64,000 nucleotides of DNA from NCBI GenBank assembly GCA_009760855.2, contig WPIO01000035.1, positions 1,458,501 through 1,522,500 of the forward strand, given 5' to 3'. Below, one piece after another: positions 1 through 64,000 of this stretch. This DNA comes from Cristatella mucedo (taxonomy: Eukaryota > Bryozoa > Phylactolaemata > Cristatellidae). The translations under genes were made by a program, and so were the position numbers. Below the pieces are notes generated by a model. It had not been told where the DNA came from. It saw only the letters and a list, made by a program, of their open reading frames with translations, and did not search any database. Each line of letters begins with the position of its first letter. Within the stretch, counting starts at the first letter, position 1.

Positions 1-1480
1 TTGCGTTAACTAAGATAATTATCTCCATCAAAAGGATTTTTTTCAGGAAACGGAACGAAGCTTTATAAATTCAAAAAATCGGTGACCTGAATTTGTTCTC
101 GGACGTAATTCACTATTTATTTGTCAGTTTATAAAAACTTCCATACTTCTATTTTATTGGCGGAGCATTTGGATGTCACTGGCTAGCTAGGCTCGGAAGC
201 CAGCTGTTGCATAAGCCAATACGCTAGTGACACCACGAATATTACGTCATAAATATAAATATTTCAATCGGTGCAAATTATTAGCTTGCGAATGCAATAG
301 TTTAAGAGATGCGTACAGATAACATGCTGTATCTAATCCATGACGCATTTTATTTTTCTTGATTACAGTTGAGCTTCTCTGTGAGGTTTTACATGTTGGG
401 TTACATCGGCCGGCATGTAAACACGGACGACAGTGCATACTCCTAGCAGTTGCTGCTCCTTAATCTAGCTATTCCAAACTAGATGTCACATCTTGTTACT
501 TAAAAGCAACTTGTTTTAAATCGAGTCTAGCAAAAGGAAGGATTCTCTTATTAAAGAAAATAGAATAATTATTAAGGCTATCCAGTAAACCAAATGCAAG
601 TTTAAATATATAATCTTAGGCCAGCACTAAAATGATCTAACTAGAAAGTTTGGTAAGTGACACCAGAATTGTTTTATTGCGTTGACAGTGCAGCACATAC
701 AATTGACCTTATAATATGTGAGGTTCATAATTCTAGCTGACGGAAGCATCACAGCTGTAACGTGTCATTTCAACTTTTAGAAGTTTCTGTTAATGAAGCG
801 ATCAACTAACTGTATTTTCTTGACGTTTGGATAGGCTCCTATAGAGGAGTGGGGTACAATGCTCATAACCTAAGTAATTTATTCCATCCCCGACAGAAAA
901 TTTGCTTTTGTAACTTTCCAGGAGGTATGTAATTATGTGCATATAGGTTTCCCCAAGCAAAATGGTAACATAAGCAATCCTCTGCCTCTAGCAATTCAAC
1001 CTTGCTCCCTTTTCAGCATGAATAAAGTGACTTTTAAGAGATTAAGTTGTCTGATGTCACCGGAGACGTTTGTTGTTACTATTATCTTGTTATGTAATCA
1101 CAGCTGTCGTGATAACCGTCATAATAACCTTACAGTTCAAGATCAGATTGCGCAATATTCTTTCTCTCAAAACAGCAGCTCTGTAAAATAAAACTGATTC
1201 AATACTACAGGTGTGGAAATATTGAAAGCCCCCTTGAAACGTGCAAAAACCTTAGTTGTATGGATTTAAGTAATTACAAAAAGAAATGAAACGTCAGTTG
1301 CTGTGATATAAAAAGTAAGAGTCACGTAATACAAAGGGATATATAAAAATATATATACACGTAAACAGATATATATGTAAGAAATAAAGATACTTTTTAA
1401 CGTTATAACTCAGGACTTGTATTTAGTTTAATGGAATCATTTGTGTAGCAACTGAGGGGGCTTAATGACTTTAACCACCT
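1..1480. other. AT-rich stretch, no gene or repeat recognised
   Basis: I see no LINE, SINE or host exon here. A short open frame at 937-1191 (+) has a small hydrophobic run but no splice context, no paralogue in the window and no recognisable motif, so I do not call it. Confidence 0.5.
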
Positions 1481-1612
1481 CTTGCAGTGAGCAACGAATT
1501 TTGCGAAACATGCTGGCCAGAGGAATTGAACTCACGACCTCGGTTTAGAAGATCAAGCACCTTACGATCTGGGCTATTACGGCCCATTATGAAACTGTGG
1601 CTGCTAAGCGAA
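1481..1612 (-). mobile_element. tRNA-headed SINE-like fragment
   Basis: Read on the - strand there is an A-box-like TAGCCCAGATCG followed by a good B-box (GAGTTCAATTCC), the spacing of a tRNA-derived Pol III promoter. The part after the B-box does not clearly match SINE-B or SINE-C, so this may be a third SINE or a very old copy. It abuts the 3' end of a LINE-A copy. Confidence 0.45.
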
Positions 1613-1624
1613 CTTAATATTTTT

Positions 1625-1922
1625 GATAATAATAATAATGTACTTGATAAAGCGCCCTCAGAAAACCTAATCTCTTTCTAGGCGCTTTACATTTGCTGCG
1701 AAGGGAAATGCAATTGAATGGTAAGTAAAATCATGCTTGAAAAACAAACAAAATAAATAACATGGTTAGGGGTGACATGCACAGGGTCAGCATGCAAATG
1801 TGGTAAGTGGCAGCACGCACAGTGTCAGCACACATGAGCACGTGAAGGAATAATCACAGGGACCCACTAGATGCTGTCCTAAATTGGTGTGTTTTTAAGT
1901 TCCTTTTAAATGTGGTCAGGTC
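1625..1922 (-). mobile_element. LINE-A copy 1, 3' part (outer element, interrupted)
   Basis: The 3' terminus of a LINE-A element in - orientation: a (TAA)n tail at 1626-1638, the terminal hairpin at 1649-1688 (arms AAAGCGCC and GGCGCTTT) and the 3' UTR with the repeated AGCATGCA-type motifs. It stops abruptly at 1922 where a second LINE-A on the + strand begins, and resumes at 2874. The interruption carries a 5-bp target duplication (AGGTC at 1918-1922 and 2874-2878). Confidence 0.85.
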
Positions 1923-2873
1923 TTACTAGTTATGGGCAAATCCAGTGTGACTAAGAAATTGGAAAGGCTGACTTTCAAAATTGGCTCTGCCAGCATATCT
2001 CCAGTTGACTTGGCTCGAAATCTAGGTGTCATATTCCAAAGCGACCTCTCGTTAGACGACCACATCAGCTCCACAGTCAAATCTGCCTATTTTCAGCTTC
2101 ATAACATTGCTAAAATTAGGGCTTGTTTAGATAAGGATACCACGTCTAAGTTGGTCCATGCATTCGTGACATCCCGTCTCGACTTCTGCAACTCACTGCT
2201 TACTGGCCTACCAGCATTTGCGATCAGGCGACTGCAGCTGGTGCAAAACTCTGCAGCTAGGCTTGTCTGTCGTGAGCGTCGCAGTTGCCACATTACTACA
2301 CTTCTCGCCGACCTGCACTGGCTACCAGTGAGGCAACGTATTGACTTCAAGGTTTTGTCGCTCACTTTTAGGTCTCTTCATTCTATGGCTGCAGCCTATC
2401 TTTCAAATATATTACCCCATCAGGCCAAGCATCGTACCACCTGCTTCCCGGAATCCAACATTCTGGAAATACCTCGTAAAAACCTTAAATCCTTTGGAGA
2501 CCGTGCATTTAGCTCGTATGCTCCCAAAGCCTGGAACTCCCTCCCAACCTGCGTCAGAACACCCCATGACCTGACCACATTTAAAAGAAACTTAAAAACA
2601 CACCTATTTAGGACAGCATGTAGTGGGTCCCTGTGATTGGTCCTGGATATGCTTATGGGTGCTGACACTGTGCTTGCAGCCACTAACCACATTTGCATGC
2701 TGACCCTGTGCATGTCACCCCTAACCATATTATTCATTTTTTTGTTTTTCAAGCATGATTTTACTTACTATTCTATTGCATATCACTTTGCAGCAAATGT
2801 AAAGCGCCTAGAAAGAGATTAAGTTCTCAGAAGGCACTTTATCAAGTCCAATATTATTATTATTATTATTATT
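1923..2873 (+). mobile_element. LINE-A copy 2, 5'-truncated, inserted inside copy 1
   Basis: A 951-bp LINE-A 3' fragment in opposite orientation to its host element. It starts inside the reverse transcriptase region and ends in (ATT)n at 2852-2873. The AGGTC target duplication flanks it exactly, so insertion was by target-primed reverse transcription into an already resident LINE-A. The terminal hairpin arms are at 2801-2808 and 2833-2840. Its reading frame is still open, so it is among the younger insertions in the window. Confidence 0.85.
1932..2636 (+). pseudogene. LINE-A reverse transcriptase, C-terminal 234 codons
   Basis: This open frame encodes the region downstream of the RT catalytic palm in CR1/L2-type LINE ORF2 proteins. 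Visible family landmarks in order are ARNLGVIFQSDLSLDDH, TSRLDFCNSLLTGLP, LVQNSAARLV, LHWLPV, and GDRAFSSYAPKAWNSLP near the C-terminus. The YADD box and the endonuclease lie upstream of the truncation, so this copy cannot be autonomous. The first Met is internal, not a true start. It is uninterrupted over its whole length, unlike most LINE-A copies nearby. It has no cellular role beyond being a retrotransposon remnant. Confidence 0.85.
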
Positions 2874-3966
2874 AGGTCAGGGGATGTTCTCACGAAGGTC
2901 GATAGGGAGTTCCAGGCTCTGGGAGCATACGAACTAAATGCACGGTCTCCAAAGGATTTAAGGTTTGTACGAGGTATTTCTAGAATGTTGGATTCCGAAA
3001 AGCGAGTGGTACGATGCTTAGCCTGATGGGGGAGTATGTCGGAAAGATAGGCTGGAGCGATAGTATGAAGGGACCTAAAAGTGAGCGACAAAACCTTGAA
3101 GTCAATCCGTTGCTTGACTGGTAGCCAGTGCAGGTCGGCGAGAAGTGGAGTAATGTAGCAACTGCAAAGCTCACGACAGACAAGCCTAGCTGCAGAGTTT
3201 TGCACCAGCGGCAATCGCCTGATCGCACATGCTGGTAGGCTGGCAAGCAGTGAATTTCAGAAGTCGAGACGAGATGTCACGAATGCACGGACCAACTTAG
3301 ACGTGGTATCCTTATCTAAACAAGCCCGAATTTTAGCAATGCTATGAAGCTTAAAATAAGCAGATTTGACTGTGGAGCTGATATGGTCGTCTAAAGAGAG
3401 GTCGCTTTGGAATATGATACCTAGATTTTGAGCTGATTCGACAGGAGATATGCTGGCAGAGCCAATTTTGAGAGACAGCCTTTACAATCTCTGAATCTCA
3501 CTGGGTTTGCCCAAAACTAGTAAGTTAGTTTTGTCATTGTTTAGTTTTAGAAAATTTGCTGCTATCCACGTGCGGATGTCATGAATGCATGCAGCAAGTG
3601 AGTTGAGAGAATTTGAAGTGCTCGAAGGCAGGGAGGGATCAAAGCAAAGGTACAACTGAGTGACATCCACATAGAAGTGAAAGCCTAGATTGTGCTTGGC
3701 AATCACATCAGGAAGAGGGAGAGTATAAACCTTGAAAAGAACCGGACCTAGCCCGGAGCCCTGAGGTACTCCATATTTCAGAGGTACTTCAGATGATCTT
3801 TGTCCATTCACGTCAATACGCTGGAGTCTTCTACTGAGATAAGACCTGAACCACTGCAGAGCAGTGCCAGTGATGCCCAGGCGAGATGAGAGGCGCTCTA
3901 GAGAACTTTGTGATCGATGTTGTCAAAAGCTGCAGAAAGATCGAGCAAAACAAGCAGAGACACTCT
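2874..3966 (-). mobile_element. LINE-A copy 1, RT part (outer element resumed)
   Basis: Continuation of the - strand LINE-A begun at 1625. It carries RT C-terminal sequence (2819-3214 region) and the palm region at 3482-3811, with FHFYVDVTQLYLCFD where a functional LINE has [12 protein letters not shown]. Both the Ala and the second catalytic Asp of YADD are changed, so the enzyme is dead. Several frameshifts separate the pieces. Similarity to other LINE-A copies is lost at about 3966, the 5' truncation point. Confidence 0.85.
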
Positions 3967-4584
3967 AGAAATTATAGCTACGCCCATACGTTGTAAATAT
4001 GTTCTAAATCCTTTTTTCTTGCCAATATTATTCCTTGGAGGTTTTTTAAGCAAACTTATTATAATATTTTTCAAAATTTCATCAATAAATATACATACAT
4101 ACTTATTTCAATCTAATTCCATGATATGACAATAATCTATATAAAGCTGAGCCTAACTTATGTTCCAACATTCATGTCGACCCTTTTCAGTCTAGCTATG
4201 TAACTTGAAGAATACTGGCGGCCACTGCTGAGAAGATTCTAAAAGCAGACAAGGGAGGAAGGTTACAAATAATACCAAAGGGAATGACGAGCTACTTGGC
4301 TTGACGTCATAGGACGTCGAAACGACTACAACTAAGCATTTACTTATATTTCACGTTTACCATGGTATTATTAACCTGTCACATATATTTACAAAGCACT
4401 CGAGACGCATTGCGAGAAAATGCTTAAAAAAATAAATCCTAGGTTTTAATCAGACCTAGCCAAATAAGGTCAAAATACACGAGAGAGACTGCTAAATGAC
4501 AAATGAGTAATGACGAGATTTGTTTAATCATAACTGAAATTTGCCTAGCTGTGGTAATTGGAGGTATAAAATCCTCCTAGAGCC
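3967..4584. other. No feature recognised
   Basis: AT-rich sequence without open frames of note. No similarity to the repeat families seen elsewhere in the window was noticed. Confidence 0.4.
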
Positions 4585-4965
4585 CCCAGGTCTTGCATGG
4601 ACACTATATGAACTGTTCTATTCTCCGCTTAAACTCCACATCGACGGAAGCTTTTGTCTCTACTGGTCCTAGAATGTGGAACTAACTCCTACCACGCTTA
4701 CGCAACACAAATTTCTCTCCTGCTGCCTACTACGTCACATAGTTTCCAGCCGTCATAAAATGCTACTTCCATGCTACTAGCTACATCAAATGCTCTCCTG
4801 ATCGAGCTATGATTCTCAATATCTCTTCAATGCTTGAGATTAAGCCTGTTGGCTACCGAATGTGTACCAAAAGCCGCTTTGGCTGGGATTGTGCCAGAAA
4901 AACACTCTCCTGCGTAGCATTCACAGTCTTTGTGGCTTTATAAAGTTACAGAATGAAAATGGTTA
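4585..4965 (+). mobile_element. LINE-B 3' fragment, decayed
   Basis: Matches the 3' end of LINE-B: the ORF end around GTCCTAGAATGTGGAACT, then the UTR signatures GTTGGCTACCGAATG and CTCTCCTGCGTA, and the GTCTTTGTGGCTTTATAAAG segment just before the usual tail. The (ACATT)n tail itself is not preserved. Many indels show an old copy. Confidence 0.7.
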
Positions 4966-5109
4966 TATTACATTTTTTCTGCTACTATCGTCAGAGAATA
5001 GCACCCAAGAGAATATCAAGAGCATTAGAGAGCTTATGTAGAACTAAGGTTTCTCACGACATCGGTTGGTCTATGTAGGTGGGTTCCAAGCCTTAGGGTG
5101 CTAGTCTTA

Positions 5110-5255
5110 TATTAGTATATTATTCCTTTTTATAACGCCCCAAGAGAACTTCACCTCTATTCAGGCGCTTCACATATGCCTCGGGGCTCGAGCCCACGAC
5201 CTCAGCAAGGCCTTAGTCAGGGCTAGCACCTTAACCACTGGACCAAATCAGCTCA
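5110..5255 (-). mobile_element. SINE-B (tRNA head plus LINE-A-like tail)
   Basis: On the - strand the element starts with a tRNA-like head (A-box TGGTCCAGTGGTTAAG, B-box GTGGGCTCGAGCC) and ends in a segment (GAAGCGCC...AAGTTCTCTTGGGGCG) that matches the LINE-A 3' terminal hairpin, followed by an A/T-rich tail. Near-identical architecture occurs at 15218-15365 and 38361-38510. Confidence 0.75.
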
Positions 5256-5477
5256 TCTTGATGACAGGTTCTTGTTTCCAGAGCCAGATCGAGGGTGCGA
5301 GTTGTGGACTGGCAATTACTTGCTTCTCAGTGACTATGAAAATTATAGCCACTAAAAATTCTGTGCAGCTCAATTTATTAGGCTGTGTAACAGGATAGAT
5401 TTTTACTTTTGAGAACCGATCTTTCTATATCACCACAGGAATGACTTATGGTGGTATTTAAATAGGTCTGTCACGAT

Positions 5478-7930
5478 AATAATGATAATAATAATAAAAT
5501 TAATTCGTTCGATATAGCAAATTCTGAGAACTAAGTCCCTTTCTAGGCACTTTACATCTGCCACAAAGGAAGCACAAGAGTGGTTAGTGATAGCATACTC
5601 ATGAACAACAACAATATCAAGTGCATTATTATTATTATTATTACCTATAAAAATAGCATAGTCAGGGCTGACATGCACAGGGTCAGCATGCAAGTGTGAT
5701 TAGTGCCAGCATACACAGAGCCAGCATGCACAAACTCATACAGGACGAATCAGATGGACCCACTAAATATTGTGATCAATAAATACGCTTGTAGTTTCCT
5801 CATTAGTTTGGGTTATTCAAGGGATGTGGTGATGCGAGTCATAAGTTTTGTCGAGGCTTTGGCAGCATACCAATAAAAGGCAGGGTCTCTAAAGGATTGG
5901 AAATTCGCAGGCCTTGCACGCAAATGATTTCATTTGGAAAGCGGGTGGTAAGATGCTTAACCTAGGGGAGTAGAGCTGACAAGTAGTCTGGAGGCAAGTA
6001 ACGGCTAAACAAAAGTGTGGGTGAAAAAACCTTGAAGCCAATGCCATGCTTGGCTGCACGCCTGCCGGTCGACGAGAAGTGGTGTCATGTGGCAACTGTG
6101 AAACTCATCACAGGTAAGTATAGCTGCAATACTTTGAGCCAGCTGCCAGTGCCTGATTGCACAGGAACGTCGACGAACAAAATGCGACTTAAAGATGTCG
6201 AGATGGAATGTTGAAATGCCTAGATCTATTTAGATGTGGCATCAATGTCTAAAAAAGCTTGAATTGTAGCATTGTTAGTAGCTGAAAGTAGGACAACTTG
6301 ACTGTGGAGCTGATGTGATTGTCTCATGAAAGGTAACTGTGGAACACGAGGCCTAGATTTCCTGCAGATTCAAGAGTACGTATGCTGATAGAGCTGATTG
6401 TGAGCTTTAACCTTTCCAAGCTCTGAATAACACTTTGCTTTCCAATGGCTAGAAAGTTGATTTTGCCATCTATAAATTTCAGAAAGTTTGCTTCCATCTA
6501 TGTGGGGATGTTTCTAATATTTGCATCAATGGAGTCAATTGAATTTGAAATGAGAGTAGGCTTGGTGGGATCAAAACAAAAGTATGACAGAGTTTCATCT
6601 GAAGAGAAGTGAAAGCCTAGATTGTGCTTGGCAATCACATGGGTGAGAGAGAGATAATAAACAGGGAAAAGGACTGGAGTATCCACAAGCCTTTAAAATA
6701 CCACACATTTAAGAAATTCCTCGAATGATTTTTGTACATTCCAGTCAATACGCTATGCTGTCCTATCAAGATAGGACCTGAACGATTGCATTGCAGTACC
6801 AGTGATTTCCGGGCGAGATTAGAGGTGCAAAACAAGAGTTTTGCAACCGATAGCATCACAAGCCGTTGACGGATTGGGCAAAACAACCAGAGATACTCTA
6901 CCTAAGTCTGCACTCCTTCGTAGGTCTTTATATATCTAAAGCAATGCAAATTCTCTGGAGCATTTAGCTCTAAATCCAGACTTAACTTTCTAGCAATGTT
7001 GGAACATTTGACATATGAGTTTAGCTGGGCTGCCTCAACTCGTTCCAGTTTCATTACTAGGAATGGTCATTGAGAAATTGTGTGGAACTCGTACAAGTTC
7101 TCTTGGTCTGGTTTTGCTTACTTGAGAAGTGGCCTGGCTACTGCCTTTTTAAAGATTCTGGGACATGATATGACGCTAATGATATGCTTATGACGTTAGG
7201 TATCCATGCAACAGCAGATCTATGCACCGTTGAAGCAGGACAATGTGAATATGATAAAGAGGATTAGTTTTTTGGTTCGACTGCTATATGGGCTACATAA
7301 CAAGTTTATTAGTGGCCTGCTTTAATGTAGAATTTAAGGTGCTGCATAGAATTGAGTGAAATGTTCCCTGGGGCTGCTCCCAACCTAAGGATGGACTTCC
7401 TGGTCTTGCCTATCTTTTTGACAAAGAAGGTATAGAACCGATCAGCTAGAATGTCACGGGAATAATTAGGTAAAGATCTAACCTGGGAGAGGTTAAGGAG
7501 ACGGTTGATCATAGACATCCACATTTTTGGATTGTGAGTCTGTGATTCAGCATTGATTTTATAGTGGCTATAATTGTCCATTACTCGGATCGATTAGTAT
7601 GATCAACTGTAGTTCTCATGTGCCCATCGATGAACTGTCAGTTTTGAACTTTTGCACGTTTAAATTAGTATTCTTACCTAGTTTAATACCTGTGGTCAAC
7701 CGCAGGCCCTCTTGGCTAGGGCACACGGTGCATTTAGTCAGAGGTTCTAAATCGTCGACTGGGTCAGCTAGTCTTATGTAGTAGCAAGCTGCTAAGGATG
7801 ACTGGTCACGAGAGGGATTGAGCAGCTACGAAGAAGCAGATAGTCTTGCACAGACAGCTTTGATTTTAAGGATCTTGAAGTTTCGCGATTCGCATGTGAT
7901 TTTAGATTTGAAGAATTGCAGAAATAGTAA
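5478..7930 (-). mobile_element. LINE-A copy 3, long but decayed
   Basis: About 2.45 kb of LINE-A on the - strand. It has a (TAA)n tail around 5478-5496, the 3' UTR, the RT region (a degenerate palm near 6498-6686 reads FHFSSDETLSYFC in place of [12 protein letters not shown]), and upstream sequence up to the linker between endonuclease and RT (about 7840-7930). Frameshifts and stops are frequent, so no coding capacity remains. A tiny + strand LINE-A tail stub (5614-5643) sits in its 3' UTR. Confidence 0.8.
5614..5643 (+). mobile_element. Micro-insertion of LINE-A 3' terminus
   Basis: About 30 bp matching only the last bases of LINE-A (TATCAAGTGC plus (ATT)n), in + orientation inside a - strand LINE-A 3' UTR. 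It looks like an extremely 5'-truncated retrotransposition event. Confidence 0.5.
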
Positions 7931-8110
7931 CCTTAATAGTTTGAAAGGGTTATGTAATGCAATGTCATGTTTTCGAAGCACCCTCATGTAATTACCGTTT
8001 GTTATTTCGGCACCGATAAGGCAGTACTGGTTCACGACTACTTGTACTGGTTCACCTTTGCATTAGTAATTATATACCCTAGAAGTTTACAAATGAGCTA
8101 CATCTTAAGT

Positions 8111-8715
8111 GTATCGATATTTCCCTTTTACAAGGCCACTGCAACTGGCAACAAGGTTAGTTAACAAATTGAAGAGGCTTGACCGTGTATCTCTTTTGCT
8201 AAAAGAGCCAAGATGGCTGCTGGCTGATCAATGGCTGCAGAGCAAAGTTCTAACGTTGACGTACAAAGCCCGCCACGTCTTGGCTCGTCCAATACCTAGC
8301 TAAATTGCAGAAACAGTTTCATCCTCCTCGTGCCCCACGGTCCTGTATGAACTATCTGAATAGACGGTTTTATTTCATCCAGGCCGTTGGCTACAAAATC
8401 TTTTGCTTAGCAGGTCATATACCGTGAAACTCACTACCGCTATATTTATGCAAAAATAACTATTCTTTTGCTGCCGACTATGGCACGACCCGTCAAGCCG
8501 TCCTGAACTGCCACTCCGTGTCACTCACTAATTTTGGTGCACTACTTACTTAGCTATGCTGTTCAGTTTCTCCTTGTTCGGTGAGATGAAGCCGGTTGGC
8601 TACCGAATGCGTACCGAAAGCAGCTTAAGGTGTGAGAACGCTATAAAAAAAAACTCATCCACAAAACTTCCACATAGTCTGTGTGGCTTTATTGACTTAC
8701 AGGCTGAGATGTATA
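8111..8715 (+). mobile_element. LINE-B 3' fragment, decayed
   Basis: Matches the LINE-B RT C-terminus (AGAGCAAAGTTCTAACG, then TACAAAGCCCGCCACG) and its 3' UTR (GCCGGTTGGCTACCGAATGC, the GTGTGGCTTTATTGACTTAC end). Stops and indels interrupt every frame. The tail is lost. Confidence 0.7.
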
Positions 8716-10060
8716 TTACTGCACAACATTATTGATGAATTACGGGCGACAGTTTTGGCAAAAGATGAATCAATATTCTCAATCTCAATTATTCGTCCTA
8801 ACGATTTTAACATACGCCGACAACGTTGAACAACAGTAATCTGATTCATTTCAAGTGCTACCATGTATTTCTAACCTAACATAAGCATCCTCTGAACTGT
8901 AAAACTTTGGATGAGATCTTTTCTGAAGAAACTTTCAAGTTGCTCGCATCACTGGGAAAAGGACATCCATTGAGGTTTTGAATTACACTGTAATTAATGA
9001 GAACTGGACGTCGTGGACCTTATTTCGCCAGATCCGCTCACATATAGGCAGGAAATTACCAAGCAGACATGATGGGATTTTAGTTTTATGCACTATACGG
9101 ATATAACTGTGAATTAATACGTCGGGCCTACAGCATTTTGAATACTGCTACTTCATTTGCCTAACAAATCAATGATATTCGTGCCTAGATGGCAGATGAC
9201 TCTTCACGCTGAATGACACTACGTGAAGCTTACGTATTTTATAATAAGACACAGCACTGCTCAGAAACAAATATTATTGCTTTCAAAATTAGCTGGCTAA
9301 GAATACCTTGCGTAGTGTTTCAACACCATCACGGATCCTTGTTTTAATATACCTTTCACTAGATTAATCATGAGCTCCAAAAGCTTACAGCCTTCATTAA
9401 ATTTAGGACAATATAAAAATGGAAGTTTTTAATATTCAGTATTTTGTAACCTAGCTGGAAAATGATTCATATACACAAAATAAGATTTTGTTATATTCTA
9501 AAGCGTCTAACAATCTTTTGAACAAATTTCTAATCGCCTATCTGCCTTGCATACAAATGGCCAAGGTCATGGGCTCGGACATAATAGCGTTTGTGAAGCT
9601 CATGAATAGAAATCAGGATCTCTTAGGATGCTATACATGTATCATACTTCCTTTTTTCAATCGTAAAGAAAATAAAAAGCATAGCATAAATATAAGATCT
9701 TCTTTTTCCGTCAATACGCCTGTCACCATCTGATCCAATGCATTTAATCACTTAGCCATCATTTGCATAAACCTAAAACATCTCGATGCTCAAGCATTCA
9801 TCTTTAATGTAACGATCGTCAAAAAATCAATTTGGAATTTACTGAAAATCCAAAATGACTTGAAATCTTAAAAAAGATCTATCCTTTACTGTTCCCCAAA
9901 GGGAATTTGTCCTACTATTTCCCTGCACCTGTAAAACGGAACGATTTACTACCTGCTGCTTTGTTAAAGACTTTATTTACCTGTTCACGTGGCTGCTTCA
10001 AGTTAACCCTACAGCGTTTTCCTGAGCGTGACGAACGCTTGATTATGCTTATACAGCTAG
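8716..10060. other. No feature recognised
   Basis: Roughly 1.3 kb of AT-rich unique-looking sequence. A short open frame at 9488-9733 has no motif or splice context that supports it. Confidence 0.4.
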
Positions 10061-10358
10061 TCATCATATCCGATTCCTATCTAAGATTAGGAACTGTGTT
10101 CTACAGGGGCATGCAAATAATTTAATTAGCTCCTTAGTTTTGTAGCGGCTTTTTTATTGTAATTCCTTTTAAGCAAAGGCTGCCAAAGAATGCATTTAGG
10201 CCACTAAAGCTTGCTATGAATATGGATGCAAGGCTAGTCTACAAGTTCCAGAGGTTTTTGCACGCGTCTCCTTCGCTAAAAGAGCTAGGATGGAAGCTGG
10301 TTGATCAACGGATACAGAGCAAAGTTCTTACTCCAACCCACAAGTTTTGCCACGGCTT
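10061..10358 (+). mobile_element. LINE-B copy, 5' part (interrupted by LINE-A)
   Basis: LINE-B RT region on the + strand. It is split by a LINE-A insertion at the sequence GGCTT, which is present at 10354-10358 and again at 10740-10744, so this is a clean 5-bp target duplication. Confidence 0.75.
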
Positions 10359-10739
10359 ATAATTATAATAATGATAATAATGCACTTGATAAAGCGCCCT
10401 CAGAGAACTTTATCTCTTTCTAGGTGCTTTAAATTTGCTGCAAAGAGAAATGCAATTAAATGGTAAGTAAAATCATGCTTGAAAAACAAGCAAAATGAAT
10501 AATATGGTTAGGGGTGACATACACAGGGTCAGCATGCAAATGTGGTTAGTGGCAGCATGCACAGTGTTAGCACCCGTAAGCACATGAAGGACGAATCATA
10601 GGGACCCACTAAATGCTTTACTAAATAGATGTGTTTTTAAGTTCCTTTTAAATGTGGTCAGGTCAGGGGATGTTCTGACACAGGTCGAGAGGGAGTTCCA
10701 GGCTTTGGGAGCATACGAACTAAATGCACGGTCTATAAA
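10359..10739 (-). mobile_element. LINE-A 3' fragment inserted in LINE-B
   Basis: A 381-bp 5'-truncated LINE-A in - orientation with a (TAA)n-type tail at 10359-10380, the terminal hairpin and the 3' UTR. It interrupts a + strand LINE-B and is flanked by the GGCTT duplication, so LINE-A moved after this LINE-B copy was already in place. Confidence 0.85.
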
Positions 10740-11147
10740 GGCTTGGCTCCTTTGTACCTAGCTGAACTGCTGCAGCAGTTTCAGCCTCTTTGTGTCCTCA
10801 GGTCCTGTATGGACAATAAATTGGCTGTTCAAATCTTTCGCTTAAATACCGTTGGCGACAGAGGATTAGGCTCTGCAGGTCATAGACTGTGTAACTCGCT
10901 TCCAAAATTCTCATGCAACGGAAACTACTCCGCTACTGTCGACTATGGCTCATCTTTTTCAGCCATCCTAGGCTGCTATTTCCATTCTACTTAGTACCTT
11001 AACCGCTCTCCTGACTCTGCTATGCTTCTCAATTTCTCTTTGTTGCGTGAGATGAAGTCGGTTGGCTATAGAACGCCAACCGAAAGCCGTGAACAAGTTA
11101 TGCAAAACTCAATCGAATAACACTCATGCAGATCTTCTGGCTTTGTT
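10740..11147 (+). mobile_element. LINE-B copy, 3' part resumed
   Basis: The LINE-B RT C-terminal segment continues (10743-10994 stays open) followed by the 3' UTR. It ends in CTTTGTTG at 11147 without tail and meets a - strand LINE-B 3' end head-on. Confidence 0.75.
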
Positions 11148-11425
11148 GTATCTCCGTCAGTAACTCCACAAAGTCAAAAAGACCATGTGGGTGTTACGCA
11201 GGAGAGTTTTGTATAGCGCACTCACAGCCTAAGCGGCTTTCGGTACGCATTCGGTAGCCAACAGACTTCGTCTCACGCAACAAAGAGAAAGTGGGAAGCA
11301 TAGCAGAGTTAGGATAGCAGTTGAGGTAGTTAGTAGCACAGAAGTAGCAGTTCAGGACAGCTGAAAAAGATGTGCCATAGTCGGCAGTTGGAGAGTAGAT
11401 GTCATTGCGTAAGAAAGTTACACAC
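11148..11425 (-). mobile_element. LINE-B 3' end, inverted relative to the preceding copy
   Basis: Starts exactly with the reverse complement of the LINE-B terminus (TATCTCCGTCAGTAACTCC) and runs through the UTR to about 11425. With the preceding + copy it makes a 3'-to-3' inverted repeat with arms of roughly 270 bp. No ACATT tail lies between the two. Confidence 0.75.
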
Positions 11426-11770
11426 TGAGATTTCTACCTAACTAACTACGTATATACACACATACTTGCACGAACAGAAGTATTTGACTCTAGCCTCCCG
11501 AAAACCATCAATAATAGCGTATATTTGTATTGGAAAATGTTCTTGTAAAACCTTCTGAGTTCTCTTGAAGAACAAATACCGACAATAGTACAGCTAAGTC
11601 CATTTAAAAGCATGTAGTTGTTTGAATTTATTCCATTGAAATTAAACGTTTTACCACTTACTTTTTAGTCCCTTTAGTGTCTAGCTTCAGCCCACATATA
11701 AGAACTTACCCCCAAGGCTAAGAATCCTACAATCTGCTATTCTGATTCAGGTTGTTAAGCGAACCTAAGT
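11426..11770. other. No feature recognised
   Basis: Nothing recognisable between the LINE-B inverted copy and a LINE-A fossil. Confidence 0.4.
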
Positions 11771-12050
11771 CATTGGAGACCCCAATTTAAGTTTCTAGGC
11801 TCGCCCAAGCCGGGAGCTCTCCACTAATGGACGTCATAACATCTCCCGACATAACTACATTTAAATAAAGCTTAAAACGGATCTGTTTCTTACAGCATTT
11901 TGTTGGTCTTTGTGATTATTCCTTTGTGCCCATATACCTGCTCAAACTATGCCTGCCGTTTGCCAACACCGACACAAAATATTTGGTAACGCTTTCTATG
12001 CAGCATCTGTGAAGGGCCTAGAAAGTCATTAATTTGTTTGAATGTGATAA
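11771..12050 (+). mobile_element. LINE-A 3' fossil
   Basis: Weak but collinear match to the LINE-A RT C-terminus and 3' UTR (CATTGGAGACC..., then ACATTTAAATAAAGCTTAAAA, and GGGCCTAGAAAGTCATTAA at the hairpin region). Strongly diverged, probably one of the oldest copies. Confidence 0.5.
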
Positions 12051-12207
12051 ACAGAGTATGCTTGTTATTGCTATTATGATGCTTCCTGACTTTGCATTTC
12101 ATAACACTGATCGACTTTGAACGTTAGTACATTGCATACTATCTTTACCAAAATGTATGTTATATAATCATTTCTAAAATTCTTAAGCAACACAATGTTT
12201 TCTTCTT

Positions 12208-15200
12208 GAATAATAATATTAACAATAATACACTTGATTAATGACATCAAGGAACTCAATCTCTTTCTAGGCTTTTAAATTGGCTGCACAGAAGTCATGG
12301 TCGATTGGTGAGTGATATGATGCTTGATAAACTACAAGAATAACCTAGGTTGGGGTGACATGCACGGGGTCAGCAAGGAAGTGTGGTTTGTGGCAGCTTG
12401 CACGGTGTCAGCATGCATAAGCACATCAAGGAAGAATCACCGGGACCGAATAAATGCTGTCATAAATATGTGCATTTTTATTTCATTTTAAATCTGGTCA
12501 ACTCAGGAGAAGTCGTGACGCAAGTCGGTAGTGAGTTTCAGGCTTTGGGAGCATGCGAACTAAGTGCATGGTCTCCAAAGGATTTGAGGTTTGTACGAGG
12601 TATTGGTAAACTGTTGGATTCCGGAAAGCGGGTGGTACGATGCTTGGCCTGGTGGGAGAGCATTTCTGAGAGACTGGCTGGAGCCAAAGAATGAAGTGAC
12701 CTAAAAGTGAGCGACAAAACCTTGTAGTCTCTGGGTTGCTTGACTGGGAGCCAGTGCAGGTCGGCGAGAAGTGCTGTGATGTGGCAACTGGGACTCTCAC
12801 AGCAGACAAGATTAGCTGCAGAGTTTAGCATCACCTGTAAGCCTTGATTACGTATGCCGGTTGGCCAGCAACCAGAGTATTACAGAGGTCAAGACGGGAT
12901 GCACAAAATGTATCGACCAGCTTGAATTTCGTATGCTTATCTCAACAAGCCAAAATTGTAGCAATGTTACGTAGCTGGAAGTAGGCAGAATTGATTTTGG
13001 AGCACATGTGGTCGATTAAAGAAAGATCAGTTTATAATATGACACATACATTTCGTGCAGATTCAGAAAGAGATATGTTGGCAGAGATGATTTTTAGCCT
13101 TAGCCCTTCCAATTTCCGAATCACACTTGGTGTGTCTATTAATAATAAGTTAATTTCATCTTCATTTAATATAAAAACTTTGCTGTCATCTAAGTTTGGC
13201 TGTCATTAATACCTGCTGGAAAGGAGTTAAGAGAATTCGTGATGCTCGAAGGCTGGGAGGATCAAAGCAAAGGTACAACTGAGTGTCATCCGCATAGAAA
13301 TGAAAGCCTATATTTTGCTTGACAATCACATCAGCAAGAGTGTAAAACGGGAAAAGAACGGGACACAACACGGAGCCCTGACGTAACCTATATTTCAGAG
13401 GTACTTTGCATGATCATTGTCTATTCACATCAATACTCTAATGTCTCCCACTGAGATAGGACCTGAACCATTGCAGAGCACTGCTAGTGATGCTCAGGTG
13501 AAATGAGAGGCTAGCAAGAATGACTTGTTGATCGATATTATTAAAAGCTACCAAAAGATCGAGAAAAAAAGCAGAGACAATCTACCCATGTCTGTTTTCC
13601 TAAGTAGGTCGTTGTACACCCGAAGCAATGCTGATTATGTGAAGTGATTAGCTCTAAAGCCAGACAGTTACTTACTAGCCGTTTGCAGTTTCGATATATG
13701 AGTGCAGCTGCTCTACCACGAATCGTTCCAGTGTCTTTGATAAGAATGGTTGAAGGGAGATTAGACGGTAATTGCTCAAGTTATTTGGGTCTAGTTTAGC
13801 TTTCATGAGAAGTGGCCTGACTACAGCCATTTTAAAAGGTTCCTGAACATGACCAAAGGCTAATGACAAATCATTGATCTTAGAAACTCATGGCAACAGC
13901 AGATCAATGCAACGAAGAAGCAGAACAGTAAGAGTCAGGTCCAGAGGACTTGTTGCCTTCTTTTATTGGGATATAAACTTGAGGACGAGATCACAACTGA
14001 CCTGCTTGAATGCAGAGATTGCGGTGCTGTAAGGAATGGAGGACATCATTCTAGGGTGGAAGCTGCCATCGTAGCAATGGCCGCCATGATCTTGTCTTTC
14101 GTCTGGACAACGAATTTATAGAAGCAATCAGCTAGATCCTCATTGGGAACATCAGGTGAAGAGCTAATCTGGGAGTGGTTAAGGAGATGGTTGAGATCAG
14201 CATTTTTGGTTTATGCACCTGCGATTCAACATATTTTTATAGAAGCTACAATTGGCCTTTGCTAGGATACATTGGTACGACCTACAGTAGTCCCTGCCTG
14301 CATGTCGATGGAAGTCAATCCTGATTTTGTGTACGTTTTTTCAAGCTTGGCTAAGTAGACCCAGGTAGTGTAATGTCTGTGGTAAACAATAGGCCGTCTG
14401 GTCGAGGGTGCACAGTGTGCTTAGTTATAGGTGCAAACTCGTCGAGCATGTCAGCTAGTGTCGTGTTGCAGCTATCTACCAATAATGATAGATCAGAGTG
14501 GGACTGAGCAGCAGAGGCCAGGTAGATATTCTTGCACGCACGGCATCGATGTCAAGGTTCTTGAGGTTTCGCGATTCTGTGGTGATTTTGATGGAGGAGG
14601 AGATAGGCACACAATGTAGACTGAACGAGATCTGCATGTGATCAGATATGCAGGATTTGGTAATAATTATTGATGACAAAGTGCAGTTGTATGAGAAAAT
14701 TTGGTCGAATGTGTGACCCTTGATGTAAATAGGGCCATGCACATGAGCCAACAGAGACAATGAGTCAGTCACTGCACGAAACTCAGTGCTGAAGGCCTCA
14801 GATAAGTTATCAAAGCGAATGTGGAAATCCCCCATAGCGAGGCAGGATCGATTTCTTCCTCAAAAAATTGAAATGAGATCGGATAAATCTGAGATAAAGT
14901 AGGATTATGTACCTGGATGGCACTAGACTATTGCCACCGTCCATAGCTTGATTTTGGCGGAAATCGAGACAGTGGATTCAACAGACTGCATCGAGGGTGC
15001 TGCTCATCTTTTGAAGTTGAATTTCGAGGTCACGAAAACCGGAACTTCACCTCCAGTTTTGACTGATCTACGGGTGTGACAGAATGAGGAACTAGTTGAG
15101 GTAGTGTCTTTCATTGTCGGCCAGTTTATCGATTTTAGCTATGTTTAAGTTAGGGCGAGCAGGTCAAGACAATTTTCAGAAATAAGGTCGCTTATTACCA

Positions 15201-15217
15201 GAGGCTTATTGCACATT
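12208..15217 (-). mobile_element. LINE-A copy, nearly 3.4 kb, 3' and central part
   Basis: A long LINE-A on the - strand. It has an imperfect (TAA)n tail at about 12210-12232, the 3' UTR, RT C-terminus (12498-12834), palm region at 13186-13371 with an intact [15 protein letters not shown] motif, the RT N-terminal side (13675-13869), and endonuclease (14476-14835, with MGDFHIRFDNL and SDHMQISF). The catalytic motif is preserved, but frameshifts separate the pieces, so it is not functional as it stands. A SINE-B interrupts its 5' part at 15218. Confidence 0.85.
14476..14835 (-). pseudogene. LINE-A endonuclease remnant
   Basis: 119 codons of an apurinic-type (exonuclease-endonuclease-phosphatase family) endonuclease as found in CR1/L2 LINEs. 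GDF near the start and SDH towards the middle are the family's metal- and phosphate-binding signatures. The N-terminal part lies upstream in a different frame. It is a remnant within the LINE-A copy 12208-15600. Confidence 0.75.
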
Positions 15218-15365
15218 ATATAAATATTTATTTCAGTTGTATAGCGCCATAAGAGAACTAATCACTGTTCAGACGCTTCACGTATGCCTCGGTGCTCGAG
15301 CCCACGACCTCAGTCAGACCTTAGTTGGGGCGAGCACTGTAACCGCTGGACCAAACCAGCTCGGA
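15218..15365 (-). mobile_element. SINE-B, complete, 148 bp, in LINE-A
   Basis: The best-defined SINE in the window. It is inserted in a - strand LINE-A and flanked by a perfect 6-bp duplication CACATT (15212-15217 and 15366-15371). Read on the - strand it has a tRNA-like head with A-box TGGTCCAGCGGTTA and B-box GTGGGCTCGAGC. The 3' segment GAAGCGTCTGAACAG...TTAGTTCTCTTATGGCGC resembles the LINE-A 3' hairpin, and the element ends in an A/T tail. A LINE-A-like 3' end on a tRNA head is the classic design of a SINE mobilised in trans by its partner LINE. Confidence 0.85.
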
Positions 15366-15600
15366 CACATTGAGCACGGATTCCCAAGGCAGCCACTAAG
15401 TTGGGCCGCCAGAGAGATAACAGGCCTGATGACCACTAAATGAGAGAGATTCAAAGTGGGGCTTATGTGGGAGCGTGTTGAGTGGTTCGAGACTACACAA
15501 GGAATAACAAATAAGTGGGTATTCAGCTTGCAGCTCTCTCCAAATGAGCAGCATCTAAGCTGGCGGCTCCGGCCACCACATGGCTCTGGGGTGATTTTCT
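15366..15600 (-). mobile_element. LINE-A copy, 5' part after the SINE-B
   Basis: Continues the 12208 LINE-A towards its 5' end. It aligns with 35965-36174 of the longest LINE-A (CATTGAGCACGGATTCC, GGCGGCTCCGGCCACCA). Similarity stops at about 15580-15600. Confidence 0.75.
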
Positions 15601-16210
15601 GTAGTTAAGATTCTGTGGTGATGTTCTGTACACTAACATCTAAGAATGCATTGGATCTACGATGAAGAAGCGATAACAGCTTTGCACGGTCATAACTAAC
15701 ATGCAGCTGCCGGTGTAGCTAAGGCTGCTGCAGGAGTGGGAGATCCAGCAGCCTGAAGTGAAAGCACTTAGGTATTCATAAGCACACTTTTCCTTAAGTG
15801 CTGCATTCAAATAATAATCAGAATAAATTATAATTGGTCTCAGCTGTATCGTTTCCGTTTGAGATATTTGCAAGAACAATAAATTTCGGAAGAATTATGC
15901 AACGAACAGTACACCCGGTGGGTCAGTGCGTTCCACGTCCTGAGGCAAACATACAATATTATAGCATGTCATTTCCAGTTGACCTGAGTTGCAACGTTTA
16001 CACTACCATCTAACTCAATTGGCCCTATCAATCAGCTATTACATTCCGTAGGGTGTTTTCAGGTTTGAGACATTTGCATTATTTTGCACAATTATATTTC
16101 TGTCGGTAATTAAAGCTTAATTTTTTCAAGATGAAAATAAGAATGTACCTATGAACGTAAGTGTAATTCCCTGTAATTCTATGCAGGTGACAAATATCAA
16201 TGATCTAGAA
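15601..16210. other. No feature recognised
   Basis: About 0.6 kb without recognisable coding or repeat content. Confidence 0.4.
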
Positions 16211-16397
16211 CAGTGGAACTCGATATTTCATTAGCGGCGACCTTTCAATACAGTTCATCATGTTGTAGTTATTTCAAACGATACAGTTATTGTGTGTTAA
16301 ATGTGGTCAAGCACGCTTTACGATTGTCTTAGGCGACCACTGTGAACTGGTCGTTCGACCATTAAAAGGGACGCGACCCACAGGTTAGGAACGGCTG
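16211..16397. mobile_element. hAT-like MITE, 187 bp
   Basis: Starts CAGTGGAACTCGAT and ends GCGACCCACAGGTTAGGAACGGCTG. The inverted ends correspond to the common hAT terminal form CAGnGGTTCTCAACC...GTCGCGAC. It is flanked by an 8-bp near-duplication, ATCTAGAA (16203-16210) and ATATAGAA (16398-16405), the length expected for hAT transposition. No coding capacity. A second copy of the same length is at 63162-63348. Confidence 0.7.
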
Positions 16398-16739
16398 ATA
16401 TAGAACAAGTTACCGTGGGCTGACATCGGTGAGTTCGAGTCCCTGGATTTAAATAAAAAAAGAACCGCTGCAAATGGCCACGGTCGGAAGCAAGTTACTT
16501 TAATAGCACAAATGCTACAGCCGCCTTGAGTGTTGGCTGTTTTTATCTATTCAGAATAAAGTTTGATAAGAAGTATCAGATGCAGCCTGCACAGCAAAGT
16601 TGCTTTGGTAGGCGAAATTTTAATCGGTACTTCTTCCTAATTGGAGAGCATTAAAGTGTGGTTAGTCTTCAAAATTTACTAGCTGCACAGCTAAGCATTA
16701 TACAAATGTACCCTAGTGTAAGGGGAGCCTCAGAACCAC

Positions 16740-17170
16740 CATGCCCGGAAGGGAAAAGCCTGGGGTGAGCTCCCAGAGGACCAAGGACCGGAGTCTGGGA
16801 TTCTCATTCTCAAGCTCACTCTCTTTCGGCCGAAGCTCTCGACTGGGGCAGACGTCGAGTCGGACCATCCGAGAGTTACTCAGCTAGCCGGATCTTTGAT
16901 GGCTTTCGCTTCTACCCTTGGGACGGAGTTACTACACAGGCGGGATTTCGGAAGCCTACTGAGTCAGTGACACGTTTGTTCGAGAATGCTTCCTCATCTT
17001 GCTCTATCATTTATTGTATATAGGATCCTCCCTGTCGACTTGTCCATCCTCCTTTTGCCTAGTGCTTGCCCATGTCTTATAGGAAGTGATATGTACCCGG
17101 TCGATCTTTAAATTAAACTACTTTAATTTAACTACATTAAGTTTATTAAACTACTGTTGCTGGAGGCCCT
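16740..17170 (+). repeat. Degenerate LTR-like copy 1
   Basis: Shares an ordered set of short blocks with 21480-21637 plus 22382-22560: CTTTCGGC, GCAGACGTCGA, CTCAGCTAGCCGGA, ATAGGATCCT and a GTCGACTTGT-like block. It contains a TATA-like TTGTATATAGG and is followed by TGGAGGCCC, which could be a primer-binding site. The ends are not defined. It is best explained as a 5' LTR of a decayed retroelement. Confidence 0.45.
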
Positions 17171-18221
17171 TCGTGACGATCAAGAACTGGCATGGGATAT
17201 AGGTGGCCATTGCAGGAATAGGCCAGCACCCGGTGAACTTGGCTACATTTGAGCGACCATTGCAGTGACGAACACTTTAGAAACCTTCTGATATTTATGG
17301 AAGAGGCTATATTCATTTTGTTACTTGTATTTTATATGCGTAGATAGTTACCTCTACGCCTCGCTAAGCCGTTCTATACAGGGTTTGGTGTCTTGAGTTG
17401 CAATTGGTTTGCTCTTTCACTTGAGTTGTGGTACAGCGACACGAAGGGAACCGATGCAGTAATGGCCAAAAGCAAATATCCCAGCTATTCAATAGATCAA
17501 GAGGCGTTCTACTGGTCGCAGGCCGGCCAACTGTTGTGTTACACAGCGTGTTTAGACGAGGTGACTTGTATTTGGTACGAGCATGAACGGCCACGATAAC
17601 AGCAGGACTACAGCGACCCGGCTCGGATCCGGCTGTTGTTTCAGCACTCAGATGATCAGAGCCCCAAACGCTTAAAGCCTGGCAACTGGAGATGGGCGTT
17701 GGTTGGGAGCCACCGGCAGTCTCCTGAAATCCAGGCTCAGTACCGCGATTAAAGGGATTCAGTGCCGATGTGAGCGAATCCGTCGTGAACTTGAACGAAC
17801 GTTGCTGTGTGTTTGTGGAGGGCTGTGGTTAGCTTTGTATATCCAGAGGAATATAGCTAGGAACGTTTTCCGAGGGAAGAACGACAAGGATGTTCACTGG
17901 AGTGGAGGAACCTGTAGGCACTAGTTACACCATGGAAAAGCTAGTAGATGCGCTAATAGGTACGTTTGAACTGTGTGGGTGGCAGGATTCTGTAGTGTAC
18001 GCTTATGCCCCATGCTATAGGCGTCTCAGTAAAGCCTATGTTACTTTTGCTAGCTAATCTTAAAAGATGAAGTAACTGAATACACCACAATGGCTGCTGT
18101 GGAACTCGTTGAGGTATTGCTTGCTCTTTTTGTGCACGGAATGAGCCCCCAGATATGCCAGCATTTATACCGCCATAGGTGTTGCAGCCTTGAGGATGCC
18201 TTGTGATATGCTTAACGTTGA
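17171..18221 (+). pseudogene. Decayed LTR retroelement interior with gag-like remnant
   Basis: Between the two LTR-like copies. Around 18102-18206 one frame reads LFVHGMSPQICQHL followed by SLEDAL and a stop. This resembles the conserved part of Gypsy-type Gag (the F-V-x-G-L-x-P-x-I-x-x-x-L pattern). An upstream piece from 17932 (MEKLVDALIGTFELCGW) could be the Gag start. The open frame at 17393-17599 has no motif I can place. Frames are broken, so there is no functional product. The assignment to Gypsy is inference. Confidence 0.35.
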
Positions 18222-18384
18222 GAAGCGCTCAGAATCCAATCGTTTACCAATACCTCGTAAAAATCTCAAATCCTTTGGAGATCGTGCATTTAGTTCGTAG
18301 GCTCCCAAAGCGCGAATTCTCTCCCGACTAGCGTCAGAACATCCCCTGACTTGACCACATTTAGAAAGAACTTAAAAATAGGTT
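18222..18384 (+). mobile_element. LINE-A RT C-terminal piece, out of order
   Basis: Corresponds to the LINE-A segment from AATCCAATCGTTTACC to GAACTTAAAAA. It lies upstream of a LINE-A fragment (18385-19326) that lacks much the same segment internally, so the piece is in the wrong order relative to an intact element. Confidence 0.7.
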
Positions 18385-19326
18385 CATGTTCTTGGTCCCT
18401 TTCTTTTCACGGTGTAGGCTCTCTGTAGCCGATGTGATTGCCAGGCAAAATTTAGGCTTTCACTTATATGCAGATGACGCTCAGTTGTACCTTTGCTGTG
18501 AGCTCTCTCAGACCTCCAGCACGTCAAATTCTCTCAACTCCTTTGCTGCACGTATTGCTTCCTTGCTGCACGTATATAACATTCGCACATGCAGGGCAGA
18601 AAACTTTCTTAAATGGAATGATAAAACCAACTTCCTAGTTATCGGCAAACCTAGTGTGATTCAGAAATGGGAAAGGTTAATGCTCAAAATCGGCTCTGCC
18701 AGCATATATCCTGTTGAATCTGCACAAAATCTAGGTGTCATGTTCCAAAGTGACCTTTCATTAGACGACCACATCAGGTCCATAGTCAAGTCTGCCTACT
18801 TTTAGCTCAATAACTGTGCTAAAATTCAGGCTTATTTAGATAGGGGCACCACATCTAAATTGGTCCATGCATTTGTGACATCCTGTCTTGTCTTCTGCAG
18901 CTCACTGCTTGCTGGTCTACCGGCCTGTGCAATCAGGAGCTTATAGCTCGTGCAAAACTCTGTAGCTAGGCTTGTCTGTCGTGAGCGTTGCAGTCGCCAC
19001 ATCACACCACTTCTTGCCGACCTGCACTGGCTCCCAGTCAAGCAACCGATCGACTTCAACACACCTATTTAAGACAGCATTTAGTGGGTCTCTTTTATTC
19101 GTCCTTCACGTGCTTACGTGTGCTGACACTGTGCATGCTACCACTAACCATATTTGCATGCTGACCATGTGCATGTTACCCCTAACCATGTTGTTCGTGT
19201 TGTTTATCAAGCATGATATTACTCACCATTCAATCGCGTTTCCCTTAGCTGCAAATGTAACGTGCCTAGAAAGAGATTTAGTTCTCTGATGGTGCATTAT
19301 CAAGTGCAGTAATATTATTATTATTA
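18385..19326 (+). mobile_element. LINE-A + copy with internal deletion
   Basis: Contains the RT palm with an intact YADD (HLYADDAQLYL, within the open frame 18386-18805), then LVHA/TSCL and LHWLPV regions. It then jumps from CGATCGACTTCAA directly to CACACCTATTTAAGAC, skipping about 250 bp. It ends with the 3' UTR, the terminal hairpin and (ATT)n at 19313-19326. Confidence 0.8.
18386..18805 (+). pseudogene. LINE-A reverse transcriptase palm fragment
   Basis: 139 codons containing the RT catalytic box YADD (in HLYADDAQLYL) and the downstream ENFLKWNDKTNFLV and QNLGVMFQSDLSLDDH landmarks of LINE-A. It is truncated at the 5' side and ends in a stop within the region that continues in-frame in copy 1923-2873. 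It is one of only two LINE-A copies here with both catalytic aspartates present. Confidence 0.75.
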
Positions 19327-19512
19327 TTTTCATTGAGAATACTCAACAACCCGTCTCAGGCCGACAGAAGGGGTAGTAAGCACACGGTAGCAGGGCCAAG
19401 ATAGGTGTGTCAGCATGAGGCTGCAGTATGTTCGGTGGTTACCAATGAACCGCTGGAAGCATAGTAGCAGCATCTTTTGGAGTGCGAGGCAAACATCACC
19501 TCAAGAAAATAA

Positions 19513-19610
19513 TAACACGCACACACACATTTGATAAAGCCCCCTCAGAGAACTCAATCTCTTTCTAGGTGCTTAACACTTGCTGCAAAATAAAAAGGCA
19601 ACACGAGCTA
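19513..19610 (-). mobile_element. LINE-A 3' stub next to a (CA)n tract
   Basis: Begins with (AC)n at 19513-19528 and then the reverse-complement LINE-A terminus (TTTGATAAAGCCCCCTCAGAG, CTCTTTCTAGGTGCTT) as far as about 19610. The tail seems to have been replaced by, or mutated into, (CA)n. Confidence 0.6.
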
Positions 19611-19654
19611 AAGCCGGGGGGATGATTGGGCAGTGGTCACAGTGCAAGGCCCTT

Positions 19655-19830
19655 TGAAGCCTTCTAGCTTAGCCTAAGAGATACGGTGCTGGCTCCATAC
19701 AACCAAGGTCACGGGTTCAAATCCTACCGTGAGCAATCTCTTATTGCCAACTGTAAGCAGTGGCAACAAACATTAAGAATTTTCTGCCGATATACCAATG
19801 ATGCCGTTAAATCAGCTATTTTTAAATTAT
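19655..19830 (+). mobile_element. SINE-C, diverged copy
   Basis: tRNA-like head with A-box TAGCTTAGCCTAAGAG and B-box GGGTTCAAATCC. These are followed by the SINE-C body (TGCC...TGTAAGCAGTGGCAA, then CTGCCGATATAC, GTTAAATCAGCTA) and a T/A-rich end. Confidence 0.65.
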
Positions 19831-20307
19831 TTTTTATTCTACAAGACTGAAAGTGACTTTGACATGCACATTCAGGTAAACAGCAGCACAAATCGGTCGC
19901 GACAAATGAACCAACTTGCTCTGCAGATTTGAACCAGGCTACACTAAGCCAGTGATGGCTCGAAATGAAGCCCAAGTGCTGGCTGTGCTCTTGGCCAGCT
20001 TAACAGATGACTAGGAAAAAGGCACAGGAAGCACCAAGGAAAATCACAGATGACACTGATACACCAGTCACCAATTAAAAATAGCAGCCAGAAACTGATA
20101 AGAATGACAGGTTTGCATAGCACTCTCAGATGACGTAACCTATTTGCACTTTACATACGCTGTAAAAAAGTATGACCATTTGGTTAACAGCAGCATTCTC
20201 AGTGCCATTATGCATTATAGAACTCGGGCCTATAGGGACACGTAGGATTTTAGGTACTTCTTGCTGTCAACAAATTAGAAGATGACCTTATGTAAGGAAA
20301 TGACCTT
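19831..20307. other. No feature recognised
   Basis: No clear coding or repeat content. Confidence 0.4.
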
Positions 20308-20385
20308 ATGTTTGGATGAGTTCCTGGCTTTAGGAGCATAGTTGCTGAAGGCTCGGTCTCCAGTGGATTTCTTGTCCGAGTTCCT
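20308..20385 (-). mobile_element. LINE-A remnant
   Basis: Short diverged match to the LINE-A RT C-terminal segment (GAGTTCCTGGCTTTAGGAGC, GGCTCGGTCTCCAGTGG). Confidence 0.5.
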
Positions 20386-20430
20386 AATTCTCATACGAAC
20401 TGACGGTGCGAGTGGACGCCTGATGGGAAC

Positions 20431-20688
20431 GACAACTACCATCCTACTGCCGACTATGGCACTTTATTTCCAGCAGTCCTGGGCTGCTACTTCGATGTGA
20501 CTCGCCAGCTCAACTGCTCTCCTGACTCAGGCATGCTTCTTACTTTCTATTTTTTGCGTGAGATAAAGTCTGTTGGCTACAGACTGCATAGAAAAAGCGT
20601 CTTAGGCTTTCAGTGCACCATAAACAACTCTCCTTCGTAACACCCACAAAGTCTTTTTTCAACGTTGAGTTACAGACGGAGATCCAGG
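20431..20688 (+). mobile_element. LINE-B 3' fragment
   Basis: Matches LINE-B from the ORF end (ACTGCCGACTATGGCAC-like) through the 3' UTR to GAGTTACAGACGGAGATCC. It is 5' truncated and lacks the (ACATT)n tail. Confidence 0.75.
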
Positions 20689-20734
20689 AATGTGAAACAT
20701 GAGAAAGTAATTCTGACCGTTAGGGCCTGAGCCC

Positions 20735-20935
20735 GGGAAGTGAGGGGAGCCGTGATTGCACACTCGGTAAGGCGGTTGCTTTCATTACCTCGGTCCGAGG
20801 TCATGGGCTCGATTCCTGCAGTGGACGATCCTGTATCGCCAATGCAAGCTGTGGTGATAGCCATAAAGGCTCTTCTGTCCCTATACAAAAAGAGGCTGTT
20901 TAATCAGCTAGGATTTACTTTATCTATTTATTATA
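20735..20935 (+). mobile_element. SINE-C
   Basis: tRNA-like head (GAGCCGTGATTGCACACTCG, GTAAGGCGGTTGC, B-box-like GGGCTCGATTCC). The body (GATCCTGTATCGCC, GTGGTGATAGCC, CTATACAAAAAGAGGCTG) and a TTTATT-rich end match 52612-52796. The open frame across it is incidental. Confidence 0.75.
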
Positions 20936-21479
20936 GGCCAGTGACAGCGTCTAGAAATGCGTGAATACCATTTGAAAGTACCAAAGGAAAGTGACTACCA
21001 TGCATAGGAGTAGCCAAAATGGGCGATTTACAGTAAATTGACAGCCGATTCAATGCAGGTACTGGCGGCGGATCATTTAGAAAGCACGGGCTGGAAGAAG
21101 GAGAAGGCACAGTCACTCAGTCGATCAGGCAGCAGTCATTGCTATGTGGCTCCCTGCCGCGCGGCTGTGACAAGCAAAGCGGTCTCTGTAGCATGCTGGA
21201 CTGGGAAAACCAAAACCACTCTGCACGGAGTCTGCTGAGAGTGCCGCAAACCCTCAGGAAAGAAGTGCGGGTTCCCCAGGTCTGTGAAACCTCTGTTCAT
21301 CCATGGTGAACGGAGGCTGGCCAAGTAAGTCCTGATGTTGGACCCTCCCGGCATCTCATAGTTCTGCACCTGGATGGGTTCAGGCTTGCTCGGGCGATGC
21401 GGCCAAGCAGGCAAGGCGACGAGTACCCAAGGCCCGAGCATAGCCAAATAGCTTATTGTTACCACTTGTGTATTCCGAG
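20936..21479. other. No feature firmly recognised
   Basis: A relatively GC-rich stretch just before the second LTR-like copy. It might be the 3' interior of the decayed LTR element, but I see no motif. Open frames on both strands (21038-21238 +, 21142-21534 -) look incidental. Confidence 0.35.
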
Positions 21480-21637
21480 TTCCCTCTGTAGCCTGTTCGT
21501 GGCCCCTCCCCCGTGAGCTGACGTCTTTCGGCAAAATCTCCCTACTGTCGCAGACGTCGACTACGACTCTCCAGGAGTTTCTCGGCTAGCCGGAACTTTG
21601 AAGGTGCACTGCTCGTACTGTTAGGACAGAGTCGGTA
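21480..21637 (+). repeat. Degenerate LTR-like copy 2, first part
   Basis: Shares CTTTCGGCA, GCAGACGTCGACT and CTCGGCTAGCCGGAACTTTGA with copy 1. It is interrupted at 21638 by a LINE-B insertion and resumes at 22382. In the same orientation as copy 1, so it may be the 3' LTR of the same element. Confidence 0.45.
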
Positions 21638-22381
21638 CATCACGTCCGATCCCTATCCAAGATTAGAAGCTGTCTCCCACAGTGGCTTGTAAAAAATTTA
21701 ACTAGCTCTTTAGTTCTGTCTTGGCTCGATTATTGTAATTCTTTTTTGGCTGGGCTGCCAAAGAAAGCTATTATGCCACTACAGCGGACTATGAATATGG
21801 CTGCAAGGCTGGTCTTCAAGTCCCAGCGGTTTAAGCACGTGTTGCCTCTGCTGAAAGAGCTAGAATGGTTGCCGGTTGAGCAAAGGATACAGAGCAAAGT
21901 TCTTACGCTGACCCACAAGGCCCACCACGGCTTGGCTCCTTCGTACCTAGCTGAACTGCTGCATCAGTTTTAGCCTGTTCGCGCCCTCAGGTCCTGTGTG
22001 GAAAATAAATTAGCTGTCCCATTCTTCCGCTTAAAGACAGTTGGCGACAGAAACTTTAGCTCTGCAGGTCCTAGACTGTGGAACTCGCTTCCACAATTCT
22101 TATGCAATGACAACTACTCTCCGACTGCCGACTATGGCACATCTTTTTCAGCGGTCCTGAACTGCAACTTCTATGCTACTCACTACCTCAACTGCTCTCC
22201 TGACTCTGCTATGCTTCTCACTTTCTCTTTGTTGCGTGAGACGAAGTCTGTTGGCTATCGAATGCGTACAGATAGCCGCTTAGGCTGTGAGTGGGCTATA
22301 CAAATCTCTCCTGCGTAACACCCGCATGGTCTTTATGACTTTGTGGAGTTACTGATGGAGATACATTACATTACATTACAA
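21638..22381 (+). mobile_element. LINE-B 3' fragment inserted in the LTR-like repeat
   Basis: A 5'-truncated LINE-B of about 745 bp, starting in RT (CACGTCCGATCCCTATCC) and ending in (ACATT)n at 22362-22380. Open frames at 21746-21973 and 21998-22318 are the two halves of the RT C-terminus, split by a single stop after HQF (TAG at 21971-21973). It is a relatively young copy. Confidence 0.85.
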
Positions 22382-22560
22382 CGGCAGGACCGAGGAAGCT
22401 GAACGGGCAACCAGCACTTCGTTCTAGCTTTCATCATCGTCGAACGCCCCTATAGTTTACTCTGTGTAGGATCCTAACTGTAGACTTGTTTAGTTGCCCT
22501 GATCTTCTGTATAGCTTGCGATCATATACAGAGATTTAACCTGACGGCTATTTTTCTTAC
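22382..22560 (+). repeat. Degenerate LTR-like copy 2, second part
   Basis: Resumes after the LINE-B tail. It carries TGTGTAGGATCCTAACTGTAG, matching TATATAGGATCCTCCCTGTCG in copy 1, then a weak match to the copy 1 end. Confidence 0.4.
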
Positions 22561-23079
22561 CCTAGCTCAGGGGCATGGAGAGTTTCGGCATAGCCAGGGC
22601 ATGTAGAGTTGACTGGAAATAGCCCCTGACCCATTGATTTCGGCTACAAAAGTAAAAAGTTTACTAAGTAAAGTGTACAGAGTTTAAAAGTAAATAGCCA
22701 GTAATTAAGAACATCTAATCTTTGATAGTTATTAATACTGTGCAGTTTTCAAAAAGAATAAGTAGCCAAAGGGTACACAGATTACCTTAACAATTGGTGG
22801 ACAGTCGATCAGCTGTAGCCACTGCACAGCGCTAGTGTATCCTTTTTGAAATGCTAATTTTAATTGCCTACCACGCAAGGTGAATGGCTTACCAAGTTAA
22901 CTTCCAGCTTTGCAACATAGCCTAACTAAATGCTCGTTAAGACCAGGAATCACTTCGAAGGAGTTTCAAGCGTTCGCCACATTCAAATGCCAGTTAACGT
23001 GACATCGAATTGATTGTTTTTACCAATGGGTCAATTAATGTGTACCTAGTTTTTGCAAAACAAAGTGACCAAGCTTGTT
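22561..23079. other. No feature recognised
   Basis: No recognisable coding or repeat content. The 5' edge of the following LINE-B may lie somewhat further left than drawn. Confidence 0.4.
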
Positions 23080-25280
23080 CACCATTCCTGCACCTTGGTT
23101 CTATAGCAATCAGCCAAAAGTAAATGTCCAACTATCAATTCTCCTAAAGATGCCCCGGGCCAAGCACATGATTGAACGTCGTTTCAAGAAATCGGTGTCT
23201 AATGCAGATTTAGTCAATTTCCACGACTTCTTTCGAATTTACACCCCAAAGCTTAAAAAACGACAGCTTCTTTTTTAATTTGAAAGCTGAATTCCTGCCA
23301 GTCAGACACTCAACAGATTTATAAGACAGTAAACCATTTACTGGCCAATGCTGTGAGGTCAAACTCCCCAGATATTAAGGGCAAAGCCGAAAGGTTTTTA
23401 GCCTACTTTACTAAAAAATTTGTGCACATTTGTGCCTCCATTAAGCCTCCTCTGACTAAAGCAATCACGGTTTCACAACCCGTGACCTTCCTTAAAAGGT
23501 TCTCTGAGGTTTCTGCATGTGATGTGGCTACCTTAATAAGGTCTAGCAAAATAAACTCGTCTACTGAAGACCGCATTCCCTCATCTCTGTGGTCTTCACT
23601 AGCAGACCAAATTAGCCCTGCCATAACCGAGATCTTTCATGCTTCTTTAGGAAAAGGGGTCATCCCTAAGTCCTTCTAATCGGTAATCGCTAGACCCATT
23701 CTTAAAAAGCCTGGATTAGACACAGAAGTCCTTGCAAACTATCGCCTAGTTTCCCTTTTTCTTTCTTATCAAAGATTCTTGAAAAAATTGTTGCTTAGCA
23801 GCTGGTTAAACATATCGAAAACAATGGAATGTCAGAAACGTTTTAATCAGAGTTCAAGAGGCAGCACTCCACCAAAACGGCTCACCTCTGTGTTAAAAAT
23901 GACATTCTACGTGGAAACGTCGACGGGAATGTCACTGCCCTAGCTCTGCTAGATCTGTCTGCTGCGTTCAACACCCTTGATAACGAGGTTCTGCTTGAAC
24001 GATTGAGAATAACGATCGGTCTGGCAGACGAAACACTGGCGTTGTTTAAGTCGTACTTGTCTGGTCGTGTTCAATCCGTGTCGTGTGGGGTCAAGTCTCA
24101 CACACGATAAGGGTCACCTGTGGAGTCCCTCAAGGGTCTGTACTCGGTCCCTTACTGTTCTTCATTTATACACATCATCTGGGAAAAGTGATTAAGCACC
24201 ATGGGATAGGATATCACTTCTATGCTGATGATACTTAGATGTATTTGTCATTCAAACCGTTGGAATCTGCTGCCGCAACTGAGAAACTGAATGCTTACCT
24301 TGCCGATATTCTATCCTGGATGTCGTACAAATTCCTGAAATTAAATGATAGTAAAACCGAACTGCTGCTCATAGGACACCCTAAGCGTGTGGCTGGATGT
24401 AAATAATTGCTCTTCTAATAGGTGATCCTATTGAGCGACCATCACCACGTGCCCGAAATTTATGTGTCGTTTTCGACAACAGCCTCAATTTTAAAAGCTT
24501 CATTCAGAAGGCGGCTTCTACCGCTAATCATCACGTCCGATCCTTATCCAAGATTAGGAGCTGTCTCCCACAGTTGCATGTAAAAAATTCAACTAGCTCC
24601 TTAGTTCTGTCTCGGCTTGATTATTCTAATTCCCTATTGGTTGGGCTGCCGAAGAAAGCTATTAAGCCACTGCAGGGGACTATGAATATGGCTGCATAGC
24701 TAGTCCTAAAGTCCCAGCGGTTTGAGCACATGTCTCATTTGCAAAAAGAGCTAGGATGGATGCCGGTCAAGAAAAGGATACAGAGAAATGTGCTTACGTT
24801 GACCCACAAGGCCCGCCACGGCTTGGCTTCTTTGTACCTAGTTGATCTGCTGCATCAGTTTCACCCTGTTCGCTCCCTCAGGTCCTGTGTAGACAATAAA
24901 TGAGCCGTTCCATTCCTTAGCTTAAAGACCGTCGGCGACAGAAGCTTTAGTTCTGCAGCTCCTGGACTGTGGAACTCGCTTCGACAATTCTTACCCAACG
25001 ACAACTACTCTCCTGCTGCCGACTGCGGATCACCCTTTTCAGTGGTCCTGAGCTGCTACTTCCACGCTACTCACTACCTCAACTGCTCTCATGAGTCTGC
25101 TATATTTCCCACTTTCTCTTTGTTGGGTGACACGAAGTCTGTTGGCTACCGAATGGGTACTGAACGCAGCTTAGGCTGTGAGTGAGCTATACAAAACTCT
25201 CCTGCGTAACACCCACAAGGTTTTTATGAATTTCCAGTGTTACAGACGGAGATACATTACATTACATTACATTACATTAA
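23080..25280 (+). mobile_element. LINE-B, long + copy (about 2.2 kb)
   Basis: Aligns with the - strand LINE-B at 50149-53700 from the linker downstream of the endonuclease through the RT and 3' UTR to (ACATT)n at 25253-25279. The RT N-terminal part is open at 23353-23679. Downstream, stops and frameshifts break the frame (for example after the YADD-equivalent YADDT at about 24220-24235). The endonuclease is missing, so the copy is 5' truncated. The left edge is uncertain by about 100 bp. Confidence 0.8.
23353..23679 (+). pseudogene. LINE-B reverse transcriptase N-terminal fragment
   Basis: 108 codons aligning with residues at the start of the 253-codon LINE-B fragment on the - strand at 51300-52061 (MRSNSPDIKG, PVTFLKRFSEVSACDVA, IPSSLWSSLADQ). 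A stop after VIPKSF ends the frame where the intact copy continues KSAIVRPILKKPGLD. It is a dead LINE remnant. Confidence 0.75.
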
Positions 25281-26644
25281 AATCAGCTCAGTTAATTCAC
25301 ATCAATAAGCTATAATACTGATTTCACACGGTTTTCTTTGATTTTAGGTATCTAGCATCCATTGCTTGACACAACGATGAGACATTTTTCCGAATAGAGT
25401 AGTCATGGTTTAACTGTTCTTCTTGCTTGAGTACCACACTCAACTCAAGAACTTCTATGATAAACAATTATCTTTAAGTTTCAAATACCTCAAATGAATA
25501 AAACTAACTACACAAAGTAACTCAATTTGATATCACATCAAACATGAAAGATAAACTTATCAGTTGGTCGCATGATTCTCGAACTCAGTTTATACTTAAA
25601 TTTGAATGCATAAGATTGTTTAGGCTTTCTTCAAAATTATGAAAACGTTTTATGCTTCGGTAACAGTATATTTAATATGCCTAAAGTATATCGTGGTCAA
25701 AAAGAGTGGTAAATAAATTTTCTTGAATCACGATTAATTTGATATTGTTCAATTTTCCTAACAGCAGATTCAACCAGGGCTTCATCGGCTATAACCGAGT
25801 AAACGAAAACCTGATAGCTATTCTTTTTAATTATTTCGTACGACCAATTTTATAGTGCAATCCATCAATACTCTCTTAAATGATTATGAAATATTCCAAT
25901 GCACAAAGAAGTTCTCAAAGTAGTGCTGTATCTAGGTAAGTTTACTACAAGTGAGTACCAACGAAGGGTTAGCATCTGAACAATTAAATATGCCCAAAGA
26001 ATTGCAACCAAGGTTTACGCATTAATCAAACACACCATTTTATAGAAGGTTGTCGGTTTGACTTACTAGTATAGCAGTAGTGGTAACAGTGTGCAGTAAC
26101 TCAAGTATGCAATAATTGGCACTCTATTTCAACGGCCGTAAATAAATCTTTCAAAATTAAGACAATATAAAGGGAGTGCAAACTTTTCTAATATTGTGAG
26201 CATGTAAATTTATTTAAGATCTAAATAATAATCAGGATGCCTGATGTCATTCAATAAACCTCTAAGATCTATCTTTTGAAGTAGTTTTAAGCATTCGTGT
26301 CAACCTCTTTAGGCATCGGAAATACCACAAGTATATTTTAATTATATTCAGAAAACCAGGGATGCCAGAGCTGAATAAATAATTAAAGATCAGCTATCAT
26401 CATTTAGAGACTAACTGCTGACTCAGTTCCATAATTCACCAAAAGTAAAAGAGTAATGGCTATGTTATCCAGCGAAGGCACGGGATTCCTGCAGAGCAAA
26501 TAAATAATGAGTTCGTTTTTCCGAACGTTTTTGTAAAGCTGAAATAATGTTGAATACCTAAAGCAATAACATAGGCTAATTTTTTTCGAATTTAACTCTT
26601 TTCAAACAATTGATTTGATTCCAGCTGAACTTCTTTTAATTTAG
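25281..26644. other. Repeat-free flank upstream of exon A
   Basis: AT-rich sequence without recognisable repeats, immediately upstream of the first Ig-like exon. It ends in the acceptor CTTCTTTTAATTTAG. Because exon A opens in phase 1, this must be an intron, so at least one more exon lies upstream. Confidence 0.5.
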
Positions 26645-27088
26645 GGTTATGTCTATATGCCGAGCCGGGAATTATCACAGGCGGCTTTCGTATGGTGACA
26701 ATTAATCAAAGTTTTATTATCGAATGCCACTTTTACCTTAAATGGGCTAGACATATTACTCAGGTGACACTTCAATACAGAAGGCTGAATCAACCTTACA
26801 CTACACCAGCGGACCACGGGACTGGAACTCAGCAGATAACCTATTGGATTCAGTCACCTAACCGTGTAGTATCGTCCAAAGGAGAAATGTTCTTTTCATA
26901 TGCGATAGCTGGGAAGCCGATAAGTTGTGGAATATGGAACACTTTTACACAGGACTTTTACTGTGAGTTTCACCTGGGTCCGGCCACTACATACAATTCT
27001 GGCCTATACAAATGCATTTATCATTCAAACTGGCAATCCACTGAAATCCTGAACAGTGCAGGGGGATTCAATCCTATTTTAGTAATAG
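26645..27088 (+). CDS. Ig-like domain exon A of a large multi-exon gene
   Basis: A 444-bp internal exon (148 codons) with acceptor TTTAATTTAG and donor G|GTAAGC, phase 1 at both ends. The product looks like one secreted or extracellular immunoglobulin-type domain. There is an early Cys in FIIECHF (about residue 28), a strand-like VTLQYRR, and a late SGLYKCIY (Cys about residue 124), which is the S/D-G-x-Y-x-C signature of Ig F-strands. Extra cysteines at about residues 95 and 107 could form a second bridge. The Cys-Cys spacing of 96 residues is longer than usual for a V-type domain, and the usual Trp about 11-15 residues after the first Cys is absent (one lies 6 residues after). The frame is open over its full length among decayed repeats. 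The shape recalls the first Ig domain of invertebrate lectin-type immune proteins such as molluscan FREPs, but no fibrinogen or lectin domain is present here. The domain type is well supported; the gene identity is unknown. Confidence 0.7.
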
Positions 27089-29399
27089 GTAAGCATACTT
27101 AATTATTGCTTACTATTATTTTATCTGCAGATGATGGATTACTATTTTTACCATTATTAATCTTTACAATAATTTCCTTACAGAGCTCCTTCAATTTCCT
27201 TCAGTTAATATAGAGTTAACATCCTTTTACACATCTTATTTCCGATTTTACCTTGATGTTATGCGATAAGCTTAAAAGTAATCATAAATAAAAAATGGTA
27301 CAAAATAAAAACAAAATCAGCTAGTAGAGTACCTGAAAGTGAAGAGAACAATGTTTGTTAATATAATAGATTACTTTCTACGGCTTTTATCAAAACGTTT
27401 AGTTTGATCAGCCACAAGTAAAAATACACAACTCATCGGGGGGGGGGGAGGGCCAGTTTTGTGAGGAATCATTTGCAGGTTAATCGCTTTACTTACATAA
27501 AACTAAGGGAAGGGGTGTTGTGAGCTCTGTATTCAGTAAGTCAGATGCTTAAAAAGCTTAGATAACACAAGTATTATATTCAGGGATTAACGTGCCAGAG
27601 AGCAGGCTTTGGGGACTCCAAATTAAGTGTTGACCTTTACCCAACTTTTTCGTATGGCATTATGGCGTTCCACTCGTATCTTTGCAGTGACTGGGCTAAG
27701 GCTATTCTCAGATAAGGTACTCAAGATAAGATATGTTTAAAATAATTTGTGATGCACCTATTAGTCACTATTTATCAGCTAGCCGTCTTCCAGGGGTCCG
27801 TAAAAACCTTAGAGCATCATGAGTTCGACCTGTCAAAAGATAAGATCGGCTGTACAACCTATACAATTAACATTTTCAGAGTTCTGTAAGTCTGGTCAAC
27901 CCAGTAGATGTCTCGCTTTTTCCTCAGAATGGAGTACAATTTCGACGTTTAGTAGTTGCTTGGGCTCCCATCAAATCCACTGGGCATTCTTTTGCAAAGC
28001 AGGTCATTGACTGCCTATTTAATTCCGCCTGCTAGTTGTCCACTCATTTTAAAGAAACGGGATTCTTATCAGTGATCAAGTTTTCAAAGAGAAGTCGTAT
28101 GCATTTCTAACTAATCTAGATGCAGATGGCTCCATGCTCTGGTGGCTTTGTTTCTGAAACTACTTATCTGGTTTTTTCTTTCAGAACTTGTGGTCTGACA
28201 AGCTAGTACTAATGGTTGTTGTCGAGGTTCAAGAATTATTTGGCTATATGAATTGCAGCTTTATTTAAGTGCAACCATTTGGAAATGTTACTCACACGTC
28301 CTCATTAAAGGATATCTAGCTCCCAGTTAGGATGTACTAACCTTGATCTACCATTGTAAATCGGTATAGCCTAACGAGGATTTTATGAATAATTCAAATA
28401 CACTTGCATGTGCTTCAGACCTTAATTAAAAAAAGAATGCCTCAGCAAGCATCATCATTAACCAAACAAAAACCTGCCCCACCTGTTTCTTGACTGCCTA
28501 TATAAATTCTGTTTGGTAAAGTACGTTAATAGTAGTGCTCATATCAGTAGCCATGTCCTAAATCTCTTTGTAAATAATGATATCTTTCTGGCTGACCTCA
28601 TTGTGAGCCGGCTGTCATCTACGGTAATCGCTCAGTCTCGTCAACTGTTCTTGCTCTGTATCACTTGCAACGTACCACGGTGTATGGCCAGTGATATAAA
28701 TTAAAATCTCTGAACCAGTTAAAGTTATAAATCCGTCGTTAGTTCCCGTCTTTTAAATCTGCACCCAGACACGGCTAACAGAATCAGCGAACTCAAAATT
28801 TAAGCGAACGTAAACGGTAAAATCGCTCTTAGCAGCACGGTAACCAAGATTAAGCCACAAAAAATGATCGTAAATATGTTTTTCGATTATCGAAAGAGCT
28901 TCGAGAGATATGCCTTGTTAAGCAAAGGCTCGTAAGCTTTTTTTACAGTCTGGATTAAGCAAAGCTTGAGCTAAATTCCATGGTAGGCTTCCTTGTAGCC
29001 CTCACCAGAAGCTTTGAAAAACACGGGCTTCTGTTTCATTGAACAAACTAAAATTATGCCATTCAAACCAAACCCAGGGTGGATTTAAAAGACGGTAAAC
29101 AATGTGCTTGGAAAATATGCGGGTCTCACTTCACCTATAACAATGGCTATTCTAATTTTCAGGCTTCTTTTTTAAAGAAACCTGTAGGTATTTTGCGTAC
29201 TTCCCTAAAACTACATGCAACTAAATGAATTATGGTGCTGCAGCTGAAATTTTTCTTAAGGGACCCAAGGCTTGAAGGGATGAATCATCCAAGGTTTCTT
29301 CTTGACGTGTAGCTTCACAAGTTAAGTCAGTTAAGCTCCGAAAGTCTCCAAAACGCCATACCTCATCCGTTAATTGTCTTCCGAAGACCAGCGAAGCAG
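27089..29399. other. Intron after exon A, first part
   Basis: AT-rich intronic sequence with a run of G residues at about 27439-27448. Open frames at 27819-28010 and 28513-28704 lack splice sites and motifs that would support them. Traces of LINE-B may begin near 29000. Confidence 0.45.
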
Positions 29400-31000
29400 A
29401 GTAATAACTAAAATTTGTAATGCTTCTCTAAAAAATTTTGTTCACCTAAGCCTTTCATGCTGAACACAGCTAGATTGATATCTAAAAGACCTGCATTAGA
29501 TTTACATAACCTTGCAAACCCTGGCAAACATTCAACCTCCAACACCCAGTCTTAGGTATACATTTTTGTAAAATTATCTTGAAAAAGTCTAAAACGGTTT
29601 ATAGGGAACGGGGAGAAAAATCAAGTGCAATGAAATGATATTAGTTTCTAGCAGCCCCGCTCTATTGACACTGATTTCCCCCATGCAAAAAATAGGATTG
29701 TAGGTAGTGGGGATGACTGGGGTGTCGCTGCTTTAGCCCTGCTAGATCACTTGGTAGTGTTTAACATTATTCATTGTTAAATCTAGTATTATTCCCTTTC
29801 ATTCAAGCCACGACGAATTGAAGGATAGAGGACAATATCAGAATTAACAGAAGTGGCCCCACCGTGTTTAAAACGTTAATCAACAATTTGTTTTCGATCC
29901 GTGGCTTGAGAATGTTTGGCCTCTCCAAACAGGTCATTAACCTGGGGAGTAGAGCGAGAGTCGATAATAATGCACTTGATACAGCACCCTCAGAGAACTC
30001 AATCTCTTTCTAGGCGCTTTACATTTGATGCAATTAAATTGTGAGTAATAGTTCTCATCGGTTCAATGGCTTGTGAATTTATACTGAGCCTTCGTGTAGG
30101 CATAATTTAAATGAATGGGATCTGATATCATGTGTTTGCTGGCGAAACTCACATGACTTTCTACTCTAACCACTCGGGATCTGCTACGCTGATAGACTAA
30201 CTGAAAGCTGGCCTTCAAAACCTTCGATAATAAATGCAATAACGTTTCCTTAAATTCAAAAACGACAGATCCTTAACTGAAACTGATTATATACAGCTAA
30301 TGGGGGATATAATGAAAAACCTTTTTCTTCTAGTAGAAGGTGTTGTTGTGGGACCATTACTCCCATAACAAACTTGGAAGCCCTCTCTGTTCTTTAGATG
30401 ACCATTTCGTCCGATGTCTACCTAAGATTACGGACTAACTACCATGTGGCTTAGAAAACAGCTTAACTGTCTCCCTAATTATGTCTAGGGTATGTTATTA
30501 CAATTACATTGTGATTATGACACTAAAGAATTAAACATAGCCACAGCAATTAATAAGTCAAATGATAGCAAGGCTAATTGCGAATTTTCTTAAAGTTCTA
30601 CCGTGTTTCTCCTGAAGTGGTGCTAGCTTCATGGTAATCAACTAATTCAGAGTACAGTTTTTAAAATGATCATGAAGACCCACTTTCCTGGGGTCCGTCG
30701 TGTTTATCTAAAGAGCTTCTACGGTTTCAGCACCTTCCTACCCCCAAGTTCTCTATCATTAACAAATTACCTGTACCGTTATCCTATGTTAAGCCGATAG
30801 CAGCAGTAAATTGTGCTCTGCAGATCATTGAATGTACAGCTAAATTCCATAACCCATACATAAATGATTGTATCTAATGCTGCCGATAATTTAAAATCTT
30901 ATCCAGCATTTACAGTCTGCTACCTATATGCTAGTTACTAAATAAACGTTTTCCACCTTCAGCTATGCTTATAATTTGTTTATTAAAGGAGATACATTCG
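29400..31000 (+). mobile_element. Ancient LINE-B copy
   Basis: Highly diverged but collinear with LINE-B. Around 29725-29770 there is TTAGCCCTGCTAGATCAC, matching the ALALLD region. Around 30410-30520 it matches TCCGATCCCTATCCAAGATTAG onwards, and around 30680-30840 the RT C-terminus (GCTCTGCAGATCATTGAATG against GCTCTGCAGGTCCTAGACTG). It ends near AAAGGAGATACATT at about 30990. All frames are destroyed. Confidence 0.55.
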
Positions 31001-32444
31001 TGTAACTTTACAAAGCCCATCAAAAAGCCAATCTGTTTAGGTTAGAAGCGTATTATAGAAAACTGGCCGGTGAAGCTCTTACTGATTCTTTATGTGTTTT
31101 CAGAGTCACGACAACTATGTATTTTTTTAGGCTAGAAATATCTATAAATCTAAAAATTGTGTAGGCAAAACCTGGTTAGCATAGTTCGAATATCACGTCA
31201 TGCAATTAAAAACATGATTAGGAAGTTTTTTAGACGACTTAATTCGAAGAAAAAGCAAGAAATCAACCGGTTGGGAATACATGAATCAGGAAATAGACCA
31301 GTCAAAGGAAGAGTAGCTGTTGCAATTTAACGCGAAATTACTTTAATTCCTGACCAAAATTGTCATGGTAAAACTGCCCAACTTTGCACTCTGGGTATTG
31401 TATTACTCTAACAGAAGTATGGATTGGTTCGAGAAACGTAATTTTAAGATAGATATATTGAATGCCTAACCCTACTTACTCTTTATTTCCTGTAATCGAT
31501 GAAGTCAACACTTTGCAATTTTAACCTGCTAAACAAAGGGAAACTTGACAGTCCAGTGAAAGTGGGTACCAATCGACATTTTGGAATAGATGATACAACT
31601 GAAAATAAATCCATTGGCTTCAGGAGCTATAAATGTCAAGCTAGTTTTAGGAATTCATGTTTTCTCCTCTTCGTGACAGCACTTTTTTCGTTACGAGCAT
31701 ATACTTACACTCATATGGTTAAAACACAAGTGGATTAAGCCGCTTGGGGTTGCAATGATAAGGTTGGGCCTATGTACTTCAAGCGGCTACTTGTCAACTC
31801 CAGATCTTTACACAAGCTTAGCAGCGTGCCATTTTATAACAAATTCTAGACAAGATTATGGCTTGTTTTTAGTTTGGCTGGTTTAGAATAAGCAGTTTAG
31901 CTATACATGGTTAAAAATATAACTCTTTGGTACAATATTTTAGAAAGGTATGTGGAATAATATCGACTCTCAATGAAGGTGACTCTGAGGCCTTTTAGCA
32001 TTTACAAGACCTAAACGCATATGCATACCTTCAAGCTAAAAAAGAATCAAGAGTATGTGCAATGAACGTTGTGAAACTTCCAAAAAATCCTTATCAGTAG
32101 CAGTTACGCCATTTTAGCGTTAAACAACTTTTAAAGTTCGCCGAAAAAATCTGCTGAATTTCAGCAATACTCAGTCCTACCCTGGCAATCAAGCATTATT
32201 ATTAGGGCTATCACCCGTCACCTGGTCTCACTGGTTTGCATTACATCTATCGAGACCATACTGGACTTTTTTAAGCCCAGTGACACCCTATGACAATAAG
32301 CTTAGGGTAGTGTCCGACTTTCCCAAGGAATCCATGCAATAGTGGATATAGGTTATGCATGCTATTGTGGGTAAAAGTAAATGATTATTCAGCAGCTCAT
32401 CTAACGTAATGTATCTCAGTCTGTAAGTGCAAAAAGCAATAAAG
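31001..32444. other. Intron, no feature recognised
   Basis: AT-rich. An open frame at 31499-31738 (+, 79 codons) has no motif and no clean flanking splice sites of phase 1, so I do not call it an exon. Confidence 0.4.
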
Positions 32445-32493
32445 ACTAAGTGGGTGTTACACAGGAGAGTTTCGTAGCACACTCAGAGCCTAA
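32445..32493 (-). mobile_element. LINE-B host element, 3' end segment
   Basis: GTGGGTGTTACACAGGAGAG and ACTCAGAGCCTAA match the LINE-B 3' UTR. The element is interrupted here by LINE-A and continues at 32818 and again at 36175. It forms the backbone of a three-layer nest. Confidence 0.7.
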
Positions 32494-32791
32494 TAATAAT
32501 AATAATAATATTACACTTGATAAAGCGCCCTCTGAGAACTTAATCTCTTTCTAGGTGCTTTAAATTTGCTGCAAAGTGATATGCAATAGAATAGTAAGTA
32601 AAATCATGCTTGAAAAACAAACAAAATGAATAATATGGTTAGGGGTGACATGCACAGGGTCAGCATGCAAATGTGGTTAGTGGCAGCATGCACAGTGTCT
32701 GCACGCATAAGCACATCAAGGGCGAATCACAGGGACCCACTAAATGCTGTCCTAAATAGGTGTGTTTTTAAGTTTCTTTGAAATGTGGTTT
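32494..32791 (-). mobile_element. LINE-A 3' fragment inserted in LINE-B (first insertion)
   Basis: About 298 bp of LINE-A terminus and 3' UTR with a (TAA)n tail, flanked by AGCCTAA at 32487-32493 and 32818-32824. Its 5' junction carries extra sequence: a 17-bp unit repeated twice (32792-32825). Confidence 0.8.
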
Positions 32792-32825
32792 GTGTTTAAA
32801 AGCCTAATGTGTTTAAAAGCCTAAT
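32792..32825. repeat. 17-bp tandem duplication at LINE-A 5' junction
   Basis: GTGTTTAAAAGCCTAAT occurs twice in perfect tandem. Each unit contains AGCCTAA, the target duplication. It looks like filler made during attachment of the 5' end. Confidence 0.75.
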
Positions 32826-32919
32826 CAGCTTTCGGTATGCATTCGGTAGCCAACCGACTTGATCTCGCCCTACAAATGAAAGCTGGGAAGCATAGCCGAT
32901 ACAGCAGGGAAGTTGAGGT
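32826..32919 (-). mobile_element. LINE-B host element, middle segment
   Basis: LINE-B UTR (CAGCTTTCGGTATGCATTCG, GGTAGCCAACCGACTTG) up to GAGGT at 32915-32919, the left target duplication of the second LINE-A insertion. Confidence 0.75.
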
Positions 32920-33156
32920 CATAATAATAATAATATTATTAATGCACTTGATAAAGCGCCCCCAGAGAACTGAATATCTTTCTAGGCGCTTTACATTTGC
33001 TGCAAAGTGAAATGAAATTGAATAATAAGAAAAACATGCTTGATAAAGAAACAAAATGAATAACGTGGTTAGCAGTGACAAGCACAGGGTCAGCATGCAA
33101 ATGTGGTTAGTGGCAGCATGCACAGTGTCAGCACCCATAAGCACATCAAGGACGAT

Positions 33157-33642
33157 TCACAGGGACCCACTAAATGCTGTCCTAAATAGCTGTGTTTTTA
33201 AGTTTCTTTTAAAAGTGGTCAGGTCAGGGGATGTTCTCACGCAGGTCGGGAGGGAGTTCCAGGCTTTGCGAGCATACGAACCAAATACACGGTCTCCAAA
33301 GGATTTAAGGTTTGTACGAGGTATTTCTAGACTGTTGGACGCCGAAAAGCGGGTGGTACGATGCTTGGCCTGATGGGAGAGTATGTCGGAGAGATAGGCT
33401 GGAGCCATAGAATGAAGGGACCTAAAAGTGAGCGACAAAACCTTGAAGTCAATCCCTTGCTTGACTGGTAGCCAGTGCAGGTGGGCGAGAAGTGGAGTAA
33501 CGTAGCAACTGCGACGCTCACGACAGACAAGCCTAGCTGCAGAGTTTTGCACCAGCTGCAATCGCCTGATCGCACATGCTGGTAGGCCAATAAGCAGTGA
33601 GTTGCAGAAGTCGAGACTGGATGTCATGAATGCATGGACCAA
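33157..33642 (-). pseudogene. LINE-A RT C-terminal region
   Basis: 161 codons beginning at an internal Met (VHAFMTSSLDFCNSLL) and running through LVQNSAARLVCRERR, LHWLPV, FKVLSLTFRSLH, GDRVFGSYARKAWNSLP to FRTAFSGSL. It is the same region as 1932-2636. It belongs to the 3255-bp LINE-A and is one frameshift away from the upstream palm fragment. Confidence 0.85.
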
Positions 33643-33687
33643 CTTGGACGAGGTATTCTTATCTAAACAAGCCCGAATGTTAGCAAT

Positions 33688-34101
33688 TTAATGAAGCTGA
33701 AAATAAGGGGTCTTGACTGTGGAGCTGATAGGGTCGTCCAATGAGAGGTCGCTTTGGAATATGACACCTAGATTTCGAGCTGATTTAACTGGAGATATGC
33801 TGGCAGAGCCAATTTTGAGAGTCAGCCGGTCCATTCTCTGAATCTCACTGGGTTCGCCCATAACTAGAAAGTTAGTTTTATCATTGCTTAGTTTTAGAAA
33901 ATTTGCTGCCATCCATGTGCGGATGTCATCAATGCATACAGCAAGTGAGTTTAGAGAATTTGAGGTGCTCGAAGGGAGGGAGGGATCAAAGCACTGGTAC
34001 AACTGAGTGACATCCGCATAGAAGTGAAAGCCTAGATTGTGCTTGGCAATCACATCAGCAAGAGGGAGAGTATAAACCATGAAAAGAACCGGACCTAGCA
34101 T
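33688..34101 (-). pseudogene. LINE-A RT palm with YADV instead of YADD
   Basis: 137 codons. LGPVLFMVYTLPLADVI precedes the catalytic loop, where FHFYADVTQLYQCFD places Val (codon GTC) at the second catalytic Asp (34009-34020). The change would abolish polymerase activity. The copy at 3482-3811 has the same Val at the same position. Downstream are AANFLKLSNDKTNFLV and ARNLGVIFQSDLSLDD. Confidence 0.85.
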
Positions 34102-34524
34102 GGAGTCCTCAGGTACTCCATATTTCAGAGGTACTTCAGAAGATCTATATTTGTCTATTCACATCAATACTCTGGAGTCTCCCACTGAGATAGGACCTGA
34201 ACCACTGCAGAGTAGTGCCAGTGATGCCCAGTCGAGATGAGAGGCGCTCTAGAAGAACTTTGTGATCGATGGTATCAAAAGCTGCCAAACATGATCAAGC
34301 AAAACAAGCAGAGACACTCTACCCATGTCTGCATTCCTAAGTAGGTTGTTGTATACCCTAAGCAATGCTGACTCTGTGGAGTGATTAGCTCTTAAGCCAG
34401 AATGGAACTTACTAGCAAGGTGTGAGGTTTCGATTTATGAGTTCAGCTGGTCAGCCACGACCCGTTCAGGTGTCTTTGATAGGAACGGTAATAGGGCGAC
34501 TGGGCGGTAGTTGTTTAAGTTCTC

Positions 34525-34758
34525 CTAGTCTAGTGTAGCTTTCTTGAGAAGTGGCCTGACTACAGCTTTTTTGAAGGGTGCTGGGACATGACCTGAGGCT
34601 AATGACATATTAACGATGTTAGTTATGCATTGTAGCAGCAGATCAATGCAACGTAGGAGCAGGACAGTGGGAATTGGGTCCAGAGGACTTGTTGTCTTCT
34701 TTGATTGAGATACGATCGTTAGGACTAGATCACCAGTGACCTGCTTAAATGCAGACAT
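34525..34758 (-). pseudogene. LINE-A RT N-terminal fragment
   Basis: 77 codons with SPLDPIPTVLL and SGHVPAPFKKAVVRPLLKK, the typical approach to RT motif 1 in CR1/L2 LINEs. It is separated from the endonuclease and the palm by stops or frameshifts. Confidence 0.8.
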
Positions 34759-35019
34759 TGAGGTGCAGCCAGGAACCGAGGAACATCATTCTAGTGGGGA
34801 TGTTGTCATCTCAGGGATGAATTCCCTGATCTTGTCTATCTTCTGCACAAAGAATCGAGAGACCCGATCGGCTAGATCATCACAAGGATCATCAGGTAAG
34901 GAGCTTATCTGGGAACGGTTTAGGAGACGGTTTTTTGTCGACATCAGCATTTTAGGATTGTGGATCTGTGATAAAACAATGTTTCTAGAGAAGCTAGAGT
35001 AGGCCTTTGCTAGGATCGA

Positions 35020-36174
35020 TTAGTACGACCTACAGTAGTCTTCATATGCCTGTCGATGGACAGTTAGTCTGGATCTTTTGTATGCTTTTTCAAGCTTTTG
35101 TTTTGTAGACTTGGCTAGTTTAATATCTGTGGTAAACCATAGGCTGTCTGGGCGGGGGCGCACAGTGTGCTTTGTCAGAGGTGCGAAATCTTCGAGGTTG
35201 ACAGCTAGTGTCGTGTTGTAGCTATCTACCAATGATGTCAGATCGGAGGGAGGACTGAGCAGCAGAGGTGAAGCAGATATTCTCGCACCGACAGCATCGA
35301 TGTCAAGGGTGTTGAGGTTTCGCGATTCACAGGTTATTTTAGATGAGGATGTGGGCACACACTGTTGATTAAATGAGATCTGCATGTGGTCAGATAAGCA
35401 TGATTTGTTTATAATTGGTGATGACAATGTGCAGTTGTATGAGAAAATCTGGTCGAATGTGTGACCCTTGGTTAGGGTAGGGCCCTGCACATGAGCCATA
35501 AGAGACAATGAGTCAGTCAAGGCACGAAATTCGGTGCTGAAAGCGTCAGATAAGTTATCAAAGTGAACGTTGAAATCACCCATATCGAGGAAGGATCGAT
35601 TTCTTGCACACAGAATCGAAATGAGATCAGAGAAATCTGAGATAAAGTAGGATTTGGTACCTGGTGGGCGATAGACTACAGCCACTATCGGTAGCTTGTT
35701 TTCGGGTGAGACCAGGACAATTGATTCAAAAGACTGCTTCGAGGGTACCGCAAATGGCTTGAAGTTGAATTTCGAGCGCACGATAAGAGCAACTCCACCT
35801 CCAGTTTTGATCGATCTAGGGGTGTGAAAGAACGTGAAACCAGATGGAGTAGCGTCTTTAATTGTCGGGCAGTTTATCGATTTCAGCCAAGTTTCAGTTA
35901 GGGCGAGCAGGTCGATACCATTTTCAGAAATAAGGTCGTTTATTACTAGAGGTTTATTGCACATTGAGCGAGGATTCCAAAGGCAAGCGTTAAGTCTGGC
36001 CGATGAAGTTACAACAGGCCTGATGACCACTAAGTTAGAGAGATTTACAGTGATGCATGTGGGGGAGCGTACTGAGCGGTTCGAGACAATGCTAGGAATA
36101 CCAAACGAGCGGGTACTCAGCTGGAAGCTCCTGCCCAACGAGAGGCGTCTGAGCTGGCGGTTCCGGCCACTGCG
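35020..36174 (-). pseudogene. LINE-A AP-type endonuclease, intact frame
   Basis: About 385 codons belonging to LINE-A. Motifs in order are LNACLWNPRSMCNKPLVI (Asn of the first motif), LALTETWL (catalytic Glu), VVYRPPG, MGDFNVHFDNL (the D-x-N motif) and SDHMQISF (catalytic SDH). All expected catalytic positions of an exonuclease-endonuclease-phosphatase fold are present, so this domain could still nick DNA if expressed. The open frame actually continues upstream to 36213, but those first residues derive from the LINE-B host element. It ends in a stop at 35020 before the RT frame starts. Confidence 0.85.
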
Positions 36175-37640
36175 GAGGTAGTGAGTAGTACAGAAGCAGT
36201 AGTCCAGGACCATTGAAAAGGATGAGCCACTGTCGGCAGTAGAAGAGAAGTTGTCGTTGCATAGGAATTATGGAAGAGAGTTCCACAACCTTGGACTGCC
36301 AGAGCTAAAGCTTTTGTGAGCAACGGTCTGTAAGTGGAAGAATAGAACAGCTACTTCAGTGTCCATGCAGAACCTGAGGGCGCTGAAGTGGGTGAAACTG
36401 ATGCAGCAGTTCAGCTAGATACGATTGAGCCAAGCAGTCGCAGGCCTTGTCGGTTAGCGTAAGAACTTTGCTCTGTAACTTTTGATTAAGTGGCAGCCAT
36501 CCCAGCTCTCTTAGCCAAGGATACACGAGATCAGGGCTCTCGGACTAGAAAACTAACCTCTCAGCCATATTAATAACAACCTGCAGTGGCCTACTTACTT
36601 TATTTGGTAGCCCAGACAGAAGGGAATTGCAGCAATCAAGACGAGCCAGAACTGAGGAGCTAGTTAATTTACAGCAAACCACTGTGGAATACAGCTCCTA
36701 ATCTTGGATAGGGATTGAAGTTGATGGCAGGAATTAGATGCAGTCTTCTGAATGAAGATTTTGAAATTAAGTTGCTGTCAAAAAAGGCACCAAAATTTTG
36801 AGCGCATGCTGATGGTCTCACTACAGCAATAATAATTAGAAGAGCAAAGCTTCTTAATCCAGCCACATGCTCAGGGTGTCTTATGCACAGCAGTTCATTT
36901 GTATAGTCATTCGGTCTCAGGTAGTTTTCTGACATCCAGAATCTAATGTCGAAAAGGCAAGCATTCAGTTTATTAGTTGCTGCCGAAGACACCGGCAGTT
37001 TGAATGGCAAATGCAGCTGAGTATAGTAAGCATAAAAGGGATATCATTTTCAATGGGCCATAATCACTTATCCCAGGGGTTGAGTTTAGTTGGAAAACTG
37101 CAAGCGACCTAGGACGGACCGTTGAGGGACTCCACAGATGGCCAAATTCGTGTGTTAGACCTGACCCCAGCACGACACGCATTGAACACCGTCAGACAGA
37201 TCGGCATTTTCAATCGCTCAAGTAGAACTTCGTCACCAATGGTGTTGAAAGCAGCTGGTAGATCTAGCAGAGCTAGGGCTGTGATATTATCTTCATCGTT
37301 GCCACATGAAATGTCGTAGTTAACATGGAGGAGGGCAGTTTCAGTGGAGTGCTGCTTCTTGAGCACTGACAGAAAAGCTTCTGTCATTTATTTCATTTTA
37401 ATATGTGCAACCAGCTGCTTAGCAGAAGGTTTTTCAAGAATCTTCGACAAGAAAGGAAGAAGGGAAACACAGCAATAGTGTACTCTGACCTCGGTCTCTA
37501 ATCCAGACTTTTGATATATGAGTCTAACGATGGCCAATTGCAAAAATTTCAGTATAGGGTCTTCAAGAGACGAGCTATTTTTACTAGACCATATTAAGGT
37601 AGCCACATCGCATTCAGAAACCTCGGAAAACATTTAAAAA
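36175..37640 (-). mobile_element. LINE-B host element, RT part
   Basis: Resumes the LINE-B begun at 32445 with GAGGTAGTGAGTAGTACAG and continues through the RT (36669-37010, 37109-37387, 37388-37633 fragments, e.g. TALLHVNYDISCGNDED and ALALLDLPAAFNTI). Frames are broken. Similarity ends near 37640. Confidence 0.8.
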
Positions 37641-38360
37641 AGCTCACCGTAAATATCGACTCTCGAAAACTGCTATAAGTACTAAATTCTCTGAACAGGC
37701 ATAATTAGTAACCATATTTGTATGAGGGTCCCATTTTGGGTCACCGGACCAAAAAAAAATCTGAGGCACCATTACCGTGTGAAGCTTCTACTGTTTTCTA
37801 TTTAGTGAGACAAATACAAGCAATTTTCTGAGGTGATGCAAACTCAAATTTCGCAATGCCTAAGCACGAAACGGTTAAGAGGATAATCACTTTGCTGGGG
37901 AAGTTCAGTGAGGCTTAACCGAACTTTAAAGTTCGCTAAAGTAGATAGTGCATATCAGAGAGCCCAGTTAGATTTGTCAGATGGTTTCACTACTGTTAAT
38001 TGCAAATTTATTTCTAAAAATCGTACTTTTACTGCTCTATTCCTAAACTCTAACAGCTAATTCTGTCGTAACTCAGACGCATGAGTTTATGAACTGCTTT
38101 TGATGGATTCAGCATTAATTCATCGTCAATTTATTTAGGCTTGATAAAACTCCAATCAATTGCTGGTCGTTATGTAAGCTGTGATTGCAATTTTAAAGCA
38201 TTTTGCTTCACTCGGCTCTCTAAAATGCTACTTTAAGTACAAATCAAAGTATTCATTATTAGTCAATCAGCAGCTGAACTGAAATCTGGTGAAACGAGAT
38301 TTACAAGTGGAAAAGGGCTGGTACTAGATTTTCCAACTATGTAAATGGCTTTAAGTATTA
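37641..38360. other. Intron, no feature recognised
   Basis: AT-rich intronic sequence upstream of a SINE-B and exon B1. Confidence 0.4.
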
Positions 38361-38510
38361 AAATATATATGTATTTTATTCTTTTGTATAGAGCCCTAAG
38401 AAAACCCAAGCTCTATTCTGGCGCTTTAAATATGCCTCCAAGCTCGTGCCTAAGACATCAGCCATTCCTTGGTCGGTGTAAACACCTTAACCACTGGACC
38501 AAAGCAGCTA
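38361..38510 (-). mobile_element. SINE-B
   Basis: The same design as 15218-15365 on the - strand: head with GGTCCAGTGGTTAAGGTG, diverged B-box region, then a tail AAAGCGCCAGAATAG...TTTTCTTAGGGCTC similar to the LINE-A hairpin, and an A/T tail. It lies 260 bp upstream of exon B1. Confidence 0.7.
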
Positions 38511-38770
38511 GACCAAACTGCTGGCAAAAATTGTATGCTGCAAACTTTAATATAATTATCAAAATTAATTTAAAAATTGGATTAAATTATGTACTTACAC
38601 TATAGCTCTAGGTGCACCTACATTGAGTGCAGTGTGAAAGAGATTGATTAAAATAAGATTTGCCAATAATTCTGTGCTGACTGGTTAATATACTATAACT
38701 ACAAATTTACAGCAGATATCATGTAATTTAGTGTGCTTGATTAGCTTCAGCAGATTTTTTTCCTTTATAG

Positions 38771-39151
38771 ACAAGCCATGTGTTCGGATAAGTCAAAGTG
38801 CTCAGCAGGAGAATCAGTGGTTTGGAGGCCTTGCCTACTTTGCCTGCTGTGAATGCTTATCTTGGGCATCCGCCGATGTTTATAAAGCAATCGTGAAATG
38901 GGATGCCTTCGGACCTATATCGGAGGATCCAAACAATGGTGAACTTGTCGACCATGGAAGTAGTCACAGTCGCCATATTGGAAAACCTGAGTGCAGCCAT
39001 AGATCTACTTTCATTTTGCCTCACTGGACAAAGACTGGAAGTGAAATAAAACTTGGTTGTACAGTAGACGTGTCGTACAAGCTGTATACAAATCACAGCC
39101 ATCCTAAATTTTTATTACCATCTCAGGAAATACTTAAAAGAATAAACCAAG
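38771..39151 (+). CDS. Cys-rich Ig-like exon B1
   Basis: A 381-bp internal exon (127 codons) with a strong pyrimidine-rich acceptor (TTTTTTTCCTTTATAG) and a weak donor AAG|GTGCAT, phase 1 at both ends. The donor position is fixed by alignment to B2, whose donor is canonical. Six cysteines lie at residues 4, 26, 27, 29, 75 and 97, with tryptophans at 17, 32, 44 and 86. The pattern YFACCEC, IVKW (Trp 18 residues after Cys26) and STFILPHW...IKLGC fits a C2/I-like Ig domain with an added N-terminal Cys pair. An open frame continues to a stop after the donor (39168), so a retained intron would truncate the protein early. It is paralogous to exon B2. Function unknown; an extracellular recognition or adhesion role is an inference from the fold. 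Confidence 0.72.
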
Positions 39152-40869
39152 GTGCATTTGACCTCTAAGCCATAAGTGCTTAACGCTGCCTACTCATTTT
39201 TCAGATTGTGCTATGAGTAGTAGAACGAACCCTTTAGTGAATGACTTCACAGGTAGTGAATAGGGAGAGAAAAATTATTCCCAAGATTTAGTCCTGCAAC
39301 GATGTAAGTTATTTTGTTGGTTTACAACTTGTTTTCTTGTTTTCAATTTGTGTGATTTAATGCCATTTTGATTGTTGAATCACTGATGTTTAAACTACCA
39401 AGAACTTGTATGAAAATAAAATAATCAGTGCTTGTAAATATTTTAGCTGAGCGCCGAAAGACTGAACTATGAAGCAATACATTGAAAGTTTGCAAATTTT
39501 ATAATTGCACGATTATGTCGGATCGCTTTTTTACTCATAATGAGTATGCAATTCGTAGTATGTCTAAAACATTCTGTTTGTGATCGGTTTAAAAAAATTC
39601 CGTATCTAAAATGTTCCATTTGAGAAGTTGTGTGTTTCTGCTACATTGCTTAATCTCTCTTATAAATAACCCAAGATGTGGTTACTAACAACCAAAACCG
39701 TCCACTATAGTCAAGAAAAGAAGGAACACTACGTTTCAGATGATTTTTCGCATCTAATTGTTTATTCATGGTTTTTAGCTTCTAAGCAATAATGATAAAT
39801 TACCTCTCCGATCTTCAAGCCACAAGGCATATCATCGCGTCATCGTTATAGTTCCTGCACAATATAATCAAGGAACAATGAAACCCATTTAAATTATGAC
39901 CTTGATAAGCACACAAATTCGCTTGGTATCTTTTAGATATCAGTGTTAGCATAAAGGTTAAAAGCATGAGATATATCACACAGCCCATTCAGAAGTATAT
40001 ACTTTCCACTGCCAAATAAGCTGAATTAAGTTTAAAAATTATTATAGGCCAAGTCTCGTATCTCGCAGCAACAGTGATGAAATGTTTTAGTAATAGTATC
40101 ATTAATATTGCCTCAATAAAATCCCCAGGCTACGATAGTAGAAACGCCTTCTACAACAGATGAAGGGTGTGAGGACAGTTTCCTATGCTTTAACCGATCT
40201 TTCATTAGACAAGCCCCTTAACTTCTGACCAGGCACCACAAGCACTGCATTGAATTTGGTTTTCTCAATATGTTGTCTTCAACAAGCTTTATTTGCATGG
40301 TCTTAGATCTACTTGAAAAAGTTTCCTTTGAATCTTTAATGTATTCCTCCCTTGGAAATTCATAATGGTTTCTCTATTCGGCTGGCCTATTTTGGAAATA
40401 TGAAGCTCTAGACCGTGTAACACTGAGACTCTCAATTAAGTAGGGACGGTAGTTAAAACAAATATGTACTCATTCTCGCTATTTTTGCTAATGTAAAGCA
40501 CCATTAGAACATGCAAGATATCTTGCTTGAGAGCTCGATCTTATTTTTAAAGTCATGCACTGTAACATCAATTTTTGTAACATGAGTTTCTGAAAGTATA
40601 GAAGTTCTGTAACAATCCCGAAGGAAAAAAAATTTCAAAAAAATCTGTTGTGATAACTTTAGTCAGATATAGGCAATGTGAGGGCAATGCAATACAGTTG
40701 TCAGCGACAATATGCTTACATAGAACAATCGATACTGCATACCTAAAATAAATCATTATGATTGTTTAAAATTATGTGCAGTAAAATCCTTAAATTCAGA
40801 TTATGTATTCCTAGTTTAAGTTTGAATTGGCAGCTGAATGGGAGCTCAGTACGTAAATTTTCCAGGCTA
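39152..40869. other. Intron after B1, no repeat recognised
   Basis: The first 70 bp include ATTGTGCTATGAGTAG, similar to ATTGTGCTATGGATAGG just after exon B2, so the flank may have been duplicated with the exon. Otherwise AT-rich with nothing recognisable. Confidence 0.45.
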
Positions 40870-40970
40870 AAGCTGCTCGATACGACGATGCTCGACCCCA
40901 CGACCTCAGCCAGGATGCAATGCAGGAGCTGGTGTTAACTTGCTTACATTTCTGCCACTGGTCTAGTCTG
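40870..40970 (-). mobile_element. SINE-like remnant
   Basis: On the - strand it carries AGACCAGTGGCAGAAATG, GCTGAGGTCGTGGGGTCGAGC, similar to the SINE-B head. No LINE-A-like tail is detectable. Confidence 0.4.
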
Positions 40971-41814
40971 CGATTGCAAGTGAAACGAGGATTTTGTAGA
41001 AAAATACAACACGTTAGAGATCTAGTGAAGCAGCACTTATCAAGACTAATTAAAAATTTAAAAGTTATGAGACCTCTTTCTAAGTAATTCAAAAACTTGA
41101 TAATTATTATACCTTTGTCATAGTAATTAAAATTATCTCATATTGAGGACACTACATTAGCTGATCTCTCACGTATTGACGTTAATTTTTTGCAGCCTTA
41201 ATACTTTAGATGCAAAAGCTTTGCCTCTCATTGTACTTAACTAGTAAATATAGCAACATCACAGTCAGCTCTAAAGGATCTCGGGATTACATATCCTTGT
41301 GCTCGGCCAATCTCTTTCAGACTTTAGCAACACAATACTTTGAAGATTTTATGTTATGAATATTATTAGGCTAATGAATGCCCAGCTGCAAAAAATTACA
41401 CAGAAAGGAGTGACGAACTTCTAATAAATATCTAATTCCCGGAAAAATGCATGCGTGCAAGTACATGCACCAAATCACAACTTTACCGACTAGTGGATGC
41501 TCAGTGACAATCAGTAATGGATTATGTCATTTTTACTCCTTTAATAATGAATGAGAGCAGGATCGGCTAGAATAAAAGTGTTCGACGAATATTGTTCAAT
41601 AGATGTCTTACTTTCATGAAGGAAATGGTAAACTTATTTTAAATTTTATGAGATACTACTGTTCAGTTCAAATGAGATACAATTTCCTATTACAATGCTA
41701 TGGAACAAATCAGAAGATATATCTATAAAAATATGTAATGAAAGTGAATCAGTAGTCTAGGGGCCATTACCTTGGCAAAAGAAGTGAGTTATCATTATAA
41801 TAACATTAGTACAA
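40971..41814. other. Intron, no feature recognised
   Basis: AT-rich, nothing recognisable. Confidence 0.4.
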
Positions 41815-42645
41815 TTATTATTACACTCGATGAAGCACCATCGGAGAACTCAATCTCTTTCTAGGCACTTGAAATCCGTTCCAAATGAAACATGATCTAA
41901 CGGTGGGTGAAATCGTGTTCGATAAACAGCATGAATAACGAAGTTAAGGGTGATGTTGGCAGGGTCAGCATGCAAGTGTGGTTATAGGCAGCATGCAACC
42001 GAGTCAGAATGCATAAGCACATACAGGACCAATCACAGGGACCTGCTAAATGCTGTCTTAAATAGTCGAGTCTTAAATTTGTTTTTAAAAGTAGTAATGT
42101 CAGTGAATATCGTCACACAAGTCGGGAAGGCGTTCTAGGCTTGGGAGTGCAATGACTAAATGCATGGTCTTCAAAGAAATTTTCAGTTTGTATGAGTTAT
42201 AGGTAAGGAGCTAGATTCCGAAATTTGGATGGTGCGATAGTAGGCCTTGCAGTGGAGTAGATGTGATAGGTAGGCTGCAGCCAAATAATGTAAACCTTGA
42301 CGTCAATACGTTGTTTGACTGGTAGCCAGTGCAGGTCGGCGAGAAGTGGTTTGATGTGGCAACATTGAAGCTCACGACGGACAAGCCTAGCTGCAGAGTT
42401 TTGCACCAGCTGTAAGCACCTGATTGCACAAGCCATTAGGCCAGCAAGGAGTAAGTTACAGAAGTCGGGACGGGATGTCACACATGCAGGGAGCAACTTA
42501 GACATGGTATCCTTATCTAAACAAGCCCGATTCTTGAAATAGTTATCTAGCTGAAATTAGTCAGACTTGACTGCTGAACTGATGTGGTCATCCAACGAAA
42601 GGCCACTTTGGATTATGTCACAGAGTTTGTGCAGGTTCAATAGGA
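41815..42645 (-). mobile_element. LINE-A 3' fragment, decayed
   Basis: (ATT)/(TAA)-type tail, then the terminal hairpin region (GAAGCACCATCGGAGAACTC), 3' UTR and RT C-terminus (42197-42505, 42211-42429, with TSRPDFCNLLLAG and LHWLPVKQRIDVK). Frames are broken. It is followed directly by a second LINE-A in the same orientation. Confidence 0.8.
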
Positions 42646-43105
42646 GATAATAATAATAATAATGCACTTGATAAAGCTCTCTCAGAGAACTTAATCTCTC
42701 TCTAGGTGATTTACATTTGCTGCCAAGGGAAATGCAATTGAATGGTGAGTAATATCATGATTGATAAACAGCGTGAACAACATGGTTAGGGGTGACATGC
42801 ACAGGATCAGCATGCAAATGTGGTTAGTGGCAGCATGCACAGCGTCAGCACACATAAGCACATGAAAGACGAATCACTGGGTCCCACGAAATGGTGTCCT
42901 AAATAGGTGTGTTTAAAATTTTTTTTTTAAATGTGGTCAAGTCAGGGGGTGTTCTGAAGCAAGTCGGGAGGGAGTTCCAGGCTTTAGGAGCCCAAGAACT
43001 AAACGCACGGTCTCCAAAGAATTTGAGCTTTGTACGAGGTACTAGTAGACTGTTGGATTCCGAAAAGCGGGTGGTACGATGCTTGGCCTGGTGGGGGAAA
43101 CCAGT
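42646..43105 (-). mobile_element. LINE-A 3' fragment
   Basis: (TAA)n tail at 42646-42662, hairpin, 3' UTR and a short RT C-terminal open frame (42899-43165 includes FPHQAKHRTTRFSES and FGDRAFSSWAPKAWNSLP). It abuts the preceding LINE-A in tandem. The boundary at 43105 is the 5' truncation. Confidence 0.8.
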
Positions 43106-43474
43106 TGGTAAGAAAGATGCGGTCAGATATTTACCAATCAGCTCATCAAAAGTTATTAAATGCATAGGAGAAACTCTAGTGATATACTTGTATGTAATTG
43201 ATATGCTCTTCTGGAGCTCACAGCCTCAGCTATTGTAGAATGGTTTGATAGAACTCGTAGGATGTGGCCGTTGGGCAACTCAGTTCAGTAAGAGGTGGTG
43301 CTCGTATGAATGGAATATACGGACTTACTTCAGGCTAGCACATGTTCACGAAGACGGAGTCGGTTGGTCGACAGAGGGGGATTCAATTCCTTTGCATGGA
43401 GATGGAGTGACTACTGTTAGTCCCATGCTGTAAACTATTTATTTCCTGCTGGCAGCAACAATTTGTATGATAAT
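43106..43474. other. No feature firmly recognised
   Basis: Unique-looking. GGGGGATTCAATTCC at about 43375-43390 resembles a Pol III B-box, but no A-box or SINE body is evident. Confidence 0.35.
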
Positions 43475-43640
43475 AATAATACATTTGTATAGTGACCTGA
43501 GTTAACTCAAAAATCTCTTCCTCGGCACTTAAAAATTGCTGTAAGGGAAGCATCATTAAATGGTTAGTGGTAGCGTGCTCAATGACAACAAGCACAACAT
43601 AATTAGAGGTGGCATACAAAAGGTCAGGATGCAAATATTG
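43475..43640 (-). mobile_element. LINE-A-like 3' stub, divergent subfamily
   Basis: Starts with ATAATAATAATACATTTG and TATAGTGACCTGAGTTAACTC, related to the LINE-A terminus but with a TATA/GTGACC form also seen in SINE-B tails. The 3' UTR follows, diverged. Confidence 0.55.
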
Positions 43641-43750
43641 TTAAAAAAAATGCTAGATGATTTAACAGCCTCTTTTGTATGGATACGGATGGGTCTTGGA
43701 GGCTATTGCCACTGCTTACAGCGGCAATAAAGGATCGCCCACGCAATAAT
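43641..43750 (-). mobile_element. SINE-C 3' part
   Basis: On the - strand it reads GGGCGATCCTTTATTGCC, GTAAGCAGTGGCAATAGCC, TACAAAAGAGGCTGTTAAATC, matching the SINE-C body. The tRNA-like head is missing; a LINE-A tail follows at once. Confidence 0.65.
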
Positions 43751-43756
43751 GATATT

Positions 43757-44553
43757 GACAATAATAATAACACTGCACTTGATAAAGCGACCTCAGAGAA
43801 CTCAATCTCTTTCTAGGCGCTTTACATTTGCTACAAAAGGAACGTGGTTAAATTGGTGAGTAATATCATGCTTGCTAAACAGCATGAATAACATGGTTAG
43901 GGGTGACATGCACAGGGTCAGCATGCAAATGCAGTTAGTGGCAGCAAGCACAGTGTCAGCACGCATAAGCACATGAAGGGCGAATTACATAGACCCACTA
44001 AATGCTGTCCTCAATAGATGTGTTTTTAAGTTCTTTTTAATTGTGGTCAGGTCAGGGGATGTTCTGACGCAGGTCGAAAGGAGTTCCAGGCTTCGGGAGC
44101 ATACGAGCTAAATGCACGGTCTCCAAAGGACTTGAGGTTTGTACGAGTTATTTGTAGACTGTTGGATTCCAAAAAGCGGTTGGTACGATGCTTGGCCTGA
44201 TGGGGTAGTTTATCTGAGAGATAGGCTGGAGCCAAAGAATGAAGTGACCTAAAAGAGCGTGTCAAAACCGTAAAGTCAATCCGTTGCTTGACTGGTAGCA
44301 AGTGCAGGTCGGCCAGAAGTGGTGTAAGGTGGAAACTTGCTATGCTCACGACAGACAAGCCTAGCTGTGGAGTTTTGCACAAGCTGCAATCGCCTGATGG
44401 CATATGCTGGTAGGCCAGTAAGCAGTGAATTGCAGAAGTCGAGACGGGATGTCACGAATGCATGGACCAACTTGGACGTGGTATCCTTATCTAAATAAGC
44501 CCGAATTTTAGCAATGTTATAAAGCTGAATATAGGCAGATTTGACTATGGAGC
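43757..44553 (-). mobile_element. LINE-A 3' fragment
   Basis: Tail, hairpin (AAAGCGACCTCAGAG...CTAGGCGCTTT), 3' UTR and RT C-terminus (44047-44403 and 44276-44470, with SRLDFCNSLLTGLPAYAIR). One frameshift splits the frame. It ends about 10 bp before a 0.7-kb direct repeat. Confidence 0.85.
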
Positions 44554-44563
44554 CTATATGTAC

Positions 44564-45267
44564 AGGAGTACAAACTTATTTATGCATAAGTTTAAATATG
44601 GTATCACTTGTACTTATTACGTTATGGTTTAATCCTAACAATTGAGATATTATAGAAAATGATATAACCATAAACCTGATTAAAGAATGAAGATGAGACC
44701 AAGCTTCGTGAATTTACCTGCTATCAACTTTCGAGGCTGCAGAAAACAATAATGTCATTGAATGATGTCATCTCAATAAACAGCAAATGGTTGTTGCTTG
44801 TGTGGTAGCAAGAATGTTCAAATCGGTGAACATAAAACCGGCCAGGCGGTTTTACTTGGCTACAAGGTTATGTAAGCATAATACTAGAAGGTTAGTTTAC
44901 ATGACACCTATTAAGATTTAAGATATATTCAGCTTAGAAATAGAAGTTTTCCTATTTGAAACTACTGCGGGAGTTTTTAATAAAAAAAATTACACTGCAA
45001 CTGTTGATGGCAGATCATATTGAGTATCTTTAGAACAGCTCGCTAACACTAGTCCCACTTGAAAATATAGATGGAGCGCTGCAGCAGGCTCCCCTACTGT
45101 AAACTGAAACCAAGACTATGCAATCAGCATGTTTTTCTCCGAAATCTGCTCGAATGTTAAAGTTACTCAAAATTTAATCTAAGTGGAGCAACTTGAATAA
45201 AATCACACAAATACAAAACTAAAAGTACTTTGGTTGATGCAAATTGGCACTCTAAGAAGTTCCGAGC
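44564..45267. repeat. 0.7-kb direct repeat, copy 1
   Basis: Matches 46201-46918 along its whole length with scattered differences, from AGGAGTACAAACTTATTTAT to GCACTCTAAGAAGT(T)CCGAGC. It has no TG...CA ends, no terminal inverted repeats that I can see and no coding frame. It is separated from copy 2 by a LINE-A fossil and 0.4 kb of other sequence. Confidence 0.8.
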
Positions 45268-45270
45268 TAG

Positions 45271-45810
45271 TTCCAAAGCTACCTTTCATTAAACCACCAA
45301 ATCAGCTCCTCTATCAAGTCTGCCCACTTGCTGCTACATGACAGTGCTAATGTTCGTGATTGCTTTGAAAAGAATATCACATCTAAATTCGTCCATGCAT
45401 TCGTGGCATTTTGCGTCGACTTTTGTAGGTCACTGTTTGCTGGTTTACCGGTCTGCAAAACCAGGCACCTAGCTCTTCTGTCTTTAGCATTGCAGTTGAC
45501 ACAGCGAACCACCAATTGCCGATCTTTACTGGTTCTTAATCAAGAGGAACGTCGATTTAAAAGTTCCACCACTTACTTTAAGGTCTCTTAATTCTCTGGA
45601 TCCAGCCTAAATTTCAGAAAAAATCCACCCCTCCACTAGGCGAATAATCTTACTACCGGCTGCTGTGATTCTACTCGTATAGCTATGCCTCGTAGGAAAC
45701 TTCAAACCGTTGAGCCCCATGCGTTTAGTTCCTATACCTGAAAAGCCTAGAAGCCACTACCTAGGCTCGTTACAACGTAACTTCACATGATGACAATATT
45801 AAAAGCATAA
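45271..45810 (+). mobile_element. LINE-A + fossil between the direct repeats
   Basis: Collinear with LINE-A from CTTTCATTAAACCACC to the RT C-terminus (KFVHAFVAFCVDFCRSL within 45328-45591). Strongly decayed, tail not visible. Confidence 0.6.
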
Positions 45811-46200
45811 CGCCAAAATGTTAATTGCAGTGTGAGTTGGCCCATTGGGACTCTTTAGTTTGCATGTACCTCATTACTTTGCTTGCTGCTTGCGAACATT
45901 CCCACCAAGCACGTGGTAATGCAGTTAATGCAAATCTGAAAAGAGCCAAGGAATACTTTCAGATCTGTTTAGTTTTTGCAAGCAATAGTCGCATTCCAAA
46001 CGAGAGCTCACTCAAGTAAACCACGTGTGCATCAAAATTTGCCAAAAGCAAAATTAGAAGCTATCGAAATGCTTTCGAAAATAAACTTTCTGTTAAAGCA
46101 TGTTAGGCAACTCGGCATTCATAAGAGAAGCAGCTAAAGCGGCTAGAGCGGTCGCTCTAGTTACAGTACAACATGGATAGGTTTCAGTTGATTGATGTAA
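45811..46200. other. No feature recognised
   Basis: Short unique-looking stretch. The open frame 45825-46019 has no supporting motif. Confidence 0.35.
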
Positions 46201-46918
46201 AGGAGTACAAACTTATTTATGCATAACTTTAAATATGGTATCACTTGTACCTATTACGATAGAGTTAAATCCTAATAATTAAGATATTATAGAAAATGCT
46301 ATAACCGTAAACCTGATTAAAGGATGAAGATGTGACCAAGCTTCGTGAATTTCCCTGCTATCAACTTTCGTGGTTGCAGAAAACAACGATGTCATTGGAT
46401 GAAGTCATCTCAATAAACAGCATGTGGTTGTTGTTAGTGCGGTAACAAGAATATTCAAAATGGCAAAATATATAATATAAAATATAAAACCGGCCAGGGA
46501 CTTTTACTTGGCTACAAGGCTGTGAAAGTATAATACTAGAAGGTTAGTTTACCAGACACTTATTAGGATTTAAGATATATTGACGATAGAAATAGAAGTT
46601 TTCTTATTTGAAACTACTCTGAGAGTTTTTATTACAATAATTAAATTGCAACTGTTGATGGCAGATCATATTGAGAATCTTTAGAAAAGCTTGCTAATAA
46701 TAGTCGCGCTTGAAAATTTAGATGGAGGGCTGCAGCAGGCTCCCCTACTGTAAACTGAAACCAAGACTACGTAATCAGCATGTTTTTCTCCGAAACGTCC
46801 TCGAATGGTAAAGTTACTCAAAATGTAATCCAAGTGAAGCAGCTTGAATAAAATCACAAAGATTAAAAAGTAAAATTACTTTGCATGGTGCAAATTGACA
46901 CTCTAAGAAGTACCGAGC
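46201..46918. repeat. 0.7-kb direct repeat, copy 2
   Basis: Second copy of the 44564-45267 unit in the same orientation, offset about 1.64 kb. It contains a small insertion of an ATATAATATAAAAT-type run absent from copy 1. Confidence 0.8.
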
Positions 46919-47866
46919 ACTGGAATGAATGGGTTTTCACACTTTTCCATTCTTCCCAGTTTGTTCCTGTTGGACCTGTAACTTTCAAGTGCACTCCAAT
47001 TACATTCCTAAATCAAATATTAATGGCCCATTTTAAACCTGCATATTTATGAAACTCTAATTGCTGCGTAAAATTTGGCCTTTGTCAAATCCAGACCTTA
47101 CAGAGGCTAATCCTGTGACATTTGAACAAGTCACCTCTGGCCATGCTTCGGTGTCCAGCACATGGCTGACAGCAGCATCTCAGTAGCTTAAATAATTTAG
47201 CATTTACACTGCCTTGTGGGTGCTGTTGCTTACATAGCTAAAACTTAGTCTAAATATTATGAGATTTCTCATAAAGCTGCTTTGACACGAAACCTTAAAA
47301 ACATCAGTTAAATATCACTTAGAAAGAACTACAAAAGAAAGTATACCAACGCAAATTCTCAGTATTGATACAGATTACGATATATAGTGAAACATAAATG
47401 TAATACATATTTAAAATTTAAGAGATCTCAGAAAATTTTATTTCATGCTTACTATTACATTATAACTGTGCAATCAAAGAGAATGAGTCAAATCAAATTT
47501 ATGGGACCTTGAAACGTGTCCAAATTTAACTTCAAGTGAACTCAACTAAAATATTATTGCAGCTCCTAATAATCGGATCCAGTATACGAATAGAAGTTCT
47601 TAATTCGATCTTTTAAATTATAAGTTAAAGATTGAACTAAAATATTTACATTATCAATGATTACATGCAAGATACATTCAAAACTTAGCAAAAAGTACGA
47701 ACGCTTTTTAGTGTTTAAATTCATATAATAAGTTGTTAATTACATAGCACTAACCAATTAAAAATAGGATGCGACAAATTATAAAGCCTTACAATTTTAC
47801 TACCCAATTTCAAGCACCACAAAATTGACAACAGTCGGCAACTGCTAGGCATGAACGATGACTACA
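46919..47866. other. Intron before exon C, no feature recognised
   Basis: AT-rich intronic sequence leading into the TA microsatellite. Confidence 0.4.
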
Positions 47867-47883
47867 TAAAAATATATATGAAC

Positions 47884-47915
<32 letters not shown>

Positions 47916-47922
47916 TATATAT

Positions 47923-47992
<70 letters not shown>

Positions 47993-48019
47993 ACGCATAT
48001 ATATATATATATATAAACA

Positions 48020-48096
<77 letters not shown>

Positions 48097-48148
48097 GTAT
48101 CTATCTATCTATTTATCTATCTATCTATATATATATATATATATATTG
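47867..48148. repeat. (TA)n / (TATC)n microsatellite
   Basis: About 280 bp of nearly pure alternating TA with small TAAA, CACACA and TATC interruptions. It ends 138 bp upstream of exon C. The Tyr/Ile-only open frames across it are artefacts of the repeat. Confidence 0.95.
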
Positions 48149-48286
48149 ATGTGTATTTATTTGCATATTTTTTAATTACAAATATACATCAAAGTTTTCA
48201 GAAATACCTGGAATACTTCGGAAATTTGAGTGAGCCTTCGATTTTCACGGTGATAAAGAAATAACAAAATATCTCATAATTTGTAG

Positions 48287-48592
48287 AAAGCCCCACGGTT
48301 AAAGTTACAATTATTTCTGAATCTAAAACTCTGTGGACAGTTCGAGTCGGCTGTGTGCTGCCTGATATTTCTCCAAGGAACTTTATTAAAGTAACCTGGC
48401 TACTAAACGGGAGCAATTTCAACGAAATGGTACCTGAAGAATCTACTTTCGATACTAAAGTTGTTCTGATGAGCACTTTAGAATTCAGATTGGTACCGGG
48501 GAATCACTCTATTCAATGCTTAAGAGATGTGAATATTAAAGGTGTGGCTCAACTGAGATCTGACGTGCTAGGAGTGTTCTTCCCACACCCAG
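48287..48592 (+). CDS. Ig-like domain exon C
   Basis: A 306-bp internal exon (102 codons). Acceptor CATAATTTGTAG is pyrimidine-poor; donor CCAG|GTAAGA is strong. Phase 1 at both ends. It is the most canonical Ig domain of the set: SPTVKVTI at the start (A strand), Cys23 in VRVGC, Trp38 in IKVTWLLNG (15 residues later), and STLEFRLVPGNHSIQC with Cys78, giving 55 residues between the cysteines, as in C2/I-set domains. The domain has only this Cys pair, unlike the six-Cys exon B. N-linked glycosylation motifs NGS and NHS are present. It lies between the B1 and B2 exons, and all junction codons in this gene begin with G, so B1-C-B2 joins in frame. Function unknown. Confidence 0.78.
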
Positions 48593-48924
48593 GTAAGACC
48601 AGAAGGCATGGAGCTTTCAAGCTGCAAAAGTTCTTATCCACAAGCATGGCATTGCTAGGCTTGACGATGTCAGACCTAAATAGATCTATTGAATTGTATA
48701 GCTACCTCAAAGTAGTTAGACATATAATGCTCATATAAATCGTTAGTGTCATAAAGCTTTGCATTCCAGCTGAGGGGATAGAAATATGGAGTTTGCTAAG
48801 AAGAATGGTCAAAACATGGTTACGATATGTGCCATCAAAACAAATTCGTTCAAATATCCCTGGCTCAAATAGATAAAATAAATATTGCCACTAGAGTTCA
48901 ATTCCTGTATCTCAAATTGAAACT
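48593..48924. other. Intron after exon C, no feature recognised
   Basis: The open frame simply runs past the donor to 48738. Nothing else recognised. Confidence 0.4.
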
Positions 48925-49070
48925 TTGTAAACAGTACGTTTGTTATGCAGCAGTGTTTTATTAGCATAACCAAAGCTGAAGTAGCTTTCTGGATGCGTTC
49001 GATAGCTGAAGGACTTCATCTCAAGCAAATAATTAAAAGTGAGAACCATAGCCCAGTTCCATGAGCTGCT
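48925..49070 (-). mobile_element. LINE-B 3' fossil
   Basis: Diverged match to the LINE-B 3' UTR (GTTATGCAGCAGTGTTTTAT, CTTTCTGGATGCGTTCGATAG, GACTTCATCTCAAGCAA). Confidence 0.55.
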
Positions 49071-49389
49071 CACCGAGTGATTATCATGAATGTCGAAGCT
49101 CAAAATGGCTATCTGAGATGTGCCATTGCATTGCAGGAGAGGTCTTTGCTGGGACTGTAAATCATTACAATAATATTGGAAATAATAAAACATGTGTATA
49201 GCTCACCTTGCATTGCTGAATACTTTTCTAAGCACCCTACAGATGACGTATAGAAACTTATAGGCCTCAAAGTTTGAGGCTGCAGTTTGAAAATGTCTAT
49301 GCATTCTTTTGGCAGCCCTGAAAACTCCATCAAGGGGCATTTATAGTATTATGTAAACACAAAATAAAATATAATGACATTCAAAAAAA
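49071..49389. other. Intron, no feature recognised
   Basis: Nothing recognisable. Confidence 0.35.
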
Positions 49390-49500
49390 CTAATAATAAT
49401 AATAATTGAAAATTGTAAGACTAGAAAAATTGTAAGAATAGCGATAAATACATATGATATTGCACCTCATAACTAAATCTCTTTCTAGGCACACTGCCAT
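49390..49500 (-). mobile_element. LINE-A 3' stub
   Basis: (TAA)n at 49390-49405, then a diverged LINE-A terminus with TAAATCTCTTTCTAGGCAC at about 49472-49491. Confidence 0.5.
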
Positions 49501-49734
49501 GGAAGGAAGATAACATTCTAAAGTTTAGACTGTTGACTTTCAAGTTAGTAGGGAAGCAAAATTGCATTCGACGGACAAACCCTGTACTATATAAGGACAA
49601 TTTTATTACCAATCATTAGGTAAATAAAGTTAAACTAAATTTCATTGTTCACTGGGGATGGAAAACTTCAAAAATAGGTAAACGTATTTGGCATGCCTAA
49701 GGTAAGAGATTCTTGTAATTTTGTCCTTTTTTAA

Positions 49735-49862
49735 CCTCGGGTTTAAGTTTTTAATCCTGACACGGCCATTTCATAGTTGCTCACGTTAAGTGAGAATGAT
49801 GGCCTTTCAAGCTTGTCAGCCTCAACAAAAAAGAGCCTCTCTAATCAGCTAACCTTAAATAA
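49735..49862 (+). mobile_element. SINE-C remnant
   Basis: The 3' part (GATGGCCTTTCAAGC, ACAAAAAAGAGCCTCTCTAATCAGCTAA) resembles SINE-C. The head is too decayed for a secure box assignment. Confidence 0.4.
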
Positions 49863-50196
49863 TCAAATCGGATGTAAGGAAGGCAAGTTTTATTTAATAA
49901 AAAATGTAAATGCAAATATGTCGAGCTATTTTTGGGCAGCCGTAGCAAATCAAATCTATCAACCCATTAAAAAAGCCGCTATGGAGCCATGTAAATAGTC
50001 AAATGAGATACAACCATTGTTAGGATTTGTCTTATTTAATGCTATGGTATGCTAGCCTTTTTAGCCTTTATAAACGACGTTATTTGTACATCTATCATCT
50101 AACTCGCACTCTAGTCAGTCCGGAGTTTATGGAAGCTGAAAGCATATAATGTATCTCCGTCAGTAACTCCACAAAATCATAAAGACCATGTGGGTG

Positions 50197-50973
50197 TTAA
50201 GCAGGAGAGTTTTGTATAGCCCACTCACAGCCTAAGCGGCTTTCGGTACCCATTCGGTAGCCAACAGACTTCGTCTCACACAACAAAGAGAAAGTGGGAA
50301 TCATAGCAGAGTTAGGAGAGAAGTTGAGGTAGTGAGTAGCATAGAAGTAGCAGTTCAGGACCACTGAAAAAGATGTGCCAAAGTCGGCAGTTGGAGGGTA
50401 GATGTCGTTGCTTAAGAATTGTGGAAGAGCGTTCCACAGTCTAGGACCTGCAGAGCTAAAGCTTCTGTCGCCAACTGTCTTTAAGCGGAGGAATGGGACA
50501 GCTAATTTATTGTCCACACAGGACCTGAGGGCGCGAAAAGGCTGAAACTGATGCAGCAGTTCAGCTAGGTACGAAGGAGCCAAGCCGTGGTGGGCCTTGT
50601 GGGTCAGCCTAAGAACTTTGCTCTGTATCCTTTGCTCAACAGGCAACCATCCCAGCTCTTTCAGCAGAGGTGACAGGTGCTCAAACCGCCGGGACTTGAA
50701 GGCCAGCTTTGCAGCCATATTCATTGTCCACTGTAGTGGCGTAATAGCTTTCTTTGGTAGCCCAGCCAAAAGGGAATTACAATAATCAAGCCGAGACAGA
50801 AATAAAGAGCTAGTTAACATGTTTACAAGCCACTGTGGGAGACAGCTTCTAATCTTGCATAGGGATCGGATGTGATGGCTAGCTGTAGAGGCAGTCTTCT
50901 GAATGAAGCTTTTGAAATTGAGGCAGCTGTCGAACACGACACCTAAATAACGAGCACGTGGTGAAGGTCGCAC
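50197..50973 (-). pseudogene. LINE-B RT C-terminal region, intact frame
   Basis: 258 codons, uninterrupted. Landmarks are ARYLGVVFDSCLNFKSF, LSRLDYCNSLLAGLPKKA, LGWLPVEQRIQSKVL, HHGLAPSYLAELLHQF and FSSAGPRLWNALPQFL, as in L2/CR1-type LINE ORF2. It runs to the very end of the coding region (stop at 50197), about 50 bp before the element's 3' end, so LINE-B has an unusually short 3' UTR. Confidence 0.85.
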
Positions 50974-51051
50974 AATAGCATCACCTATTTGAACAGCAAA
51001 GCTATTTAATCCAGCAATACGCTTAGGGTGTCCTATGAGCAGCAGTTCGGC

Positions 51052-51351
51052 TTAATCGTCATTTAATTTCAGGAAGTTTTCCGACATCCAGGATTGAATA
51101 TTGGCAAGGCAAGCATTCAGTTTCTCAGTTGCGGCAGCAGATTCCAACGGTTTGAATGACAAATACAACTGAGTATCGTCAGCATAGAAGTGATATCCTA
51201 TTCCATGGGGCTTAATCACTTTTCCCGGAGGTTGTGTATAAATGGAGAACAGCAAAGGACCGAGTACAGACCCTTGAGGGACTCCACAGGTGACCCTTCT
51301 CATGTCTGAGACCTGACCCCCACACGACACGGATTGAACACGATCAGACAA
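51052..51351 (-). pseudogene. LINE-B RT palm with intact YADD
   Basis: 99 codons with [17 protein letters not shown] (RT motif 4) and [14 protein letters not shown] (motif 5, both Asp present), then [23 protein letters not shown] stop in place of the following codon (a TAA that reads as CGG/CAA-like in relatives) separates it from the C-terminal frame. Confidence 0.85.
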
Positions 51352-52061
51352 GTATGATTTAAACCACGCCAGTCCAGTGCTTCGTTTGCCAGACCGATCG
51401 TTGTTCTCAATCGTTCGAGCAGAACTTCGTGATCAATGGTGTCGAAGGCAGCAGCCAGATCTAGTAGAGCTAGGGCAGTGACATTCCCGTCGTCGTTGCC
51501 ACGTAGAATGTCATCGTTAACACAAAGGAGAGCAGTTTCAGTAGAGTGCTGCCTCTTGAAACCTGATTGAAATGTTTCTGAAATTCCATTATTTTCAATA
51601 TGTTCAACTAGCTGCTTAGCAACAATTTTTTCAAGAATCTTTGATAAGAACGGAAGAAGGGAAACTGAACGATAGTTTGCTAGGACCTCTGTGTCTAATC
51701 CAGGCTTTTTAAGAATAGGTCTAACGATTGCAGATTTGAAGGACTTGGGGACGATCCCTTTTTCCAAAGAAGCATTAAAAATATTGGTTACGGCAGGGCA
51801 AAGTTGGTCTGCAAGTGAAGACCACAGAGATGAAGGCATCGACTCTTCAGGAGAAGAGCTCTTTTTGCTAGACCTTATTAAGGCAGCCACATCACAGGCA
51901 GAAACATCGGAGAACCTTTTAAGAAAGGTCACAGGTTGAGGAACGGCGATTGCTTTGGTCGGAGGGGGCTTTATGGAGGCACGAATGTGCACAGTTTTTT
52001 CAGTAAAGAAGGCTGAAAACTTTTCGGCTGAGCCCTTTATATCTGGGGAGTCAGACCTCAC
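51300..52061 (-). pseudogene. LINE-B RT N-terminal half
   Basis: 253 codons. SPDIKGSAEKFSAFF, then SSPEESMPSSLWSSLADQL, KSAIVRPILKKPGLD, NYRSVSLLPFLSKILEKIV, FKRQHSTETALL and [17 protein letters not shown] give RT motifs 1-3 in the usual order. A frameshift near 51350 separates it from the palm. The + copy at 23353-23679 aligns with its first third. Confidence 0.85.
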
Positions 52062-52260
52062 AGCATTGGCCAGTAAATGGTTTACTGTCTTATAAATCTG
52101 TTTAGTGTCCGACTGGCAGGAATTCAGTTTTCTAATGAAAAAAAAGCCCTGGCTTTTTTAAGCTTTCGGGTGTAAACTCGAAGGAAGTCTTTAAAATTGA
52201 CTAGGTCTGCCTCAGACCCCGATTTCTTGAAACGACGTTCCAGCGTGTGCTTAACACGGC

Positions 52261-52635
52261 TCATCTTAAGGAGTTTTTTTTTGTAAATTGAAAGGAATAT
52301 CGACGACTTTGAACACGGATAGAGCGAAAGGGAGCATGCTTTTCAAGAGCTCTCCCGAGTGTCATGTTCATGGCATCAGTGAGGGTATCGAGGCTGCCGT
52401 TCGAGTCTGAATGCAGATCAAGAAGGCCTGCATCACAAACAGATTTCAAAAACTTGTCCATGTCAATGCTTTGTAAGTTACGTCGTTTGGCAAATTCGAC
52501 ATTGCCCTGCACGTACGAGGTAACAGGAACAGTAAACGAGACCAAACAATGATCTGAGAGGGTCAGTGGGCACACCACAAAGTCAGTGGGGAGGATATCC
52601 TTAGTGATCACGAGCCGTAATGGTTCACTAGGCAA
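52261..52635 (-). pseudogene. LINE-B endonuclease C-terminus and linker
   Basis: 124 codons. RLVITKDILPTD and LTLSDHCLVSFTVPV carry the catalytic SDH of the AP-type endonuclease, followed by the linker towards RT. The first residues are read through the SINE-C junction. Confidence 0.8.
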
Positions 52636-52796
52636 GGCGGTTGCTTTTCACGACCTCGGCCGCGAGGTCGTGAGTTCGAATCCTGCGGTGGGCGATCCTT
52701 TATCGCCACTGCAAGCGGTGGTGATAGCCGTAAAGGCTCTTCTGCCGCTATACAAAAAGTGGCTGTTAAATCAGCTAGTATTTATTTATTTATTTA
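52612..52796 (+). mobile_element. SINE-C inserted in LINE-B
   Basis: About 185 bp. tRNA-like head (GAGCCGTAATGGTTCACTAG, GGCAAGGCGGTTGC), a perfect B-box GAGTTCGAATCC, and the body (GGGCGATCCTTTATCGCC, GTGGTGATAGCCGTAAAGG, CTATACAAAAAGTGGCTG). It ends in (TATT)n. It splits the LINE-B endonuclease between HIL and LVIT, so it is younger than that LINE-B. Confidence 0.85.
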
Positions 52797-53273
52797 TAGA
52801 ATGTGGCAACCGACGTGGGTGCTATGATTAACGAGTTGGGCCAAACCAAAATTCTCCAGACATTCAAGAAATGAGCTGACCTGGCTGTTGCTCGGGTTGT
52901 CAACGTGAATATTGAAGTCTCCTACAATCAGTAACGGCCTGTCACACACAAATATTTTAGCGAGGAACTCTGAAAACTCCTCTATAAACAAGTTTAGACA
53001 GCCAGGAGGCCGGTATATCGCAACGGTGTGAGGCATTGTCTTTGATGAAGACCTGATAGCTACCGATTCAAACGATGACCCATGCGAGAAACTGCACATT
53101 CGATAGCCAAACGATTCGTGAACAACAATTACAACCCCGCCACCAACCTTGTCAGAACGCATGCACTGATAGAATGAGAACCCGGGTGGGGTGGTCTCGG
53201 AAATACAGCTACTGGAACAAGGCGTCATCCAGGTTTTGGTAAGCAGAAATGCATCTAGCTTCTCCTGGACCAC
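52794..53273 (-). pseudogene. LINE-B endonuclease, N-terminal and central part
   Basis: 159 codons with LDAFLLTKTWM (position of the catalytic Glu, here Lys: family L-x-E-T-W reads TKTW), GGGVVIVVHE, VAIYRPPG and IVGDFNIHVDNPS. It is interrupted by the SINE-C after GCHIL. The Glu-to-Lys change at the catalytic site would inactivate it. It is preceded by a stop that separates it from the 53301-53696 frame. Confidence 0.8.
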
Positions 53274-53700
53274 CTGATTGCGGATAAGTAACCCATTGGT
53301 TTATAGCGAGCGGACATTTAGTAGGCGGAATTTAAGAGGCTGTCCAACAACTGGGCGACGGCGATCAAGTGGCTTGTATTCTCCACCGTTTGCGTCCGGC
53401 CCAGCGAACGCCGGCTCTTCGAATTTGAATTGGACCTTGGTAACGGCCGTCGGACGACGTTTCACAACGTGCTGGGCTACGGCGGAAGGGCTACTACCGC
53501 AACAAGTACTATTTAGCGCTTTAAACTTACGAGTCGTAGGTTTGATAGCCGAGCTGTTGATAGGGCGAACGCAGGATGCAGGAAGGTTCTCACTGACCCG
53601 CCGGAGAAGGCCCGCCGGTAGGTATCGACTAATGGCGACATCGCATCTTATGCTAAGCAGGTCCTGTTTTGTGTAGCATATCCGAGGACAGCTCATAAAT
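52797..53700 (-). mobile_element. LINE-B, longest copy, 5' part
   Basis: Endonuclease plus an N-terminal Arg/Pro-rich segment (53301-53696). The latter ends FRLLNVRSL, which is the first endonuclease motif (N-x-R-S). The 5' edge near 53700 is the limit of what I can recognise; whether this is the true 5' end is unknown. Confidence 0.8.
53301..53696 (-). pseudogene. LINE-B N-terminal segment up to first endonuclease motif
   Basis: 131 codons. Basic and Pro-rich N-terminus, ending in FRLLNVRSL. The final NVRS is the start of the AP-type endonuclease. A single stop codon separates it from the 52794-53273 frame, which continues the same domain. Its first Met at 53694-53696 lies near the recognisable 5' limit and could be the element's own start, but this is not testable here. 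Confidence 0.65.
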
Positions 53701-53759
53701 AGTCACAGCGAAGATAGCATCGGAATACCCGAAGGTATTACCGAGAAATCAAGTAAAGG

Positions 53760-53812
53760 TCCACACCATGCTAGGAGTAAAGGTCCACACCATGCTAGGA
53801 GTCACCCGAGGC
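53760..53812. repeat. 24-bp perfect tandem duplication
   Basis: AAAGGTCCACACCATGCTAG plus GAGT is repeated twice head to tail, immediately beyond the 5' edge of LINE-B. Probably a small local duplication. Confidence 0.8.
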
Positions 53813-53854
53813 CGCTCTTTAGCGCGGGGAGGAATAATAAGATGTAGTAGCAGA

Positions 53855-54117
53855 TTCGGCAGATGTGCTGGCAGAGCAGATTATTAGTGTTAACTTCTCA
53901 AATTTCTCAGTCACATTTTTTTAGATCATGACTAGTAAGCAACTTTGATCATAATTCAATGTCAGCAAATGTGCTGCCATCCATGTGAGGATGTCATCAA
54001 TCCATGCAGCAATGGAGTTGAGATAACTCGAGGTGCTCAAAGGCTGGGAAGAATGAAAATAATGGCACAACTGAGTTTCATCCTCATAAAAGTGAAAACT
54101 TAGACTGTGCTTACCTA
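53855..54117 (-). mobile_element. LINE-A outer element, first part
   Basis: LINE-A RT palm region on the - strand, decayed, ending where a + strand LINE-A begins. It resumes at 54618 in the sequence corresponding to GTGCTTGGCAATCACATCAGC. Confidence 0.75.
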
Positions 54118-54617
54118 TTAGGTCACTTCATTCTTTGGCTCCAGCCTATCTCTCAGATACAATCACCCGTCAGGCCAAGCATCGTACAGCCCCCTTTTCG
54201 AAATCCAACAGTCTACAAATACCTCATACAAACCTCAAATCCTTTGGAGACCGTGCATTTAGTTCGTATGCTCCCAAAGCCAGGAACTCTCTTCCGACCT
54301 GCGTAAAAACATCCCATGACCAGACCACATTCAAAAAGAACTTAAAAACACACAAATTTAGGACAGCATTCAGTGGGTCCATGTGATTCGTCCTTCATGT
54401 GCTTTTGCATGCTGACACTGTGCATGGTGCCACTAACCGCATTTGCATGCTGACCCTGTGCAGGTCACCCCTAACCATGTTATTCATTTTGTTTGCTTAT
54501 CAAGCATGATATTAGTCACCATACAATCGCGTTGCCCTTTGCAGGAAATTTAAAGCGATTAGAGAGAGATTGAGTTCTCTGAGGGCGCTTTATCAAGTGC
54601 ATTATTATTATTATTAT
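54118..54617 (+). mobile_element. LINE-A 3' fragment inserted in a - strand LINE-A
   Basis: A 5'-truncated 500-bp copy from GGTCACTTCATTCTTTGGCTCC to (ATT)n at 54599-54617, with the hairpin at about 54553-54592. The RT C-terminus is open at 54135-54386 (MAPAYLSDTITRQAKHR, FGDRAFSSYAPKARNSLP). A second case of LINE-A into LINE-A in opposite orientation. The target duplication is not clear. Confidence 0.8.
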
Positions 54618-55040
54618 TACACATCGGCGAAAGAAAGGGTATACACAGTGAAAAAACCAGGCCTAGGACTGAGCCCTGAGGTTGCCTATATTTTGGAGGT
54701 ACCTTGGCTAATAATGGTCCATTCACGTCAATCGTAGGGAGTCTCCTACCGAGTAAGACATTATCTAAGGCAACCGCAGTGAAAGTAATGTCCAAGCGAG
54801 ATGAGAGGCTCTCAAGAAGAACTTGTTGATCAATAGTATCAAAAGCTGCCGAAGGATCGAGCATAGCAAGCAGAGATATTCTACCCATGTCTGCAATCCT
54901 AAGTAAGTCGTTGTACACCCTAAGCACTACAGATTATATTGAGTATTTAGCTATAACTAGGAATGAAACTTAATAGTAAGGTTTGAATTTTCAATATATT
55001 AGTTCAGCAGGTCAGCCACGACTCGTTTGAGTGTCTTTTA
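54618..55040 (-). mobile_element. LINE-A outer element resumed
   Basis: Continues the decayed - strand LINE-A (54559-54927 open frame includes LLAMLDPSAAFDTIDQQVLLE and PQGSVLG). It ends near 55040 and is followed by a different, more diverged LINE-A piece. Confidence 0.7.
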
Positions 55041-55790
55041 AAGGTGTCATATGAAACTGTGAAATCCGTCAGAAGCGGGTTCCACGTTTTAAAGACATTT
55101 AAACTAAAGGCATGACCTTCAAAGAACTTGAGGTTTCTACGAGGCAATATAAACACTTTGATTTCAAAAAGCTGGTAGGACGATGCTTAGCTAGGTGCGA
55201 AATACGTAGAAAATAGGCTGTTGAGAAAATGGAGGGTCCTACAATTAAGTGACCAAGCCTTAATGAGGATACCATTCTAAACTGAGAAGTTGTGTAGGGC
55301 GACGAGAATTGTTGTGCTTTGGCAGCTGTCAGGTTAACAAGCAGACCAACCTACCTGAAACGTGAGCCACGGATTACAAAACCAGGTAGACTAGTAAGCA
55401 GTAATCGAAGCTGAGTTGGGATTCCACGAATGCATTAACCAATGTAGATGTCGCATCCCTTATTTAAGCTGGTAGAAATCGTATCAAGACATGTAGCTAA
55501 AAGTAGGCAAGCCTTACTGTAGGTCTGATGTTGTCTTCTACTAACTGACTACTTTGCAACCGGACTCGTAGATTGTGAGCATCCACATTTAGTAGCGTTT
55601 GAAGTGACCTAAAATCATAAAGGCACAACTTCAGGAATTGATTTATGCTCAAGTGCAGCTGCTTGTCCCACCATATGAAATTAGAACCTGGATCATGCCT
55701 AACTTCTTTAATCAGGAGGCTGACTTTAAATTTGGGAACTAGTTTGTCACAAGGTAAATCATGCATATGTGTTTTTTTAGTCTTCATTGA
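55041..55790 (-). mobile_element. LINE-A, highly diverged copy
   Basis: Collinear with the LINE-A RT C-terminal and palm regions but with many indels (GGTTCCACGTTTTAAAG, CTTGAGGTTTCTACGAGG). All frames lost. Confidence 0.5.
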
Positions 55791-55859
55791 CTAATGGTTC
55801 TATGGGGAGGCGTTAAAGTATGAAGACTTCAAAATATGTGAAAGAATGAAGATTGCTAA

Positions 55860-57560
55860 TCATTTTACATCTAGTGCATATGAAGCACGATGGAATTGCT
55901 TATGGTAGCATGCTCTATATACAACAAGAATAACGTGAATAGGTTGACCTGCCCAAGTCGAGCAACATGTACATTCTCAGCTGATACAATCATGTTAATA
56001 ATGACTCACACGGACACACAAAATTCTGCGGTTAGCAAATGTTTATTTCATTTATTATAAAACGAGGTCCAGTAGCCGGATGTGACTCAGGTCGCTTGTT
56101 AGGACCAGCCTTTCGGAGTATACAAACTAAATACACGTTCTTAAAAGAATTTGAGGTTGGCACGAGGGAGAAACAGTTATATTCCAAAAAGCTGGTTGCA
56201 CAATGATTAGCCTAGTAGTAGATCTAATAAGTAGGCTGCAGCAAACAAAAGAAGAGACAAAATAGAGAGCTACACAACCTTGAAGTAATGCATTGATTGA
56301 TTTGGAGCCAGTACAGGTCAGTGATAAGTTTGGAGAAGTGACAGACACAAAGCTCATGGCATACTCACCTAGCTGCAGAATTTTGCTACAGCTGTAAGCA
56401 CCTGATTGCAAGGACTGTAGGCCTGCCAGCCGTAAGTTATAGAAGTCAAGACAGGATAGTACACATGCGTGGACTAATTAAGTTGCTGTATCCTTATGTA
56501 AACAAGCCCGAATTTTAGAATTATTAGGTAGCAGAAAGTAGTTAGACTTGCTTGAGGAGCAATATTGGTCGTCCAATGAAAGTGCATTTTGGAACATGAC
56601 AACTATATTGCGTACAGATTTATTGCGTGATGTTATGGTCAGCAAATTTTGAGCATTATAGTTTCCGAATCACACTTGGTTCGCACGTTTATAATTAGTA
56701 AATTGGTATTATCTTTTGCAGTTTAGGAAACCTTGCTGCCATCCACGGCAATCGTGATAAATACAAGTAGAATGAGATTCGAGATAACTAGATGTGCTGG
56801 AGGGCTGGTAGGGATAAATGAAAAGGTTCGACTGAGTATAATCCACATACAAGTCTAAGACTCGAAAGGGCTTGGCAGTCACATCAGCAAGAAGGAGAGT
56901 GTAAGCTGTGCAAATGACAGTAGTAAGCACTGAGCCCCGAATTTTCTCATATTTCAGAGGTTATTAGGGTGGTTTCTGGCCTATCAAATCAATACTCTAG
57001 AAGCTCCCAATGGAATAAGACCTGAATCACTCAAGTGGAGCACCTGTGAAGTCCAGGCGAGAAGACTTTTGCGATCGATACTATCAAAAACTCCCGAAGG
57101 GTAGAGCAAAAAAAAGCAGAGCCATTCCACCTCCCTCAACATTCCCAAGTCGGTAGTTTCACTTCCAAAGCAATGCGGACTCGGTGGAATGATTTGCTGT
57201 AAAACTAGAGTGCAACTTACAAGCAGTGTTTAAAGTTTCGATACGTAAGTTTGGCTAATCTACCACGATTCGTTCTAGTGTCTTTGATAGGAGCTTTCGA
57301 AATGATACGGGGTAGAAGTTGCTCAAGTTTTCTGGGACTACTGTTTCTTTCTTGAGTAGTGGCTTTACTAAAGTCTTTTTGAAAGGTGCTGGAACATGAC
57401 CTGTGGTGATAAATATTTTTATAATGTAAGTTACACAGGGCAGCAGCAGATTAATGGGATGTATGGACAGAATGGTGGGGATATGACCCAAGTGATCAAT
57501 TGTTTTCTTCAATTGAGATGCGAAGTTCAGAGTGAGGTCAGTATTGGTATGCTAGTCTGG
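55860..57560 (-). mobile_element. LINE-A, long diverged copy
   Basis: About 1.7 kb. 3' UTR remnant, then RT C-terminus around 56127-56411, the palm around 56709-56930 (DLYVDYTQSNLF, YVDY at the YADD position) and the RT N-terminal side at 57255-57512 (TGHVPAPFKKTLVKPLLKK). One of the older copies. Confidence 0.65.
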
Positions 57561-57785
57561 CGGGCTTGTAAAGCAAGTAACGTTATTAAGCTTAGTTGAA
57601 AGCTCAACAGAAATATATATTATCTCGACTGGCAATGTGCCGTAGCCTGATAATCTCTCCCAGCAAAACTGACCAAGGCAGAGGGCACCGCACAGTTAAT
57701 CCTTAAATGAAGAGCCTGGGATGGTAGCAACCAGGCGGTGCCAATCCTTTCAGTTGACTTTGCTTAAAAGTAAAAACAAATCTGG

Positions 57786-57850
57786 CTAAGAAATCTAAAC
57801 TAATCTAAAATCTAAATCTAAAATCTAAATCTAAAAAATCTAAATCTATA
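57786..57850. repeat. (ATCTAA)n-type simple repeat
   Basis: A run of CTAAAATCTAAAT-like units. It could be a SINE or LINE tail of an unrecognised family, since GC-richer sequence lies just upstream. Confidence 0.7.
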
Positions 57851-60281
57851 AATTTAGCTTCAGTATCCATATTAATGTCAGAAGGCATAATAGAGGACCA
57901 TCGTTCGCTCAACAAGATAATCAAAGCCAACGGTTTAGGCACTTTTCGGGTTCCCAACAACAGTGGTAGGCAAACGCTGCCTCTTAAGTAGATACTGCTA
58001 AGCTGGTACTCCAGTTTGGTTTAAGGGCTCTACCTATTTATTTTTAGTTTGATCTCAACTGAACTTTCGTCATTGTGTTCCATATCAATATTGCTGATTA
58101 TACGTCAGCTGTAGCGTGTGTTCATTTTAAAACTGACATCAGAGGCCGGTGTTAAAGAGAAGAGCCTGACAGGGACGGGTTCTAAATTCCTAAAAATGTA
58201 ATTGCAGTTTGGTTTATGAATGTCGCTGCTGCTCTTGGTTTTTCATCATCTAGGGCCTATTCCCGCCTTTAAAATGGGGCCATACATTTAATTCTGTCCT
58301 AGTGAGTCTTCTTTACCTCCTGAAGTACCATCATAGTCCTAAAGCTAATTTCTAACTCCTTTCACATTATATAAAGATTATATAAGCAGGCCAAACCTTG
58401 AGTGAAGCAACTAAACTAAACTAAAACAGCTATTCCAATATCTATAAAATTAAACAGAGTGCAACTAATCTATTAAATTGCATATATTAACCGGGCAAAA
58501 AGAACTTTCCTTAAGGTGCATAGATTTGGCATCGACTTCTTTTTAACTTGCCTGACAGTAATTTCCTTAAATGACGCTAAAAATAAACCAGGCGTTGTTT
58601 ATTTATTGAATAATTTACAGTTGTTTGTAAATTGATTTCTGAAGGAGACCCTATAAATTGACCTATCATGGCTAGGAAACGGTTTGAAAGGTTTCAGATA
58701 AGCCTATTGGCAATACATCCAGTAGCAAGCGATCAAAGGTATTTATTGACTTAACAGCATGTAGATGTTAATTTAGAATAAGAAAGGGACAAACAAGGAA
58801 ACAAGACACAGAAGCTGGTGGATGTTTTACACTCGAAGCAGTCGTGTGGCGAGTAGCTCCCTAATTATTGTATAGCCAAGGGAAAATCTGCTATCGGTTG
58901 CTTCAAATACAGACCAGAAGTCAGTAGACTGAGTATGAGGTTCAGATAAGGTTTTGATGTTGATAGCAACGTTTATATGCGTAAGTCAGTGTCACAAGTT
59001 CTCTCCCAATGATGCAGATGCCGGTCAATAGAACCATTTACAGCTTTAGAAATCAGTAGTAATTCTTATTGATGTCTTACAGTCAGGCCTATTACGCTAT
59101 TAAACCAGGTTGAAAAGCTAGTTTTCCTTGATCTTTCATTAGTCGTTTAAACTTGAGCAGTATTGGTACAAACTTTGTGACATTGAACCTATAAGGTGAG
59201 CTCAATACTGTTAAATCAATATGAATCTATGGGTGTGCCAAAAGGGCCGTTTGAATACCAGAAATATAATCTAGCTTATATCAGTGTCATTTGAACACGA
59301 ATTGTGACACAAAAATATAACTATACAAATTTCGTATGAACGAGCCCAATTATGTTTTAGTAAGTTTGATTTTGTTAGGAAAAAGCAATGAGACCAGATT
59401 TAAGCTCTATCATAAGTTGATAAAAGGTTTCCATATGATATACCGGCCTCAAAGGGCACAATAAGAACATAAAAATTGATGTCCTGAAGGCAGCTGAAAT
59501 GTAGCTAAGACCATAACTTGTAGGCCCACTACTTCCTGCTGTAAAATATATGGCTACTAAATTGAAAATACCAAACATGTATGGTTAATGGTGGCATCTT
59601 GACACTTAGCATCAAACTAAACTGAAAGAGACTTTCTAACCCATGATGCAATCAAATACATTTATAACTACTCACTCTGTAGCTAGGTGAGTTAATTATC
59701 ACCTTGGTACTCGATGCTTAATTTTCCATGCTAAAGAGCTTAAAACTAAGATATATTACATTTTCCAAAATGAGATTACAAGTTTAACAAATAAATCAGT
59801 CAGCTAAGTTGATTCAATGATACTGATTGCTCTAAGCGTCAGCATACTTTCGCAAATAATTGAGCAAAAATAAATGAGAAATTGTTTGATCGGGTTGGGG
59901 CCTTAATTTTCAGCTTTACTCTAAGCCGCTCCATGGCAATATAATAAGTGCAAAGTATACAAAATTTAACCATTTTAACAAGATTGTGAAAGTTCTCTAA
60001 CAGTTTGAGGTCTTAAGTTTTGCTATTGATGATAACATAATATAATACAACAAACTTTAAAGATCACAACTGGAGATATCCAACGGTCAGAACTATAGCA
60101 GGCCTCTAGCAATGAGTAAACATGTAATTCAGGAGAATTTTAGATGTTAAGCAACACTGGAGCTGAAGCTAATACTTACAGAAATTGTTATGTACGAAAA
60201 CACGTTTTTCACTAATGTAATAACCATGTGCTTCGCTGTGCGATTTTAAGCTCCATGAGGTCAGCCTCATTTTCGTTGCAG
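57851..60281. other. Intron before exon B2, no feature recognised
   Basis: About 2.4 kb of AT-rich sequence with a short CTAAA-type run near 58411-58430. It ends in the pyrimidine-rich acceptor CCTCATTTTCGTTGCAG. Confidence 0.45.
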
Positions 60282-60653
60282 ATAAGCCATGTCTATGGAC
60301 TGAGGAAGCAAAGAATCAACTGCCTCACTGGCTTGAGGGTTTTTCTTACTTTGTTTGCTGCGAATGCTTGGACTGGGCATCAAGTGACCATTACCAAATA
60401 GTAGTAAGGTGGATAACTTCTGGACCGTTGCATAACAGCCCTAACTCAGCTGAATCCATGAGGCAGGGAGATAATTATAGCAGCAAAATTAGAAAGCCAG
60501 AGTGTAATCTGAGATCCACTTTCATTATTCCCCAGTGGAAAAAGAATGAAACTAAAATCAAAATATGGTGTTCAGCTGAAGTGAGAAAGCGGTTATCGCC
60601 TCATGTTGCAGTCACTATACAATCGGATGACATACAAAAAGAAGTTAAACCAG
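60282..60653 (+). CDS. Cys-rich Ig-like exon B2 (paralogue of B1)
   Basis: A 372-bp internal exon (124 codons), acceptor TTTTCGTTGCAG, donor CCAG|GTATGT, phase 1 at both ends. By hand it aligns with B1 without gaps over residues 1-97, at about 44 identical positions. Cys 4, 26, 27, 29, 75 and 97 and Trp 17, 32, 44 and 86 are all in identical register. Conserved blocks are YFxCCECLxWAS, KPEC and RSTFI. The last 25-30 residues differ freely (basic here, with RKRLSP). It is a duplicated domain exon that has been kept open, which suggests selection on the fold rather than the surface. NETK is a possible glycosylation site. The next exon, possibly a second C-type domain, would lie beyond this window. 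Function unknown. Confidence 0.72.
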
Positions 60654-60754
60654 GTATGTTCGATTCTTCAGCTCAATGTGCTTTTTATAACCAGTGCAAT
60701 TTATAATTGTGCTATGGATAGGCACAGTACCTCTTTCTAATATTATTAGTATAA

Positions 60755-61645
60755 AAATGCACTCAATAAAGCACCCTCAGAGAACTCCATCTCTTCCTCG
60801 GCTCTTTTAATTTTCTGCAAAGGGAAACGCGACTGAATCGTGAGTAATATCATGGCTGATAAACAACATAAACAACTCAGTTAGGGGTGACATGCACAGG
60901 GTAAGCATGCAAATGTGATTAGTGGCCGCATGCACAGTGTCAGCACCAATAAGCACATGAAGGATGAATCACAGAGGCCCAATAGATGCTGTCATAAATG
61001 GGTGTGTTTTAAAGTTATTTTAAAATGTGGTCAAGTCAGCGGATTACTGAAGCAAGTCGGGAGGGAGTTCTAGGCTTTAAGAGAATACGAACTAAATGCA
61101 CGGTCTCCAAAGGATTTGAGGTTTGTACGAGGTATTGGTTTCCAAACTGTTGGATTCCGAAAAGCAGTTGCTAAGATGCTTGGTCTGGTGGGTGACTAGA
61201 TTTGAGAGACTGGCTGGATCCAAAGAATGAAGAGGCCTAAAAGTTAGCGACAAAACCTTGAAGTCGATTAATCGCTTGACTGGTAGACAGTGCAGGTTTG
61301 CGAGAAGTGGCTTGCTGTGGCAACTGCTACGTTTACGGCAGACAAGGCTAGTTGTAGAGTTTGCTCAAGCTGCAATTGTCTGTTTGAACCTGCCAGTAGG
61401 ACTGCAAGCAGCGAGTTACAAAAGTGAAGTCAGAATTTCACAAATGCTCGGACCAACTTAGACGTGGTATCCTAATCTAAACAAGCCCGAATGTTAGCAA
61501 TGCTATGTAGTTGAAAGTAGGCAGATTTGACTGTAAAGGTGATGTGGTCGTCGAACGAGGGGTCACTTTCTTTGGTACATTCAACCTAAATTTCAAGCTG
61601 ATTCAACCGGAGATATGCCGACACAGCCAATTTTAGAGAAGCTAC
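60755..61645 (-). mobile_element. LINE-A 3' fragment, close to exon B2
   Basis: Tail-like ATTATTAGTATAAAAATGCAC, hairpin region (AAAGCACCCTCAGAG), 3' UTR and RT C-terminus, decayed. It begins only about 100 bp after the B2 donor. Confidence 0.75.
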
Positions 61646-61789
61646 GGTGCTCAATTAACCTTTCAAGATATTTACTGGCGATGTAGAACGGTAATAGACG
61701 AAAGGACGAATTCTCTAGGGACTTACAGTGGAGAGATCTATTTGATGAGACAAGACACTCATGCAAAATAGATTAGATGCGATCAAACC

Positions 61790-61975
61790 AGTAGGATTAC
61801 AATCTTACTGGTGAAACCATTGCCAGACCAATCGTAGTTCTCATTCCTTGAAGTACGATGTCGTAATCAATAACGTCAAATTAAGCTGATATACCTTGCA
61901 ATTCTTGTGCTGGATTGCTCCAGTCACCGTTGCTGCACACGATGCCATTGGTTGCACTTAGAGTTCTTTCACTTG
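61790..61975 (-). mobile_element. LINE-B RT remnant
   Basis: Diverged match to the LINE-B region around CCAGACCGATCGTTGTTCTC and GATCAATGGTGTCGAA (here CCAGACCAATCGTAGTTCTC and AATCAATAACGTCAAA). Short and decayed. Confidence 0.5.
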
Positions 61976-63161
61976 AGCTCAGCTTTTTGATTCAAGATAT
62001 TACGTTTAATGAAATTCCGTTTTTGGAATGTGCTAGAAGCGAGGCAGAACGTATTTTGAAAAAAACATTTAACACAAAATGAAGCCTGAAGACTGAGCAA
62101 TATTTTGCATGTATATCCATAGCAGACCAGCTGTGCAAAAAAGGCTGACAATTCTAAAATTGCTTGTCATGGAAGTATTTAGAAAAATATAAATCATTCC
62201 AACTTAATGTTAACTTGAAATCATTTCGAGGATATACTGCCTGTCAAAAATGCCTTGAAGGCTTACATGTAATTTCTGGAACTATTCCTGGAGATTACTA
62301 GATTGGTCTGGTTGTTCTTAGATTACCTATCACGCTTGTCGTTAACGATTGGAAACATGGAGAAAATTGAGTATTTCATTCTGCAGTATTTATTCATCCT
62401 GACATGAAAAGCGAATCCAAGTTCACACATTTTAAACCACTGAGCACCTGTTACGACTGCAAAGCTTTGCATTTTCACTTTATGTGGGAGCATATAGGTT
62501 ATTGCATGAAGTGATAATGATTCCAAATCTCAGATAATAGACAAAAACTTGTTTTTTGCTTTTGAAAAACTATCGGATTCGAGCTGAAGGTTTCAAATGT
62601 TGCTGAATTAAACTACGACCAATTAGGAACCCTTACCTAAAAACTATTTCAAAACGGAGTTGTATCATTAACATCTATTTCTAATCTACCTATAAGTTTC
62701 ATTTCCGTTAAGGTAAACTTCAAAAATATTTTCCCAGTTTAGGTAGCATTTCAAATGAAAGGTGTTGATATACATCCAGGAAATACATGAGAGAATTAAC
62801 TTTAAATTGCAAAGAAGAGTAAATAAATAATCAAGAAAAAAGCAAGATGATGAAAACAGCTGATAGTTGGAAAATTAATTATAATATCTCAAAGTCCCCT
62901 AAGGCATATCAATTGAAATCATCCACATCTAAAGTATCAAAATATGGCTTCTTAAAGGACCAAATACAGTGAAATAGCATCACAAACAGAAAATAAACAA
63001 ACCTCATCAAAATTATAATACAAAATATGCCCATTTATTTTGTGATTCTAAAGTGGTTGAATATATAACACAAATTGGGGATAGCATTTCACATTTTTTC
63101 TTTGCCATCTAACGTAACCTGGTAAGTCTATTTTGTGTGAGCAGTAAGCTAAGAATAATAG
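61976..63161. other. No feature recognised
   Basis: AT-rich sequence without recognisable exons or repeats. Confidence 0.4.
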
Positions 63162-63348
63162 CAGTGGCTCTCAACTCGCCTCACGCCACGACCCTTAAAT
63201 ACTATTTCTTACGTTACGGCGACTACAAACCATAAAAATTTGGCAAACACAATGTAGAAATGCGTGTTTTCCAACGGTCTCAGGCGACCACCGTGAAAGT
63301 TTCGTTCAACCCGCAAAGGAATCGTGACACACAGGTTAGAGTATTCCG
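63162..63348. mobile_element. hAT-like MITE, second copy
   Basis: Begins CAGTGGCTCTCAACTCGCC and contains CTCAGGCGACCACCGTGAA and CGTGACACACAGGTTAGAG, collinear with 16211-16397 and of the same 187-bp length. No convincing 8-bp duplication, so it is older or mutated at the ends. Confidence 0.6.
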
Positions 63349-64000
63349 AAGCTTACCCTTACAAAATAATCATTATTAAAAATCAATGAAATACCAGTTG
63401 CTCATTTTAAAACAAGGTGTGCACGTTCGAGCAAGAGTAAACTCTCGAGGAATACACTGTTAGTATAAAACATGAGAAATGTAATCTAGCGATAGCCGAC
63501 TTAGCCCCATTGTTGGTAGGGAAATGGCTTCATTTATAAACTAGTCACCAAAGATAAAGCAACTATAACTGCCGCATTGAATTAGCATGCTGCATGACAC
63601 AAGTACATGACCCGAGTATTAAGTTCCGAATATTCAAAGATGCAAACAAGCTTTACCACAATTAAATGAAAAGAGTGATTTGCTTAAAGTTCAGGTCCAG
63701 ATAAAGATGTAATTGTAATTGTATTTAAATAAGCAAGTAAAGATGCAGATTATTAAAACGTGCTAAATTTAAGACTGAGAAACTTCACGAGACTTGTTAA
63801 CGATATGACTTGCTTCAATTAGCTTCTATTCTTTACCCAAAAAGGTAATTAAAGAATTAAATTCCCGTTGAAACTTTGCTAACGGTCATACGTATGGAAG
63901 AGGCAGGGGGGATTGTTGTACAATTTACTCTGCTCTACGATTAAAGGGCCAACTTATACGACCGAGGTATTTCACTGGAACACATGAGCATATGCGAAAG
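63349..64000. other. No feature recognised
   Basis: AT-rich, nothing recognisable. Confidence 0.4.

Follow-up and report, generated by a model that had tools for sequence, protein, structure and literature searches.

Four open exons lay on one strand of the window, the whole 64,000-nucleotide stretch of Cristatella mucedo DNA that was analysed. They are listed with the other features of the window, gene numbers referring to the array on contig C288 described below:

8601-8790, no strand assigned: homologous (83%) to C288:1718728-1718912, 19.6 kb 5' of gene 3 exon A
26645-27088, + strand: exon A, 444 nt, open, AG/GT, phase 1-1; predicted N-terminal (membrane-distal) Ig-like domain
38771-39151, + strand: exon B, 381 nt, open, phase 1-1; first six-Cys domain, with a CCxC motif
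40258-46633, no strand assigned: junction interval of the putative gene 1 mosaic, inside the B-C intron
47872-48146, no strand assigned: (AT)n microsatellite, 137 copies (Tandem Repeats Finder), ending 140 bp 5' of exon C
48287-48592, + strand: exon C, 306 nt, open, phase 1-1; predicted constant-type Ig-like domain, Cys22-Trp37-Cys77
60282-60653, + strand: exon D, 372 nt, open, phase 1-1; second B-type six-Cys domain

As the earlier note had described, each exon was preceded by AG and followed by GT, and its length was a multiple of 3 (4/4). On the + strand each was open in a single frame, phase 1, in which its first 2 bases complete a split codon, and no stop occurred in any exon or in the joined A-B-C-D translation. 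The note's remark that the junction codons start with G was true but trivial, because phase 1 and the donor consensus G/GT (slash, splice junction) bring this about. Exons A, B, C and D encoded 5, 6, 2 and 6 cysteines, respectively, confirming the six that had been counted in B. The long Cys-Cys spacing noticed in A was also recovered, the likely Ig pair being C27...C123 (96 apart), with the motif GLYKC. Exon D was a paralogue of exon B (40% identity, E 1e-35). Counting both strands, the window contained 22 stretches that follow an AG, stay open in phase 1 for 300 nt or more and run into a GT, compared with 1-10 apiece in 30 sequences simulated from an order-1 Markov model; part of this excess is probably LINE ORFs. 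Openness by itself is weak evidence, and the reality of exons A-D is settled by the existence of their paralogues in the genome. At E<=10, 35 B-like, 29 C-like and 10 A-like matches were found. Half of the A-like matches (5/10) had E below 1e-6 and the other 5 had E 0.03-1.7; two of the 10 were halves of one broken exon. Exon A had 3 full paralogues, 51-53% identical, in near-identical splice-site context: the A exons of genes 1-4 all began at aatttag/GGT and exited at gtaagc (4/4). Splice sites of close copies stood at matching positions. Outside the window phase-1 sites alone were searched, so that phase there holds by construction and the test is that homologous AG/GT positions exist; the exons taken from the minus-strand loci L019, L050 and L071 are void.

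Gene 1 continued beyond the window with 4 more ectodomain exons followed by a transmembrane (TM)/Ser-Thr-rich tail exon, again in phase 1, giving the layout A-B-C-B-B-C-B-C-TM. It was the first intact-looking copy in an array of about 680 kb on C288, which comprised 5 intact-looking genes, 1 gene with no detected first exon, and broken remnants. Array genes had the layout of gene 1 or the longer A-B-C-B-B-C-B-C-B-C-TM; the ectodomains numbered 8 in gene 1 and gene 6 and 10 in genes 2-4, and the introns measured about 2-13 kb. The proposal that such an array can be extended without frame damage was upheld by these 8- and 10-domain forms, since the junctions looked at keep the frame. The family fits the exon-shuffling type of module, in which symmetric phase 1-1 exons are exchanged between paralogues at introns: all four window exons were symmetric, and genes 1 and 3 look like products of such exchange. 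A, then B, then C followed one another on one strand in the 5 intact-looking genes, the A of gene 6 being a weak match (E 0.24). The same order was found on C376 (one copy per strand) and C111, where the A matches were weak (E 0.058, 1.4 and 1.7). Because their relatives recur in matching order along C288, exons A-D most likely belong to one gene, as had been suggested. Broken A/B remnants with stops were present at C288:1423967-1431608, and broken B/C copies with stops at C288:1568526, 1570936 and 1944362-1966349. These remnants are what would favour regarding the four exons as relics or as parts of unrelated genes. We consider that highly improbable: all exons of gene 1 were open, their splice sites were conserved, their order was repeated in paralogues, and comparisons of B, C and D gave dN/dS values under 1.

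The TM/tail exon occurred at 7 places on C288, each time as the last exon of a gene; two further matches (E 0.25 and 6.9) probably arose by chance. A hydrophobic helix C-terminal to the ectodomains, as in a single-pass type I protein, was present in 7/7 tail exons (19-residue hydropathy maximum 1.87-2.20), its link to the ectodomain exons being given by order and phase. In gene 1 the preceding exon ended G/GTGAGT and the TM exon began with AT after TAG, which is phase 1. Tails were 110-113 residues long in all seven. No conserved ITIM/ITAM was found among the 7 tails. LxYxxL occurred in two (LQYQGL in gene 1, LRYQGL in gene 3), and the Tyr was replaced by His, Phe, Asp, Asp or Gly in the other 5, so an ITIM-type inhibitory receptor was rejected. 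The motif search also matched VTYAGV/VTYVGV and IGYxA(I/L) adjoining or within the helix, and these were discounted. Paired inhibitory/activating receptors of the KIR/LILR type are marked by a conserved ITIM, or by a charged TM residue with a short tail; here LxYxxL was missing from 5/7 tails. Extension beyond the four exons, proposed in the earlier note, thus yielded the C-terminal TM/tail exon but not a signal-peptide exon: ATG-hydrophobic-GT candidates in 1-26640 were not conserved or not convincing. The best-placed candidate, at 25639, was rejected because indels break its frame in genes 2 and 4. DNA searches with window positions 8732-10045, 15918-18228 and 8601-8830 returned only the stretch homologous to DNA upstream of gene 3, with no convincing frame. 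The initial ~110 bp of that stretch (8601-8790) were part of a dispersed repeat, and no conserved coding frame was shown for it.

Domains A and C are distantly Ig-like, on modest profile matches that cover part of each domain and a Cys...Trp...Cys or Cys...DxGxYxC-like core. Pfam 'ig' was matched by 4/5 A domains (best E 0.0026), and the best PDB match of the A profile was LILRB1 (E 6e-7 over the whole chain, i-E 0.05 for the best single stretch). Exon C matched Pfam C1-set with E 0.001 and 19.8 bits, under the 21-bit cut-off. Nine of 15 C domains matched C1-set at E<=1, and when 10 C relatives were scanned singly one passed the cut-off (L049, 22.4 vs 21 bits). Against PDB, the C profile matched IgG/IgA constant chains, with whole-chain E down to 4.6e-12 (a four-domain chain) and a best single-stretch i-E of 0.028. 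Among 20 B members no Ig match was found in Pfam, where unrelated families alone were hit, by one member each (best E 0.0073); the B family gave a single unrelated PDB match (E 0.48). By these profiles domain B is without a significant relative in Pfam or PDB. Alignment of B with C by hhalign had a probability of 0.6% (E 0.089), and the Cys, Trp and Cys positions were nonetheless paired. The Ig profile searches that had been proposed gave modest matches for A and C and no Ig match for B, and the judgement that these are not ordinary Ig domains was supported.

Exon A is the fastest-evolving domain, at a pace about that of the flanking introns, in comparisons (dN/dS and exon by type) that used exon stretches from automatic extraction, several with ends missing (e.g. 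L017, L021, L022, L026, L037, L051, L053, L054). Its nucleotide identity to genes 2-4 was 0.74-0.76, about that of the flanking introns (0.59-0.79). Exon B, by contrast, was 0.89-0.92 identical to genes 2-4, clearly above its flanks (0.77-0.79). For exon A, dN/dS of gene 1 against genes 2-4 was 1.16-1.56, which was not significant; the highest pair value, 1.56, became 1.35 with pairwise alignment. Codon bootstraps gave 275, 257 and 223 of 300, with gene 1 common to all three comparisons. Within genes 2-4 the exon A values were 0.68-0.98. Exon B had a dN/dS of 0.56-0.61 against genes 2-4; in genes 1, 3 and 6 the B nearest the membrane had only 0.07-0.16. The gradient of constraint was uneven, the middle B reaching 0.95 and C3 0.68, and one tail pair, in which dS was very low, had a value of 1.08.

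Genes 1 and 3 look like mosaics of their neighbours, joined within introns, to judge from exon-by-type identities. Exons A and B of gene 1 resembled genes 2-4, with identities for B of 0.89-0.92 vs 0.55 to gene 6. From C onward gene 1 was gene 6-like (C 0.93, D 0.94 and the next B 0.96, vs 0.61-0.68 to genes 2-4). Gene 3 was like genes 2 and 4 from A through the third B (0.88-0.97), and like genes 1 and 6 in later exons (0.92-0.99). The broken copies L015, L022 and L042 entered this comparison unaltered; it covered the last C in genes 1 and 3 only, and left out the fourth exon (B) of genes 2-4 as well as C3 of genes 2 and 4. Exon D had 94% nucleotide identity to its positional counterpart in gene 6 (303 nt compared). 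With its surroundings it matched gene 6 at 86% over 2.2 kb, whereas genes 2-4 matched in the exon alone. In the B-C intron, homology to genes 2-4 (76-82%) extended up to 40257 and collinear homology to gene 6 (88-89%) ran from 46634, the first gene 6 base available for comparison, which bounds the interval there. A gene 6 match at 44985-45267 was the second copy of one segment and was not used for the bracket. No DNA match around exon B was found at the first-B loci of genes 6 and 7.

The mitochondrial COX1 on contig C688 read as code 5 (AGR=Ser, AAA=Lys, ATA=Met, TGA=Trp), which marks the animal as an invertebrate and speaks against a vertebrate, tunicate, echinoderm or cnidarian. We read the ORF order on C688 as cox3-atp6-cox1-nad3, the names other than COX1 being our own assignment. 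ARAGORN found no tRNA in the mitochondrial region of that contig.

Vertebrate KIR/LILR are single-pass multi-Ig receptors encoded in gene clusters, and the C288 family resembles them in this and in the LILRB1 match of domain A. It differs from them in having no conserved ITIM, other domain types and introns of about 2-13 kb, and in being invertebrate. In owl-monkey KIR, recombinant fragments spanning whole Ig domains are described in passages of PMC3819253; the same passages report trees without broad exon shuffling and ascribe new receptors mainly to alternative splicing. The allorecognition complex of Hydractinia (Alr), as outlined in sections of PMC11067881, likewise has clustered single-pass IgSF genes, many likely pseudogenes, and divergent extracellular domains. 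It is a cnidarian family, and the COX1 of the present genome, with AGR=Ser and TGA=Trp, is unlike that of Cnidaria; the likeness to the C288 array was drawn from the description. The polymorphic transmembrane clusters PTC1 (GRC) and PTC2 (450 kb) of Biomphalaria are also invertebrate clusters; their genes encode single-pass transmembrane proteins that are highly diverse extracellularly, and genes are gained or lost between haplotypes (PMC7494358 and PMC10875847, in part). In the passages compared, no regular alternating array of 8-10 Ig-like domains is described.

The exon structure, the array, the domain order, the TM exon, the mosaic similarity pattern and the unequal constraint were observed directly. 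They point to exons A-D as the 5' half of a predicted type I surface receptor gene, the signal-peptide exon excepted. If all exons are spliced into one transcript, the receptor would have eight domains outside the cell (A-B-C-B-B-C-B-C), a single transmembrane helix and a tail rich in Ser and Thr, about 1,100 residues by the sum of exons. We think it probable that exons A-D begin a gene in a tandem family of single-pass, multi-Ig invertebrate recognition receptors diversified by change in exon A and by intron recombination. Displayed at the surface, domain A, most distant from the membrane, would bind a varying ligand, with the B/C units as a stalk. The array would diversify as paralogues undergo unequal recombination or conversion within their long introns, phase-1 symmetry making such exchange frame-safe, and fast change in exon A would be a second route. 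A fast outermost domain together with two mosaic-looking genes is the pattern that a recognition system would be expected to show, and the family may act in immunity or in telling self from non-self.

A tandem cell-adhesion or cell-identity family (neural or epithelial, Ig-CAM-like), in which fast A domains give homophilic specificity and not immunity, would equally have single-pass multi-Ig ectodomains, tandem paralogues and tails without a conserved immune signalling motif. An arms-race family would account better than conserved adhesion molecules for an exon A whose divergence roughly equals that of introns, for pseudogene remnants and for mosaic genes, and we regard adhesion as unlikely. 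Rapid N-terminal divergence and tandem duplication, both seen in this array, are typical of reproductive proteins; no positive evidence for a rapidly evolving gamete surface family emerged in this analysis, which makes it quite improbable. The earlier note had likened the exons to molluscan FREPs, also an invertebrate family with Ig-type N-terminal domains, which would imply a secreted lectin with a C-terminal fibrinogen domain. The likeness was not supported: a TM/tail exon in the right phase, not a fibrinogen domain, followed the last C domain of gene 1, with relatives at 7 gene ends on C288. FREPs have one or two V-type IgSF domains plus fibrinogen in the part of PMC7588048 that describes them, compared with a TM helix and 8 or 10 ectodomains here, and a FREP-like lectin is scarcely probable at all.

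Polymorphism is a hallmark of recognition loci, those of the Alr or PTC type being marked by high within-species polymorphism of the ectodomain; the present analysis covered one assembly. A more far-reaching version, which we hold only tentatively and think rather doubtful, is an undescribed polymorphic self/non-self complex in which a new Cys-rich domain B alternates with antibody-constant-like domains, with intron-mediated whole-domain exon shuffling and a positively selected tip. The array gives concrete loci for measuring polymorphism and expression, and a domain family, B, without significant sequence relatives in Pfam or PDB. If the recognition-receptor reading is right, a clustered family of fast-evolving Ig-type receptors would have arisen one more time in an invertebrate, and the array would be a readable record of receptor making, in which whole-domain exons are exchanged via long introns.

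The exon structure proposed in the earlier note held: the four window exons (A, B, C and D) were all open, AG/GT-bounded, a multiple of 3 in length, phase 1-1 and on the + strand, and the spliced product was open when A-B-C-D were joined in silico. Exons D and B were paralogues (40% identity). The window contained 22 AG/GT-bounded open stretches on both strands, probably including LINE ORFs; 30 simulations yielded 1-10 apiece. Since such stretches were not rare, the case for exons A-D rests on their relatives, and the argument for a gene (gene 1) is carried by five strong A matches and the array order. No signal-peptide exon was found among candidates sought in the window upstream of exon A.

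The 572-Mb assembly (688 contigs) was searched and matches were counted at E<=10. Window exon B as query retrieved B-like exons from 35 places, and a membrane-proximal relative retrieved them from 39; C-like exons were found at 29 places with window exon C and at 37 in a second search. A-like exons occurred at 10 places, five with E below 1e-6 and five with E 0.03-1.7. On C288, the contig on which the window occupies 1458501-1522500, manual merging of the matches left 68 entries. Of these, 5/6 A, 26/30 B, 20/25 C and 7/7 transmembrane/tail (TM) exons were stop-free; one C entry was weak (E 0.055). Every entry lay on the + strand, and the array spanned 1.424 to 2.104 Mb with five intact-looking genes (1, 2, 3, 4 and 6).

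Members of the array on C288
1485147-1542871, + strand: gene 1, intact-looking, A-B-C-B-B-C-B-C-TM
1590197, + strand: TM exon preceded by broken B and C exons
1626454-1702434, + strand: gene 2, intact-looking, A-B-C-B-B-C-B-C-B-C-TM
1738505-1804621, + strand: gene 3, intact-looking, A-B-C-B-B-C-B-C-B-C-TM
1848124-1924745, + strand: gene 4, intact-looking, A-B-C-B-B-C-B-C-B-C-TM
1998812-2043388, + strand: gene 6, intact-looking, A-B-C-B-B-C-B-C-TM (A match weak, E 0.24)
2068043-2104017, + strand: gene 7, no A exon detected

As grounds for refutation the earlier note had named homologues whose exons belong to unrelated genes; in the genomic relatives the exons were found together again. The array's order of A, B and C recurred on contig C111 and, once on each strand, on contig C376; the A matches there were weak (E 0.058, 1.4 and 1.7). 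C254 carried a B-C pair. Two of the three weak A matches off C288 (loci L069 and L072) contained the motif GPA(T/I)...GIYRC. A second cluster, of several more distant B- and C-like exons, was located at C299:1856021-2009256 (-). Broken A/B/C exons with stops lay between the intact-looking genes (C288:1423967-1431608, 1568526-1571241 and 1944362-1966349) and are best read as birth-and-death of array members. A short A-like fragment (L062, C288:1562270-1562404; 24 profile positions, E 0.0003), ~6 kb upstream of the broken B at C288:1568526, may be what is left of that copy's first exon.

Domain C is classed by profile as a constant-type Ig-like domain. The C profile matched IgG and IgA constant chains with a whole-chain E of 4.6e-12 for a four-domain chain and a best single-stretch i-E of 0.028; Pfam C1-set was matched by 9/15 C members at E<=1, and its curated cut-off was exceeded in 1/10 C relatives scanned singly. 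Domain A is likewise predicted to be Ig-like around a GLYxC motif, its profile matching LILRB1 (whole-chain E 6e-7; best single-stretch i-E 0.05). In domain B, W16, G19, Y22, C25, C26, N54, C74, S78, C96 and S117 were invariant in 20/20 members. Pfam and PDB profile searches returned no significant relative of B, and hhalign gave no link to domain C; the way B alternates with C, together with the spacing of its Cys-Trp-Cys residues, leads us to infer that B is Ig-like.

The remainder of gene 1 was traced in the window and the 40 kb downstream of it.

Downstream exons of gene 1 (window-extended coordinates)
64895-65338, + strand: B-type open frame (profile search)
73968-74348, + strand: C-type open frame (profile search)
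77689-78144, + strand: B-type open frame (profile search)
81100-81468, + strand: C-type open frame (profile search)
83916-84371, + strand: TM/tail exon, 152-aa open frame in a well-conserved stretch of the gene 1/gene 3 alignment

Genes 1 and 3 aligned here in two blocks with 91% identity. The TM exon of gene 1 encodes a hydrophobic helix (VYYGVPAACVAILIGYVAIYIYYINSKK) followed by a Ser/Thr-rich tail; the upstream exon ended in G|GTGAGT and the TM exon began with AT after TAG, showing that this junction is again phase 1. Genome-wide, the TM exon had nine matches: seven on C288, each closing its gene, and two others with E 0.25 and 6.9. The hydropathy maximum over 19 residues was 1.87-2.20 in 7/7 on C288, and the Ser plus Thr content of the tails was 25-35%.

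Exons A and B of gene 1 were closest to genes 2-4 (B identity 0.89-0.92 vs 0.55 to gene 6), and no DNA match around them was found at the first-B loci of genes 6 and 7 or the A locus of gene 6. By contrast with genes 2 and 4 (0.61-0.75, their later C-type exon, C3, left out), exons C, D, next B, C3 and last B were closest to gene 6 or 3, with best values of 0.93-0.99. The gene 6 match continued through the flanks of exon D (86% over 2.2 kb), whereas genes 2-4 matched the exon only; intron comparisons covered 1.5-kb flanks, except in the region after gene 1. Homology of gene 1 to genes 2-4 could be followed as far as window 40257, and the gene 6 sequence compared upstream of the gene 6 C exon begins opposite 46634; the mosaic junction falls between these two positions, which would place it inside the B-C intron. 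Because the exons are phase 1-1, a junction in an intron keeps the frame intact. Gene 3 was closest to genes 2 and 4 from A through the third B (0.88-0.97) and to genes 1 and 6 in C3, last B, last C and tail (0.92-0.99; last C vs gene 1 only); at the protein level its C3 shared 85-89% identity with those of genes 1 and 6, against 52% with those of genes 2 and 4. Block gene conversion as the source of the mosaic pattern would look the same. On the side of the mosaic interval that resembles gene 6, an (AT)137 microsatellite (window 47872-48146) stopped 140 bp short of exon C.

The domain at the tip and one domain of the stalk differed strongly in constraint, with no smooth gradient. For exon A, gene 1 vs genes 2-4 gave dN/dS of 1.16-1.56 and nucleotide identity of 0.74-0.76; identity in the flanking 400 bp of intron was 0.59-0.79, the 0.59 coming from one pair only, where the gene 3 upstream flank carries other, repeat-like sequence. 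dN exceeded dS in 275/300, 257/300 and 223/300 codon bootstraps, which suggests positive selection on exon A but does not prove it. Among genes 2-4 the exon A ratio was 0.68-0.98. The ratio was 0.56-0.66 in B1, 0.64-0.95 in the middle B, 0.24-0.68 in C exons and 0.31-0.51 in the third B. The last B of genes 1, 3 and 6 gave 0.07-0.16, three further pairs 0.25-0.46, and the tail 0.37-0.66 in 20/21 pairs and 1.08 in one.

The introns were filled with many LINE-type fragments on both strands.

LINE-type fragments in the window (among others)
1899-2636, + strand
33157-34158, - strand
35020-36267, - strand
50197-52157, - strand

Endonuclease and reverse-transcriptase matches were obtained in 2/5 ORFs scanned, the other fragments being assigned by resemblance. 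A 154-aa open frame (window 17364-17828, - strand) had no match in a Pfam scan, and the surrounding stretch was partly repeated elsewhere in the genome. A 1.36-kb repeat (L061:7384-8743) was 94-95% identical at at least 39 places, and the adjoining stretch had partial matches on the opposite strand; it appears to be a young, abundant, fold-back-like element. On the mitochondrial contig (C688:15615-16955, L073), COX1 read as code 5 (AGR=Ser, TGA=Trp, AAA=Lys). The ORFs there suggest an unusual one-strand order, cox3-atp6-cox1-nad3, in which the names other than COX1 are our own reading. COX1-like fragments were also present on C166, C83, C549 and C299.

The FREP likeness hypothesized in the earlier note was set aside, the last C exon being followed by a TM/tail exon and not by a fibrinogen domain. 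An ITIM-bearing paired receptor was also rejected on its tested defining feature: among the seven tails on C288, the ITIM-like LxYxxL occurred only in those of genes 1 and 3. No literature on the B/C family was found by title or abstract start among the matches listed, in a collection with few subscription papers, and we do not claim that the family is unpublished. As a putative clustered single-pass recognition family, the C288 array resembles snail PTC1/PTC2, Hydractinia Alr and vertebrate KIR/LILR, a likeness that we draw without claiming membership in any of them.
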